Of a stretch of 64,000 nucleotides of DNA, positions 1 to 64,000 are shown piece by piece. Where the stretch lies: assembly GCF_016097555.1 (NCBI RefSeq), contig NC_054713.1:124001-188000 (forward strand), given 5' to 3'. Source of the stretch: Gigantopelta aegis. Its lineage: Eukaryota; Mollusca; Gastropoda; Neomphalida; Peltospiridae. Under the pieces are notes generated by a model, which worked only from the letters and a program-made list of their open reading frames with translations, was not told the origin of the DNA and did no database searches. The translations under genes were made by a program, and so were the position numbers. Numbering within the stretch: the stretch's first letter is position 1; each line of letters begins with the position of its first letter.

Positions 1-21
1 CTGCCCTGCCTCTGTCTCATA

Positions 22-358
22 CACTTATGTTGTGTTGTATTATGTCTTCTTGTACGATATTATGGTGTGCTGTATCATATTATGTCATGTCGTATCGTAT
101 TATGTCATGTTGTATTATGTCGTGTTGTGTTATATTATATCGTGTTGTGTCGTGTTCTATCATATTGTATTGTTATATCGTATTATGTCGTGTTGTATTG
201 TATTGTCATATTGTGTTGTGTTGTGCAGTGTTTTGTCGTGTTGTGTTGTGTTGTATCGTATTAGGTCGTGTTGTGCGGTATTATGCCATGTGTTATATTG
301 TGTCGTGTTGTTTCGTATTTTGTCGTGTTGTGTCGTATTATGTCGTGTTCTGCTAATC
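22..358. repeat. pentamer-based degenerate satellite
   Basis: About 335 bp of T/G-rich sequence built from 5-bp words such as TGTCG, TGTTG and TATTA combined into 10- and 15-bp supra-units. Every frame of both strands is open only because the repeat is low in stop codons. The predicted peptides are Cys/Val/Tyr/Ser-only and have no gene-like character, so I treat it purely as a repeat. It ends about 140 bp before a splice acceptor of the first gene. Confidence 0.85.
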
Positions 359-501
359 GTCGACACAAGCATCAGTCGTATACCTATTAAAGTGACATAA
401 TAGTAACACACAAATAATATGCATTCGTATGATCACTAAAAATATATATTATTTATAATTTACCATATCATTTAAAGTGTTGACTCTCTTTTCTTATATA
501 G

Positions 502-1109
502 GACAGAGAAACCCATCTTTGGCGGCAAAGGTTATCCGTTACGAACCTACGGCCTCCTTGCGGTCACACGATGACGTCATTTATATGAGTGGCAGACAAC
601 ACAACTCGTATGCGGATATTGTTTACGTGGACGGGGGTTATATAAACCCAGCTCATGACGTCATTGATGACCACAGGCAACAAAACATGTATGTTGATGT
701 CCCTGATGGTGGATATTCACAACCCAATCATGACGTCACTTCCTTTAGTGAAAGCGCTACCCTGAATCCTCACGTGACGATCGCTGCTTCTCACGGAGGT
801 TATCTGAGTCCAACTCATGACATCACCAATGCCTCTGACGGAGGATATCTACATCCAACTCATGACGTCACTTCCTTTACTGAATGCCCCACGTCAAGTG
901 AAGCAAGCATGGGTGACGGTGACAAGCTGAGCATGGAGTCAACGGTAGAAGTGGGATATCACCAGGACGACCATCCGTCTCTCGATACACAGGACCTCAG
1001 CTTGAACCAACATCACCATTACGAAGACCTTGACCTTCATCAAAGTGTGAAGGGAAATAACAGCACTGTTCCAACTGCTGAAAACCACTACAGCGAACCA
1101 ACAATGTAA
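502..1109 (+). CDS. terminal coding exon, tyrosine-rich cytoplasmic-tail-like protein (partial gene)
   Basis: A pyrimidine-rich tract ending in AG at 500-501 marks an acceptor; the open frame then runs about 202 codons to TAA at 1107-1109. Upstream exons lie outside the window. The peptide has no signal peptide, membrane segment or recognised domain. It contains four spaced copies of a G-G-Y-x-x-P-x-H-D-[VI] motif (Tyr codons near 639, 714, 801 and 846), giving Y-I-N-P, Y-S-Q-P, Y-L-S-P and Y-L-H-P, plus a C-terminal Y-S-E-P (1089). Further tyrosines (YADI, YVDG, YVDV, YEDL) also sit in acidic contexts. In known signalling proteins Y-x-x-P is the docking motif for Crk/Nck-type SH2 domains, so the exon looks like the cytoplasmic tail of a receptor or an adaptor substrate domain. 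That role is inference; I do not recognise the gene. The stop-codon region is tandemly duplicated just downstream. Confidence 0.65.
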
Positions 1110-1214
1110 CAATGTTTTGAACAGTGAATGGTTTAAATATCGATAGACAACCACTACAGCGAACTAACAAGTAACAATGTTTGGAACAGTGAATGGTTTT
1201 AATATCAATAGACA
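1083..1214 (+). repeat. 66-bp tandem duplication spanning the stop codon
   Basis: Two adjacent copies (1083-1148 and 1149-1214) of a 66-bp unit starting AACCACTACAGCGAAC. The first holds the last codons and the TAA of the exon; the second is a slightly diverged non-coding copy in the 3' UTR, with one base lost near the former stop. Confidence 0.85.
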
Positions 1215-1654
1215 ATGTCCATGCAACAAACTCAGAAACCAGGCTGCCGAAACACGCAATGCCAAAGCACGTGTTTTTATCTTGGAGTTGAAATCTCCAC
1301 GCCACAATATCATAACATAATTAATTTTACTAATACAAACTACAAATAGGAGTTTTATTACACTTGTGTGCGATAAATATTGATGTCAAACAATGTACAT
1401 GTTCGCCATGTTTTTAAAGAATATTCCCTCGCACAAACCAGTAAAACGGCTGCCCGCCTCTCGGTATTACGGTTTGCGTGTCACGTAGACAGCGAGTACA
1501 CGAGTGTCCAAACAATATCGAAGAATGGTGCGCGCGCTGCTATGAATATGTTTTTGGTCTATTTTAAATTATACCAATTCACTGACACAGCAGTTTTAAG
1601 CGTATAGGATCTGCTGTCAAACGCGTCAATCTGGATTAACAGAAAGTGGCCAGC
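1215..1654. other. 3' UTR / intergenic, no feature recognised
   Basis: Unique-looking AT-moderate sequence after the duplicated stop region. A short open frame at 1380-1607 has no family signal and no convincing start context. No tRNA or transposon ends are visible. Confidence 0.4.
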
Positions 1655-2060
1655 TTTAGGTCAGATCAGGTCAGGTGAGAGGGTTTTACATACACATTCA
1701 GAGCAAGCTGTTGTAGCACACGCTTGCCATGGGCGCAGGTGTTGACTCTCGGCGGCTCCTCCGTCCAGGGCAGGAAAGGGTTTGGGGTGGGTGGGAGATG
1801 GGGTCGTTACCGGGTGAGGGGTTGGTTTTGGTGCTATTGAATTTGCAAATGTCTCGTAGGATTAAAGCCAACTAAACATTGTTGCGTATTTTCTTGAGGG
1901 TAATTTGATGCTTAATTTAGAATGGTTCGCCGAAATTGAAATGGAGCTAATTTGGATGATTCGACTTTGTTGATCGAAAGGTAGCTCGTTGCTGGAACCT
2001 TGCCTCCATGGAGGCTGTGGTGGTTTGACTCCTAATACGTGGCCTGTGCCAGCTTTCCTG
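1655..2060 (-). mobile_element. 3' end of a LINE (5'-truncated copy)
   Basis: About 400 bp that matches, with divergence, the 3' terminal part of the RNase H LINE at 13780-16647. Shared landmarks are GGGTTTTAC, CAGAGCAAGCTGTTGTAGC, the CAGGAAAGG block and the AGTAGCTCGTT-like block. On the minus strand both copies end in short TGACC/TTGACC repeats, a simple-repeat 3' tail of the kind many non-LTR elements carry. No coding part remains here. Confidence 0.65.
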
Positions 2061-2124
2061 TGGTCCGGCTCCATATCGTGTGTCTGTGTGTTGATTATAT
2101 CATCTTCGCTCGCTAAGGTTTCTA

Positions 2125-2225
2125 TTCCGTATGCCCCGTGCTGTGTGTGCGCGTGTATACATACGTCTGTGTATACATGTGCATGTGTATCTTTCTGTGT
2201 GTATGCGCGCGAACGCATTTGTGAG
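2125..2225. repeat. alternating purine-pyrimidine (TG/CA-rich) tract
   Basis: Imperfect GTGTGT, GCGCG and GTATAC steps. A potential Z-DNA-type sequence; no gene seen. Confidence 0.5.
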
Positions 2226-2659
2226 TGTTGTGTTCCGGTGTATTGTATGGTGGCCTCAGATCACAGTTATCTTCCCATTTGGAAATATTTCCGCGCAAGT
2301 AGTCTGCTGTTTGACTGTGATTAGGCAGACAGCTTTGAAGTAGCAACTAACAGACTGAAGTTGACGGGGAGTGCACGTAACTTGTTCACATTGAAGATTG
2401 TTTGGTGGTAATTCCGGCCCATGTAAAAGTAGTGGGGTTTTTATGTAAAACGGGTGTACTCCGGCCAGGTTAGTGGGTGTGTTTGTTTCAACCAAGCTGG
2501 GTTGTCCTAATCAGAGTATGTTGCTCTCAGACAGCCAAAGGGGCATACCAAAATGCAAGGGCCTACTGATATTAATAAAAGGGCTATAGCCACTGACGCT
2601 ATATAGAAACATACAGCGTGAATAATTGTGGTCTGTTTCCATGGTACTCGGTGTTTTCG

Positions 2660-2858
2660 CATAATAAATGATTAACGATAATGTTCGTTGAATTGATATT
2701 GCATAATATACTTATTAAATATAATGTTCATGGAGCTGGCATTATATAATAAATTATTAAAGATAATTCTCGTTGAATTGGTATTGCATAATAACATATT
2801 AAAGATAGTGTTCATGGAGTTGACATTATATAATAAATGATTAAAGATAATGTTCGAT
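2660..2858. repeat. about 45-bp A/T-rich tandem repeat, two alternating unit types
   Basis: Five degenerate units, each with an (A/G)ATAATGTTC-like core followed alternately by GTTGAATTG(A/G)TATTGC and ATGGAG(C/T)TG(G/A)CATTATA. The alternation implies that a two-unit block was duplicated. Confidence 0.7.
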
Positions 2859-2976
2859 GACATGGGTTGGTTTTGTGTTTTTTCACGCGTGCTCCACGAC
2901 TGGTATATAGATGACCATGGTACATAATGATATAAAAAAAAAAAACCTGTCTTCGTGAAGATATACATCGTCATAT

Positions 2977-2980
<4 letters not shown>

Positions 2981-3055
<75 letters not shown>

Positions 3056-3086
3056 ACACAAACGCTCTCTCTATAAACTATCTATT

Positions 3087-3163
<77 letters not shown>

Positions 3164-3181
3164 ACACACGCTGTCTATAAA

Positions 3182-3271
<90 letters not shown>

Positions 3272-3333
3272 CTCTCTCCCTATCTCTCTTTATATATCTC
3301 TCTCTCTCTCTCTTTCTCTCTCTCACACACACA
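2981..3333. repeat. (CT)n microsatellite in three blocks
   Basis: Long CT runs interrupted twice by a related spacer (GACACACA..CGCT..CTATAAACT), so CT expansion and duplication of the interrupted block both contributed. Predicted Ser/Leu and Arg/Glu peptides are artefacts of the dinucleotide. Confidence 0.95.
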
Positions 3334-3345
3334 GATAGATAGATA

Positions 3346-3346
3346 G

Positions 3347-3424
<78 letters not shown>
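3346..3424. repeat. (TA)n microsatellite
   Basis: Nearly pure TA repeat following GATA repeats; self-complementary and able to extrude. Confidence 0.95.
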
Positions 3425-3425
<1 letters not shown>

Positions 3426-3797
3426 TCAACCAAAAATGAAAGTATGCATGTTGAAATCTTGAATTATTTTTTTTACTGTGCCATTTCACCATAATCGAAA
3501 ACCACTGTGCGTACGTACCACACTATACCACGCATTACACGTGCATATCATTTTGGATTGCCGCATGTCACGTGCTGGAGTGCTGTCACGATCGATTTTG
3601 TTGTTCGGCATGCATACACCCGATATTTCACTTGGGTTTCCTCGTGAGTGCACACCTTCGAAAAAACAATAAATAAAGCCTATAAAATACCGTTTGATAA
3701 TGCCACGCCTATCACAACATGAACGTCAAAGAGCAGTTGGGATGCTTGATGCTGGGCGCATTGTCATTGACGTGGCCAGACGTTTTGGTGGAACCAG

Positions 3798-4118
3798 AAA
3801 GAAAGAAATGTTTTATTTAACGACGCACTCAACACATTTTATTTACGGATATATGGCGTCAGACATATGGTTAAGGACCACACAGATATTGAGAGAGGAA
3901 ACCCGCTGTCGCCACTTCATGGGTTACTCTTTTTCGATTAGCAGCAAGTGATCTTTTATATGCACCATCCCACAGACAGGATAACACATACCACGGCCTT
4001 TGAAATACCAGTCGTGGTACACTGGCTGGAACGAGCGCAATGGGGCCACTGAGGGGGATCGATCTCACACCGACCGCGCATCGAGCGAGCGTTGTACTAC
4101 TGGGCTACGTTCCGCCCC
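3798..4118 (-). mobile_element. tRNA-derived SINE (gastropod type) inserted in the Tc1 copy
   Basis: Read on the minus strand, the head (from 4118) is tRNA-like, with an A-box-like TAGCCCAGTAG and a B-box-like GATCGATCCCC; the other end is the GTTAAATAAAACATTTC-type tail at 3798. It is flanked by TGGTGGAACCAG (3786-3797) and TGGTGTAACCAG (4119-4130). Related copies lie at 7990-8262, 44118-44290, 53094-53143 and 54345-54667. Confidence 0.85.
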
Positions 4119-4180
4119 TGGTGTAACCAGTGTCACTGCACAGATACTGAACAATCGTTTGCAGGCTACTGGATACACCA

Positions 4181-4307
4181 TAGCCCGAGTACTCCGACTG
4201 TAAGAGAGCTAGACGGACATTTGGACATAAATACGCTCTCATTACAAGAGAGCGTATTTATGTCCAAATGTCTGTCTAGCTCTCTTACAGTCCTAGTACT
4301 CGGGCTA
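4181..4307. mobile_element. 127-bp foldback (palindromic) element with 9-bp target duplication
   Basis: Two 59-bp arms beginning TAGCCCGAGTACT, three mismatches between them and a loop of about 9 bases. It is flanked directly by GATACACCA at 4172-4180 and 4308-4316. Nine-bp duplications are typical of Mutator-type transposition, so it is plausibly a minimal Mutator-related foldback; the assignment is inference. Confidence 0.75.
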
Positions 4308-4419
4308 GATACACCAATGACCGCCCTCGGAGCGGCCCTCCACGAGTTACGTCGACTGTGCAGGACCGGTATATCCGAACCACCACTCTCCGGTACCGGT
4401 TTCAAGGTTGGACTATACC

Positions 4420-5550
4420 AATTAAAATCTCATGGCCTAAAATTACTATACACAACGTATCAACCAAGATATGAACCATAGATTTGAATACTACAACACC
4501 TCACTCAAAGTAGTGACTGAGTTAAATGGCACCTTTCGTGACTCATTTTCGAGATAACAGGATGTTGTTACAAGCCCCGTCAATTCCGCACAAAATGGTA
4601 GTGCTTAGTTTTACAGGCACCCCGTGTATGTTTCAAGCACAAGTGTACCTGACACACTGGTACTGCACAAAATAAAATTGCATGCATTTATTACCAACAT
4701 AAAACTGTACTTGATGCAAAGCAACCACTGTCACATTTATCACCAATTGCAGGACTCACGGCTTTAACTCCTCCATTAAAGGCGGGTCACTTCGAACTTT
4801 GACCCAGCCGAGATGCTATTTGGTGGAGTACTACCTATAAGCAGAACTGCACTGTTTCAGAAAGTGTCGAATCACCTGTTTTTGGTGAATAGCAGGTTCA
4901 CATGTTTTATAACATAAAGTATTAAGTTGACTGCAATGTCCTATTTGGAGTCCAGCGCTTATGAAAGTGCATATGACAATGTTCGTAACTACATAATAAA
5001 ATAATATGAAATGTAATGTTGTGTGGGGGGGGGGGGGGGGGGGGGGTTGTGTTCAAGGAGTACAGTTGAAGATAATAATCTGTGTTTGATTATGCATATT
5101 ATGTGTGATGTGCTTGTTAATCCCAGCACTATGAATGCACCATGTCACCTACATACAGAGACTAGTGAACTATTTTCTCTCGTAACCTAAAAATTAGAAA
5201 ATTCTGCTACGGGCAGGTCTCATTAACCAACATTTATCAGAAATTGGTCCAGTGTCATGGGTCTTTTCAAATGTGCCAAGATGTACAAGACCAAGCATTG
5301 CAGGAATGTAAAAAAGTTAAGAAACAAGGTTTATCACACCTCTAGGTCAGAGATTACTGTTGTGAGGAGTCAAACTGTCAAACAATTAGCTCACAGATGG
5401 GTGTCCCTCTCAACATCAATTTAAATCACTGGTAATTAGCTCATCTGCTTAAACTATACTAAAAGCAAGCATGTTGGTACAGTCATTTCACAATTGTTAC
5501 TTGACTAAAAAATAATCACCTATTGCCATTAGAATATTTAACAAATTTTA
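4420..5550. other. no gene recognised; contains a poly(G) run
   Basis: AT-rich sequence without coding signals or visible repeat structure, except for a run of about 20 G near 5027-5046. Confidence 0.5.
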
Positions 5551-5552
5551 AA

Positions 5553-7674
5553 ATGCCGCCAGTGAGAAAAAGTTCAAAATGTGGATTTAAGAAAGGGGAC
5601 ATTCCACACAATATCCAGGAAGTGTGTGAAAGTGGTTACAGGTGTCTACGAAATGAAACGGGCGTCCAGACTGACCAAGTCCGTGACTAAAAACGTTTTG
5701 GACATTGAGGCTCATGGTGTCCAAGTTGGACAATTGCCGACGACAGCGCCATACCGAATACTGCGATCTGTGGCAGACCCACTGACTGAAACTGAGCAGT
5801 GTTTGAACAGCACCATAGGTTCAAGATAAATGATGCTAATGTACTTAATCTGAATACCCTACATATTCCAACTGACTTCTTACAATAGTTCTTACATGCA
5901 TGTATCAGGGCAGACATAGGTTGGAAAGGGGAAAAAATAAGAAAAAAGCAATTAAATTATACCTTTTATATGAAAGTTACACATTACATACCTTGTAGCA
6001 TTCAAATCACATTTTTGTTGGATAAATACACTATTTATGTGATTACAAACACAATCACAAAGAGTCAGATTTGAAAAATATGGCTTGCAAACAATATCAA
6101 TTTGGCATGGTAGCACTGGTGAAAACAGTCCAACAGTCCAAGGGAGATAATCTATCATGGGCTTATATTTGGGTTTTATCAATAGATCAGAGGCCGACAG
6201 ATACAGGGTCCTCCACATGGGTAAACTGGAGCAAATGATGAACAGTACGTACAACGACCACCGCACGTTGTCTGCAGAATGTCACGGTCAATTGATGTGG
6301 GACTTCCCGGCCGAAGAAGCGTTTGTGCTGTAACATTTGTACATGCCACTCTGGTATGTACAACTTGTACACAGAGGTGGTTAATCCAAAGCGAAAGTGT
6401 CCAGGTCGTAAGGCAGCTCAACCAAATGTGTCAGTGCAGATCGGTCTAACGAAAAGCCCATTGGGGTTCAAAACTTCCGGCTTCTGTGACTCTGCATGAA
6501 CATGTCAGCGCCGTCTGTTGCGGGGTGTCAAAAAACTGCAAACAAAGTATGTGACAAACAGTAACAAAACCGACATGCAGGCTAGGAGAAACAATCTTAA
6601 AACAATAAACACTATCAGGGGTTGTCAACCAAATGTAGTAAATTTATAATGTGATGGCATGTACAACAATCCATTATATTCTTGGGTTGGAAAGACAGCA
6701 ACAGAACACAACACATCACAGAAGCAAGTGTTGGCTATTGCTACAAAAAACAAATTATGCTCCAAACGTCACAGCATTAGTCAATCACATACATGTCTGA
6801 ATTATCCAACATGCTCTCACAATATCCCAATGACAATGTCCATTGGAGATTAAAAAAAATTGGGCTAAGGACTGTTTAACTGATTTTTAAAATGACGGTC
6901 TTGACGTACATTACATGACGACAGACCCGGATGCTAAAGGTTTTAAAGGTGCTGAAGAGTTATACCAGCAAAATGTTACCGACATCGAACCACTAATGTT
7001 AATCGACATACGACATGTTTCGGAAAATCATAGCAAGTTTGTTAAAGGTGCCAAATTTGTTGAAAAATATGATGCCAGGACGGACAATATCTGACAAAAA
7101 GAAATTACAGATCAAATTATCCAATGACATTGCTTTTATGTGCCAGGCCGAGTATGAACAGGCTTATAGAATACACGCAGGAAACATTCCGAAATTCATG
7201 CATGCACTGTCATACGCATCCGATGCCATCGCAGCCTGTTATCAAGGCAATCACAACAAATGTATAAAACATTCATTTGTCTGCAAATCTGCAAGTAAAG
7301 ATTGGCTGGTTAAGAGTACCTTTCTCGATTAGCATTTCAAAATTGCCACTAACAATGACATCGACTTTAGGAAGTGCATAGACTTTCGTCTCGGACCCAA
7401 AATGTTACAAATGACTAAATTTAATACAAACACAAAAAAATCTGGGGCTGTCAATAAAAGCATTAGAAAATCATTACGAAGACACACAACAACGTTCAGC
7501 AGATACTTCTCAGGGAGACCACACAGTGCAGTGCACAGCATCAATAATGGGCCTGTAGAGTCATTAGTTAAGTTGTCAAGGGATATGGGATGTTCATTCT
7601 CATTGGGTAGTAAGGTCATTTCAGCTTTGCACAAAGTCGAACACAACAGAATTCTGCAACTAAATAGAAAATAA
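5553..7674 (+). pseudogene. decayed Mutator-like transposase gene
   Basis: Fragments in all three + frames line up in order with the Mutator-like transposase proteins common in molluscs. They are: an N-terminal MPPVRKSSKCGFKKG start (5553); a YRVLHMGKLEQMMN stretch (about 6200); a YNNPLYSWVGKT segment (about 6665); a H(Y/I)-x-T-T-D-P-D-A-K-G segment followed by RHVSENHSKFVKG (about 6915-7055); then, after a frameshift near 7060-7090, MMPGRTISDKKK, C-Q-A-E-Y-E-Q-A-Y, CYQGNH..C.KHSFVC, an in-frame TAG at 7330, F-R-L-G-P-K-M and SGRPHSAVHSINNGP, ending at 7674. Multiple stops and frameshifts between blocks show it is dead. In the family the protein is a DDE transposase of mobile DNA; the host role here is none. 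The family is named from memory of conserved blocks, not from a search. A perfect hairpin lies 60 bp downstream. Confidence 0.7.
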
Positions 7675-7734
7675 TATTATTAAGAAAAGTAGGGGAACCT
7701 GAAATATTAATGTTAATATTAACTATTAGACCGA

Positions 7735-7812
7735 ACATACGTTTTGACCACATACATCCTAGTAAAGAATAATATTATTCTTTACTAGGATGTCTGTGGT
7801 CAAAACGTATGT
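7735..7812. repeat. 78-bp near-perfect palindrome without loop
   Basis: Two 39-bp arms starting ACATACGTTTTGACCACA meet at AATATT with no spacer and one mismatch. No clear target duplication is seen. It sits just after the Mutator-like pseudogene, so it could be a collapsed terminal inverted repeat. Confidence 0.8.
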
Positions 7813-7989
7813 ATAACCCCTTGCCAAACAATGTGATGACGCCGGTTACACTCGAGAATAATACACTAACTTTTGTTGAGAAATATACGTAAACAAGTTG
7901 CATTAAGTTGTGGTATGCATGTAAAATGGCCTGGTCATTTTCAGTCATATCAATGTATTTATAATAAACGATACATGGCAAACATTGTA

Positions 7990-8262
7990 ACACATTTAAG
8001 CCTATTGGAACACATTACTAATCAGCGGTCATTGGATGGCAATCGCACAGTTATATCGACACTTGGTCACAGATGAAATTCGCTGTCGCCACATGGCTAC
8101 TCTTTCCAAATAACAGCAAGGAATCTTTATGTGCACTTTCCACAATCCACAAACAGGATAGCACACACGACGTCCTTTGATGGACCAGTTATGGATCATT
8201 GGTTAGGACGGGAAATAATCAAACGGGCCCACTGAGGAGGATCGAACCTTCAGCAAATGGAA
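7990..8262 (-). mobile_element. SINE fragment (same family as 3798-4118)
   Basis: Contains the family landmarks CGCTGTCGCCACATGGCTACTC, ACAGGATAGCACA and ACTGAGGAGGATCGA (on +) but lacks the complete tRNA head; it is diverged. Confidence 0.7.
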
Positions 8263-8529
8263 CCTCAGACAGACGTTCTTTTTACGTTATCGCGGTCATT
8301 TGGAGACAAGGACTTTTATATGTAAAATCCGATTTTGTTTTTCTATTTGAACGGAATTCTCAATCCTGCGGGAGGGTCGTCCGACCCCCCCCCCCCCCCC
8401 GATCCCCCCGGGCTACGGGTCTGGTTTCAAGTTGACGATAGTCATTAAGGAGCCTAGCATGGTATGGACATACATTGACGTCCATGAGGATGAAACCAGG
8501 ATCGGGCCTGGTGTTTATAAAACTTTTAA

Positions 8530-8627
8530 AGTCTAGACTCGAGACTAATAGAGTCTGGGACATGAATGTCATGTCAACGCCATACAAATTGTATGCATGT
8601 GACGTCATTAGAGATTGAGTCTGGACT
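8530..8627. mobile_element. 98-bp MITE flanked by TTAA
   Basis: Imperfect terminal inverted repeats (AGTCTAGACTCGAGAC and the complement AGTCCAGACTCAATCT) bounded by TTAA at 8526-8529 and 8628-8631. The matching inverted arm at 20245-20270 lacks it, so the empty site is visible in the same window. A second partial copy lies at 10680-10763. Confidence 0.65.
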
Positions 8628-8631
8628 TTAA

Positions 8632-10042
8632 GGGCCGATTTCATATGTCTGGGTTATCGGTGGGTTTTGGAAACATATGGTTTAAACCTAGGTTAAACCC
8701 TGGGTCATGTTTACTGTGCATTTCACATGTCTGTTTTTCAGTAATCCTAGTTTAACACTGGATTACAATTGTATAACTTGTTTAAACCTTCCCTTGAGGT
8801 GGTTTTTCGCTGGGTTTGCTCAAAGTAACTTTTCTTCATGGATAATTTAGGCAGCAAAATCGTGTTTTACATCAGTATTGCAGAGCCATGAAATGTGAAC
8901 GTATTTTAGAGATCATTTGAAGGCACCACAGAAACAGTGGTGTAGCCGGGGGGGGGGGCAGGGGGCCATGCCCCCCCCCCCCCACAATCCCGGCAAAATT
9001 AGGGGTGATCAGTGGCGTACTCAACAGCATTGTGTACTTGGCTGCCAGGTGCCACCCCCCCCCCATACAAAATCCTGCCTACGCCACTGTACAGAAACGA
9101 ATACAGGGTGGGGTAGGGGAGTTCGAACCCCCTCCCCCTTTATACAAGATGCCCGTTTGCCTGGGTTTTTTGTTTAGCACGACTGTATAATTAGATCCAC
9201 CCCGTCACCATGTTCGTGGCGAATGAAAAACAAAGCGCCTGAGATATATAGAGGATAATAAACAAAATACCAGTTATTATCAAAATTATGTCCCGAATCA
9301 AATTATTTTAAGTGTCGCCAGCTTTAGCCAGTGACAAATGAAAAGTATTTCACTCGGGACATACATTGATAATAACTGGTACCGAGTTTGCTGTTCTATT
9401 TATTACCTCAGCTATGTTTTCTCTAAACGCCTTTATTTTAGGCGCACATGCACGTACATGTAGGCTATAGAAACAATGTAAACCACTTTACACACTGTTC
9501 TGGGTATTGCTATAACTTTGCATTTTAATCACGTTCACAGATAATTTTCAAAAACAAAAGTTATTGTTATTCTGCTAAAAATATAAATAATGATTTGCGT
9601 TAAAATGACATATTGTTATAAATTTAATATTAAAACAGTCGTGAACGCAAACTCATTAAAGTACATGACGTCATTTTGTGTGTTTGCCAAATCGCGATGA
9701 TGTTATATTTAGTACCGACAAAGTTATTGGTTTGTAAGCGTCAAATCATCCAGTAATATTGTATGTCACAACACTGCATACTATTTCTCATTGAGAAAAT
9801 ACGGAAAATATTTTCCCTGTCATGAGTGGTTACTGGCGGTAATAAATATAGTTATTTATTAAATTAGTAAAAAATAAACATTTTCTTCATGGTGTATGAA
9901 CTGCACGAAAACAGGAAGTACTAGTAATAAAAGTTGATCGGTTACCACCGGTATCAAAGCAATAAACGTCTATCATAGACTGCAGTCTTATAATGACATA
10001 CTTCCGTGTTTGTCTCGTCTTAATAAAGGGGGAACAAGGCGG
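8632..10042. repeat. left arm of a large inverted repeat
   Basis: The outermost sequence GGGCCGATTTCATATGTCT and nearly all that follows recur in reverse complement at 18359-20245. Shared blocks include the GTTTAAACC-rich terminus, a poly(G)/poly(C) section, a palindromic insert and the CTGCAGTCTTATAATGACAT end. The arm holds no coding sequence. It is interpreted as transposon-derived, with terminus-like motifs that recur at 10490-10680. Confidence 0.8.
9269..9380. mobile_element. 112-bp palindromic element inside the left arm
   Basis: The ends ACCAGTTATTATCAA and TTGATAATAACTGGT are complementary, as are the inner GTCCCGA blocks. It is absent from the corresponding place in the right arm. 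A relative lies at 26500-26610 and related AACTGGTTACTGTCTTA hairpins lie at 27307 and 28430. Confidence 0.7.
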
Positions 10043-10139
10043 TACAGGCCCACAGTTTTGAAAATTTGACCATACGTTATCTCGGTGCCCTCAGGCGTAC
10101 GCGTCTCATTTTTTTTTTTTAATATTATGTTAGAATTAA

Positions 10140-10340
10140 AGGGAAATGTATTATTCATATTTGCATTATTACCAACAGCTATGTAGGGTTCTTTAAGCAT
10201 GTTTGCATTATTACCAACAGCTATGAAGGGTTCTGTAAGCATTTGACATGGATTATAACTGATATTGTGAGTAAAATGATGGAAATACATGATGAAACGT
10301 TTTCAGGCCAGCCCATTTTCCCAAATATGTCCATCATTTT
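10140..10340. repeat. dispersed repeat with 50-bp internal duplication
   Basis: GCATTATTACCAACAGCTAT occurs twice in tandem. The following GTAAAATGATGGAAATACAT block recurs at 40580-40680 in MIIP intron 6, so this is an interspersed family. Its class is unknown. Confidence 0.6.
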
Positions 10341-13300
10341 CAACAAAATGTGAAGGTTTGCTCCACATTTGGGGGGGGGGGGGGGGGGAGGTAGCTAATC
10401 CTCCATCTCGAACACGAATGCTAATAATATACCGGTAACGAGTTTCAACTACTAAGTGATAAAATGTAAGCTATTCCTCGCTTATGTCCCTTTCCAAATC
10501 TGCGGGTAACCCATGTAAAAAGCGTGGTTTTGTAAACACGGGTAAAACACACACATGTGAAATACACCACGGGTGTATGTCTTGGTCAGGTTTTTCAGCG
10601 TTTTACGTAAACCAGTGTTAAATCTAGGTTTTGATATAACCCGGTGTTTCAAAACCCAGACATATGAAATTGGTCCATAGAATCTGGGACATGAATGTCA
10701 TGTCAATGCCATACAAATTGTATGCATGTGACGTCATTAGAGATTGAGTCTGGACTTTAAGGGCCGATTTCATATGTCTTTTGACATGAATTTTTAATAT
10801 TTTAATATCTAGTGATTTCTTCAGATATTTTGAACTATATATAAATTGCTTTGTCAAAAGAGCAATAATGTCAATTATGATATTGTTCTTTGGGTGGCCA
10901 AGAAGAAAACTGGTACGAGAGAAGCTAACTATAATGTCTGCAGCTTCTTTTATCCATTGCTTGACTTGTTTAATTAAATTTTGGACGTGTACACAATCAA
11001 TAATTAAATGCATATACGTTTCAATAGACGCATTACAAAAGCTACAATTTGGGCTGCTTATCACTTTAATATTATAGAGAAACTTGTTTGTAGGGAGAAT
11101 TCTTTGGATTATTCTATATTGGAACCATCTTAATTTGGTATCCTTAGATATACTGAACACATTGCTGTTGATACTTTTCCACCAAAATTTAATTCTCTTT
11201 CCCATTTAGATATATTTTTTGGTGGAGAAAAAGACGACTTTATATAGGTGTTATATATATGTTTTGACCCCTGTTTGTTTTGTATTATGGTATTTATATA
11301 CTTTGGCCAAAATAGAAAGTCAGCTGAAAGTGATTTGGTGGATAAAAATGTCCATGTATGTAATATTGCAGCCTTTAGCCCTTCAAATGTAGTAAATGGT
11401 GGATGAAAGCCATAAAATTCACAAAATCCATCATATTTAAATAAGTTGCCATCTGGGTCATACATATCATGTACGTTTGTTATACCTATTATATTCCAAT
11501 TCGGGTAATAAACAGGGTTTTTTACCAATTTTAATTAGGGAATTGAACCACAGTGGTTCAGAACTTACATCATTTTTGTTAAGTTCCACTTTCTTTTTGA
11601 ATAATGCTAGTATATTGAATACCTGTTTCCAGAACATATTTGTAAAACTTTTCCCCACACAGTTTATGGTAATCATCTCCTATATTAGTAAATAAAATAT
11701 TTTTGTTTGGGAGGTAACATCTAAGGATATGATACCATAATGAATCATGTCCATTTATTGCTCTTCTAATCCATGTTAATTTTAAGGAATTCATAAAATA
11801 TTCTAAGTTTACCATTTTTAAACCACCATTTTCTATATCCTGCATTAGCGAATTCCGAGAAATTCTATCTATGGAACTCTTCCAAATATATGAATAAAAG
11901 ATCTTGTTGATTGTTTTTATTATGCCATTATCTGGATTGGGGATACTGAGAATAAGGTGAACAAGTTTAGATAGAGCCAAGGATTTGACAACGGTAATTC
12001 TACCCAGCATAGTAAGATGACGTTTAGACCAGGTATTCAGTAACTTTGAAATCTCTTCAATTTTGTCAGTATAATTTAATTGTACAATTTGAATTAACTG
12101 GACACTAAATTTGATTCCCAAGAAGGTAAAATTCTTTTGTGACCATTTTAAGATTTTATCTTTACATAGATTATGAGTATTATTTGAATTTGATCCGACA
12201 CAAATAGCAATAGTTTTTTCAATATTTGGTTTCAATCCTGAGAATTTAGAAAATTGATCTATTAAATTTAATGTGTTCCTTAGTGAAGCTTCTGTCCCAT
12301 CGAGTGTTATAGCTGTATCGTCTGCATACTGCATTATTTTATATTCTCTTTTTTCTATTACTATTCCTTTAATTGACTCCTCCTTTCTAAACAAATTTCC
12401 CATGATCTCAGCGCACAATATAAAAAGATATGGTGCTATTGGATCCCCCTGTCTACATCCCCTCCCTACCGGAATTTTTTTAGTAAAAACACCATTTTGA
12501 ATTACAGTTAACATACAGTCCTTATTTAATATATTGACCCATTTTATAATGTCCTCGCCACAGTTAAAAAAAATTAAGGTTTTGTTAATAAATCCCCAAG
12601 ATACTGAATCAAAAGCTTTCTCAAAATCTACTAACAAAAGGAGTGCCGGAATATTATGTTCACTAGTGTAATGCATCAGGTCATATAATAATCTGGTATT
12701 TTCGGCTATACACCTGCCTGCTAGAAAACCCTTTTGATTTTCATGAATTAATTTATCTATAGATTGTTTTATTCTATTGGCTATACAGCCAGAAATTATT
12801 TTATAAGTGGTATTTAGTAAAGATATTGGTCTCCAGTTTTTTAGAACATCGCGGGGTTTATTTCCTTTTGTTAACAGAATAATAATACCTTGTTTTTGAG
12901 TTACTGACAGCTCGCCAATTTCAAACGAATAGTTAATGCTTCGAAGTAAATATTTTCCAACGTCCTGCCAAAAGAATTTAAAAAATTCGACTGTGAACCC
13001 ATCTGGCCCCGGCGTTTTATTATTTTTCATATTGTTTAATACATACAATGCCTCACTTGCTGTTATTTGACCTACATATTCGCTAACATTTTCAACTTTG
13101 GGAATATTTGTATTTCTAAAAACCTCATTTAAATCAATATCTATTAGATATTCTTCCTGTGACATATATAGTTTCAAGTAGTACGATCCGGCTTCTTCCA
13201 ATATTTGATTTTGTTCAATAATAATGTTACTATCCTCACAAACAAGTTGGCTTATTGTTTTATTTACATAGTTTCTTTTTTCTAGATTTAAAAAATATTT

Positions 13301-15561
13301 CGATGGCTTTTCTCCGTATTCTATCCACCTAGCTCGGCTTCTTAAAATTAAACCCTTCATATATTCTTTTCTATCTAATTCCTCCTGTTTTTTTTTTTCT
13401 TCCAACCATTCAATAAATATCTTTGATTCAGGATTTTTATCGACTAACTCAGTTAAAAAATTAATTCGATTTTCCAGTTGTTTTCTTTTTAATTCCTTTT
13501 CCTTTTTAAGAGCTGCACTAAAACTGATTGACATGCCTCTTATTTTTGTAAGGAGGATTTCCAAAAATAGATGGTCACTTATCATAAAGGATATAAGATA
13601 TGGGTCTGCAGACAACAGGTAATTTCTATCATAGGGAAGTAAAGCATACTCTTCTATTACTGTATAAATAACCGATTTCACGCGTTCGACATACTGAGTA
13701 TTATTTAATAGGGAGTTGTTAAATTTCCAAAAACCTTTGCCTTTAGTAAATTTAGAAAGTTTTATAAAGATCTCTATGGTCAAGGTCAAAGGGTTTTACG
13801 TGCACGTTCAGAGCAAGCTGTTGTAGCGCACGCCTGTCGTGGGCACAGTTGCCGGCCTTGGCCGGCCTCTCTGTCCAAGACAGGAAAGGTGGGGGGGGGG
13901 GGGAGGAGAAGGGACCGTCTGCACTGGCAGGTGCAAGGGAGCACCAGCAGTCCGATTGAATCGGTAGCAGGCGGATGGGTTTTGGGTGCTATGGAATTTT
14001 GAGTGGAGCGATTTATCAAAAGAGAAAAGGTGCGCAGTTTTGTTGAGTGATTAGGCGCAATTTTTGAACGGTCGGTCGAATGGTAAAATGAGCTAGTATA
14101 GATTTTGGAATTCGAGTGTAACTCGTTAGTGGTTCGAGAGTAGCTCGTTATTTCTAGACCTTCATGATGCTGGTTGTCTCCCTAGGCTGTCCATGGGGTC
14201 CTTAGAAGGACCTGACCTACTCAGGTCGTGGCATGACAGCTCAGAGGAGACTCGTGCAATTGTGTAGACACTGGTAGGCAAGGCAGTTGTTCCGGGGTGG
14301 TAGAAGCGCAGGTGTTGATTTGGTCTTCAGTTTGCTCCTCAGTGACACCAAGTACATTCCAGCAGCGAGTATTTTGGTTTATTGGGGTGGGGGCGGCCGG
14401 TATTCTTTTGTTCGGCCTACCCCGGGTGTTTGCAATTGTGTACTCGGAACCGGTTTCTTTTGTCCGGTTCCTTATTTGAGCACGTGCTGGCCATTTTAGT
14501 GTTGGGCGGATGCATTGTTATCATTAGTCAATGCATCCTGTGTGCTGTTTGCGGTGAGCATGCTGTCTGTGTGTAGTCCTAGTTTGGTGTTTAGGTTGTA
14601 CCTATTGTCTTACGTCCCTATTCTAGTGTATCCAACGGTCATCATGACCACCCTTCCCCCCCATGCCTCTGTGTTGGTTGATTAACACAGTGGCTTGGGG
14701 GGGGATTAGTCTATTCTGGTTATCTAATTTGAAGGGCACGCCCTTGTAGTGTGTGTATTGGTTAAAAAAGCCTAGTGCCTAGCATATTATTTAACATACA
14801 ATGAAAGAGAGAGAGAAGAGAGAGTTAGTTGGTTAGTAATGAATAGTCACATACATCACAGTCGTCCTTTTTTGGCGTGCTAGGTAAAAGTGATTTTGTT
14901 TGATTTGGTTTCCCTCCCCCGTAATTCAAGTAATTATCGCTATCTATCTATTGGTAACTGTATATTACTTTGTTTGTGGCTAGCGCCATTAACTATATTG
15001 ATCTTACTTGGCCGGTCTTCTATATTCTGTTCTCTGGTTGTCTTTCAGTACCCTAGTTGACTTACCGCGTCTGCTAGTGTTATTCATTACTAAGTGCATG
15101 GTGCAAAATACATAATGTGCGATATATATATAGGTAGGTTTTGTGGCTGGCTGGCTTGGACCCATGGCGGCTGAAAAGGGAGAAGTTGATAATTAGTAGT
15201 CCTACCCTGATTGGTACATAGGTTTGGGGTGGCTGGTTACTTTCTTGTTCAGCTGTATTACTGTGGTCACATACGGAATGGTATGCATGATTTTACCAAG
15301 TTGTTTTTAGAAGCATAGTTAGTAACCTGTTGTATTGATATATTCGCTACCTCCCCACCTTTGACCACCTATAGTAGAGTGCATCGTTTCCTAGTTCTAA
15401 GTGGTAGCAGCTCGTACATAAGGGCTTACAAGCGGGTGGTTTTGAACATTCTTTATGTATAGTTTAGTTAACAGTTTAGTATAATGTTTTGGTTTAGAGG
15501 GCCGGGTTGATTGTCAAACCTACTAATAATTTGATAATTTAATATGTACATCAATCTATAC

Positions 15562-15566
<5 letters not shown>

Positions 15567-15626
<60 letters not shown>
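15567..15626. repeat. T60 homopolymer (A60 on the LINE strand)
   Basis: Sixty uninterrupted T on +. It lies 60 bp past the nested LINE stop codon on the minus strand, but 1.8 kb before the end of the insertion. Confidence 0.95.
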
Positions 15627-15630
<4 letters not shown>

Positions 15631-15685
15631 ACAACTCTTGTGTAGGGGTGTACAGGTGGTTAGTTTTGAAGATTATTTTATTTAT

Positions 15686-16645
15686 TTATAACTCTGGTTT
15701 GGTGGACTGGACGAACCGATAAACTGCTTTGAAAGTTTTATGCTTTAGGCATTTATCCGGGTTTAGTAGAAAGTTAGGCGTTATATGTTTGTTATGGTTA
15801 TCGGTGATTGATTTTAACATTAGTTGTCTCTGGGTGGTATGTAGCGTGCAATCCAGGAGATAGTGTTTCATATCTTCCCGGGTGCCACAATCACATTCTG
15901 GGTTTAATTTAGTAAAGGAGCAGCTGTTTAGTTTTGACGATTGTCCTAGGCGTAGTTTAGTGATTAGCTTATCTACATACGTGTTTTTGTGTTTAGGTCT
16001 TATAGAGTTAACTAGAGGCTTGATGTTATAGTGCCATGTGTTTTTAGTTAGGTCCCAGCTAGCTTGCCATTGGTTTAGGTAGTGTTTTTTTGCTTTTGAC
16101 ATGAGCTCTGTTATTCCTAAGGGTAGGTTGGTAATTGTGCTGGTAATTGCAAGTGCTGTTTTTGCTCCATAGTCGGCTACTTCGTTACCAATTATTCCTA
16201 CGTGGGCTGGGACCCATTCGAAGACTACTGTTAATTTAAGTTGGTTTATCTCGTTAAGTACTTTGTGGATGGCTGCTAAGATGTCAGGCCTAGTAGATTT
16301 ATTAGTTTGTAGCGATTGGATTGAGCTAAGGCTATCAGAGAAAATGACGCTTTTAGGGTATTGTTTATTTTTAATCCAGATTAGTGCTTCGTAGATGGCT
16401 GTCAGTTCTGCTGTGTAGACTGATAAGTTGTCTGACAGCCTGGCGTATTTAACTATTTTAGAGTGTTTAGATATTTTTTCTTCTGCCACTGCAAAGCCAA
16501 CCCTGCCATTGTCCGGGTTTTTTGATCCATCTGTGTAGACGTGGACGTGTTCTGGGTAATTTTCATTGGCTGCTGCTTCAAACAGGACTTTTTTGAATGG
16601 CGGAAACGGTGTTTCGTCAGTGGCTTTTTTAATAAGGTATGGAGT
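15686..16645 (-). CDS. RNase H domain and C-terminal knuckle of the nested LINE (truncated ORF2)
   Basis: The frame enters from the truncation point and reads V-Y-T-D-G-S-K (first catalytic Asp), A-E-L-T-A-I (Glu), F-S-D-S-L-S-S (second Asp) and W-V-P-A-H-V-G-I-x-G-N-E-V-A-D (His and last Asp). All four acidic residues of the RNase H D-E-D-D set are therefore present. Further on is C-D-C-G-x5-H-x4-C, a degenerate zinc knuckle, and the ORF stops at 15686. The endonuclease and reverse transcriptase that belong upstream are missing, so it cannot move itself. An ATG at 16489 is internal and does not mark a real start. The intact frame suggests a fairly young insertion. Confidence 0.85.
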   Translation of the reverse strand, partial: TPYLIKKATDETPFPPFKKVLFEAAANENYPEHVHVYTDGSKNPDNGRVGFAVAEEKISKHSKIVKYARLSDNLSVYTAELTAIYEALIWIKNKQYPKSVIFSDSLSSIQSLQTNKSTRPDILAAIHKVLNEINQLKLTVVFEWVPAHVGIIGNEVADYGAKTALAITSTITNLPLGITELMSKAKKHYLNQWQASWDLTKNTWHYNIKPLVNSIRPKHKNTYVDKLITKLRLGQSSKLNSCSFTKLNPECDCGTREDMKHYLLDCTLHTTQRQLMLKSITDNHNKHITPNFLLNPDKCLKHKTFKAVYRFVQSTKPEL

Positions 16646-17825
16646 GTGATCTCTATGGCATTATGGTCTGTTTTATACCCTGGAACAATACTAGTTTTTA
16701 AGATACAAGATAATAATTCTTCTGTTATCAGGAAAAAATCCAGCCTTGCTTTTTTTAATGGTGATTTCCTTGACCATGTGTATCGTCTACTTTCTGGGTT
16801 ATTTATTCTCCATGGATCACATAAATTAAATTTATTCATAATTTTTAATATCTCATTACGGGCCTGAGGGTTATTTCTGTGTTTATAGTTATAAGTATCA
16901 AACTCTTGGTCAAGTACAAGATTGAAATCCCCACAGACAATATTAAATTCATTATCAAATTCTTCAATCGATTCAGAAACAGTTTTATAGAAATCAGGAG
17001 TGTCTTTGTTTGGGCCATATATATTTACAATAGTTATTTTGTAGAAGCTCGTTTCTATTTCAATAACTAGTAAATTGCCCTTATCGTCACATTTTGTTCT
17101 ACCCAATTTATATTCAAAGTTAGACTTAAAAAGAATTGCTACTCCCCTGGAGTTGCTATTAAACAAATTAGTAAGGCATTCATAACCCCATTGTGCTCTG
17201 ATATATGCTTTTTGACTGTTTTCGAAATGTGTATCTTGTAAACAAAAAATGGAACAGTCCAATTTTCTAAGATAATTAAAAACATCTCAACGTGTATCCA
17301 GGTCACCAAGTCCCTGACAGTTCATTGAAAGGATTTTAAGAGCCATGACTAACTTTATCTAGAGACATGGATACAGAGTCTTTACCTGAAGATAGGCTAT
17401 ACTTGTAAAAGTGAGGTAGTGTTTCAGTGAACAGTGTGTGTATGACCATTTTGATTTTGAAGTCACATGAGATCTCAGACGTGTTGGCATGAAATACTAC
17501 TATGTGTACATAAATAAAATATTCGTTTATGTGAAAATGGGGAAACCCCCAGCATAAATGCATAAATCAAGCTAATTCTCACCCAGTGTCTGGAGAATTA
17601 AACAATACCGTATTTTGGTATTATGAATTACCGCTATCCTTGTTAAAGGACACACAAAGAATAAGAAATATTGTAATAAATAAATACCAAATTGGCTATT
17701 ATAAATTACTACATATTTTGTAAGGATTACAAGTCACTGTCAAAAGACATCGATAAATAAGGTCCAGCGACAATTGAAATACACCTACACTCACAACTTC
17801 GTTGTTACAGTTACAGCGAGCACAC

Positions 17826-18097
17826 AAAAAAAAAAAAAATAATAATAATAATAAAATAAAATTTAAAAAAAAATAATAATAATAATAATAATAAATAAAA
17901 AAAAAATTATAAAAATAATAATAATAATAAAATAAAATAAAATTTTAAAAAAATAAAATAATAATAATAATAATAAATAAAAAAATAATACAAAAATAAA
18001 TAAATAAATAAAAATAATAATAATAATAATAAAATTATAAATAAATAAATTTAAAACAAAAAAATTACAGGACTACCTTTGCAGATGTTATTACAAC

Positions 18098-18128
<31 letters not shown>

Positions 18129-18265
18129 AAAATACCCACCAAAACAACAACAAAAACAAACAAACCAACAAAAAAATAAAAAATAAAAAAAATAAAAATA
18201 AAAACATAACACCCCCCCAAAAAAAAAATAAAAAAAATTTAAATTTAAAAAATTTAAAAAAATCT
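17826..18265. repeat. A-rich low-complexity tract with (AAT)n, (AAAT)n and poly(C)
   Basis: AATAAT and AAATAAAT runs, then about 22 C near 18096-18118, then more A-rich sequence. No gene. Confidence 0.9.
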
Positions 18266-18358
18266 AGTGAACAGGTGTCAGATTAATTAACCAAAACAAA
18301 ATAATAAGCATAAAACAAAACAATAATACATTAATATTACTTATTCTTATGGATGTGT

Positions 18359-20245
18359 GGCTTTGCCTTGTTCCCCCTTTATTAAGACGAGACAAACACG
18401 AAAGTATGTCATTATAAGACTGCAGTCTATGATAGACGTTTATTGCTTTGATACCGGTGGTAACCGATCAACTTTCATTACTAGTACTTCCTGTTTTCGT
18501 GCAGTTCATACACCATGAAGAAAATGTTTATTTTTACTAATTTAATAAATAACTATATTTATTACCCCCAGTGACCACTCATAACAGGGAAAATATTTTC
18601 CGTATTTTCTCAATGAGAAATATTATGCAGTGTTTGATTTGACGCTTACAAACCAATGACTTTGTCGGTAGGCCCTACTAAATATAACATCATCGCGAAT
18701 TGGCAGACACACTAAATGGCGTCATGTACTTTAATGAGTTCGCGTTCACGATTGTTTTAATATTAAATTTATAACAAAATGTCGTTTTAACGCAATTCAT
18801 TATTTATATTTTTAGTAGAATAACGATAACTTTTGTTTTTGAAAATTATCTATTAACGTGATTAAAATGCAAAGTTATAGCAATACCCAGAACAGTGTGT
18901 AAAGTGGTTTACAGTGTTTCTATAGCCCAATCTAATTAAAATTAGCTCCACTATTACATGTGGATCTAAAGACAGCCAGTTGGAGCTCATGTCCACCAAT
19001 CAAAACCTTACTTGCAGAATCCTGCCAGTGATTTAAAAATAATTTGAAAACATTCCGAATTATCCTGAGGGTATACGACATGTTTCGTGTGAATTACGAA
19101 TGCCTTAAAACGTGTTTTATTTTATAAAATAAATAATTTGTAATGTAAAACTGAAGACTGATAACCCACCCCGTACGTATTGGTATAGTTCGCTGTACTG
19201 CGGCCACTAAAATAGACTCGCCCGATAGTTTTAGAATTTGTATGCTCCCAAATAACGTTATAAAAGGCGAAGTGTGATTGGTCAATATTTAAATTATTAT
19301 TTACAGAAGAAATGTTATCTGGACATTGGGGACTACGCAGTGTTGTTAGTTTTAAATCACTGGTAGGATTCTGCAAGTAAGGTTTTGATTGGTGGACATG
19401 AGCTCCAACGGGCTGGTGTTAGATCCACATGTAATAGCATGCCCCCCCCCCCCCCCCCCCCCCCCCGGCTACCCCACTGTTTCTGTAGTGGCTTCAAATG
19501 ATATCTGAAATACGTTCACATTTCATGGCTCTGCAATACTGACGTAAAACACTATTTTGCTGTCGAAATTATCCATGAAGAAAAGTTACTTTGATAATAA
19601 CTGGTATCTCGTTTATTATCCTCTATATATCTCAGGCGCTTTGTTTTTCATTCGCCACGAACATGGTGACGGGGTGGATCTAATTATACGGTCGTGCTAA
19701 AAAAAAAAAAACAGGCAAACGGGCATCTTGTATAAAGGGGGAGGGGGTTCGAACTCCCCTACCCCACCCTGTATTCGTTTCTGTACAGTGGCGTAGACAC
19801 GATTTTGTATGGGGGGGGGGGTGGCACCTGGCAGCCAAGTACACAATGCTGTTGAGTACGCCACTGATCACCCCTAATTTTGCCGGGATTGTGGGGGGGG
19901 GGGGGCATGGCCTCCTGCCCCCCCCCCCCCCCCCGGCTACACCACTGTTTCTGTGGTGCCTTCAAATGATCTCTAAAATACGTTCACATTTCATGGCTCT
20001 GCAATACTGATGTAAAACACGATTTTGCTGCCTAAATTATCCATGAAGAAAAGTTACTTTGAGCAAACCCAGCGAAAAACCACCTCAAGGGCAGGTTTAA
20101 ACAAGCAATACAATTGTAATCCAGTGTTAAACTAGGATTACTGAAAAACAGACATGTGAAATGCACAGTAAACATGACCCAGGGTTTAACCTAGGTTTAA
20201 ACCATGTTTCCAAAACCCACTGATAACATAGACATATGAAATCGG
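18359..20245. repeat. right arm of the large inverted repeat
   Basis: Reverse complement of 8632-10042. It differs by a MITE at 18953-19435 and by a partial internal duplication: the GGCTACNCCACTGTTTCTGT to GAAAAGTTACTTT block occurs at 19467-19591 and again at about 19933-20060. The outer end is AGACATATGAAATCGGCCC. Confidence 0.8.
18953..19435. mobile_element. 483-bp MITE with about 85-bp terminal inverted repeats
   Basis: Starts ATTACATGTGGATCTAA and ends in its complement TTAGATCCACATGTAAT. The arms include GTTGGAGCTCATGTCCACCA and CTTGCAGAATCCTGCCAGTG. The interior is non-coding. It is absent from the left arm. Confidence 0.8.
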
Positions 20246-21126
20246 CCCTAAAAGTTTTATAAGCACCAGACCTGAAGTACCTGCGTATGGTGGGATGTAG
20301 GGATCCAGTATGTGATCCCTGTAAGGGGAAACTGTCATTGTTTCTCTGAGCATGACCTGGAGACTGAGTTTACCAACCTAGCTGGTCCTTCGCCGGACCA
20401 TCACCCACCTGACACCATAGTAATCATGTTCATCAACGTAGGCATCGTTGTATGCTTCACCAACGCGTTTGTACACTCTGCAACGATGATCAGTAATGTC
20501 TAGGCAAAACCTGGATTAAGATCTAACTTCTTCGTTGTTCAAAAATATACGTTATCCTAAACAAAGTTTGAGTAGTGTATTAGAACATGTTAACTGTGTC
20601 ATAATTTTGAATAGATATGGTGAAGTGGAACCCATACTAACAAATACAGCTTCCGCCGGATGCTTCTCCATCGATTGGTTGCTTGCGAGTCACGTGGTGT
20701 AAATATTTCCTCGAAACGTTTCCTGTAATAATCCCGGTCTGTGAAACAAAGATTGTTGGGTACTAACAGTAGTAAATTTCGTTTTACTACTTCAGTGATA
20801 CAGTTTGAGATTGTGTATGCAAATTAAATTGATTAAATTTTATTCGTTTTTTGTACGATTTTAATCAGTGGTCTTATTTTAAAATAGTCAATAGCGCGAA
20901 AACTTGTAAGGACATGTCAGCAAACTCCAAGAAGTCGAAAAGCGTGTTATAAAACTAGTATTTTACATACATCAGCCCTACTTGTTTGTCTGCAGGTGCG
21001 TTTGCTAGCAACATTTCCTTATTTTTTTCTTTTACCAGATGTTAAAATTGTCTTATAAACAATGTTTTAGTTTCTAAAGTCTGAATCGGACGTAGAAAGG
21101 ATGGGAAGGAATCAGGATTATTCATT
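20246..21126. other. no gene recognised
   Basis: Sequence between the inverted-repeat arm and the next TIR element. A 63-codon open frame at 20312-20503 lacks any family signal. No repeats are obvious. Confidence 0.4.
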
Positions 21127-22650
21127 TATTGTCCGAACCAAATTGTTAACAACTACACAAAATACTCTCCTACCTTTAATTGCCGTTAGATTTCCTCCAA
21201 AGTTTGTCCAGACACAAATCGCAAAAAAACCACTATAAATATACAGATTCCACACACGAGACTGCAACGATGTCGCCGGTTTCTAGACGTTTCGTACCCA
21301 AACTCGTTCATACCATACCGTTTCGTAACCACTAGCATACCAGTTCGTAACCAATTAAATAATGTCATACATTACACCTAACATTAATATTTTTTTTAAA
21401 TACACAATTATAATGTTATATTACAAACATATTGTCACATTTAACGAAAAATGTGTTGTAATAATCACTCGGTATCTTTTATAAGCATTAAATGAGCAAT
21501 TATGTGCTGTGCATCACTGAAGCATGCCGTTTCATAACCATAAAGCATACCTTTTCGTAGCCAAAGAGCAATTCTTTTGTCATAAACCCATTTAATATTT
21601 GATTGTATTAACCCGTGTAATAATGGTATGCAAATTTCATGTCATATGCAAATTTAAAAGTTCATAATGCTACTTTCACCTGTTAATAATTGAAGGACTC
21701 TGTGCTAAAATAGGGAATAAGTCACATTTTGAAAGTTTTGAGAACTATACCAACATATAAGTTTTTATTAATTTTACATTTATCTTTACCATAAATACAA
21801 TTGTATGAATGTACTGGGTTTTAATATCTCTATATATAATTATGTTAATATTACTATGTTTGTAAATATTATGTTTGTACATAAAATGTTTTTTGTCATG
21901 TAAAAAGAAAAATGTTATGTGTTTGAAATATATCAACAAATAAGCTGACTTCGCTTGACATGATCTAATCACTAATTATTAAAATGCAGTTGGCTTGGAT
22001 TTTTTTTTTTTTTTTTTTTATTAAATAACATGTACAAATGTGGGTACGAACTGGTATGCCGATGTTCCTCTGGTTACGAACTGGTATGCCTTTGGGTACG
22101 AACCGGTATGGTACGAAACAGTATGGTTACGAAACGACCTGATACCGATGTCGCCGATATTGTCTTTGCTGAGATTGCATAGGAAAAAATACATGCAGTT
22201 TTCTGCCGTCTGCCATGTTGCTTGTTTATGGAATACTCTTCAAGAGGGATGAAAGCCTCCAAAGTATGTGACACAATTAATATGAAATCAATGATCCTCT
22301 AGTGGTATTATTAAAAAATTAAAAAATAAATAATATGACGTCATCACGTTTTCTTTTATATCATAACATGTTATGACGTTGTTAGATTAAGTCCTATCCT
22401 TTCACCCCTCTTGAAGAATATTCCATAAAAAGTTAAAATGGCAGCGGGCACACAATTACATGCTTTTTGCCCTATGCGCTCTCAGAGAAGTCAATATAGG
22501 TGACATAGTTATCATCTGGTATGTGGAATCTGTGTTATTGTAATGGTTTTTTCAAGATTTCTGTCTGGACAAACTTTGGAGGAAATCTAACAGCAATTAA
22601 AGGTAGGAGAGTAATTTTTCGTAGTTGTTAACAATTTGGTTCGGACAATA
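21127..22650. mobile_element. 1.5-kb non-autonomous DNA transposon with terminal inverted repeats
   Basis: The ends TATTGTCCGAACCAAATTG and complement are followed by over 100 bp of matching inverted sequence (CCTACCTTTAATTGC, AGATTTCCTCCAAAGTTTGT, ACAGATTCCACA). Inside, GGTACGAACTGGTATG-type motifs are repeated in both orientations (21280-21350 and 22040-22135). There is no transposase frame. A smaller foldback (22200-22455) is nested in it. Confidence 0.75.
22200..22455. mobile_element. nested foldback/MITE
   Basis: CTGCCATGTTGC..TTATGGAATACTCTTCAAG (about 22210-22245) is matched in reverse complement at about 22405-22445, with short unrelated sequence between. About 250 bp in total. Confidence 0.6.
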
Positions 22651-23188
22651 GGCTATTCACTGAATGTGCGCTTTGCACTACCTTTAGAGTTTAGTAAATT
22701 ATAGTATTTATAGTTCGATATCAAAATTTTAACAGTACGTTACTCTGTGTAAACTGAAGTGATTATTTACTAACAAGGTGCACCACAATAATTAAATTAC
22801 TAATATGTAATATGAAAAGTTACGTATTTTATGCTAACCCTGTTCTATGTGTGGTATGCTGCATATAAAAGATATCTTGTTTCTTATTGGAAAGAGTAAC
22901 CCATTACGTCACAGCAGCAGGTTTCCTTTGACCTACGTCAGCCATGTACATTGCAACTGATTTGGTTGCATATGGCTGATATGCGACAGTTTTTTTCTTT
23001 TGGCGACTAAAACATTTCGTACTATCTATATAAAAATACAAGTAGGTGCCATCTGTCTCCTAGATAGAAAAGTTACGTAGAGGCCTGCTACATACATGTG
23101 GCCATTAACCATATGTCCGACGCCATTTACCATAAGTAAAATGTGTAGTTTAGTAAAAGATTCCTTAAACAAATATTTTATTTTTCAG
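22651..23188 (+). promoter_or_regulatory. sequence upstream of MIIP (promoter and 5' UTR intron not resolved)
   Basis: No TATA element or CpG-rich stretch can be assigned confidently. A SINE-like piece (ATATAAAAGATATCTTGTTTCTTA, about 22863) lies here. A T-rich acceptor ending TTTTTCAG at 23188 indicates that an upstream non-coding exon exists, so the true promoter is further upstream. Confidence 0.35.
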
Positions 23189-23230
23189 TTTGTGCTGCTT
23201 ATTTCACCCAATTTCATCTTCCACTTGACA

Positions 23231-24256
23231 ATGCTTGATAATGGGATACAAAACCGATGTAAGGAGTTGCTATGGCAACTCAAATGCAAACAGACCGAGT
23301 TGAATGGACTGGTTCTTCCTGGTGCTGCTCCTCCTTGTGACAATGTGTACAACACGACACACAATGGACTGAAACCAGTTTACTCGAGACACAAACTTGA
23401 CAGGTCACTGAGGCTTGTTGCCGGAGACGACGTGCCTACTGCCAGTCAGAGAGACAGAGAGGGCACCAGTCTACGGATTTACGATTCCGCTCCAAAGCCA
23501 AAATCAGTTACCATACAGTCAGACTTTGATGATGGCTATGAGAATGATGAAACTACAAAATGTAAACGTTTATTTGTGAAAAGAGACTCAAGTTTAGACC
23601 GGACTGAAACCAGTAATTTAAGTGACATACATTCTCATAGTTACACAACTGATGACAATCGGAGTAAAGACCGGTTTGCCTGTGATCAGAGTAAAGACCG
23701 GTCAGTTTCTTTTTCTCTCACGCCCAGAACTAGAAGTAGACGGAAACTCATTGACCGCAATGTCAAAGTCGGATCAGGATTGACTGACCTGGAAATCTCT
23801 GATAGTTATGATCCATCAAGTCGTCTTAATTTTAGCTACTCTCACGAGGATGAAGCGGATTTCTCTCTCAGATATTCGTACGACCGGGCGAGTACATTGG
23901 AACAACAAGCGGATCTCAAAGTTGTCGGGAGGAATCATACAACAGAAAAAACAGATCTTAAAGTGGTTGGGAGGAATTGTCAGGACGTAGAACAAACCAC
24001 GTTGGAACACCAGCAGATCAAGGCTCATCGGAACCTGGTCGGTACTGTGCGCGAGGCCGGCGACACAATTTCAGGAAAACAGAAAAAAGCCGCTGAGCCG
24101 CCACAGAGTGGCATGAACTCTGAGTCGCTGTCTGGCGTGGACGCAGACGTGTATTGTAGAAACCTGCGAGACGACGGAAACAACAAGAGACTCGCGTCAC
24201 TGCTCAAAGATTCCATTAAGTCGTACAACTTGTCGAGTTCATCACAGTTTAACTTG
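23231..24256 (+). CDS. MIIP: MIIP ortholog, coding exon 1
   Basis: First coding exon of a seven-exon gene (23231-24256, 25732-25910, 26914-26978, 35432-35579, 37129-37225, 38084-38188, 40860-41153; all junctions keep phase, about 637 aa). In human, MIIP (migration and invasion inhibitory protein, IIp45) binds IGFBP2 and restrains cell migration and mitotic progression; it has about 388 residues. The ATG at 23231 follows an acceptor at 23188, leaving a short 5' UTR; MLDNGIQNRCKELLWQLKCKQ is a plausible short N-terminal helix. The rest is low-complexity, charged and Ser-rich, with short internal duplications (SKDR twice, D-L-K-V-V-G-R-N twice), so the N-terminal half is poorly conserved and expanded. 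The exon ends ..FNL before GTATGTTAG in phase 0, where a minisatellite begins. Identity rests on exons 2, 5 and 6. Confidence 0.85.
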
Positions 24257-25010
24257 GTATGTTAGGGTCCAATAAGTCTTACAACTTGTCGAGTTCATCA
24301 CAGTTTAATTTGGTATGTTAGGGTCCAATAAGTCTTTCGATTTGTCGAGGAGAAGTTCATCACAGTTTAACTTGGTATGTTAGGGTTAGGGTCCAATAAG
24401 TCGTACAACTTGTCGAGTTCATCACAGTTTAACTTGGTATGTCAGGGTACAATAAGTCTTACGATTTGTCGAGGAGAAGTTCATCACAGTTTAACTTGGT
24501 ATGTTAGGGTTAGGGTCCAATAAGTCTTACAACTTGTCGAGTTCATCACAGTTTAATTTGGTATGTTAGGGTTAGGGTCCAATAAGTCTTACGATTTGTC
24601 GAGAAGTTCATCACAGTTTAACTTGGTATGTTAGGGTTAGGGTCCAATAAGTCTTACGATTTGTCGAGGAGAAGTTCATCAGTTTAACTTGGTATGTTAG
24701 GATTAGGGTCCAATAAGTCATACAACTTGTCAAGTTCATCACAGTTTAACTTGGTATGTTAGGGTTAGGGTCCAATAAGTCATACAACTTGTCGAGTTCA
24801 TCACAGTTTAACTTGGTATGTTAGGGTTAGGGTCCAATAAGTCATACAACTTGTCGAGTTCATCACAGTTTAACTTGGTATGTTAGGGTTAGGGTCCAAT
24901 AAGTCGTACAACTTGTCAAGTTCATCATGGTTTAACTTGGTATGTTAGGGTTAGGGTCCAATAAGTCATACAACTTGTCAAGTTCATCACGGTTTAACTA
25001 GGTACATAAG
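24218..25010 (+). repeat. intron-1 minisatellite duplicating the exon 1 donor site
   Basis: About 12 units of 57-66 bp. Each combines the last 39 exon bases (AAGTCGTACAACTTGTCGAG onward) with GTATGTTAGGGTTAGGGTCC from the intron, so each carries an intact-looking 5' splice site. The first copy is the real exon end. Reading past any donor meets TAG within three codons. Confidence 0.92.
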
Positions 25011-25437
25011 GGCTGTTAAGAATGGATCACACCGTGGGAGGGGGGTGTCACAGAATAAGATTTTATTTACATCAGGTTCCGATTTTTGGTACATTCGTGC
25101 GAAATTCTTCCAACTGTAATGTATCCAGTCTGTAAACAAAACCAAGACTCCATAATCAGGCATTACATTTGGGGAGAGGGGGATTTTGGCCAGAATCATA
25201 AATATGTTTTAATAAAGATATTTGTTGATTCCGCCTTGTAAACCTTTGATTCCAACCTCAAATCTGAGATTCGTGGATACACGAATTCCTGCGAAATTCC
25301 CAGTCTAGTATTAAATACTAATAATGGTTGCCGTGGCTACTTGTCTTTGCAGACATGTTGATATCGTTGGTTTGGCCTTGCCACAATGTTAAGATGTGGG
25401 ATGTGTCGGTGGTCATTAGAGCACTTGTCCATGCAAT

Positions 25438-25610
25438 AAACAAGTTTGTTTTGTTTAATGACACCACTAGAGCACATCGGCTATTGGATGTCAATGTCCA
25501 TGCAATAAGTCATAGAATTGATCATACTTGTTTCCCATCCCAACCAGTGGCCCACGACTGGCGCATATAACAATGTGGTCCTGTTTATAGCAATGTGCAT
25601 ATAAAAGGCC
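25438..25610. mobile_element. SINE fragment in MIIP intron 1
   Basis: AAGTTTGTTTTGTTTAATGA followed by CACCACTAGAGCACA and GCTATTGGATGTCAA is the tail region of the tRNA-derived SINE family. The remainder is diverged. Confidence 0.65.
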
Positions 25611-25731
25611 CCTTTCTGCATTTACAATAAATATTGATCAGGTGTCAAAATAACCATGTGCGTTTAATAACCACAGTTTCAGACTCTGCTGAAGTGGCAT
25701 TAACACATTCCTTTCCTTTGTTATTATGTAG

Positions 25732-25910
25732 ACTAACAACGCCAGGCCGTCGCTAAGCCGACAGGAGCAGAGGCTGCTGGGATATGATTGGATTGCAGCG
25801 CTGCTTGACAATGACTCTAATTTGATTGACGAAACCGAGTCGTTCTTTCAGGACATCAAAAACTTCCGCCGTGTCAACAAAGATCAGTGTTCCAACCAAT
25901 TCTACATGGA
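25732..25910 (+). CDS. MIIP: MIIP coding exon 2 (conserved GYDWIA..LLD block)
   Basis: Acceptor TTATTATGTAG at 25721-25731, donor GTGAGT at 25911; 179 nt, entering in phase 0. It encodes L-L-G-Y-D-W-I-A-A-L-L-D and, further on, F-R-R-V-N-K-D-Q-C, which matches the most conserved part of MIIP as I know it (GYDWIAGLLD, then an FR.xN..EC segment). No enzymatic function is implied; the segment is a protein-interaction region of a cytosolic/nuclear protein. Confidence 0.9.
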
Positions 25911-26255
25911 GTGAGTCACATGAATATCTTATTATTAGTCAATTCTACATGAGTGAGTCACATTATCTCTTATTGGTCAGTTCTACATGAGTGAGTCACA
26001 TGTATCTCTTATTGGTCAGTTCTACATGAGTGAGTCACATTATCTCTTATTGGTCAGTTCTACATGAGTGAGTCACATGTATCTCTTATTAGTCAGTTCT
26101 ACATGAGTGAGTCACATTATCTCTTATTAGTCAGTTCTACATGAGTGAGTCACATGTATCTCTTATTAGTCAGTTCTACATGAGTGAGTCACATGTATAT
26201 CTTATTAGTCAATTCTACATGGAGTGAGTTGCACGAATATCTTAGTAGTCAAACT
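25892..26255 (+). repeat. intron-2 minisatellite duplicating the exon 2 donor site
   Basis: Nine donor copies in total (25911, then near 25953, 25991, 26030, 26068, 26107, 26144, 26183 and 26224) in units of 37-39 bp that contain TTCTACATG(G)A followed by GTGAGTCACATG. The last unit keeps the exon-like GGAGTGAGT, while the middle units have lost one G. Confidence 0.93.
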
Positions 26256-26474
26256 TTGACAGATCTTTTACTTCAGTACCCTGTTTGGTTCTGCAATATG
26301 GTTTTGATAGATGTAGTGACTACATACATTGTACATGTAGTATATTTGTTTCTATATTTTCAGCCACTGGCCCAAACTGTCCTGATCGTGTGATTTAAGC
26401 CAATTTACTTGTTTACATGTACAAGTAGACCAGATTTCCACTTACATATTTCTACATTGTTCGTTTCAGTGTCG

Positions 26475-26835
26475 TATATATGTATAGAAAATGATAAACA
26501 AGTTACCAGTTATTATAAAAATTATGTCCAGAATGAAATAATTTTCGCTTATCATGATGTGGCATATGAAAATTATTTTATGAGGACATAAATTTGATGA
26601 TAACTGGTCCTGAGGTTGTTGTTCAATTTACAACCTTAAGTTAGTTTTTTTAATTCTCTGGAAGTTTTATTTTCGATATCCATACAGGTATATGTAAAAA
26701 CGGTGTGAATAACGTTACACACTATTCTGAATATTGTTATAACTGTGTATTTGTCACATCATGATGACATCACTTTTAGTACCAATAAGATTCTTGGTTT
26801 GTAAACGCCAAATCGTCCTATGATATATTGTACGT
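26475..26835. mobile_element. non-coding element related to the inverted-repeat arm
   Basis: Contains the ACCAGTTATTAT / ATAACTGGT palindrome (about 26500-26610). It then has blocks also present in the left arm, in the same order (GTTATAACTGTG, TTTAGTACCAATAAGATTCT, TTGTAAACGCCAAATCGTCC). It is an internally deleted relative of the 8.6-10.0 kb arm. Confidence 0.65.
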
Positions 26836-26913
26836 TTTTCTTATTTTGTGTAACATAAAGTTGATGTTGCAAATAAAATGTAATAAATGTGTGACTGTTT
26901 ATTTGTTTAACAG

Positions 26914-26978
26914 AGGACCACTGTCATTGGCTATTGATTTGAAGCCTTCACCAGTTGTCACGGCGATATCAGAGTCCA
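26914..26978 (+). CDS. MIIP: MIIP coding exon 3
   Basis: 65-nt exon between TTTGTTTAACAG and GTAAGTGG, entering with two carried bases and leaving one. It encodes E-G-P-L-S-L-A-I-D-L-K-P-S-P. It is too short for an independent call; it is supported by the phase agreement with exons 2 and 4 and by canonical splice sites. An 8-kb array begins about 5-20 nt after its donor. Confidence 0.75.
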
Positions 26979-27306
26979 GTAAGTGGTAAAAGTTATATAA
27001 TGGGGATGTTAGAGTGGTATGAATATAGAGTTATAGAACTATATAATGGGGATGTTAGAGTGGTATGAATATTTCACGTAGAGTTATAGAACTATATAAT
27101 GGGGATGTTAGAGTGGTATGAATATTTCACATAGAGTTATAGAACTATATAATGGGGATGTTAGAGTGGTATGAATATTTCACATAGAGTTATAGAACTA
27201 TATAATGGGGATGTTAGAGTGGTATGAATATTTCACATAGAGTTGTAGATCTATATAATGGGGATGTTAGAGTGATATGAATATTTCATATAGAGTTATA
27301 GATAGG

Positions 27307-27847
27307 GAATAACTGGTTACTGTCTTAAGATATCAGCTTTATCCTGCGAAGGTTAGAGTGGCGAATGCAGTGAGGCTCTGCCAAGCTGCATTCGCCATTC
27401 GCCCTGAGCAGGATGAAGTCAATATCCTAAGACAGTAACCAGTTATTTCTTTTATCCTGCAATCCTACAGCAATTTTCAGAAAATCATTATTTATTCCAG
27501 TTTTGTGTATGCAAATCAAGTATTGTCAATCTAGCAAGGCTTTTGCCATATGACATCATTATTTGTAAACGCTAGCTACATTCTGTCACATTAAAAAAGC
27601 GTTTCTAAACTCTTAATTCATAAATAAATATACAAGTTCTGCACTATTATCGCAAGCTAAAAGTTATTTTCTTTACTGTACTTCAACAAATGATTTAAAG
27701 AGTATGTTTATTGAAAATCTACTCTGAAATACTGGAGTCGAGTTAGGCTTATGTCACGTGATCTATATATTTTTTCAGTGACGGAAAATATAGAGATTTA
27801 TCTAGTCATCATATCGTGCCAATGTATACAGTGATTGCTGGATAAAA
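27307..27847. mobile_element. foldback plus MITE-like insertion in the array, copy 1
   Basis: Begins with a palindrome of about 140 bp whose ends are AATAACTGGTTACTGTCTTA and complement, with an inner GCGAATGCAG..CTGCATTCGC stem. This is followed by about 400 bp bounded by TTTATCCTGCAATC and GATTGCTGGATAAA. It interrupts the 51-bp repeat. Confidence 0.75.
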
Positions 27848-28429
27848 CTATATAATGGGGATTTGAGAGTGGTATGAATATTTCACATAGAATTATAGAA
27901 CTATATAATAGGGATGTTAAGAGTGGTATGAATATTTCATGTAGAATATAGAACTATATAATGGGGATGTTAGAGCGGTATGAATATTTCACATAGAGTT
28001 ATAGAACTATATAATGGGGATGTGAGAGTGGTATGAATATTTCACATAGAGTTGTAGAACTCTATAATGGGGATGTGAGAGTGGTATGAATATTTCACAT
28101 AGAGTTGTAGAACTCTATAATGGGGATGTTAGAGTGGTATGAATATTTCAGATAGAGTTATAGAACTATATAATGGGGATGTTAGAGTGGTATGAATATT
28201 TCACGTAGAGTTATAGAACTATATAATGGGGATGTTAGAGTGGTATGAATATTTCACATAGAGTTATAGAACTATATAATGGGGATGTTAGAGTGGTATG
28301 AATATTTCACATAGAGTTATAGAACTATATAATGGGGATGTTAGAGTGGTATGAATATTTCACATAGAGTTATAGATCTATATAATGGGGATGTTAGAGT
28401 GGTATGAATATTTCATATAGAGTTATAGA

Positions 28430-28936
28430 TAGGGAATAACTGGTTACTGTCTTAAGATATCAGCTTTATCCTGCGAAGGTTAGAGTGGCGAATGCAGTGA
28501 GGCTCTGCCAAGCTGCATTCGCCATTCACCCTGAGCAGGATGAAGCCAATATCCTAAGACAGTAACCAGTTATTTCTTTTATCCTGCAATCCTACATCAA
28601 TTTTCAGAAAATCATTATTTATTCCAGTTTTGTGTATGCAAATCAAGTATTGTCAACCTAGCAAGGCTTTTGCCATATGACATCATTATTTGTAAACGCT
28701 AGCTACGTACTGTCACATTAAAAAAGTTCTGCACTATTATCGCAAGGTAAAAGTTATTTTCTTTACTGTACTTCAACAAATGATTTAAAGAGTATGTTTA
28801 TTGAAAATCTACTCTGAAATACTGGAGTCGAGTTAGGCTTATGTCACGTGATCTATATATTTTTTCAGTGACGGAAAATATAGATATTTATCTAGTCATC
28901 ATATCGTGCTAATGTATACAGTGATTGCTGGATAAA
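28430..28936. mobile_element. foldback plus MITE-like insertion in the array, copy 2
   Basis: Nearly identical to 27307-27847 but lacking roughly 40 bp in its middle part. It is flanked by the same array-unit variants, so it was copied by duplication of about 1.1 kb rather than by a second transposition. Confidence 0.8.
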
Positions 28937-31900
28937 ACTATATAATGGGGATTTGAGAGTGGTATGAATATTTCACATAGAATTATAGAACTATATAATA
29001 GGGATGTTAAGAGTGGTATGAATATTTCATGTAGAATATAGAACTATATAATGGGGTTGTTAGAGCGGTATGAATATTTCACATAGAGTTATAGAACTAT
29101 ATAATGGGGATGTTAGAGTGGTATGAATATTTCACAGAGTTATAGAACTATATAATGGGGATGTTAGAGTGGTATGAATATTTCACAGAGTTATAGAACT
29201 ATGTTAGAATGGTATGAATATTTCACTGAGTTATAGAACTATATAATGGGGATGTTAGAGTGGTATGAATATTTCACATAGAGTTATAGAACTATATAAT
29301 GGGGATGTTAGAGTGGTATGGATATTTCGTGTATTTATAGAACTATATAATGGGGAGTTATAGAATAGAACTATATAATGGGGATGTGAGAGTGGTATGA
29401 ATATTTCACATACAGTTATAGAACTATATAATGGGGATGTGAGAGTGGTATGAATATTTCATATAGAGTTATAGAACTATATAATGGGGATGTGAGAGTG
29501 GTATGAATATTTTGTGTAGTTATAGAACTAAATAATGGGGATGTTAGAATGGTATGAATATTTCACAGAGTTATAGAACTATATAATGGGGATGTGAGAG
29601 TGGTATGAATATTTCACATAGAGTTATAGAACTATATAATGGGGATGTTAGAGTGGTATGGATATTTCGTGTATTTATAGAACTATATAATGGGGATGTG
29701 AGAGTGGTATGAATATTTTGTGTAGTTATAGAACTATATAATGGGGATGTGAGAGTGGTATGAATATTTCAAATAGAGTTATAGAACTATATAATGGGGA
29801 TGTGAGAGTGGTATGAATATTTCACATAGAGTTATAGAACTATATAATGGGGATGTGAGAGTGGTATGAATATTTCACAGAGTTGTAGAACTCTATAATG
29901 GGGATGTTAGAGTGGTATGAATATTTCACATAGAGTTATAGAACTATATAATGGGGATGTGAGAGTGGTATGAATATTTCACATAGTTATAGTTATAGAA
30001 CTATATAATGGGGATGTTAAGTGTGGTATGAATATTTCACATAGTTATAGAACTATATAATGGGGATGTTAAGAGTGGTATGAATATTTCATGTAGAATA
30101 TAGAACTATATAATGGGGATGTTAGAGTGGTATGGATATTTCACGTAGAGTTATAGAACTATATAATGGGGATGTGAGAGTGGTATGAATATTTCATATA
30201 GAGTTATAGAACTATATAATGGGGATGTGAGAGTGGTATGAATATTTCATACAGTTATAGAACTATATAATGGGGATGTGAGAGTGGTATGAATATTTCA
30301 TATAGAGTTATAGAACTATATAATGGGGATGTGAGAGTGGTATGAATATTTTGTGTAGTTATAGAACTATATAATGGGGATGTTAGAATGGTATGAATAT
30401 TTCACAGAGTTATAGAACTATATAATGGGGATGTGAGAGTGGTATGAATATTTCACATAGAGTTATAGAACTATATAATGGGGATGTTAGAGTGGTATGG
30501 ATATTTCGTGTATTTATAGAACTATATAATGGGGATGTGAGAGTGGTATGAATATTTTGTGTAGTTATAGAACTATATAATGGGGATGTGAGAGTGGTAT
30601 GAATATTTCAAATAGAGTTATAGAACTATATAATGGGGATGTGAGAGTGGTATGAATATTTCACATAGAGTTATAGAACTATATAATGGGGATGTGAGAG
30701 TGGTATGAATATTTCACAGAGTTGTAGAACTCTATAATGGGGATGTTAAGAGTGGTATGAATATTTCACATAGAGTTGTAGAACTCTATAATGGGGATGT
30801 TAAGAGTGGTATGAATATTTCACATAGAGTTATAGATCTATATAATGGGGATGTTAAGTGTGGTATGAATATTTCACATAGTTATAGAACTATATAATGG
30901 GGATGTTAAGAGTGGTATGAATATTTCATGTAGAATATAGAACTATATAATGGGGATGTTAGAGTGGTATGGATATTTCACGTAGAGTTATAGAACTATA
31001 TAATGGGGATGTGAGAGTGGTATGAATATTTCATATAGAGTTATAGAACTATATAATGGGGATGTTAGAGTGGTATGAATATTTCATATAGAGTTGTAGA
31101 ACTATATAATGGGGATGTGAGAGTGGTATGAATATTTCATATAGAGTTGTAGAACTATATAATGGGGATGTTAAGAGTGGTATGAATATTTCACATAGAG
31201 TTATAGAACTATATAATGGGGATGTTAAGAGTGGTGTGAATATTTCATGTAGAATATAGAACTATATAACGGGGATGTTAGAGTGGTATGAATATTTCAC
31301 ATAGAGTTATAGAATTATATAATGGGGATGTTAAGAGTGGTATGAATATTTCATGTAGAATATAGAACTATATAATGGGGATGTTAGAGTGGTATGAATA
31401 TTTCACATAGAGTTGTAGAACTATATAATGGGGATGTGAGAGTGGTATGAATATTTCACATAGAGTTGTAGAACTATATAATGGGGATGTGAGAGTGGTA
31501 TGAATATTTCACATAGAGTTATAGAACTATATAATGGGGATGTTAGAGTGGTATGAATATTTCATGTAGAATATAGAACTATATAATGGGGATGTGAGAG
31601 TGGTATGAATATTTCATGTAGAATATAGAACTATATAATGGGGATGTGAGAGTGGTATGAATATTTTGTGTATTTATAGAACTATATAATGGGGATGTGA
31701 GAGTGGTATGAATATTTTGTGTAGTTATAGAACTATATAATGGGGATGTTAGAGTAGTATGAATATTTCATATAGAGTTATATAATGGGGATGTGAGAGT
31801 GGTATGAATATTTCATATAGAGTTATAGAACTATATAATGGGGATGTTAAGAGTGGTATGAATATTTCATGTATTTACAGAACTATATAATGGGGATGTG

Positions 31901-34900
31901 AGAGTGGTATGAATATTTCATGTATTTATAGAACTATATAATGGGGATGTGAGAGGTATGAATATGTCATATAGAGTTACAGAACTATATAATGGGGATG
32001 TGAGAGTGGTATGAATATTTCATATAGAGTTATAGAACTATATAATGGGGATGTTAAGAGTGGTATGAATATTTCATGTATTTATAGAACTATATAATGG
32101 GGATGTGAGAGTGGTATGAATATTTCATGTATTTATAGAACTATATAATGGGGATGTGAGAGGTATGAATATGTCATATAGAGTTATAGAACTATATAAT
32201 GGGGATGTGAGAGAGGTATGAATATTTCGTGTATTTATAGAACTATATAATGGGGTGAGAGTGGTATGAATATTTCATGTATTTATAGAACTATATAATG
32301 GGGATGTGAGAGTGGTATGAATATTTCGTGTATTTATAGAACTATATAATGGGGATGTGAGAGTGGTATGAATATTTCATGTATTTATAGAACTATATAA
32401 TGGGGATGTGAGAGTGGTATGAATATTTCATGTATTTATAGAACTATATAATGGGGATGTGAGAGGTATGAATATCTCATATAGAGTTATAGAACTATAT
32501 AATGGGGATGTGAGAGAGGTATGAATATGTCATATAGAGTTACAGAACTATATAATGGGGATGTGAGAGTGGTATGAATATTTCATATAGAGTTATAGAA
32601 CTATATAATGGGGATGTTAAGAGTGGTATGAATATTTCATGTATTTATAGAACTATATAATGGGGATGTGAGAGTGGTATGAATATTTCATGTATTTATA
32701 GAACTATATAATGGGGATGTGAGAGGTATGAATATGTCATATAGAGTTATAGAACTATATAATGGGGATGTGAGAGAGGTATGAATATTTCATGTATTTA
32801 TAGAACTATATAATGGGGTGAGAGTGGTATGAATATTTCATGTATTTATAGAACTATATAATGGGGATGTTAGAGTGGTATGGATATTTCACGTAGAGTT
32901 ATAGAACTATATAATGGGGATGTTAGAGTGGTATGAATATTTCATATAGAGTTGTAGAACTATATAATGGGGATGTGAGAGTGGTATGAATATTTCATAT
33001 AGAGTTGTAGAACTATATAATGGGGATGTTAAGAGTGGTATGAATATTTCATGTAGAATATAGAACTATATAACGGGGATGTTAGAGTGGTATGAATATT
33101 TCACATAGAGTTATAGAACTATATAATGGGGATGTGAGAGTGGTATGAATATTTCATATAGAGTTGTAGAACTATATAATGGGGATGTTAAGAGTGGTAT
33201 GAATATTTCATGTAGAATATAGAACTATATAACGGGGATGTTAGAGTGGTATGAATATTTCACATAGAGTTATAGAACTATATAATGGGGATGTTAAGAG
33301 TGGTATGAATATTTCATGTAGAATATAGAACTATATAATGGGGATGTTAGAGTGGTATGAATATTTCACGTAGAGTTGTAGAACTATATAATGGGGATGT
33401 GAGAGTGGTATGAATATTTCACATAGAGTTGTAGAACTATATAATGGGGATGTGAGAGTGGTATGCATATTTCACATAGAGTTATAGAACTATATAATGG
33501 GGATGTTAGAGTGGTATGAATATTTCATATAAGAGTTATAGAACTATATAATGGGGATGTGAGAGTGGTATGAATATTTCATGTAGAATATAGAACTATA
33601 TAATGGGGATGTGAGAGTGGTATGAATATTTCGTGTATTTATAGAACTATATAATGGGGATGTGAGAGTGGTATGAATATTTTGTGTAGTTATAGAACTA
33701 TATAATGGGGATGTGAGAGTGGTATGAATATTTCATATAGAGTTATATAATGGGGATGTGAGAGTGGTATGAATATTTCATATAGAGTTATGGAACTATA
33801 TAATGGGGATGTTAAGAGTGGTATGAATATTTCATGTATTTACAGAACTATATAATGGGGATGTGAGAGTGGTATGAATATTTCATGTATTTATAGAACT
33901 ATATAATGGGGATGTGAGAGGTATGAATATGTCATATAGAGTTACAGAACTATATAATGGGGATGTGAGAGTGGTATGAATATTTCATATAGAGTTATAG
34001 AACTATATAATGGGGATGTTAAGAGTGGTATGAATATTTCATGTATTTATAGAACTATATAATGGGGATGTGAGAGTGGTATGAATATTTCATGTATTTA
34101 TAGAACTATATAATGGGGATGTGAGAGGTATGAATATGTCATATAGAGTTATAGAACTATATAATGGGGATGTGAGAGAGGTATGAATATTTCATGTATT
34201 TATAGAACTATATAATGGGGTGAGAGAGTGGTATGAATATTTCATGTATTTATAGAACTATATAATGTGGTGAGAGTGGTATGAATATTTTGTGTATTTA
34301 TAGAACTATATAATGGGGATGTGAGAGTGGTATGAATATTTCATGTATTTATAGAACTATATAATGGGGATGTGAGAGTGGTATGAATATTTCATGTATT
34401 TATAGAACTATATAATGGGGATGTGAGAGGTATGAATATGTCATATAGAGTTATAGAACTATATAATGGGGATGTGAGAGAGGTATGAATATTTCATGTA
34501 TTTATAGAACTATATAATGGGGTGTGAGAGTGGTATGAATATTTCATGTATTTATAGAACTATGTAATGTGGATGTGAGAGTGGTATGAATATTTCGTGT
34601 ATTTATAGAACTATGTAATGGGGATGTGAGAGTGGTATGAATATTTCATGTATTTACAGAACTATATAATGGGGATGTGAGAGTGGTATGAATATTTCAT
34701 GTATTTATAGAACTATATAATGGGGATGTTAGAGGTATGAATATTTCATGTAGAGTTATAGAACTATATAAATGGGATGTGAGAGTGGTATGAATATTTC
34801 ATGTAGAGTTATAGAACTATATAAATGGGATGTGAGAGTGGTATGAATATTTCATGTATTTATAGAACTATATAATGGGGATGTGAGAGTGGTATGAATA

Positions 34901-35324
34901 TTTCATGTATTTATAGAACTATATAATGGGGTGAGAGAGTGGTATGAATATTTCATGTATTTATAGAACTATATAATGGGGATGTGAGAGTGGTATGAAT
35001 ATTTCGTGTATTTATAGAACTATATAATGGGGATGTGAGAGTGGTATGAATATTTTGTGTAGTTATAGAACTATGTAATGGGGATGTGAGAGTGGTATGA
35101 ATATTTCATGTAGAGTTATAGAACTAAATAATATAGTATTCGTTACTGGGATTGGCATGTCGGAGAGATGAGTTTCAGTTTAACATGTTCAATCTTGAAT
35201 CCCATGTATTGCTTCGTGCTTCAATCTACTCGGCAAACATGATAGTGTCAGTAACCAAAATTTAATTTCAGCTGCAATTTTGGAGAGAAAAAATAATGTT
35301 CTGGTATATTTATTGTTATTTGAT

Positions 35325-35440
35325 TTATTTCAAAAGTAAAACTGCACATCGTGAATGACTAGCTGTTTACAATTTGTTTCAGAAATGAAACCATACTTAG
35401 TGAATGACTAGCTGTTAACGATTTTTTTCAGAAGTAAAAC
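35325..35440 (+). repeat. triplicated acceptor plus exon 4 start
   Basis: Three tandem units of about 50 bp: TTCAAAAGTAAAACTGCACA (35328), TTTCAGAAATGAAACCATAC (35378) and the functional TTTCAGAAGTAAAACCGTAC (35426). Each is followed by (T/C)GTGAATGAC(C/T). The middle unit keeps a plausible AG acceptor; the first has lost it. Confidence 0.85.
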
Positions 35441-35579
35441 CGTACATCGTGAATGACCGATTGTTTACGACTCCACTAAAGAGATGTCTCCTTGACGATC
35501 TAGGGGCCGCAAATGATGAGGATGAGAAGAAGAACGAACGGCAGAAGGAGCCGTGTTACGAGGAGCCGAGATTTGTCAG
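35432..35579 (+). CDS. MIIP: MIIP coding exon 4
   Basis: 148 nt between ATTTTTTTCAG and GTTTCTCG. Read in the phase left by exon 3 it gives V-K-P-Y-I-V-N-D-R-L-F-T-T-P-L, comparable to the YRVN.RLF..PL segment of vertebrate MIIP, then an acidic/basic stretch and E-E-P-R-F-V-R that joins directly to exon 5. Confidence 0.85.
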
Positions 35580-36315
35580 GTTTCTCGCGATTATCACGTT
35601 TAAATAACAGCTACATGTGTATAACAGGGCTAGATTGGGGGGGGTGTCGGGGTGGTGTGTCAGGTTTAAATAACAGAGCTAGATCAGTCGGGGGGGGGGG
35701 GGTTGTCGAGTTTCTCACGATTATTACGTTTACAGAGTCAAGGGGTTGTTTGCTGACTCTAAACCAGTTTAAATAACATCTACATGAACAAGGCTAGGTC
35801 GGGGGGTGGTGGTGTGGGGTGTCAGGTTTAAATAACATCTACATGTGTATAACAGGGCTAAGTCGGGGGGGGGGGGGGGGGGGTCAGGTTTAAATAACAG
35901 CTACATGTGTATAACAGGGCTAGATTGGGGGATGTCGGGGTGGTTTGTCAGGTTTAAATAACAGCTACATGTGTATAATAGGGCTAGATTGGGGGGTGTC
36001 GGGGTGGTGTATTAGGTTTAAATAACATCTACATGTGCATAACAGGGCTAGGTTGGGGGGGGGGGGTCAGGTTTAAATAACAGCTACATGTGTATAACAG
36101 GGCTAGATTGGGGGATGTCGGGGTGGTTTGTCAGGTTTAAATAACAGCTACATGTGTATAATAGGGCTAGATTGGGGGGTGTCGGGGTGGTGTATTAGGT
36201 TTAAATAACATCTACATGTGCATAACAGGGCTAGGTTGGGGGGGGGGGGGGTCAGGTTTAAATAACAGCTACATGTGTATAACAGGGCTAGATCAGGGGA
36301 TGGGTGGGGGGGTCA
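35568..36315 (+). repeat. intron-4 minisatellite duplicating the exon 4 donor, G-rich
   Basis: About ten degenerate units of 60-90 bp containing (T)GTCAGGTTTAAATAACA, CTACATGTGTATAACAGGGC and a G-run of up to about 17 bases (for example 35867-35883). The GTCAG/GTTT junction equals the exon 4 donor. One unit also keeps the TTTCTC(A/G)CGATTATNACG that follows the real donor. Confidence 0.88.
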
Positions 36316-36419
36316 GAAAACGTCAAACATTGCATAAACAAAACAATATCATTCATTACATAATATTATTTTACTGTATTAAATAAAAATGTTTCGGTTT
36401 TAAAATTTGCTAGTGTGTG

Positions 36420-36815
36420 CTAGAGTCAGCCCTGTATTTGGTTTGTAGAACTAACAGCTATTCGGTAACTCATAGAGTCAGCTCTGTATTTGGTTTGTAT
36501 AGCTAACAGCTATCTGGTAACTTGTACAGCCATGGCTGTTTGGTGAACTAACAGCTATTCAGTGACTAGTAAAGCCAGCCCTCTGTTTCGTTGTGTAACT
36601 AACGGCTGTTTGGTGACTCGTAGCCCTGACAGTTAGCCCAGTATTTGGTTTGTATAGCTAACAGCTACCTGGTAACTTGTACAGCCATGGCTGTTTGGTG
36701 AACTAACAGCTATTCAGTGACTAGTAAAGCCTGCCCTCTGTTTCGTTGTGCAACTAACGGCTGTTTGGTGACTGGTAGCCCTGACAGTTAGCCCAGTATT
36801 TGGTTTGTAATGAGA
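36420..36815 (+). repeat. degenerate 55-bp repeat with about 180-bp higher order
   Basis: Units around ACTAACAGCTATTCGGTAACT and GTATTTGGTTTGTA. A three-unit block (36480-36640) is repeated at 36655-36815. Confidence 0.8.
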
Positions 36816-37128
36816 AAAGATTTTTACATTAGATTGCACTTCTCAACTACAGCTGAGTGGGATGGAAACAGTTAACAATTACATGTTCTCTACTGTATAA
36901 ATCTCCAAATGCAGGTCTAGACATTGTCACCAAATTATCAATGATTATAAACTTCAAAGATTGCACAAAGCCACTGGCTTTTAAACAAAATATCAATCAC
37001 TGTATTTGTCAAATTAAAATAAAATTCAACAGTTGTTTTTACAATTCGCAATTGGTGACTGGCAGGGCTACCCAACCATCCCGTCTCACCCCCACCCACC
37101 CCTGTAAAGCTTGTTTCTCTTCACACAG

Positions 37129-37225
37129 AGTGAGTATTCCACGTTCTACTCTGGAGACTCCGACACGCATCCAGCCTCATCGACGCAGCAGTTTTGACTC
37201 GACAGACTCATGTGCACTCTCTCAG
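37129..37225 (+). CDS. MIIP: MIIP coding exon 5 (conserved VSIPRSTL..PHRR.SFD block)
   Basis: 97 nt between TCTTCACACAG and GTGAGCC. It encodes R-V-S-I-P-R-S-T-L-E-T-P-T-R-I-Q-P-H-R-R, then SSFDSTDSCALSQ. The VSIPRSTL and PHRR.SFD.SD motifs are the strongest match to MIIP. It ends in phase 0. Confidence 0.93.
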
Positions 37226-37274
37226 GTGAGCCGACTTATCACAGTAAATTGTCAAACTCTTCAAGTAGTCTCAG

Positions 37275-37425
37275 GCAGCATGGCGCTGATTAAGGCATGA
37301 TGGCGCTGATTAAGGCATGATGGCGATGATCAAGGCATGATGTCACTGATTAAGGCATGATGTCACTGATTAAGGCATGATGGCGATGATTAAGACATGA
37401 TGGTGAAGATTAAGGCATTATGGCG
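37275..37425 (+). repeat. 20-bp minisatellite in intron 5
   Basis: About seven units of GGCATGATGGCGCTGATTAA beginning about 50 nt after the exon 5 donor. It does not contain the donor itself. Confidence 0.9.
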
Positions 37426-37479
37426 CAAGGCTATTGGTGCTGCACAATGTTCAAACAAGCTAGTAAAAATGCTACCTTT

Positions 37480-38083
37480 GTATCATTATACTATTCTGGC
37501 TGCCAGAAAGTGTCTGTGAAATAAACATGTGGTATGTGCCATCCTGGATGCCAGAAAGTGTTTGTGGAATAACCCTTTGGTATGTGCCGTACTGATTGCC
37601 AAAAAGTGTGTGTGAAATAACCTCTGACTGATGCTTGTGAAATAACCTCTGACTGATGCTTGTGAAATAACCTCTTGACTAATGTGTGTGAAATAACCCG
37701 ATTGTTTAATAACCTCTGACATGTTTGTTTTCAGCACTGTCTGCCAGAAAGTATGTGTGAAATAACCTCTGCCTGAGGTGTGTGAAATAACCTCCAACTG
37801 AGGTGTGTGAAATAACCTCTGGCTGATGTTTGTTAAATAACCTCCGACTGATGTTTGTTAAATAATCTCCGACTGATGTGTGTGAAATAACCTCTGACTG
37901 GTGTGTGTTAAATAACCTCCGACTGGTGTGTTAAATAACCTCCGATTGGTGTGTGTGAAATAACCTCCAACTGGTGTGTGTGAAATAACCTCTGACTGCT
38001 GTATGTGAAATAACCTCTGAGGTGTGTGAAATAACCTCCGACTGATGTTTGTTAAATAACCTCTGACTGATGTTTGTTTTCAG
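37480..38083 (+). repeat. 25-bp-class minisatellite ending at the exon 6 acceptor
   Basis: Units of GTGTGTGAAATAACCTCTGA with variable ends. The last unit supplies the TGTTTGTTTTCAG acceptor. An internal unit (37718-37746) carries the same TGTTTGTTTTCAG plus CACTGTCTGC, a copy of the acceptor and first ten exon bases. Confidence 0.9.
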
Positions 38084-38188
38084 CACTGTCTGCTCGGGTG
38101 GGAGAACTCTCGACCCGCCATGATGCCGGCTGCCACGACCGTTGGCCTGAGTGATGCGACCGGTGAACTCAAGTCACGACTCACCACG
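38084..38188 (+). CDS. MIIP: MIIP coding exon 6
   Basis: 105 nt, phase 0 at both ends. It starts H-C-L-L-G-W-E-N, matching the HCL.GW segment that follows the PHRR block in MIIP. The donor is CACCACG/GTACAC, weak by consensus, and is the seed of the next array. Confidence 0.9.
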
Positions 38189-40075
38189 GTACACTGACTC
38201 AATGTTTTATAGACTTACCACTGTACACTGACTCAATGTTTTATAGATATGTCACGGTACACTGACTCAATGTTTTATAGACTTACTACGGTACACTGTC
38301 TCAATGTTTTATACTCACCACGGTACACTGACTCAATGTATTATAGACTTGTCACGGTATACTGACTCAATGTTTTATAGACTTACCATGGTACACTGAC
38401 TCAATGTTTTATAGACTTACCATGGTACACTGACTCAATGTTTTATAGACTTGTCACGGTACACCGACTCGATGTTTTATAGACTTGCCATGGTACACTG
38501 ACTCAATGTTTATAGACTTACCACGGTACAGTGACTCAATGTATTATAGACTTACCACGGTACACTGACTCAATGTTTTATAGACTTACCACGGTACACT
38601 GACTCAATGTTTATAGACTTACCACGGTACAGTGACTCAATGTTTTATAGACTTACCACAGTACTGACTCGATGTTTTATAGACTTACCACGGTACACTG
38701 ACTCGATGTTTTATAGACTTACCACAGTACACTGACTCGATGTTTTATAGACCTGTCACGGTACACTGACTTGATGTTTTATAGACTTACCATGGTACAC
38801 TGACTCAATGTTTATAGACTTACCACGGTACAGTGACTCAATGTATTATAGACTTATCACAGTACACTGAATCAATGTTTTATAGACTTACCACGGTACA
38901 CTGACTCGATGTTTTATAGACTTACCACGGTAAGCTGACTCGATGTTTTATAGACTTGTCACGGTACACTGACTCAATGTTTTATAGACTTGTCACTATA
39001 CATGGACTCAATGTTTTATAGACTCGTCACAGTACAACGACTCAATGTTTTTTAGACTTGTCACGGTACACTGACTCGATGTTTTATAGACTTACCATGG
39101 TACACTGACTCAATGTTTATAGACTTACCACGGTACAGTGACTCAATGTATTATAGACTTATCACAGTACACTGAATCAATGTTTTATAGACTTACCACG
39201 GTACACTGACTCGATGTTTTATAGACTTACCACGGTAAGCTGACTCGATGTTTTATAGACTTGTCACTATACATGGACTCAATGTTTTATAGACTCGTCA
39301 CGGTACAATGACTCAATGTTTTATAGACTTACCATGGTACACTGACTCAATGTTTATAGACTTACCACAGTACAGCGACTCAATGTTTTATAGACTTACC
39401 ACGGTACACTGACTCAATGTTTTAGACTTGTCACGGTACACTGACTCAATGTTTTATAGACTCTTTACAGTACAATGACTCAATATTTTATAGACTTGTC
39501 ACGGTACACTGACTCGATGTTTTATAGACTTACCATGGTACACTGACTCAATGTTTATAGACTTACCATGGTACAGTGACTCAATGTATTATAGACTTAT
39601 CACAGTACACTGAATCAATGTTTTATAGACTTACGACGGTACACTGACTCGATGTTTTATAGACTTGTCACGGTAAGCTGACTCGATGTTTTATAGACTT
39701 GTCATGGTACACTGACTCAATGTTTTATAGACTTGTCACTATACATGGACTCAATGTTTTATAGACTTGTCACGGTACACTGAATCTATGTTTTATAGAC
39801 TTACCATGGTACACTGACTCAATGTTTTATAGACTCGTTACGGTACAATGACTCAATGTTTTATAGACTTACCATGGTACAATGACTCAATGTTTATAGA
39901 CTTACCACGGTACAGCGACTCAATGTTTTATAGACTTACCACGGTACACTGACTCAATGTTTTATAGACTTGCCACGGTACACTGACTCAATGTTTTATA
40001 GACTTACCACGGTACACTGAATCAATGTTTTATAGACTTACACTGATTCAATGTTTTATAGATTTTCAGGATGTA
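38172..40075 (+). repeat. intron-6 minisatellite duplicating the exon 6 donor (34-bp unit)
   Basis: More than 50 units of ACT(T)ACCACGGTACACTGAC plus TCAATGTTTTATAG. The ACCACG/GTACAC core is the exon 6 end and donor. Variants ACCATGGTAC, GTCACGGTAC and others recur in blocks (the 38790-38990 pattern is seen again at 39090-39290), indicating multi-unit copying. Confidence 0.95.
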
Positions 40076-40079
40076 TTTT

Positions 40080-40430
40080 GAGCAGTCAAGTGAGTTTAAA
40101 TGTATATATATTTACTGTAGTAAAATGAGTTTTAAATGTTTTGACAGTGGTAAAATGAGTTTTTAAAATATATATTTACATCTGTATTACAATTAAACGA
40201 GTTTAAACGTGTTTGCAATAGTGAAATAGTTTAAATCATGTATTTACATCAGTGAAATGAGTTTAAATATGTATTTACTGCAGTAAAGTGGACTTAAATA
40301 TGTATTTGTTGCAGTGAAATGAGTTTAAATATGTATTTACTGCAGTAAAGTGAACTTAAATGTGTATTTACAACAGTAAAGTGAACTTAAATGTGTATTT
40401 ACAACAGTAAAATGAATTTTAAATTATTCA
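40080..40430 (+). repeat. degenerate A/T-rich tandem repeat (about 38 bp) in intron 6
   Basis: Units of GAGTTTAAATATGTATTTAC plus TGCAGTAAAATGA, strongly diverged. Confidence 0.75.
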
Positions 40431-40539
40431 CAGCCATAGATATATAAACTCCCAGTTTTATAAGGGAGCAGGCTGATTTTTGCCCCAATCTGGATTGCAA
40501 CATTTATTCATATTAATTAGCTTTACTACCAGTAAGCTA

Positions 40540-40690
40540 CATTGTATGTAGAGTTGGAAACAAATCACTAAGCATTTTTACATAAATTACAACTAATATT
40601 GTGGGTAGAATGATGGAAATACATGGTAAAAAGGTTTCAGACCAGCTCATTTCGCCCGAATATCTTTATCTTTTTTGGCCGAGGTCAAGG
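40540..40690. repeat. dispersed repeat shared with 10190-10340
   Basis: Shares AATATTGTGGGTAGAATGAT, GGAAATACATG and TTTCAG(A/G)CCAGC with the repeat inside the transposon cluster. Confidence 0.6.
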
Positions 40691-40699
40691 GTTTTCTCC

Positions 40700-40845
40700 A
40701 GGAGTGAAATGAGTTAAATGATGTTTTATTTAGTAAAATGAGTTTAAATGATGTTCTATTTAGTTAAATGAGTTTAAATGATGTTCTGTTTAGTGAAAGG
40801 AGTTTAAATGGTGTTCTATTTAGTAAAATGAGTTTAGTGTTTGAC
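40700..40845 (+). repeat. about 30-bp minisatellite before exon 7
   Basis: Four to five units of GTAAAATGAGTTTAAATGAT plus GTTCTATTTA, ending about 30 nt before the exon 7 acceptor. Confidence 0.85.
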
Positions 40846-40859
40846 ATGTTTCTCTACAG

Positions 40860-41153
40860 ACTCTAGCTGAAGCAGAGAGGTTGGCATCGACCTACTCGTG
40901 GCCGGTGACCCAGCCAACCACTCACAGGCCCGACCAGTTTCCCACGTGGAGGAAACAGTATCACGACACTGTCATGAACATGACCGCCCCGGCCTTGAAG
41001 AATGTAACGTGCACGTCCCACAGCCGACCCGACCGAGAGACGGTGAGGAGAAACACGGACGAGTTGCTCAACTCAACGTACTCACTCATGTATGAGATGG
41101 AGCGACTGAAGAAAGAACGAGAACTCAGTGGACAGACGAAAACAGTGAAATAA
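40860..41153 (+). CDS. MIIP: MIIP terminal coding exon 7
   Basis: Acceptor TTTCTCTACAG, phase 0, 97 codons plus TAA at 41151-41153. It encodes T-L-A-E-A-E-R-L and a C-terminal stretch with RNTDELLNSTYSLMYEMERL, a probable helical segment, and ends K-T-V-K. Conservation with vertebrate MIIP is weaker here, so this exon is assigned by splice phase, position and the matching stop. The last codons seed the 3' UTR array. Confidence 0.82.
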   Translation, partial: TLAEAERLASTYSWPVTQPTTHRPDQFPTWRKQYHDTVMNMTAPALKNVTCTSHSRPDRETVRRNTDELLNSTYSLMYEMERLKKERELSGQTKTVK

Positions 41154-42000
41154 AGTTTGAAATAGCAACGAAAACAGTGAAATAGTGTTTGAAATATCAA
41201 CGAAAATAGGGAAATGGTGTTTGAAATATCAACAAAAACTGTGAAATAGTGTGTAATATTAACGAAGACAGTGACATAGTTTTTGAAATATAAACACTGG
41301 TTCAGTAAAAACAGTGAAATAGTGTTTGAAATATCAACGAAAACAGTGAAATAGTGTGTAATATTAACGAAAACAGTGAAATAGTGTTTGAAATATAAAC
41401 ACTGGTTCAGTAATATCAACACTGGTTCAGAAATATCAACACTGGTTTTCAGTAATGTCATTAAAAACAGTGTTAGTTTGAAATATCAACACTGGTTTTC
41501 AGTAATGTCATTAAAAACAGTGTTAGTTTGAAATATCAATCTTGGTGTTTAGTAATTTAACAACAAAAACTGAAATATTGACACTGGTTTTCAGTAAATT
41601 CTATAAAAACTGAAACTTTGAAATATCAATAAAACCAGTGAAATGGTGTTAGAAATATCAATACAAGTTTTTAGTAATAACAAAAATAGTTTCAGAAATA
41701 TCAACACTTTTAGTAATATCAATAATAATGGTGAAATATGTGTAGAGTTTGAAATAGTTTTATAATATCAAACAAAGTGTTTGAAATATCAGCATAGGTT
41801 TTTATAATATCAACAAAAACTGAGAAATAGTGTGAAATATCAAGATTGGTTTTATATCAACAAAGACAGAGAAAGTGTTTTAAATATCAACACAGGATTT
41901 TATATCAACAAGCACTGAGAAATAGTGTTTGAAATATCAAATTAGGTAATATAAACTGAAATATATGTAGTGTTTGAAATATCAACACAGGTGTTGTGTA
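41130..42000 (+). repeat. 3' UTR minisatellite duplicating the MIIP stop region
   Basis: Units of ACGAAAACAGTGAAATA(A/G) plus TGTTTGAAATATCA, initially 30-36 bp and increasingly degenerate downstream. The first unit is the end of the coding sequence, including the stop. Confidence 0.85.
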
Positions 42001-42094
42001 TGGTAATGTCAAACCGTGTTTGAAATATCAACACATTTTTGACAAAGTGATGGACACAATCTCAGTTAGGCTACATCAATATCACAAAGTGTAC

Positions 42095-42940
42095 AATGAA
42101 TTTTATTTCAATTTATTTTTGTGCCGATATCCAATGAAGGTTCAAGCACGCTGTCCTGGGCACACACCACAGCTATCTGGGCTGTCTGTCCAGAACAGTG
42201 GGTTAGTTGTTAGTGGTGAGAACAGGGTGTAGTGGTCTTACACCTTCCCACTGAGTCGTTAAAACTCGCTCTGGGTGGAGCCGGTACTGGGATGTGTAAC
42301 TCGCTCTGGGTGGGAGCCGGTACTGGGATATGTAACTCACTCTGGGTGGGAGTCGGTACTGGGATGTGTAACTCACTCTGGGTGGGAGTCGGTACTGGGA
42401 TGTGTAACTCGCTCTGGGTGGGAGTCGGTACTGGGATGTGCAACTCACTCTGGGTGGGAGCCGGTACTGGGATGTGTAACTCGCTCTGGGTGGGAGTCGG
42501 TACTGGGATGTGTAACTCACTCTGGGTGAGATCCGATACTGGAATGTGTAACTTGCTCTGGGTGGGATCCAGTACTGGGATGTGTAACTCGCTCTGGGTG
42601 GGAGTCGGTACTGGGATGTGTAACTCGCTCTGGGTGGGAGTCAGTACTGGGATGTGTAACTCGCTCTGGGTGGGAGTCAGTACTGGGATGTGTAACTCAC
42701 TCTGGGTGGGAGTCGGTACTGGGATGTGTAACCTGATACTGGGATGTGTAACTCACTCTGGGTGGGATCCGGTACTGGGATGTGTAACTCACTCTGGGTG
42801 AGATCTGATACTGGAATGTGTAACTCACTCTGGGTGAGATCTGATACTGGGATGTGTAACTCACTCTGGGTGGGATCCGGTACTGGGATGTTAACCCTGT
42901 ATCTACCAGCCTTGTCCAATGGTTTAACCCCGAAACCGGT
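42095..42940 (-). mobile_element. SINE of a second gastropod family with internal tandem expansion
   Basis: On the minus strand the head (42940 down) has TACAACCGGTTTCGGGGTTA and GGTTAACATCCCAGTACCGG. The body has AACGACTCAGTGGGAAGGTG and CCCAGATAGCTGTGGTGTG, and the tail has a TTGAAATAAAATTCATT-like end at 42095. I recognise this order from gastropod genomes. The array at 42262-42893 splits it between head and body. Confidence 0.75.
42262..42893 (-). repeat. 36-bp minisatellite inside the SINE
   Basis: About 17 units of (minus strand) CCCAGTACCGGCTCCCACCC plus AGAGCGAGTTACACAT. The core CCCAGTACCGG..CCCACCCAGAGCGAG is SINE sequence, so the array arose by amplifying an internal piece of the SINE. 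Confidence 0.88.
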
Positions 42941-44115
42941 TGTAAATAAAAAGCTATTTACATGTACTTCCATTTACTGATTTATAATGTGTTATGGGTT
43001 AACATTGTGAATTGTAAGTCCTAGCTTGCTGTTCCGTAGTGGAGAAGTAATCATGATGGTTTAGTGATACGGTTAACATAAGCTAAACATTAACTAAAGT
43101 ATATCAACTTGTCGCTGTATTATTTTAGTTTTGTATAGTTACATATAATAAATTATATTTTGAATACTACATGTGTATATATAGTACAATAAATTATATT
43201 TTGATAGACATTGGTTACAAGTTGTTTTCACTGGTGCAGCAGGGCTCAGAATATCAGGGGCCCAATTCACAAAACTCCCCTAGGCTTGTTTCAATCATCT
43301 TTGCTAAAAAAAATTGCACTAAATACAAAATATCAAAGTTAAAGAGGGTTTCAGAATAATTAAATTTCCATTGCATTCTTTACAATATAACGTCATCCCA
43401 TTGGTCCAGCCGTAACAGGAGTTTAACTTCTTGATGAACTAAAAATTACTTCATCAGAGAATGTCACGTTATGTTATATTGGTTATGTTATATTGGTAAT
43501 CGTCTTAATGAGCGTTATTGTTTATGGACCAAAAATAAATGATTTAAATTTAATTATAAGGATTGTCTGTTAATTTCTTTTATGTTCATCTGGGTATGAA
43601 AAAAATCCTCCACAAATTTGTGAGAACAGATTCAATTTACAGAATCGGATTGGGTTTTTTTTCAATACCCCATTGAACATAAAGAAATAACAATCCTCAA
43701 TTGGTTTTGGTGTTTAATGTATCTTTTTGGTGCATCTTTTATAGGACTGCTGCATCATTATGGGGGGGGTGGGGGGGGGGTAATTCATTGGTAAAGATGG
43801 CAACATTCCAGGATTGTTTGTAAGATTTCTGAGTGCCAGGAAAGAATTAACACTTAGTCAGTTTGGGGGAGTGTTTCTGCCTTATTAAGTTTATCAGTAT
43901 ACCAGTTTATCATTGCAGGATGCATGGCAATGCACCAGACAATGACTCATGCAAGTAGTCATATTGTCAAAACTCCTTTCCAACGGTCTTGTGAAGAGAT
44001 ACGATTTTTAAGATGTTTCTGTTGTTCAGATACATTTAGAATGCTGTACAAGGTTTTTGCTAAACACCATTTTAATTTTTTTATGCAAAGGTAAACATGG
44101 TGTCATATAACAACT
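42941..44115. other. intergenic, no gene recognised
   Basis: AT-rich sequence with a mollusc-repeat-like GGGGCCCAATTCACAAAACT motif (about 43258), a short G-run (about 43760) and no coding or RNA signals. Confidence 0.4.
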
Positions 44116-44117
44116 GA

Positions 44118-44290
44118 TACTATCCTGTCTGTGGGATGGTGCATATAAAAGATCCCTTGCTGCTAATGGAAAAATGTAGCGGGTTTTCTAACACTATATG
44201 TTAAAATTACCAAATGTTTCACATCTGATAGCCAATGATTAATAAATCAATGAGTGCTCTAGTGGTGTCATTAAACAAAACAAACTTTTA
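44118..44290 (+). mobile_element. SINE fragment
   Basis: ATCCTGTCTGTGGGATGGTG, CATATAAAAGATCCCTTGCT and GTGTCATTAAACAAAACAAA are landmarks of the tRNA-derived SINE; the tRNA head is missing. Confidence 0.8.
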
Positions 44291-44304
44291 ACTTGTGAAT
44301 CATC

Positions 44305-47300
44305 ACACACAGCCCTGTGGTGTAGGGTGTCCATCCATGATGCAATCACGATCTTTCATTTGTTAACACACAGACACAGCCCTGTGGTGTAGTGTGTCTT
44401 CCATGAGATGTCCATCCATGATGCAATCACGATCTTTCATTTGTTAACACAGCTCTGTGGTGTAATGTGTCCTCCATGAGATGTCCATCCATGATGCAAT
44501 CACGATCTTTCATTTGTTAACACAGCCCTGTGGTGTAGTGTGTCTTCCATGAGATGTCCATCCATGATGCAATCACGATCTTTCATTTGTTAACACACAG
44601 ACACAGCCCTGTGGTGTAATGTGTCCTCCATGAGATGTCCATCCATGATGCAATCACGATCTTTCATTTGTTAACACAGCCCTGTGGTGTAGTGTGTCTT
44701 CCATGAGATGTCTATTCATGATGCAATCACGATCTTTCATTTGTTAACACAGCCCTGTGGTGTAATGTGTCTTCCATGAGATGTCCATTCATGATGCAAT
44801 CACGATCTTTCATTTGTTAACACACAGACACAGCCCTGTGGTGTAGTGTGTGTTCCATGAGATGTCCATCCATGATGCAATCACGATCTTTCATTTGTTA
44901 AAACACAGACACAGCCCTGTGGTGTAGTTTGTCTTCCATGAGATGTCCATCCATGATGCAATCACGATCTTTCATTTGTTAACACAGCCCTGTGGTGTAG
45001 TGTGTCTTCCATGAGATGTCCATTCATGATGCAATCACGATCTTTTATTTGTTAACACACAGACACAGCCCTGTGGTGTAGTGTGTGTTCCATGAGATGT
45101 CCATTCATGATGCAATCACGATCTTTCATTTGTTAACACACAGTCACAGCCCTGTGGTGTAGTGTGTGTTCCATGAGATGTCCATCCATGATGCAATCAC
45201 GATCTTTCATTTGTTAACACACAGACACAGCCCTGTGGTGTAGTGTGTCTTCCATGAGATGTCCATTCATGATGCAATCACGATCTTTCATTTGTTAACA
45301 CAGCCCTGTGGTGTAATGTGTCTTCCATGAGATGTCCATTCATGATGCAATCACGATCTTTCATTTGTTAACACACAGACACAGCCCTGTGGTGTAGTGT
45401 GTGTTCCATGAGATGTCCATCCATGATGCAATCACGATCTTTCATTTGTTAAAACACAGACACAGCCCTGTGGTGTAGTGTGTCTTCCATGAGATGTCCA
45501 TCCATGATGCAATCACGATCTTTCATTTGTTAACACAGCCCTGTGGTGTAGTGTGTCTTCCATGAGATGTCCATTCATGATGCAATCACGATCTTTCATT
45601 TGTTAACACACAGACACAGCCCTGTGGTGTAGTGTGTGTTCCATGAGATGTCCATTCATGATGCAATCACGATCTTTCATTTGTTAACACACAGACACAG
45701 CCCTGTGGTGTAGTGTGTCTTCCATGAGATGTCCATTCATGATGCAATCACGATCTTTCATTTGTTAACACAGCCCTGTGGTGTAATGTGTCTTCCATGA
45801 GATGTCCATTCATGATGCAATCACGATCTTTCATTTGTTAACACAGCCCTGTGGTGTAATGTGTCTTCCATGAGATGTCCATTCATGATGCAATCACGAT
45901 CTTTCATTTGTTAAAACACAGACACAGCCCTGTGGTGTAGTGTGTCTTCCATGAGATGTCCATCCATGATGCAATCACGATCTTTCATTTGTTAACACAG
46001 CCCTGTGGTGTAGTGTGTCTTCCATGAGATGTCCATTCATGATGCAATCACGATCTTTCATTTGTTAAAACACAGACACAGCCCTGTGGTGTAGTGTGTC
46101 TTCCATGAGATGTCCATCCATGATGCAATCACGATCTTTCATTTGTTAACACAGCCCTGTGGTGTAGTGTGTCTTCCATGAGATGTCCATTCATGATGCA
46201 ATCACGATCTTTCATTTGTTAACACACAGAAACAGCCCTGTGGTGTAGTGTGTGTTCCATGAGATGTCCATTCATGATGCAATCACGATCTTTCATTTGT
46301 TAACACACAGACACAGCCCTGTGGTGTAGTGTGTCTTCCATGAGATGTCCATTCATGATGCAATCACGATCTTTCATTTGTTAACACACAGACACAGCCC
46401 TGTGGTGTAGTGTGTGTTCCATGAGATGTCCATTCATGATGCAATCACGATCTTTCATTTGTTAACACACAGACACAGCCCTGTGGTGTAGTGTGTCTTC
46501 CATGAGATGTCCATTCATGATGCAATCACGATCTTTCATTTGTTAACACAGCCCTGTGGTGTAATGTGTCTTCCATGAGATGTCCATTCATGATGCAATC
46601 ACGATCTTTCATTTGTTAACACACAGACACAGCCCTGTGGTGTAGTGTGTCTTCCATGAGATGTCCATCCATGATGCAGTCACGATCTTTCATTTGTTAA
46701 CACAGCCCTGTGGTGTAGTGTGTCTTCCATGAGATGTCCATCCATGATGCAATCACGATCTTTCATTTGTTAACACACAGAAACAGCCCTGTGGTGTAGT
46801 GTGTCTTCCATGAGATGTCCATTCATGATGCAATCACGATCTTTCATTTAACACACAGACACAGCCCTGTGGTGTAGTGTGTGTTCCATGAGATGTCCAT
46901 CCATGATGCAATCACGATCTTTCATTTGTTAACACACAGACACAGCCCTGTGGTGTAGTGCATCTTCCATGAGATGTCCATTCATGATGCAATCACGATC
47001 TTTCATTTGTTAACACAGCCCTGTGGTGTAGTGTGTCTTTCATGAGATGTCCATTCATGATGCAATCACGATCTTTCATTTGTTAACACAGCCCTGTGGT
47101 GTAATGTGTCTTCCATGAGATGTTCATCCATGATGCAATCACGATCTTTCATTTGTTAACACACAGACACAGCCCTGTGGTGTAGTGTGTGTTCCATGAG
47201 ATGTCCATCCATGATGCAATCACGATCTTTCATTTGTTAACACACAGACACAGCCCTGTGGTGTAGTGTGTGTTCCATGAGATGTCCATCCATGATGCAA

Positions 47301-47325
47301 TCACGATCTTTCATTTGTTAACATG
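44305..47325. repeat. 3-kb satellite, 74/82-bp units
   Basis: About 38 units of ACAGCCCTGTGGTGTAGTGT..CCATGAGATGTCCAT(C/T)C..ATGATGCAATCACGATCTTT..CATTTGTTAAC. Long and short units differ by an 8-bp ACACAGAC insertion, and the two types alternate in repeated blocks. It is AT/GC balanced and highly homogeneous, implying recent amplification. No open frame. Confidence 0.96.
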
Positions 47326-48385
47326 CTGTATATTCAACTTCTTTAGCTCATCCTTGGCAAATGTGGAGTAAATAACTTACAAGCAAATTAATATTTTATT
47401 AGCGTTAAAAAGCAAACAACTATTACACAGACACTGTAACATTCAATAAAATTACCAATTTTACAACTGTAATAAACATAAACTAATACATCTTACTATC
47501 TACAGAATTGATAATGATTAATAACAAATTACAATCATAATAAAAATAAAACTGTGTTTAATGTTTAGTGCACCACAGGTGGAGAACTGGTTAATTTGGT
47601 GTGACAATATTCGAGTCAGATTAAATAGTCTTAAACTGGCTGAATACATCAACTACAGTGATTTTATGCAATAACAGCATATTAAATATTTATTTAATAA
47701 CAGCAAATACTATATGTAATGATTTAATAGCAGAAAATCTATATCAGGCTTCTTCTTTTTTTAACTCTGGTTAAATCTCTATGTACTGGCATCAGAATAA
47801 GCTGAGAACATTACTGTTTGACATCCAATAGCCAGTGATTAATAAATCAGTGTGCTTTAGTGGTGTTGTTAAATAAAAGAAACTACATCTTCTGAAATGT
47901 TTTATAATTATAACTACTCTGCCAATAACTAAAATATAACCAATAGCATATTAAAACTGGTGTGATGGATTCCTTATCAGCTGCTAATCCGACAAGTTTG
48001 TTTTCATACTAAGATCTCCAGTATAGTTTATACTGCATCATATCAAGACTAAATGTGTCACCCAATTTCGTTTGGTGACCTTGTTTTTGTCAGCCACTTG
48101 ATATACTCCTCATCCCCTTCTGTCATCAAATCAATTACTCAACTTTTATTGCGTATTATTCAGTAATTTCCATTATACTGCCCATTGACTAGATCTTTTA
48201 AATTGCCCCAAGATTCCCTTGCAGACTATGTGACCATTTCTGTTTGTCAGGGCTAAAAAAAACATGCCGGAAATAAATAATGGTTCTTTCAAACAGACTA
48301 TATAATAAAACAAAATCAAATTAACAATGATAGGTCTATATTTCTTTTAAAAACACCAGTATTTGAACAATATTTGCAAACAGTA
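47326..48385. other. AT-rich intergenic with a SINE remnant
   Basis: A SINE tail piece (TTTGACATCCAATAGCCAGT, GTTGTTAAATAAAAGAAACT) lies at about 47818-47885. Nothing else is recognised. Confidence 0.5.
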
Positions 48386-48389
48386 TTCA

Positions 48390-49120
48390 GTGGTCGATCA
48401 TGGATTATCCACCAACACAGGCTATACGAGTCCATGGATTATCCACCAATGCAGGCTATAGGACAGTCCATGGACTATCCTATCCACCAAAGCAAGCTAC
48501 GAGTCCACAAACTATCCACCAATGCAGGCTATAGGAGTCCATGGACTATCCTATCCACCAAAGCAAGCTACGAGTCCACAAACTATCCACCAAGCAGGCT
48601 ATAGGACAGTCCATGGATTATCCACCAAGCAGGCTATAGGACAGTCCATGGACTATCCACCAAAGCAGGCTATGACAGTCCAGACTATCCACCAAGCAGG
48701 TTATATGACAGTCCATGGACTATCCACCAAAGCAGGCTATTAAGTCCATGGACTATCCACCATACCAAGATATATGAGTCCATGGACCATCCACCAAAGC
48801 AGGCTATATGACAGTTCATGGACTATCCACCAAAGCAGGCTACGAGTCCTAGGACTATACACCAAAGCGGGCTATAGGACAATCCACCTTAGCAGGCTAT
48901 ACGAGTCCATGGACTATCCACTGCACCAGGCTATATGACAGTTTACAGACTATCCACCATAGCAGGTTATACAACAGTAAACAGACTATCCACAGCAACG
49001 GGCTATCTGACAGTTCATGGACTATCCATCAAAGCAAGCTATATGACAGTCCATGGACTATCCACCAAAGCAAGCTATATGACAGTCCATGGACTATCCA
49101 CCAAAGCAGGCTAAATGCTG
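48390..49120. repeat. 36-bp-class minisatellite
   Basis: About 20 degenerate units of ATCCACCAAAGCAGGCTATA plus (T)GACAGTCCATGGACT. It ends in a short SINE scrap (GTGGTGTTAAATAAACCAAA). Confidence 0.9.
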
Positions 49121-49295
49121 TAGTGGTGGTGTTAAATAAACCAAACTGGTGTAGCAGGCAATACACAGGAAATTACGATGGTTGAAACAGGACCAGAGTG
49201 TGTCAAAAGTGTTTCAAGTGTACAATGTAGTTTTCTATAGCACTAATCTGTAAAAGCACTTATCATTCTAGCAGTTCACCATGCCAGATTCAGTG

Positions 49296-49301
49296 TTTAT
49301 T
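49296..49301 (-). terminator. polyadenylation signal of the minus-strand gene
   Basis: AATAAA on the minus strand, about 60 nt after the stop codon at 49362. No other candidate lies closer. Confidence 0.6.
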
Positions 49302-49361
49302 TTTTAATGTATTTCTAAAGCAGAACAGTAAACAACCTACATGTTGCATGTAAAACAAGGA

Positions 49362-52300
49362 TCACTCTTCACCCAGTTCAAACGGATCCGAATCTTCGCT
49401 CATTACCACCGACTGATGTTTGTTTGTTGTTGATTTTGGACTCAACTCTATATCTAGGTCAAGGTCAAGACTGTCACTGTCGGGACACTGCTGATCCTTG
49501 CTGGTTTCATTCAGCTCCAAGATTTGTTCATCATTGCTGTCCTGACTTTGGGAACTACGCAGTTTCCTGGAGCTAACAGATAATACCTTCTTACGTTCAG
49601 ACTTCTTAATATTCTTTTTATCATCATTCAACTCTAAAATCTCTTCATCATCACTGCTGTTCTGGCTCTGGGAACTGCGCAGTTTCCTTGAGGTTTTCTG
49701 TTCTGTCTTCTTGTTTATATCATTCAACTCTAAAATTTCTTCATTACTGCTGTCCTGGTTCTGTGAGCTGCGCAGTTTCCTTGAGGTTTTCTTACGTTCA
49801 GTCTTCTTGTTTATATCATTCAACTCTAAAATCTCTTCTTCATCACTGCTGTCCTGGCTCTGTGAGTTGCACAGTTTCCTTGAGGTTTTCTTACATTCTG
49901 TCTTCTTGTTTATATCATTCAACTCTACAATCTCTTCATCACTGCTGCCCTGGCTCTGTGAGCTGCGCAGTTTCCTTGAGGTTTTCTTACATTCTGTCTT
50001 CTTGTTTATATCATTCAACTCTACAATCTCTTCATCACTGCTGCCCTGGCTCTGTGAGCTGCGCAGTTTCCGTGAGGTTTTCTTACGTTCTGTCTTCTTG
50101 TTTATATCATTCAACTCTACAATCTCTTCATCACTGCTGCCCTGGCTCTGTGAGCTGCGCAGTTTCCGTGAGGTTTTCTTACGTTCTGTCTTCTTGTTTA
50201 TATCATTCAACTCTAAAATCTCTTCATCACTGCTGTCCTGGCTCTGTGAGCTGCGCAGTTTCCGTGAGGTTTTCTTACGTTCTGTCTTCTTGTTTATATC
50301 ATTCAACTCTAAAATCTCTTCATCACTGCTGTCCTGGCTCTGTGAGCTGCGCAGTTTCCGTGAGGTTTTCTTACGTTCTGTCTTCTTGTTTGTATCATTC
50401 AACTCTAAAATCTCTTCACCATCACTTTCCTGGCTCTGTGAACTGCGCAGTTTTCTTGAGGTAACTGACGTTTTCTTAGGTTCTGTCTTCTCCATGTGTT
50501 TATTATCATTCAATTCCAAAGTCTCCTCTTCATCGTCGCCATCATCATCATCGGTGCTGCACTGGTTCTGAGTAATGCGCTGTTTCCTGGTATTCATTAC
50601 CTTACATTCCGTCTTCTTTCTGTTGCCATCAGAAATCTTTTCACACGAGTCTGTTTGAGAGTTTGGATATTTACGTTCTATCTTTTTCTTCTTCCTTGTT
50701 TTACTATCAGAATTTTTGTCAGATGAGCTAGGGATTTCTATAACATCATCATCAATTTGAGAATTTAGACATTTCCTCGTTTTACTCTGTGGCGAATCTT
50801 TTACCATACTGTGATCTTGTGAATTGTTTAACTCAGTAATTTTGCTACTTCTGGACCAGTCAGGTTTCTTAATACTTAGTTTCTTTGACTTCTCCAATTT
50901 GGAATCTTCTGTTTCACTTCGACTGCAATCATTTGTAAGATTCTGTCTTTCCTTAATACTTAGTTTCTTTGACTTCTCTGGTTTGGAATCTTCTATTTCA
51001 CTTAGACTGCAATCATTTGTAAGATTCTGTCTTTCCTTAATACTTAGTTTCTTTGACTTCTCCATTTTGGAATCTTCTTTTTCACTTCGACTACAATCAT
51101 TTGTAAGATTCTGTTTTTCCTTAATGCTTAGTTTCTTTGACTTCTCCATTTTGGAATCTTCTTTTTCACTTCGACTGCAATCATTTGTAAGATTCTGTTT
51201 TTCCTTAATACTTAGTTTCTTTGACTTCTCCATTTTGGAATCTTCTGCTCCACTTTGACTCTGATCATTTGTTACATTCCATTTTTCCTTTTTATCTCGT
51301 TTGTCTTCACTACTACCCGTCACAGAGCTGGCACATTTTTCACCATCTGATGTCTTGATTTTTTCCTGTTTCGAATCCTTACTCTTCTTCAGCTTCAGTT
51401 TGTTTTTTTCCTTCACATTGGACACCAAATCATCTTTGTCCTTCTCGTTCTGTTCATCTTTCTTGAGTTTGTCTACCTTTTTGCCCTCTACATTGCTGTC
51501 TTCCTTTGAACAGCTTTCTTCAGTCCTGTTGAGCTTGGTCGTCTTTTTGCCTTCTATAATTCTCTTTTTTTGTGAACAGCTTTGTCCATCTTTCTTGACT
51601 TCATCTGCCTTTTTGTCCTCTGTATTTGTATATTTTTTTGAACAGCTTTGTTTGGTTTTGTTGAGCTTGTTGATCTTTTTATCCTCCATGTTTGAACTGA
51701 TGTAATTTTGACACGATTTCCCCTCTGGTGTCTCTCTGCTCATCTCTTTCCTGTCTTCTTGATCTTTGTCCTTTGAATCGTCCCTCATAACTATTTCATC
51801 TTGTGTCTTTACCACAACAGGTGCAACAAATATTGATACTTTCTTTTTACTACTGCCAAACGTTGGAACAGTTTTTTGCGTTTTAACCGCATCATTTCTT
51901 TGAGCCTTGCTGTCAGCAGGTTTTGAGCTTTTCGTCTTCTTTGCTAATTTTGGTTTTGAATTTCCTTGTTCCACATTTTCTTTCTCTTGCTTCTCATACA
52001 CTTTCTTTTTTGCTGTATTCCATTCAGTTGATTTGGAGGCATCACTTGCAGTTTCACTGTTCTGTATGCTCTTTGGATCTCCTCTGTTTTCCTTGGATTT
52101 CTTTTCTTTCTTTTTCCCTTTCATACCAGACCCGCCTTTCATCTCAGATCTGTTCTCAAAGCTCTCTTCATTCTTTCTACTGCTCTTCTTCGGCTTTTTT
52201 GTTTTAGGCTCGGCTTCTTCGCCAGTTTCTCGACTTATCTCGCTTGTCGTAGAATCAACATTTCCCTCTACATCTTTCTTTGCAGCCTTCGTCTCTGCAG

Positions 52301-52564
52301 TTTCTGCTTCCCCACTTTTAGCTTTATCGGCCGGTTTGCTCTTAGTTTTCTTCTTTCCTTTGTGTGGCACGTCTTTTCCCGTCCAATTCGCGAGAGTGGG
52401 CTGTCCACATGAACCCATCTCACTGTTGACAGTGTTGTTGTTGTTGTGCAAGCCATCACCCATCTCCATGGTGAAGATGTCGGGGTCGAGCTGCATACAG
52501 AGATTGCCAGAACTGTCGGTTGTACTCCGAACCATCTTCTTCTCAACCTCATCTTCTAATCTGT
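49362..52564 (-). CDS. terminal 3.2-kb exon, lysine-rich protein with tandem SUMO-interaction-like repeats
   Basis: A minus-strand acceptor (..TTTTATATTTTAG) precedes 52564; the frame runs 1067 codons to the stop at 49362, in phase 1 with the exon at 59749-59838. Codons open upstream of 52564 are intron read-through. The protein is very rich in Lys, Ser, Glu and Asp, with no globular domain recognised. It has three repeat regions: four loose K-K-x2-K-L-x-K..S-C-S-K units (about 51430-51690), five 27-residue E-D-S-K-x-E-K-S-K-K-L-S-I-K units (about 50870-51260), and ten 28-30-residue S-R-K-L-R-S-S-Q-S-Q..S-S-D-E-E-I-L-E-L-N-D units (about 49500-50470). A D-D-D-V-I-E-I-P-S-S-S (about 50740) is a classic SUMO-interaction motif, and I-[LV]-E-L after Ser/acidic residues in each unit resembles one. 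A nuclear scaffold role is inferred; the gene is not identified. Confidence 0.85.
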
Positions 52565-52679
52565 CTAAAATATAAAATAAAATAAACCTAGTTAAAACAC
52601 TGCTAAAATAAATGCCACTACTTACATGTACATGTACATTTAACCATAAGCATTCTGATAGTGCTGCTAGGCAATGTGT

Positions 52680-53090
52680 GTCCTCTACCAGACACAAACA
52701 AATTTCATATCTCCTAAGTTCAAGGGCAATAACTGCAAAAAATTGGTAAATCGCTATGAAAGTTAAACTTGGTCTGTAATAGTACATGATAAAACTATAC
52801 ACAAAATGACAGCTCAATATCTTGAGGCATTGGGGGGGAAAAGTCGTGAAAACACCTGTCCATATCTCTTAAATTCAAGGGCCATAACTCTGTCAAAAAT
52901 GGGTAAATCGTCATGAATGTCAAACTTGAACTGCAATAGTATATGGTAAACCTATGTACAAAACTTCAGCTCAATAGCCGAAGTCATTGTGAAAATAATA
53001 TACATAATAAACGGACAGACTCACTCTAGGACAGAGATGAAAGCTATAGTCCTCTCGGGTTGGAGCGGTAGGGGACTAATAAACCTCAGA
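52680..53090. repeat. two tandem copies of a dispersed mollusc repeat
   Basis: Each copy has ATATCTC(C/T)TAA(G/A)TTCAAGGGC, GGTAAATCG(C/T)(T/C)ATGAA and CAGCTCAATA; the second ends in ACGGACAGAC and a CTATAGTCC..GGGGACTAATAA tail. It lies in the intron just upstream of the terminal exon. Confidence 0.7.
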
Positions 53091-53093
53091 AAT

Positions 53094-53143
53094 TGGAAGG
53101 AATAAATGTTTTATTTAATGAGGCACTCAACACATTTCTATTA
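53094..53143 (-). mobile_element. SINE tail, separated from its body by a DNA transposon
   Basis: GAATAAATGTTTTATTTAAT and GGCACTCAACACATTTCTAT match the SINE tail. The family sequence resumes after the insertion with TTGTTATATGGCATGGGA at 54321. Confidence 0.75.
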
Positions 53144-54317
53144 GGGGGCATACTTTTAGTACGTACGCATTTTGGGGGGGTGGGGGGGTTGAAAATTTAA
53201 GAGCCATTTTGCGTACGCTTGCGTACGCTTGCGTACGGCGGGGGGGGGGGTGTTATTAGGGTAAAATTTAAATATATATATAGTTAATTTGATTATTTAC
53301 TGACATTCTAGATCGTCAGCGCCTGTTTTGTTCACCATACTAACCCTTTGCGTCATTCCACTGCATGACCTTTGCGTACATCGTGGACGGACATATTCCC
53401 TGGTCGTTTCCTGCCTGCCCCAGTACCAAAAAGGTCTTCTAATTCAGGGCCAGTTATTCCTGATCCAAAAGATGTCCGCCCAACAGATATGTATCCAAAT
53501 CTATGGGAGAGAATGGCTTTGACATCGCGTGTACCCCAAGTACTCGAGATATACAAGGAGATCCTGTACGATTCATACTGCCCTACAATAATGAAGGACA
53601 TTGATGGGCGTGTGTGCAAGAAGTGTGGAATCTATTTCCCATCAATAGCGTCAGTGACCAGGCATCGCCGTGGAGGAGGGTGTACGGTTGAAACAATGGA
53701 TGAAGGGCAGGAAGCCTATGAGGCCATTCATGATGATCCTGAACACCTCAACGGCGACGCAGTCTTAACTGAGGAAGCAGAGCCTGTATTTGCACCGCCG
53801 ATCTACAGAAATATTTTTGAGGCCCTTGGTGTACCTCGGGAGGCATTGGATGAATAACACTACAAATTTTCTCATTGATCTAGGCAGTCCTATTGTTTAT
53901 CAATATTTTGTTGTCATGTGCCCCAAAAAGTTGTACCTACTGGTACTAAGTTCCGACTTTTAGGTTTATAGTTCCGAGTTAGTTCCAGTTTTATAGTTTT
54001 GTTATTAAATCATTAAACATGATTTGAATTTTTTTGTAATTAAAACAGAGCAGACGTTCCGGTTTATAATACATTTAGAAACATTTTATTCGTCGTCAAG
54101 CGTTGTTTAATACATTTGTACAATGAGCAGTATTCATTAATTATAGTATACCATGATGACATCGACGGTGGCATTGTCTAAATTTACTGGTACTGACTGA
54201 CGATCTTTTGCATATGTACGCGGGGGGGGGGGGGGGTATGGGCACTGGCGTACACATGCGTATTTAGGGGGTGCAAAAAATCGGAAAATTGTGCGTACGT
54301 ACTAAATGGATGATCCC
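53144..54317 (+). mobile_element. 1.17-kb DNA transposon with TIRs and TTA target duplication
   Basis: The left end GGGGGCATACTTTTAGTACG and the complement of the right end (GGGATCATCCATTTAGTACG) match, both continuing TACGCA. TTA flanks each side (53141-53143, 54318-54320). Runs of G lie near each end. It encloses one ORF. Confidence 0.72.
53372..53857 (+). CDS. transposon-encoded fragment with a C2HC-like zinc motif
   Basis: An open frame of about 160 codons wholly inside the TIR element. It contains FPGRFLPAPVP, P-D-P-K-D-x-x-P-T-D-x-Y-P-N-L-W, and C-K-K-C-G-I-Y-F-P-S-I-x-S-V-T-R-H-R-R followed by C, then an acidic C-terminus ending L-G-V-P-R-E-A-L-D-E. I associate the FPGRFLPAP and zinc-motif combination with C-terminal parts of mobile-element proteins in molluscs, but cannot name the superfamily. 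The first codon given is an internal choice; no catalytic domain is present, so this is a remnant or accessory protein of a non-autonomous copy. Confidence 0.5.
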   Translation: MRTSWTDIFPGRFLPAPVPKRSSNSGPVIPDPKDVRPTDMYPNLWERMALTSRVPQVLEIYKEILYDSYCPTIMKDIDGRVCKKCGIYFPSIASVTRHRRGGGCTVETMDEGQEAYEAIHDDPEHLNGDAVLTEEAEPVFAPPIYRNIFEALGVPREALDE

Positions 54318-54344
54318 TTATTGTTATATGGCATGGGAAGGAAG

Positions 54345-54667
54345 TAAGGAAGAAATGTTTTATTTAATGAGGCACTCTAACACATTTCTATTATGGTTAT
54401 ATGGCACGGGATATGGTTAATGACCATACAGATAATGAGAGGGGTAATCAACTGCCGCCAAGCAACAGGCTAGTCTTTCTGAGTAGTAGCATGGGATCTT
54501 TTATATGTAGCATTTCAGACAGGATAGTACATACCACCGCCTTTGTTACATCTGTTGTGAAACACTGGCTGGAAAGAGATATAGCTCAATGGCACACCAA
54601 TAGGGATCAATCCTAGATCGACTGCACATCAAGAGAGCACTTTACCACTGGGCTACGTCCTGTCCCT
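54345..54667 (-). mobile_element. full-length tRNA-derived SINE
   Basis: Complete tail (GAAGAAATGTTTTATTTAAT), body (TGGCACGGGATATGGTTAAT, GGATCTTTTATATG) and tRNA-like head on the minus strand (GGGACAGGACGTAGCCCAGT). It ends next to the large array. Confidence 0.88.
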
Positions 54668-57600
54668 CACAATATCAAGGACTTAGATTAAGAGAGGGTG
54701 GGACTTGTTTGTATTTAAGAGAGGGTGGAACTTCTTTGTATTTAACACTTTCCATTGCTAACATGCTACTTGTTTGTATTTACTACTTTCCATTGCTAAC
54801 ATGCTGCCTGTTTGTATGTAACACTTTCCACTGCTAACATTCTACCTGTTTGTATGTAACACTTTCAACTGCTAATATGCTGCCTGTTTGTATGTAACAC
54901 TTTCCACTGCTAACATGCTGCCTGTTTGTATGTAACACTTTCCACTGCTAACATGCTACCTGTTTGTATGTAACACTTTCCACTGCTAACATGCTGCCTG
55001 TTTGTATTTAACACTTTCCACTGCTAACATGCTACCTGTTTGTATTTAACACTTTCCACTGCTAACATGCTACCTGTTTGTATGTAACACTTTCCACTGC
55101 TAACATGCTACCCGTTTGTATGTAACACTTTCCACTGCTAACATGCTACCCGTTTGTATGTAACACTTTCCACTGCTAACATGCTACCCGTTTGTATTTA
55201 ACACTTTCCACTGCTAACATGCTACCCGTGGGTATGTAACACTTTCCACTGCTAACATTCTACCTCTTTGTATGTAACTCTTTCCACTGCTAACATTCTA
55301 CCTGTTTGTATGTAACACCTTCCACTGCTAACGTGCTACCTGTTTGTATTCAATACTTTCCACTGCTAACATTCTACCTGTTTGTATGTAACACTTTCCA
55401 CTGCTAACATGCTACCTGTGTGTATGTAACTCTTTCCACTGCTAACATGCTACCTGTTTGTATGTAACACCTTCCACTGCTAACATGCTACCTGTTTGTA
55501 TGTAACACTTTCAACTGCTAACATGCTACCTGTTTGTATTTAATACTTTCAACTGCTAACATGCTACCTGTTTGTATGTAACACTTTCAACTGCTAACAT
55601 TCTACCTGTTTGTATTTAACACTTTCAACTGCTAACATGCTACCTGTTTCTATGTAACACTTCTCACTGCTAACATGCTACCTGTTTGTATGTAACACTT
55701 TCCACTGCTAATATGCTACCTGTTTGTATGTAACACTTTCCACTGCTAACATGCTACCTGTTTGTATGTAACACCTTCCACTGCTAACATGCTACCTGTT
55801 TGTATTTAACACTTTCAACTGCTAACATGCTACCTGTTTGTATTTAATACTTTCAACTGCTAACATGCTACCTGTTTGTATGTAACACTTTCAACTGCTA
55901 ACATTCTACCCGTTTGTATTTAACACTTTCAACTGCTAACATGCTACCTGTTTGTATGTAACACCTTCCACTGCTAACGTGCTACCTGTTTGTATTTAAT
56001 ACTTTCAACTGCTAACATGTTACCTGTTTGTATGTAACACCTTCCACTGCTAACATGCTACCTGTTTGTATGTAACACTTTCAACTGCTAACATTCTACC
56101 TGTTTGTATTTAACACTTTCAACTGCTAACATGCTACCTGTTTGTATGTAACACCTTCCACTGCTAACGTGCTACCTGTTTGTATTTAATACTTTCAACT
56201 GCTAACATGCTACCTGTTTGTATGTAACACTTTCCACTGCTAAAATGCTACCTGTTTATATTTAATACTTTCCACTGCTAACATGCTACCTGTTTATATG
56301 TATCACTTCTCATTGCTAACATGCTACCTGTTTGTATGTAACACTTTTTACTGCTAACATGCTACCTGTTTGTATGTAACACTTACCACTCCTAAAATGC
56401 TACCTGTTTGTATGTAACACTTCTCACTGCTAACATGCTACCTGTTTGTATTTAACACTTTCCACTGCTAACGTGCTACCTGTTTGTATGTAACACTATC
56501 CACTGCTAAAATGCTACCTGTCTGTATGTATGTAACTCTTTCCATTGCTAACATGCTACCTGTTTGTATGTAACACTTGTCACTGCTAAAATGCTACCTG
56601 TTTGTATGTAACACTTCTCACTGATAAAATGCTACCTTTCTATATGTAACACTTTTCACTGCTAACATGCTACCTGTTTGTATGTAACACTTTTCACTGC
56701 TAAAATACTACCTCTTTGTATGTAACACTTCTCACTGATAAAATGCTACCTTTCTGTATGTAACACTTTTCACTGCTAAAATGCTAACTGTTTGTATGTA
56801 ACACTTCTCACTGCTAAAATGCTACCTGTTTGTATGTAACACTTCTCACTGCTAAAATGCTACCTGTTTGTATGTAACACTTCTCACTGCTAACATGCTA
56901 CCTGTTTGTATGTAACACTTTCCACTGCTAACATGCTACCCGTTTGTATTTAACACTTTCCACTGCTAACATGCTACCTGTTTGTATTTAACACTTTCAA
57001 CTGCTAACATGCTACCTGTTTGTATGTAACACTTCTCACTGCTAACATGCTATCTGTTTGTATGTAACACTTTCAACTGCTAACATGCTACCTGTTTGTA
57101 TGTAACACTTTCCATTGCTAACATGCTACCTGTTTGTATGTAACACTTTCCACTGCTAACATGCTACCTGTTTGTATGTAACACTTTCCACTGCTAACAT
57201 TCTACCTGTTTGTATGTAACACTTTCCACTGCTAACATGCTACCTGTTTGTATGTAACACTTTCCACTGCTAACATGCTACCTGTTTGTATGTAACACTT
57301 TCCACTGCTAACATGCTACCTGTTTGTATGTAACACTTTCCACTGCTAACATGCTACCTGTTTGTATTTAATACTTTCAACTGCTAACATGCTACCTGTT
57401 TGTATGTAACACTTTCAACTGCTAACATTCTACCTGTTTGTATTTAACACTTTCAACTGCTAACATGCTACCTGTTTGTATGTAACACTTCTCACTGCTA
57501 ACATGCTACCTGTTTGTATGTAACACCTTCCACTGCTAACATGCTACCTGTTTGTATGTAACACCTTCCACTGCTAACATGCTACCTGTTTGTATGTAAC

Positions 57601-58814
57601 ACTTTCCACTGCTAACATGCTACCTGTTTGTATGTAACACCTTCCACTGCTAACATGCTACCTGTTTGTATGTAACACTTTCAACTGCTAACATTCTACC
57701 TGTTTGTATTTAACACTTTCAACTGCTAACATGCTACCTGTTTGTATGTAACACCTTCCACTGCTAATGTGCTACCTGTTTGTATTTAATACTTTCAACT
57801 GCTAACATGCTACCTGTTTGTATGTAACACCTTCCACTGCTAACATGCTACCTGTTTGTATTAACACTTTCAACTGCTAACATTCTACCTGTTTGTATTT
57901 AACACTTTCAACTGCTAACATGCTACCTTCCACTGCTAACGTGCTACCTGTTTGTATTTAATACTTTCAACTGCTAACATGCTACCTGTTTGTATGTAAC
58001 ACTTTCCACTGCTAAAATGCTACCTGTTTATATTTAATACTTTCCACTGCTAACATGCTGCCTGTTTATATGTATCACTTCTCATTGCTAACATGCTACC
58101 TGTTTGTATGTAACACTTTTTACTGCTAACATGCTACCTGTTTGTATGTAACACTTTTCACTGCTAAAATGCTACCTGTTTGTATTTAACACTTTCCACT
58201 GCTAACATGCTACCCGTTTGTATTTAACACTTTCCACTGCTAACATGCTACCTGTTTGTATGTAACACTTCTCACTGCTAACATGCTATCTGTTTGTATG
58301 TAACACTTTCCACTGCTAACATGCTACCTGTTTGTATATAACACTTTCCACTGCTAACATGCTACCTGTTTGTATGTAACACTTTCCACTGCTAACATGC
58401 TACCTGTTTGTATTTAACACTTTCAACTGCTAACATGCTACCTGTTTGTATGTAACACTTTCCACTGCTAACATGCTACCTGTTTGTATGTAACAATGCT
58501 ACCTGTTTGTATGTAACACTTCTCACTGCTAACATGCTACCTGTTTGTATGTAACACTTTCCATTGCTAACATGCTACCTGTTTGTATGTAACACTTTCC
58601 ATTGCTAACATGCTACCTGTTTGTATGTAACACTTTCCACTGCTAACATGCTACCTGTTTGTATGTAACACTTTCCACTGCTAACATGCTACCTGTTTGT
58701 ATGTAACAATGCTACCTGTTTGTATGTAACACTTTCCATTGCTAACATGCTACCTGTTTGTATGTAACACTTTCCATTGCTAACATGCTACCTGTTTGTA
58801 TGTAACACTTTCCA

Positions 58815-59452
58815 TTCTACAATGGGTATATTTTACCACTCATCGATTACTGCTGTGTGATTTGGGGAAACTGTAATCAGGATGGATTAGAACGTTTACT
58901 AAAACTGCAAAAGACAGCTGCAAGGATGATATTAGATGTAGATCCTATTACTCCATCTGCCCCACTATTTAAACAGTTAAAATGGATGACAATGGAAACA
59001 CGAATCCACTATCACAAATGTTTACAAATTTATAAATGTCTATACAATGAAGCCCCAAACTATCTTTCAAACTTATTAATATATGTTGGAGAAAACAATC
59101 CCTACAACCTTCGAAATGTAGAGGATAGAAATCTATTAATTCCAAAACCTAAAATGTCTTTATTTAAACATGCTTTCAGTTACTCTGGACCAGTACTTTG
59201 GAATAAATTGCCTAAAGCTATCCGATCATCGCCAAATACTGCTGTTTTTAAATATAGACTCAAGAAATATTTTCTAAAATAATATCATTTGTACATATGT
59301 TTATTGCCATATATGTATTTTCTATTTGTTCATAAATGTATGCATTGTAATTCTGTATTGTTTGTACCTGAGGGCCTCAGGGAAGATTAGCTTTTGCTAA
59401 CTGTGTTACCCTCACTAAATAAGGAATTTATTATTATTATTATTATTATTGA
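58815..59452 (+). mobile_element. 5'-truncated CR1/L2-type LINE 3' end
   Basis: Inserted in the minisatellite. It ends in a (TTA)n/(ATT)n simple repeat at 59430-59450, the usual 3' tail of CR1/L2-group elements, with no clear target duplication. Confidence 0.8.
58857..59282 (+). CDS. C-terminal end of a CR1/L2-type reverse transcriptase (truncated)
   Basis: About 141 codons: W-G-N-C-x4-L-x-R-L-L-K-L-Q-K-T-A-A-R-M-I-L-D, S-A-P-L-F-K-Q-L-K-W, A-P-N-Y-L, N-L-R, F-S-Y-S-G-P-V-L-W-N-K-L-P and F-K-Y-R-L-K-K-Y-F. These are the characteristic last 140 residues of CR1/L2/Rex1-group RT proteins, downstream of the catalytic palm. Endonuclease and palm are missing through 5' truncation. The frame is intact to its TAA. 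The stated start is internal to the element's real ORF. Confidence 0.85.
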   Translation: MIWGNCNQDGLERLLKLQKTAARMILDVDPITPSAPLFKQLKWMTMETRIHYHKCLQIYKCLYNEAPNYLSNLLIYVGENNPYNLRNVEDRNLLIPKPKMSLFKHAFSYSGPVLWNKLPKAIRSSPNTAVFKYRLKKYFLK

Positions 59453-59748
59453 TAACATGCTACCTGTTTGTATGTAACACTTTCCACTGCTAACATGCTA
59501 CCTGTTTGTATGTAACAATGCTACCTGTTTGTATGTAACACTTCTCACTGCTAACATGCTACCTGTTTGTATGTAACACTTTCCACTGCTAACATGCTAC
59601 CCGTTTGTATTTAACTTTCCACTGCTAACATGCTACCTGTTTGTATTTAACACTTTCCACTGCTAACATGCTACCTGTTTGTATGCAACTTTCCATTGCT
59701 AACATGCTACCTGTTTGTATGTAACACTTTCCACTGCTAACATACTAC

Positions 59749-59838
59749 CTGTTTGGATTCTTCGTTTCCTAGCCTCTCGTCTCTTTGCCAGCCACTCTCT
59801 CGCTGCAGAATTCGTACACTTAGGTTCATATTCTGGAT
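59749..59838 (-). CDS. internal exon of the minus-strand lysine-rich gene
   Basis: 90 nt between a minus-strand ..TTTCTTTAATAG acceptor and a GTAGTATG donor. Joined to both neighbours in phase 1 it gives D-P-E-Y-E-P-K-C-T-N-S-A-A-R-E-W-L-A-K-R, then RREARKRRIQT, a basic helical segment, possibly nuclear-targeting. Its last seven bases seed the 5-kb array downstream. Confidence 0.8.
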
Positions 59839-60085
59839 CTATTAAAGAAATGAAAACACAACCCTAGGACATACAAGACAAACTCTGATTTAATCTGACT
59901 AGTGCATCATACATCTCTTACTTAAAAAGGAAAATCCTGTTGTTATCTAACTATGCAGTGAACTGTACACGCCTTTATCAAGGAAATTCTTCTGAATACT
60001 CAACTATGCAGTGCATTGTACATCACTCACCTAATAAGGACAATTCTAGTTTAAACTGATCAGTGTATTGCATACACTTGCTTAA

Positions 60086-60210
60086 AATCTTGAATTTTAA
60101 TATCCTGTACATAAACTGTAGAAATCTTGAATTATAATATCCTGTACATAAACTGTAGAAATCTTGAATTTTAATATCCTGTACATAAACTGTAGAAATC
60201 TTAAATTTTA
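60086..60210. repeat. 36-bp minisatellite, split by the TA element
   Basis: Three to four units of AATCTTGAATTTTAATATCC plus TGTACATAAACTGTAG; one more unit continues at 61419-61452 after the inserted element. Confidence 0.85.
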
Positions 60211-61418
60211 AAGGAAGGGACAATTAAGGCATTTGGCCTGGTATGCATATTCAACGATATATAATGCACATTATTGCTTAATATCAACCAGTATAATCGT
60301 ATAGTTAATTAATAAAACGGTTAAATGTGACGGCTATTATATATAACGGGCGCAGCCATTTTGTACCATTTCAGTGAGTACGCCCTCTGGCGAGCTGGTG
60401 GTTACGTAATACTTAACGCGTAACATCAGGAATGAGCCTTAGAACTAGAGAAACACAATCTACCTGGTTTTTGCGGGATGATAAATAATCATACATTGCA
60501 ATGTTCTGTAATAATACATATCCCAGTAAGCCAGCAATAAGTATATCCAGCACTATATATATTATTTTTGAATACAAAATAAAATACCATTGTCAAAGTG
60601 GCTACACAACAAGTCGAAATAATTAACAATGTTTTGTCCATGCATTAACCTATGTACTGAAATGATACACAGAGTGTTTTCTTAGTTAATTGGTCTATGC
60701 TGTTAGTTGCTTCTACCTATGATTCCTGATTGGCAGGTGTGTATTTGATTGGTAACCGGACGAGCCAATTAATTGACGCTGTCTAGACACAAAAATACAT
60801 ACCAGTATTGTGGAATATTACCTGTCGCTGCTAAAATGGTAATGGACATGGTTTATTACTGTAAATAGTTCTGTAAAATTATTGATTAAGTAGACTTTTC
60901 CATCTAAAACCACAGAACTGACCAATTACATAGTCCCAAAGAAAAGAAAATTATCATATGGGTATCGTGGGTTGTCGTTTTTGCTTCAACGTAGCATATC
61001 AATAGGCCTAATAATGTACATTTTTCCTTTGGATTACTTAACAGAGAAAAATACTATAACCCCATTTTGTTCCGTTAATGCAACTTGAAATATATTTAGT
61101 TAAATAGTTTATTATATTATTACGTCATTTATGCTGTTTTACAAGTCAAGTTGATCAAAAAAGGCCTTGTCGAAAATTACTGCTTTTGTTTACACTGTAC
61201 ATACAGGAGATGGTCAGGAGCTGACGTCACTTCGCCCCAAGCTATCCCACCGGACGTCACAAAACAAAATGGCTGCCCCCAGTTAGCAGGAATAATCATG
61301 TTTTTTTATTAACTCTAAAATTACGCGTTTTTCATTTGCTAAAGTGTCAGTATGTGTTGGTGGTCCGGGTATGCATCTTTCCAACACATAAGGCTCTTGT
61401 TTGAGTTGACCCTACCTT
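60211..61418. mobile_element. 1.2-kb non-autonomous DNA element with TA target duplication
   Basis: The left end AAGGAAGGGACAATTAAGGC and the complement of the right end AAGGTAGGGTCAACTCAAAC are related, with GATGCATACC / GGTATGCATATT further in and complementary GCAGCCATTTTGT / ACAAAATGGCTGC blocks. TA lies on both sides and the surrounding 36-bp repeat shows the exact empty site. No transposase frame. Confidence 0.75.
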
Positions 61419-61452
61419 TAATATCCTGTACATAAACTGTAGAAATCTTGCA

Positions 61453-61875
61453 GTTCAGGTTTAACACTTTCTGCATTTAGTAAATTCTGGTTTTATCTGA
61501 CACAGGGTACAATATTTCACGGGAACCATTGTTCTGTTCGCGTGTTGGTTACACAGCTATAAAATCACGAGAACCGCCAATCGGTTATATGGTGAACAAT
61601 TGCATTCTAATACAAAAGTACCATATTTTAGTAATGAAAGTGAAAATCAGTTTGTTTTTAAATACATTTGAACCATCAATGTAGCACAGAACCATAGTTC
61701 AAGTGTTTTGGGATTAGGTAGGCCTAACTCATCGGTTACGAGAACTATATTCGCATAACCGAACAATCGGTTACCTAAGTAAAACTGAATTGACTGTGGT
61801 TAGCTAAGATTTTGAAATAATGTTCCCTGCTGACATGTATACTATACATAGTGGTGCACTGCTTACTAAAACGTC
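61453..61875. other. intronic, no feature recognised
   Basis: Unique-looking AT-rich intron sequence of the minus-strand gene. GGTTACGAGAAC/CGGTTA-like words recur (61500-61775) but form no clear element. Confidence 0.4.
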
Positions 61876-61879
61876 TGAA

Positions 61880-63345
61880 GTTTACCTTCCTCACTGTAGT
61901 GTGTGTCTGTAGTTTACCTTGCTCTGCGTCACCGTGTGTCTATACAGTGTAGTGTGTGTGTCTGTAGTTACCTTGCTCCGCGTCGCTGTGTGTGTCTGTA
62001 CAATGTCTGTAGTTTACCTTGCTCCGCGTCGCTGTGTGTGTCTGTAGTTTACCTTTCCCCCGCGTCGCTGTATCTGGCAGGATGTCCATCACATCCTCCA
62101 TGAAAGACAACATCGATTGTACAGTGTATGGTCTGTAGTGTGTGTCTGTACAGTGTCTGTAGTTTACCTTGCTCCGCGTCGCTGTGTGTGTCTGGCAGGA
62201 TGTCCATCACGTCCTCCATGGAAGACAACACCAATTGTACAGTGTATGATCTGTAGTGTGTCTGTACAGCGTCTGTAGTTTACCTTGCTCTGCATCAGTG
62301 TGTGTCTGTAGTTTACCTTGCTCTGTGTCACTGTGTGTCTCTGGCAGGATGTCCAACACGTCCTCAATGGAAGACAACACCGACTGTACAGTGTATGGTC
62401 TGTAGTGTGTGTGTCTGTAAAGTGTCTGTAGTTTACCTTGCTCCGCGTCGCTGTGTGTGTCTGTAGTTTACCTTGCTCTGCGTCGCTGTGTGTGTCTGTA
62501 GTTTACCTTGATCTGCGTCACTGTGTGTGTCTGTACAGTGTCTGTAGTTTACCTAGCTCCATGTCGCTGTGTGTCTGTACAGTGTCTGTAGTTTACCTAG
62601 CTCCGCATCGCTGTGTGTGTCTGTAGTTTACCTTGCTCCACGTCACTGTGTGTGTCTGTACAGTGTCTGTAGTTTACCTTGCTCCGCGTCGCTGTGTGTG
62701 TCTGTACAGTGTCTGTAGTTTACCTTGCTCCGCGTCGCTGTGTGTCTGGCAGGATGTCCATCACGTCCTCCATGGAAGACAACACCGACTGTACAGTGTA
62801 TGGTATGTAGTGTGTGTCTGTACAGTGTCTGTAGTTTACCTTGCTCCGCGTCACTGTGTGTGTCTGTACAGTGTCTGTAGTTTACCTCGCTCCGCGTCGC
62901 TGTGTGTGTCTGTACAGTGTCTGTAGTTTACCTTGCTCCGCGTCGCTCTGTGTGTCTGGCAGGATGTCCATCACATCATCCATGGAAGACAACACCAACT
63001 GTACAATGTATGGTCTGTAGTCTGTGTCTGTACAGTGTCTGTAGTTTACCTTGCTCCGCGTCGCTGTGTGTGTCTGTAGTTTACCTTGCTCCGCATCGCT
63101 GTGTGTGTCTGTACAGTGTCTGTAGTTTACCTTGCTCCACGTCACTGTGTGTCTGTAGTGTCTGTAGTTTACCTTGCTCCGCGTCGCTGTGTGTGTCTGT
63201 ACAGTGTCTGTAGTTTACCTTGCTCCGCGTCGCTGTCTGGCAGGATGTCCATCATGTCCTCTATGGAAGACAACACTGACTGTACAGTGTATGGTCTGTA
63301 GTGTGTGTCTGTACAGTGTCTGTAGTTTACCTTGCTCCGCGTCGC
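61880..63345 (-). repeat. intronic minisatellite duplicating exon end and donor
   Basis: Minus-strand units of 30-45 bp containing GACGCGGAGCAAGGTAAACT plus ACAGACACTGTACAGACACA. Longer units (62075-62180, 62200-62290, 62340-62440, 62740-62820, 62950-63030, 63240-63330) also include exon-derived GTTGTCTTCCATGGAGGACG and TGATGGACATCCTGCCAGAC. All units can be derived from the last 70 or so bases of the exon 63331-63507 plus its donor. Confidence 0.93.
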
Positions 63346-63507
63346 TGTCTGGTAGGATGTCCATCACGTCCTCTATGGAAGACAACACCGACTCCGTGCT
63401 GTTGATAATCTCATCGACGGCCGACTCGTCCAGCAGGTCCAGATCATTGGTCACAGTCGCCCGCATCAAACGTCGCTTTTCTCTCTTCTTAACTTTCCTC
63501 GCTGGCT
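63331..63507 (-). CDS. upstream visible exon of the minus-strand lysine-rich gene
   Basis: 177 nt between the minus-strand acceptor ..CTATTCCAG and donor GTAAACTAC. It encodes a basic stretch (RKVKKREKRRLMRA), then an acidic, probably helical segment, NDLDLLDESAVDEIINST, S-V-L-S-S-I-E-D-V-M-D-I-L-P-D and D-A-E-Q. One base is carried in and one out, matching the phase of the next two exons. Earlier exons lie beyond the window. The function is not recognised. Confidence 0.8.
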
Positions 63508-64000
63508 CTGGAATAGAATTACACATGATCAACATTGCTAAAGTCAAACCACTGTTCCATTAGTTTCGAACAGAGAGTTTGACAGCACACATCATTAAAT
63601 ATGGTTACTTGGGCTTCCATTCATGTGGAAGACCTGGTAGCCGAGTGGTTAACATCGCAATGTGAATTGGTGCCGTACTTTGAATCCTGCCAATTAACAC
63701 TTGGTGTTGTCAAATATTTCAATGACTTATTGCATGTCTTGTTTTTTCTCTTTTTCACCCCCTTCAGTTGCTATTCTATTATTGAAAGGGTTTTTTCTGC
63801 ACACCATCAGTGACAATACTAAGTGAAGCAGGTTTAAAGAAAGGCAACATACTCCACCTTCAAAATATCTTGAGCAATATTTCTGTAAAATACTAACATC
63901 CCTAGCTTGAAACATTATTCTATGCACATTCATGTGCACATTCAGACGTCGTTTTGTTTACAGAGGCTGTAAATGGAAGTCTTACAGATGGAGTTAAGAC
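63508..64000. other. intron of the minus-strand gene, no feature recognised
   Basis: Contains a tRNA-like fragment (GGTAGCCGAGTGGTTAA at about 63638, TTTGAATCC at about 63680) too incomplete for a tRNA gene; otherwise unique. Confidence 0.4.

Follow-up and report, generated by a model that had tools for sequence, protein, structure and literature searches.

Tandem arrays whose repeat unit joins the end of a coding exon to the adjacent 5′ splice site (donor) were found in the window, the whole 64,000-nucleotide stretch of Gigantopelta aegis DNA analysed here, at five of its eight visible donors by a strict test and at six when donor 4 of MIIP is included. This confirms the initial annotation, which had placed such units at MIIP introns 1, 2, 4, and 6 and at both visible introns of a minus-strand gene. 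The arrays are probably 'mirage' minisatellites, the product of unaimed tandem duplication filtered by selection, which tolerates copies placed 3′ to the first functional donor or stop codon.

Exon-end arrays in MIIP and a minus-strand gene

The plus-strand gene proposed as MIIP was borne out by its joined exons, which encode 637 amino acids identical to the NCBI protein LOC121390296 (found in a protein search with MIIP residues 300-637 as the query) and match the Pfam MIIP family at 1.5e-40. The sequence of this database entry is the one expected if the first donor is used at all six MIIP introns. The exons and donor arrays are as follows, with a slash marking the exon/intron boundary:

23231..24256, plus strand: MIIP coding exon 1, 3′ end ..TTTAACTTG/GTATGT, in agreement with LOC121390296
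24212..25004, plus strand: donor-1 array, 62-bp unit of the last 45 exon nt plus GTATGTTAGGG.., 12 copies, GT in 12/12
25732..25910, plus strand: MIIP exon 2, 3′ end ACATGGA/GTGAGT
25900..26251, plus strand: donor-2 array, 39-bp unit TTCTACATG(G)A/GTGAGTCAC.., 14 exon nt
26914..26978, plus strand: MIIP exon 3, donor unspanned, array of 53-bp units from ~15 nt inside the intron
35432..35579, plus strand: MIIP exon 4, 3′ end TTTGTCAG/GTTTCT
35573..36316, plus strand: donor-4 array, ~64-bp unit with ..TCAG/GTTTAAATAAC, the weakest case
37129..37225, plus strand: MIIP exon 5, donor unspanned, 20-bp array beginning at 37280, ~55 nt inside the intron
38084..38188, plus strand: MIIP exon 6, acceptor with a single copy, 349 nt upstream
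38178..40062, plus strand: donor-6 array, 34-bp unit CTCACCACG/GTACACTG.., 11 exon nt, 51 copies, GT in 48
40860..41153, plus strand: coding part of MIIP exon 7, TAA stop at 41151-41153

By pattern, the donor-2 array contributes eight copies downstream of the real donor, seven of which are one base shorter. At donor 4, ungapped tests detected no spanning copy; a 30-nt junction copy lies near 35703 (26/30 identical) and seven copies of TCAG/GTTTAAATAAC follow downstream. The arrays reported beside the donors of introns 3 and 5 are likewise present; they start ~15 and ~55 nt inside the intron, and their units exclude exon sequence.

The minus-strand gene carries the two remaining arrays and further repeats within its coding sequence:

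63331..63507, minus strand: exon A, 3′ end GACGCGGAGCAAG/GTAAAC
61953..63393, minus strand: donor-A array, units of 35/46/~112 bp, 23 copies, GT in 23/23
59749..59838, minus strand: exon B, 3′ end CCAAACAG/GTAG
54688..59759, minus strand: donor-B array, 38-bp unit CAAACAG/GTAGCATG.., 11 exon nt, 116 copies, GT in 107
49362..52564, minus strand: last exon C, coding arrays with units of 96, 84, and 66 bp

In its best alignment the donor-A unit includes 59 exon nt, and the donor-B array is interrupted from 58816 to 59453. No Pfam family was assigned to 573 residues of this gene, and residues 1-480 of the exon-C translation had no homologue among 7987 scored candidates.

Insertion of dispersed satellites or mobile elements beside donors would suit a repeat-rich genome, in which other repeated pieces were seen in intron 3 and in minus-strand intron B, but the units include the host gene's own exon end, and this origin is scarcely credible. 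For the intron-1 array it is contradicted: all seven genome matches of the donor-1 unit fall at its own locus (C15:148212-149012) in a DNA search of the 1.15-Gb genome that leaves out simple repeats and highly frequent words, and the unit was shown to have arisen locally. That the arrays were invented or mis-sized during long-read assembly is also highly improbable. The published assembly was made with wtdbg2 from corrected PacBio reads and polished, and exact copy numbers may be wrong; nonetheless, the copies differ from one another (TRF matches of 87-93% in the donor-1, -2, -6, and -B arrays) and therefore are not mere re-readings of one copy, and arrays built in the same way, from unrelated sequences, occur at unrelated loci.

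Acceptors, stop codons, and array density in the window

Repeats were also found to span acceptors (2/9 in the window, MIIP acceptors 4 and 6) and to enclose two of the three stop codons:

35323..35457, plus strand: acceptor-4 array, 49-bp unit across TTTCAG/AAGTAAAACC
41136..41539, plus strand: array across the MIIP stop codon, 32-bp unit AAAACAGTGAAATAA..
1083..1215, plus strand: left-edge two-copy 65-bp repeat across the stop (1107-1109) that closes open frame 459-1109

A donor-only pattern was rejected on the strength of these spanned acceptors and stop codons. Units of the coding arrays in the window were all divisible by three (4/4; 96, 84, 66, and 45 bp) compared with 3 of the 12 listed noncoding units.

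When the strict test was applied to the window, donors (5/8) exceeded the intron points that fall within an array's first unit (63/1290; binomial ~1e-5), a figure that is post hoc since the region was chosen for its pattern. The acceptors by the same test were 2/8 vs 74/1290 first-unit points (P 0.07), and the direct comparison of spanned donors (6/8) with acceptors (2/9) gave a Fisher P of 0.057. By plain array coverage the window donors are not special, with 78 of 96 points 100-400 nt past them lying inside arrays. Array density is variable by region: arrays occupy 62% of the 24-64 kb interval, 23-53% of four flanking 10-kb stretches, and a mean of 10% (median 2%) of 80 exon-centred loci.

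We infer a mechanism, neutral in its effects, in which tandem duplication of stretches of ~20-110 bp would be frequent in this genome and would strike genes at any point. Where it crossed a donor, the intact exon and donor would remain upstream and, if the first donor is used as we presume, the mRNA would be the same; such a duplication could survive and then expand within the intron by unequal exchange or slippage to yield tens of decoys. The same sieve would pass copies placed beyond a stop codon and in-frame exon copies, and fewer at acceptors. Selection sparing the first donor, one of the causes suggested in the initial annotation, fits the observations, including the stop-spanning arrays and the coding units in multiples of three. 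Counter to a neutral sieve, the window donors (5/8) are strongly above the local first-unit rate and the acceptors weakly so; the sieve must attribute this gap to acceptor-side loss alone.

Donors and acceptors sampled across the genome

Exons of myosin, TCP-1, and kinesin genes were picked from the same genome by protein homology, giving 57 donors and 57 acceptors with hand-set boundaries, several exons sharing one gene and thus not being independent. The loci were the best 30 of 80 myosin matches, the best 30 of 64 TCP-1 matches, and the 20 best chromosomal of 124 kinesin matches; those on small contigs were left out (9/30 myosin and 8/30 TCP-1), as were donors at L035, L038, L057, L065, L076, and L078 and acceptors at L006, L008, L035, L043, L054, and L076, whose boundaries were unclear. 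Four of the 57 donors were spanned compared with two of the 57 acceptors (Fisher P 0.68), and two of those four donors had a single copy each. Arrays covered 102/684 intron points (14-15%), and copies were detected at 3/241 points inside exons of the myosin and TCP-1 loci. Relative to first-unit intron points (39/1710) the donors showed a roughly threefold, borderline excess (P 0.04), which became P 0.12 when only points after donors were used. Pooling of window and sample gave 10/65 donors vs 4/66 acceptors (P 0.10). Thus, the donor and acceptor counts and the share of array-borne intron points argue against strong donor targeting genome-wide: the predicted enrichment at donors did not appear as a strong excess in the homology sample, and the proposal that a process of repeated duplication operates on exon 3′ ends is unsupported at this scale. 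Spanned acceptors outside the window were located at L009, at L053, and at a myosin exon in L086.

Spanned donors seem to be concentrated in some array-rich genes. In a C1 myosin gene, chosen for follow-up on account of its arrays, four of five visible donors were spanned, one of them by 33-43 copies and a second by 41-42, according to the method used; array units in the myosin genes are about 20-85 bp. Three donors of the left-hand gene in L001 and L002 were seen by eye to have arrays ~50-80 nt downstream that exclude the exon; these were not counted because inspection was confined to array edges. A genome-wide 9-mer test found close pairs of CAGGTAAGT in modest excess (626 per 9769 words vs 401 per 9124 for the reversed word), a weak test in that the word is hardly commoner than its reversed control and most of the ~100 first places listed belong to one array at C1:29.52 Mb.

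These data bear on an alternative in which duplication is aimed at donors, with U1-bound nascent RNA, R-loops, or paused polymerase causing template switching in germline-transcribed genes. The strong donor excess in the window, the C1 myosin gene, and the borderline sample excess (P 0.04 with all intron points as the control, 0.12 with only those after donors) are in its favor, and the apparent clustering in some genes would suit germline transcription; yet the window was picked for its pattern and the myosin gene for its arrays, the sample donors (4/57) fall under the array share of intron points (102/684), and like arrays occur at acceptors, stops, and in coding sequence. We regard this alternative as unlikely. 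Its narrower form, doubtful to a similar degree, confines the effect to some genes of this lineage, possibly those with germline transcription: there, a 5′ splice site engaged in transcription or U1 binding would promote template switching and make the donor a genuine hot spot for founding duplications. If true, mirages would be traces of co-transcriptional mutagenesis at the ends of exons and would offer natural sets of as many as 116 almost identical donors of which the first alone is used.

Relation to amphioxus mirages and the state of the decoy donors

Arrays of this structure are known, contrary to the suggestion that no described system has this form. Excerpts of two papers on amphioxus (PMC3087553, PMC3902484) describe 'mirage' genes, namely Adh3, the globins BflGb6 and BflGb9, PGBD5, and troponin C, in which a tandem unit of 10-72 bp (Adh3) or 150-160 bp (globins) lies across an exon/intron boundary and creates many copies of the splice signal, whether donor or acceptor. 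Further traits of the amphioxus mirages are undisturbed regular splicing, length polymorphism and somatic instability (somatic length variation being reported for Adh), and a copy at the array edge that is left out of homogenization. The G. aegis units similarly span the boundary, duplicate both 5′ and 3′ boundaries, and fall within the 10-160 bp range (34-64 bp at donors 1, 2, 4, 6, and B; 35/46/~112 bp at A). They differ in (i) their molluscan rather than cephalochordate host; (ii) copy number, with up to 116 copies at a donor vs 3 and 6 units cited for BflGb6; and (iii) spanning stop codons too. Splicing and length polymorphism were examined in amphioxus; the G. aegis arrays are known from one assembly.

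Intron gain by tandem duplication (Hellsten 2011; potato RdRp; PMC4974935), as excerpted, also copies splice signals, but makes a new intron, whereas here an existing intron is presumably enlarged and the protein stays the same. Ordinary intronic minisatellites or VNTRs resemble the arrays in unit size, degeneracy, and tandem growth, and differ in that the G. aegis unit holds a coding exon end and donor. In the literature searched no mollusc mirage was found; the excerpt of a cone-snail gene-structure paper concerns microsatellites, and that of an earthworm paper places a minisatellite in a first intron and leaves exon-border spanning unstated. The split between G. aegis and Chrysomallon squamiferum is dated to about 66 My (PMC7736800). 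What is new is the occurrence of mirages in a mollusc, which widens their range from amphioxus, and the very many decoys per donor; the finding does not point to a new molecular system. Should the first donor truly be used with tens of copies of equal strength behind it, these genes are natural experiments on spliceosome choice among identical 5′ splice sites. If such arrays are common, exon-end tandem duplication would be a side effect of a genome rich in minisatellites and one way in which long introns arise.

The number of decoy donors per array, put at about 8 to over 100 in the initial annotation, was found to be about 7 to 116, and the early in-frame stop it noted past the first donor in the cases read was present at all eight donors after 1-38 codons (2, 1, 3, 9, 24, 2, 38, and 16 codons). 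Across ten arrays GT was intact in 281 of 302 copies; therefore the decoys are not purged, and purging was looked for in these ten arrays and not found. The median decoy score equaled that of the real donor in 8/10 arrays by generic donor weights; donor weights also guided the hand-set boundaries of the sample. A role for the arrays in splicing, in which aberrant transcripts and their decay buffer or tune donor choice or expression, would draw on the early stops and on decoy GTs being slightly more intact than neighbouring dinucleotides predict (281 vs 264.9). This role is very unlikely, as the GT excess is small and copies within an array are not independent, early stops are expected of any noncoding read-through, and 53/57 sample donors have no array copies. 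The myosin exon 3 array has lost GT in 5/8 copies. When array consensus and exon copy were compared, one or two of the last nine exon bases differed in 5/10 arrays.

Gene structures and arrays at the donors

The window (C15:124001-188000) lies within a 1.149-Gb assembly, and the published G. aegis assembly is reported to be built on PacBio data (PMC7895826). Seven coding exons on the plus strand were found to encode a product of 637 residues that is identical to LOC121390296, an NCBI protein from the vent snail Gigantopelta aegis, and is a member of Pfam MIIP; this agreement fixes the MIIP splice sites, including the 5′ splice sites of its six introns (donors 1 to 6), as in the database entry. 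Three exons of a minus-strand gene also lie within the window, with two visible donors (A and B) and a last exon (exon C). Family and protein searches assigned no name to this gene, and a protein search found no relative of residues 1-480 of the exon C translation. The product (49365-52562, minus strand) is rich in lysine and serine.

The initial annotation had described arrays with junction-spanning units at donors 1, 2, 4, 6, A, and B, and all six were borne out, with donor 4 the weaker case. In the best gapped alignments, the array unit included 45, 14, and 11 exon bases at donors 1, 2, and 6, respectively, and 59 and 11 at donors A and B. Copies of the junction core numbered 12 (donor 1), 51 (donor 6), 23 (donor A), and 116 (donor B), and 8 copies were obtained by pattern count for donor 2. 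Donor 4 displayed a 30-base junction-crossing copy with 26 identities plus seven shorter copies, and gave zero matches in the ungapped tests for junction copies. The arrays 3′ of donors 3 and 5 exclude exon sequence. This structure of the window is real and striking, and the copy numbers of the donor arrays look extreme. The early stop expected on read-through past the first donor was also observed, after 1 to 38 codons at all eight window donors.

Other features of these introns were observed. The donor-1 unit (24257-25004) includes GTTAGGGTTAGGG, two telomere-like hexamers that are probably there by chance. In MIIP intron 3, a spacer of ~500-540 bp is present twice (27303-27841 and 28430-28931) between arrays of one 53-bp unit, which suggests that array and spacer were copied as one piece; the spacer contains, by eye, an inverted-repeat-like stretch. 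The donor-B array of 38-bp units is broken at about 58830-59440 by a piece that, by eye, resembles the C-terminus of a non-LTR retrotransposon protein; array copies flank it on both sides.

Upstream copies were detected at two of the nine window acceptors (4 and 6 of MIIP). Repeats were also found to span the stop codon of MIIP (41136-41539) and that of an open frame at the left edge, 459-1109 (repeat 1083-1215); both begin within the last codons, the stop-codon counterpart of the exon/intron-boundary-spanning minisatellites termed mirages in amphioxus. The stop of the minus-strand gene (49362-49364) was inside none of the TRF-listed arrays. Coding tandem arrays in exon C were as follows:

49612-50462, minus strand, coding tandem array, 96-bp unit
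50868-51290, minus strand, coding tandem array, 84-bp unit
51451-51686, minus strand, coding tandem array, 66-bp unit

Units divisible by 3 were found in all coding arrays (these three plus one in the left-edge frame) versus 3 of 12 listed noncoding units.

Array density and exon sampling

Arrays covered 62% of positions 24001-64000 versus 5.5% of 1-24000, 23-53% of four flanking 10-kb stretches, and a mean of 10% (median 2%) of 80 exon-centred loci elsewhere; thus, the region is rich in arrays. A long stretch at about 10800-17350 (minus strand) resembles, by eye, a non-LTR retrotransposon. Intron points fell in arrays at 78/96 positions 100-400 nt 3′ of window donors and at 29/108 positions 5′ of window acceptors. 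Plain array coverage does not single out the window donors. Since coverage is mostly a measure of array growth, a first-unit control was judged fairer, in which an intron point with a downstream copy and without an upstream copy is scored as within the first unit of an array. By this strict test 5/8 window donors were positive, far above the 63/1290 points of the window introns (binomial about 1e-5, which is post hoc because the region was reported for this very pattern). Spanned junctions were found at 6/8 donors versus 2/9 acceptors (Fisher P 0.057).

A sample of exons on chromosomal contigs was picked by protein homology rather than by repeats (myosin head, TCP-1, and kinesin families), with boundaries hand-set from translations and splice consensus. 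Junction-spanning copies were detected at 4/57 donors (loci L007, L010, L043, and L069; the last two by one copy each) and 2/57 acceptors (L009, by one copy only, and L053). Intron points were in arrays at 102/684 positions after donors and 96/684 before acceptors, and the control points gave 39/1710 (first unit) and 42/1710 (last unit). Sample donors were thus at about 3 times the first-unit rate, which is borderline (P 0.04; P 0.12 against points after donors alone), and acceptors were at background level (P 0.41). Genome-wide, a strong donor word was repeated 24-54 bases apart in 626 pairs per 9769 words, and its reversed counterpart in 401 per 9124; the excess is weak, and one array supplies most of the places listed. 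These data do not support a strong general process at donors, although a modest one may act; duplication targeted to donors is improbable. In the neighbouring left gene, donors placed by eye (L002 about 7567 and 8579; L001 about 8995) are followed by arrays that begin ~50-80 nt downstream and exclude the exon.

Spanned donors seem to be concentrated in certain genes. One myosin gene (C1:27.05 Mb), examined further since two of its loci had arrays, had spanned donors at 4/5 exons seen and one exon with an acceptor-spanning repeat. The coding ends in its array units (..NLFIRYMENQIY, ..ANPIME, ..YHYLVQ, and ..LHMGNIKYN) are unlike each other; thus, the feature in common is position and not sequence, as had been suggested for the window.

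Relationship to mirages and a proposed mechanism

The G. aegis arrays are of an already described kind, although the initial annotation knew of no such system. Published amphioxus mirages occur at both donors and acceptors; their units measure 10-72 bp in Adh3 and 150-160 bp in globins, and PGBD5 and troponin C carry mirages as well. The authors conclude, in part on RT-PCR evidence, that regular splicing is undisturbed, and they also describe array length as unstable (PMC3087553; PMC3902484). No mollusc mirage was found in the literature searched, which included passages of PMC3862624 and PMC12783039. A related process with a different outcome, intron gain by tandem duplication, is presented in PMC4974935.

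A DNA search of the genome placed 7/7 matches to the intron-1 unit at its own locus, which indicates that this unit arose in place. Across ten arrays, the GT of the decoys (donor copies 3′ of the real donor) was intact in 281/302 copies, where neighbouring dinucleotides predict 264.9. In 8/10 arrays, the real donor and the median decoy had equal scores. Thus, decoys are generally not purged by selection, implying that they are rarely used or do no harm. The array at myosin exon 3 retained GT in only 3/8 copies.

All of the observations fit a model in which tandem duplication is frequent and unaimed and its products then pass through a selective sieve. After duplication over a donor or stop, an intact signal would still come first, upstream of the copies, in keeping with the earlier proposal that selection tolerates only duplications that keep the first donor intact; within exons, only in-frame units would persist. 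Acceptor copies would put a decoy ahead of the true site and may less often be accepted. Array growth within the intron would then multiply the decoys. The duplication mechanism, neutrality, and use of the first donor are what we infer from these patterns.
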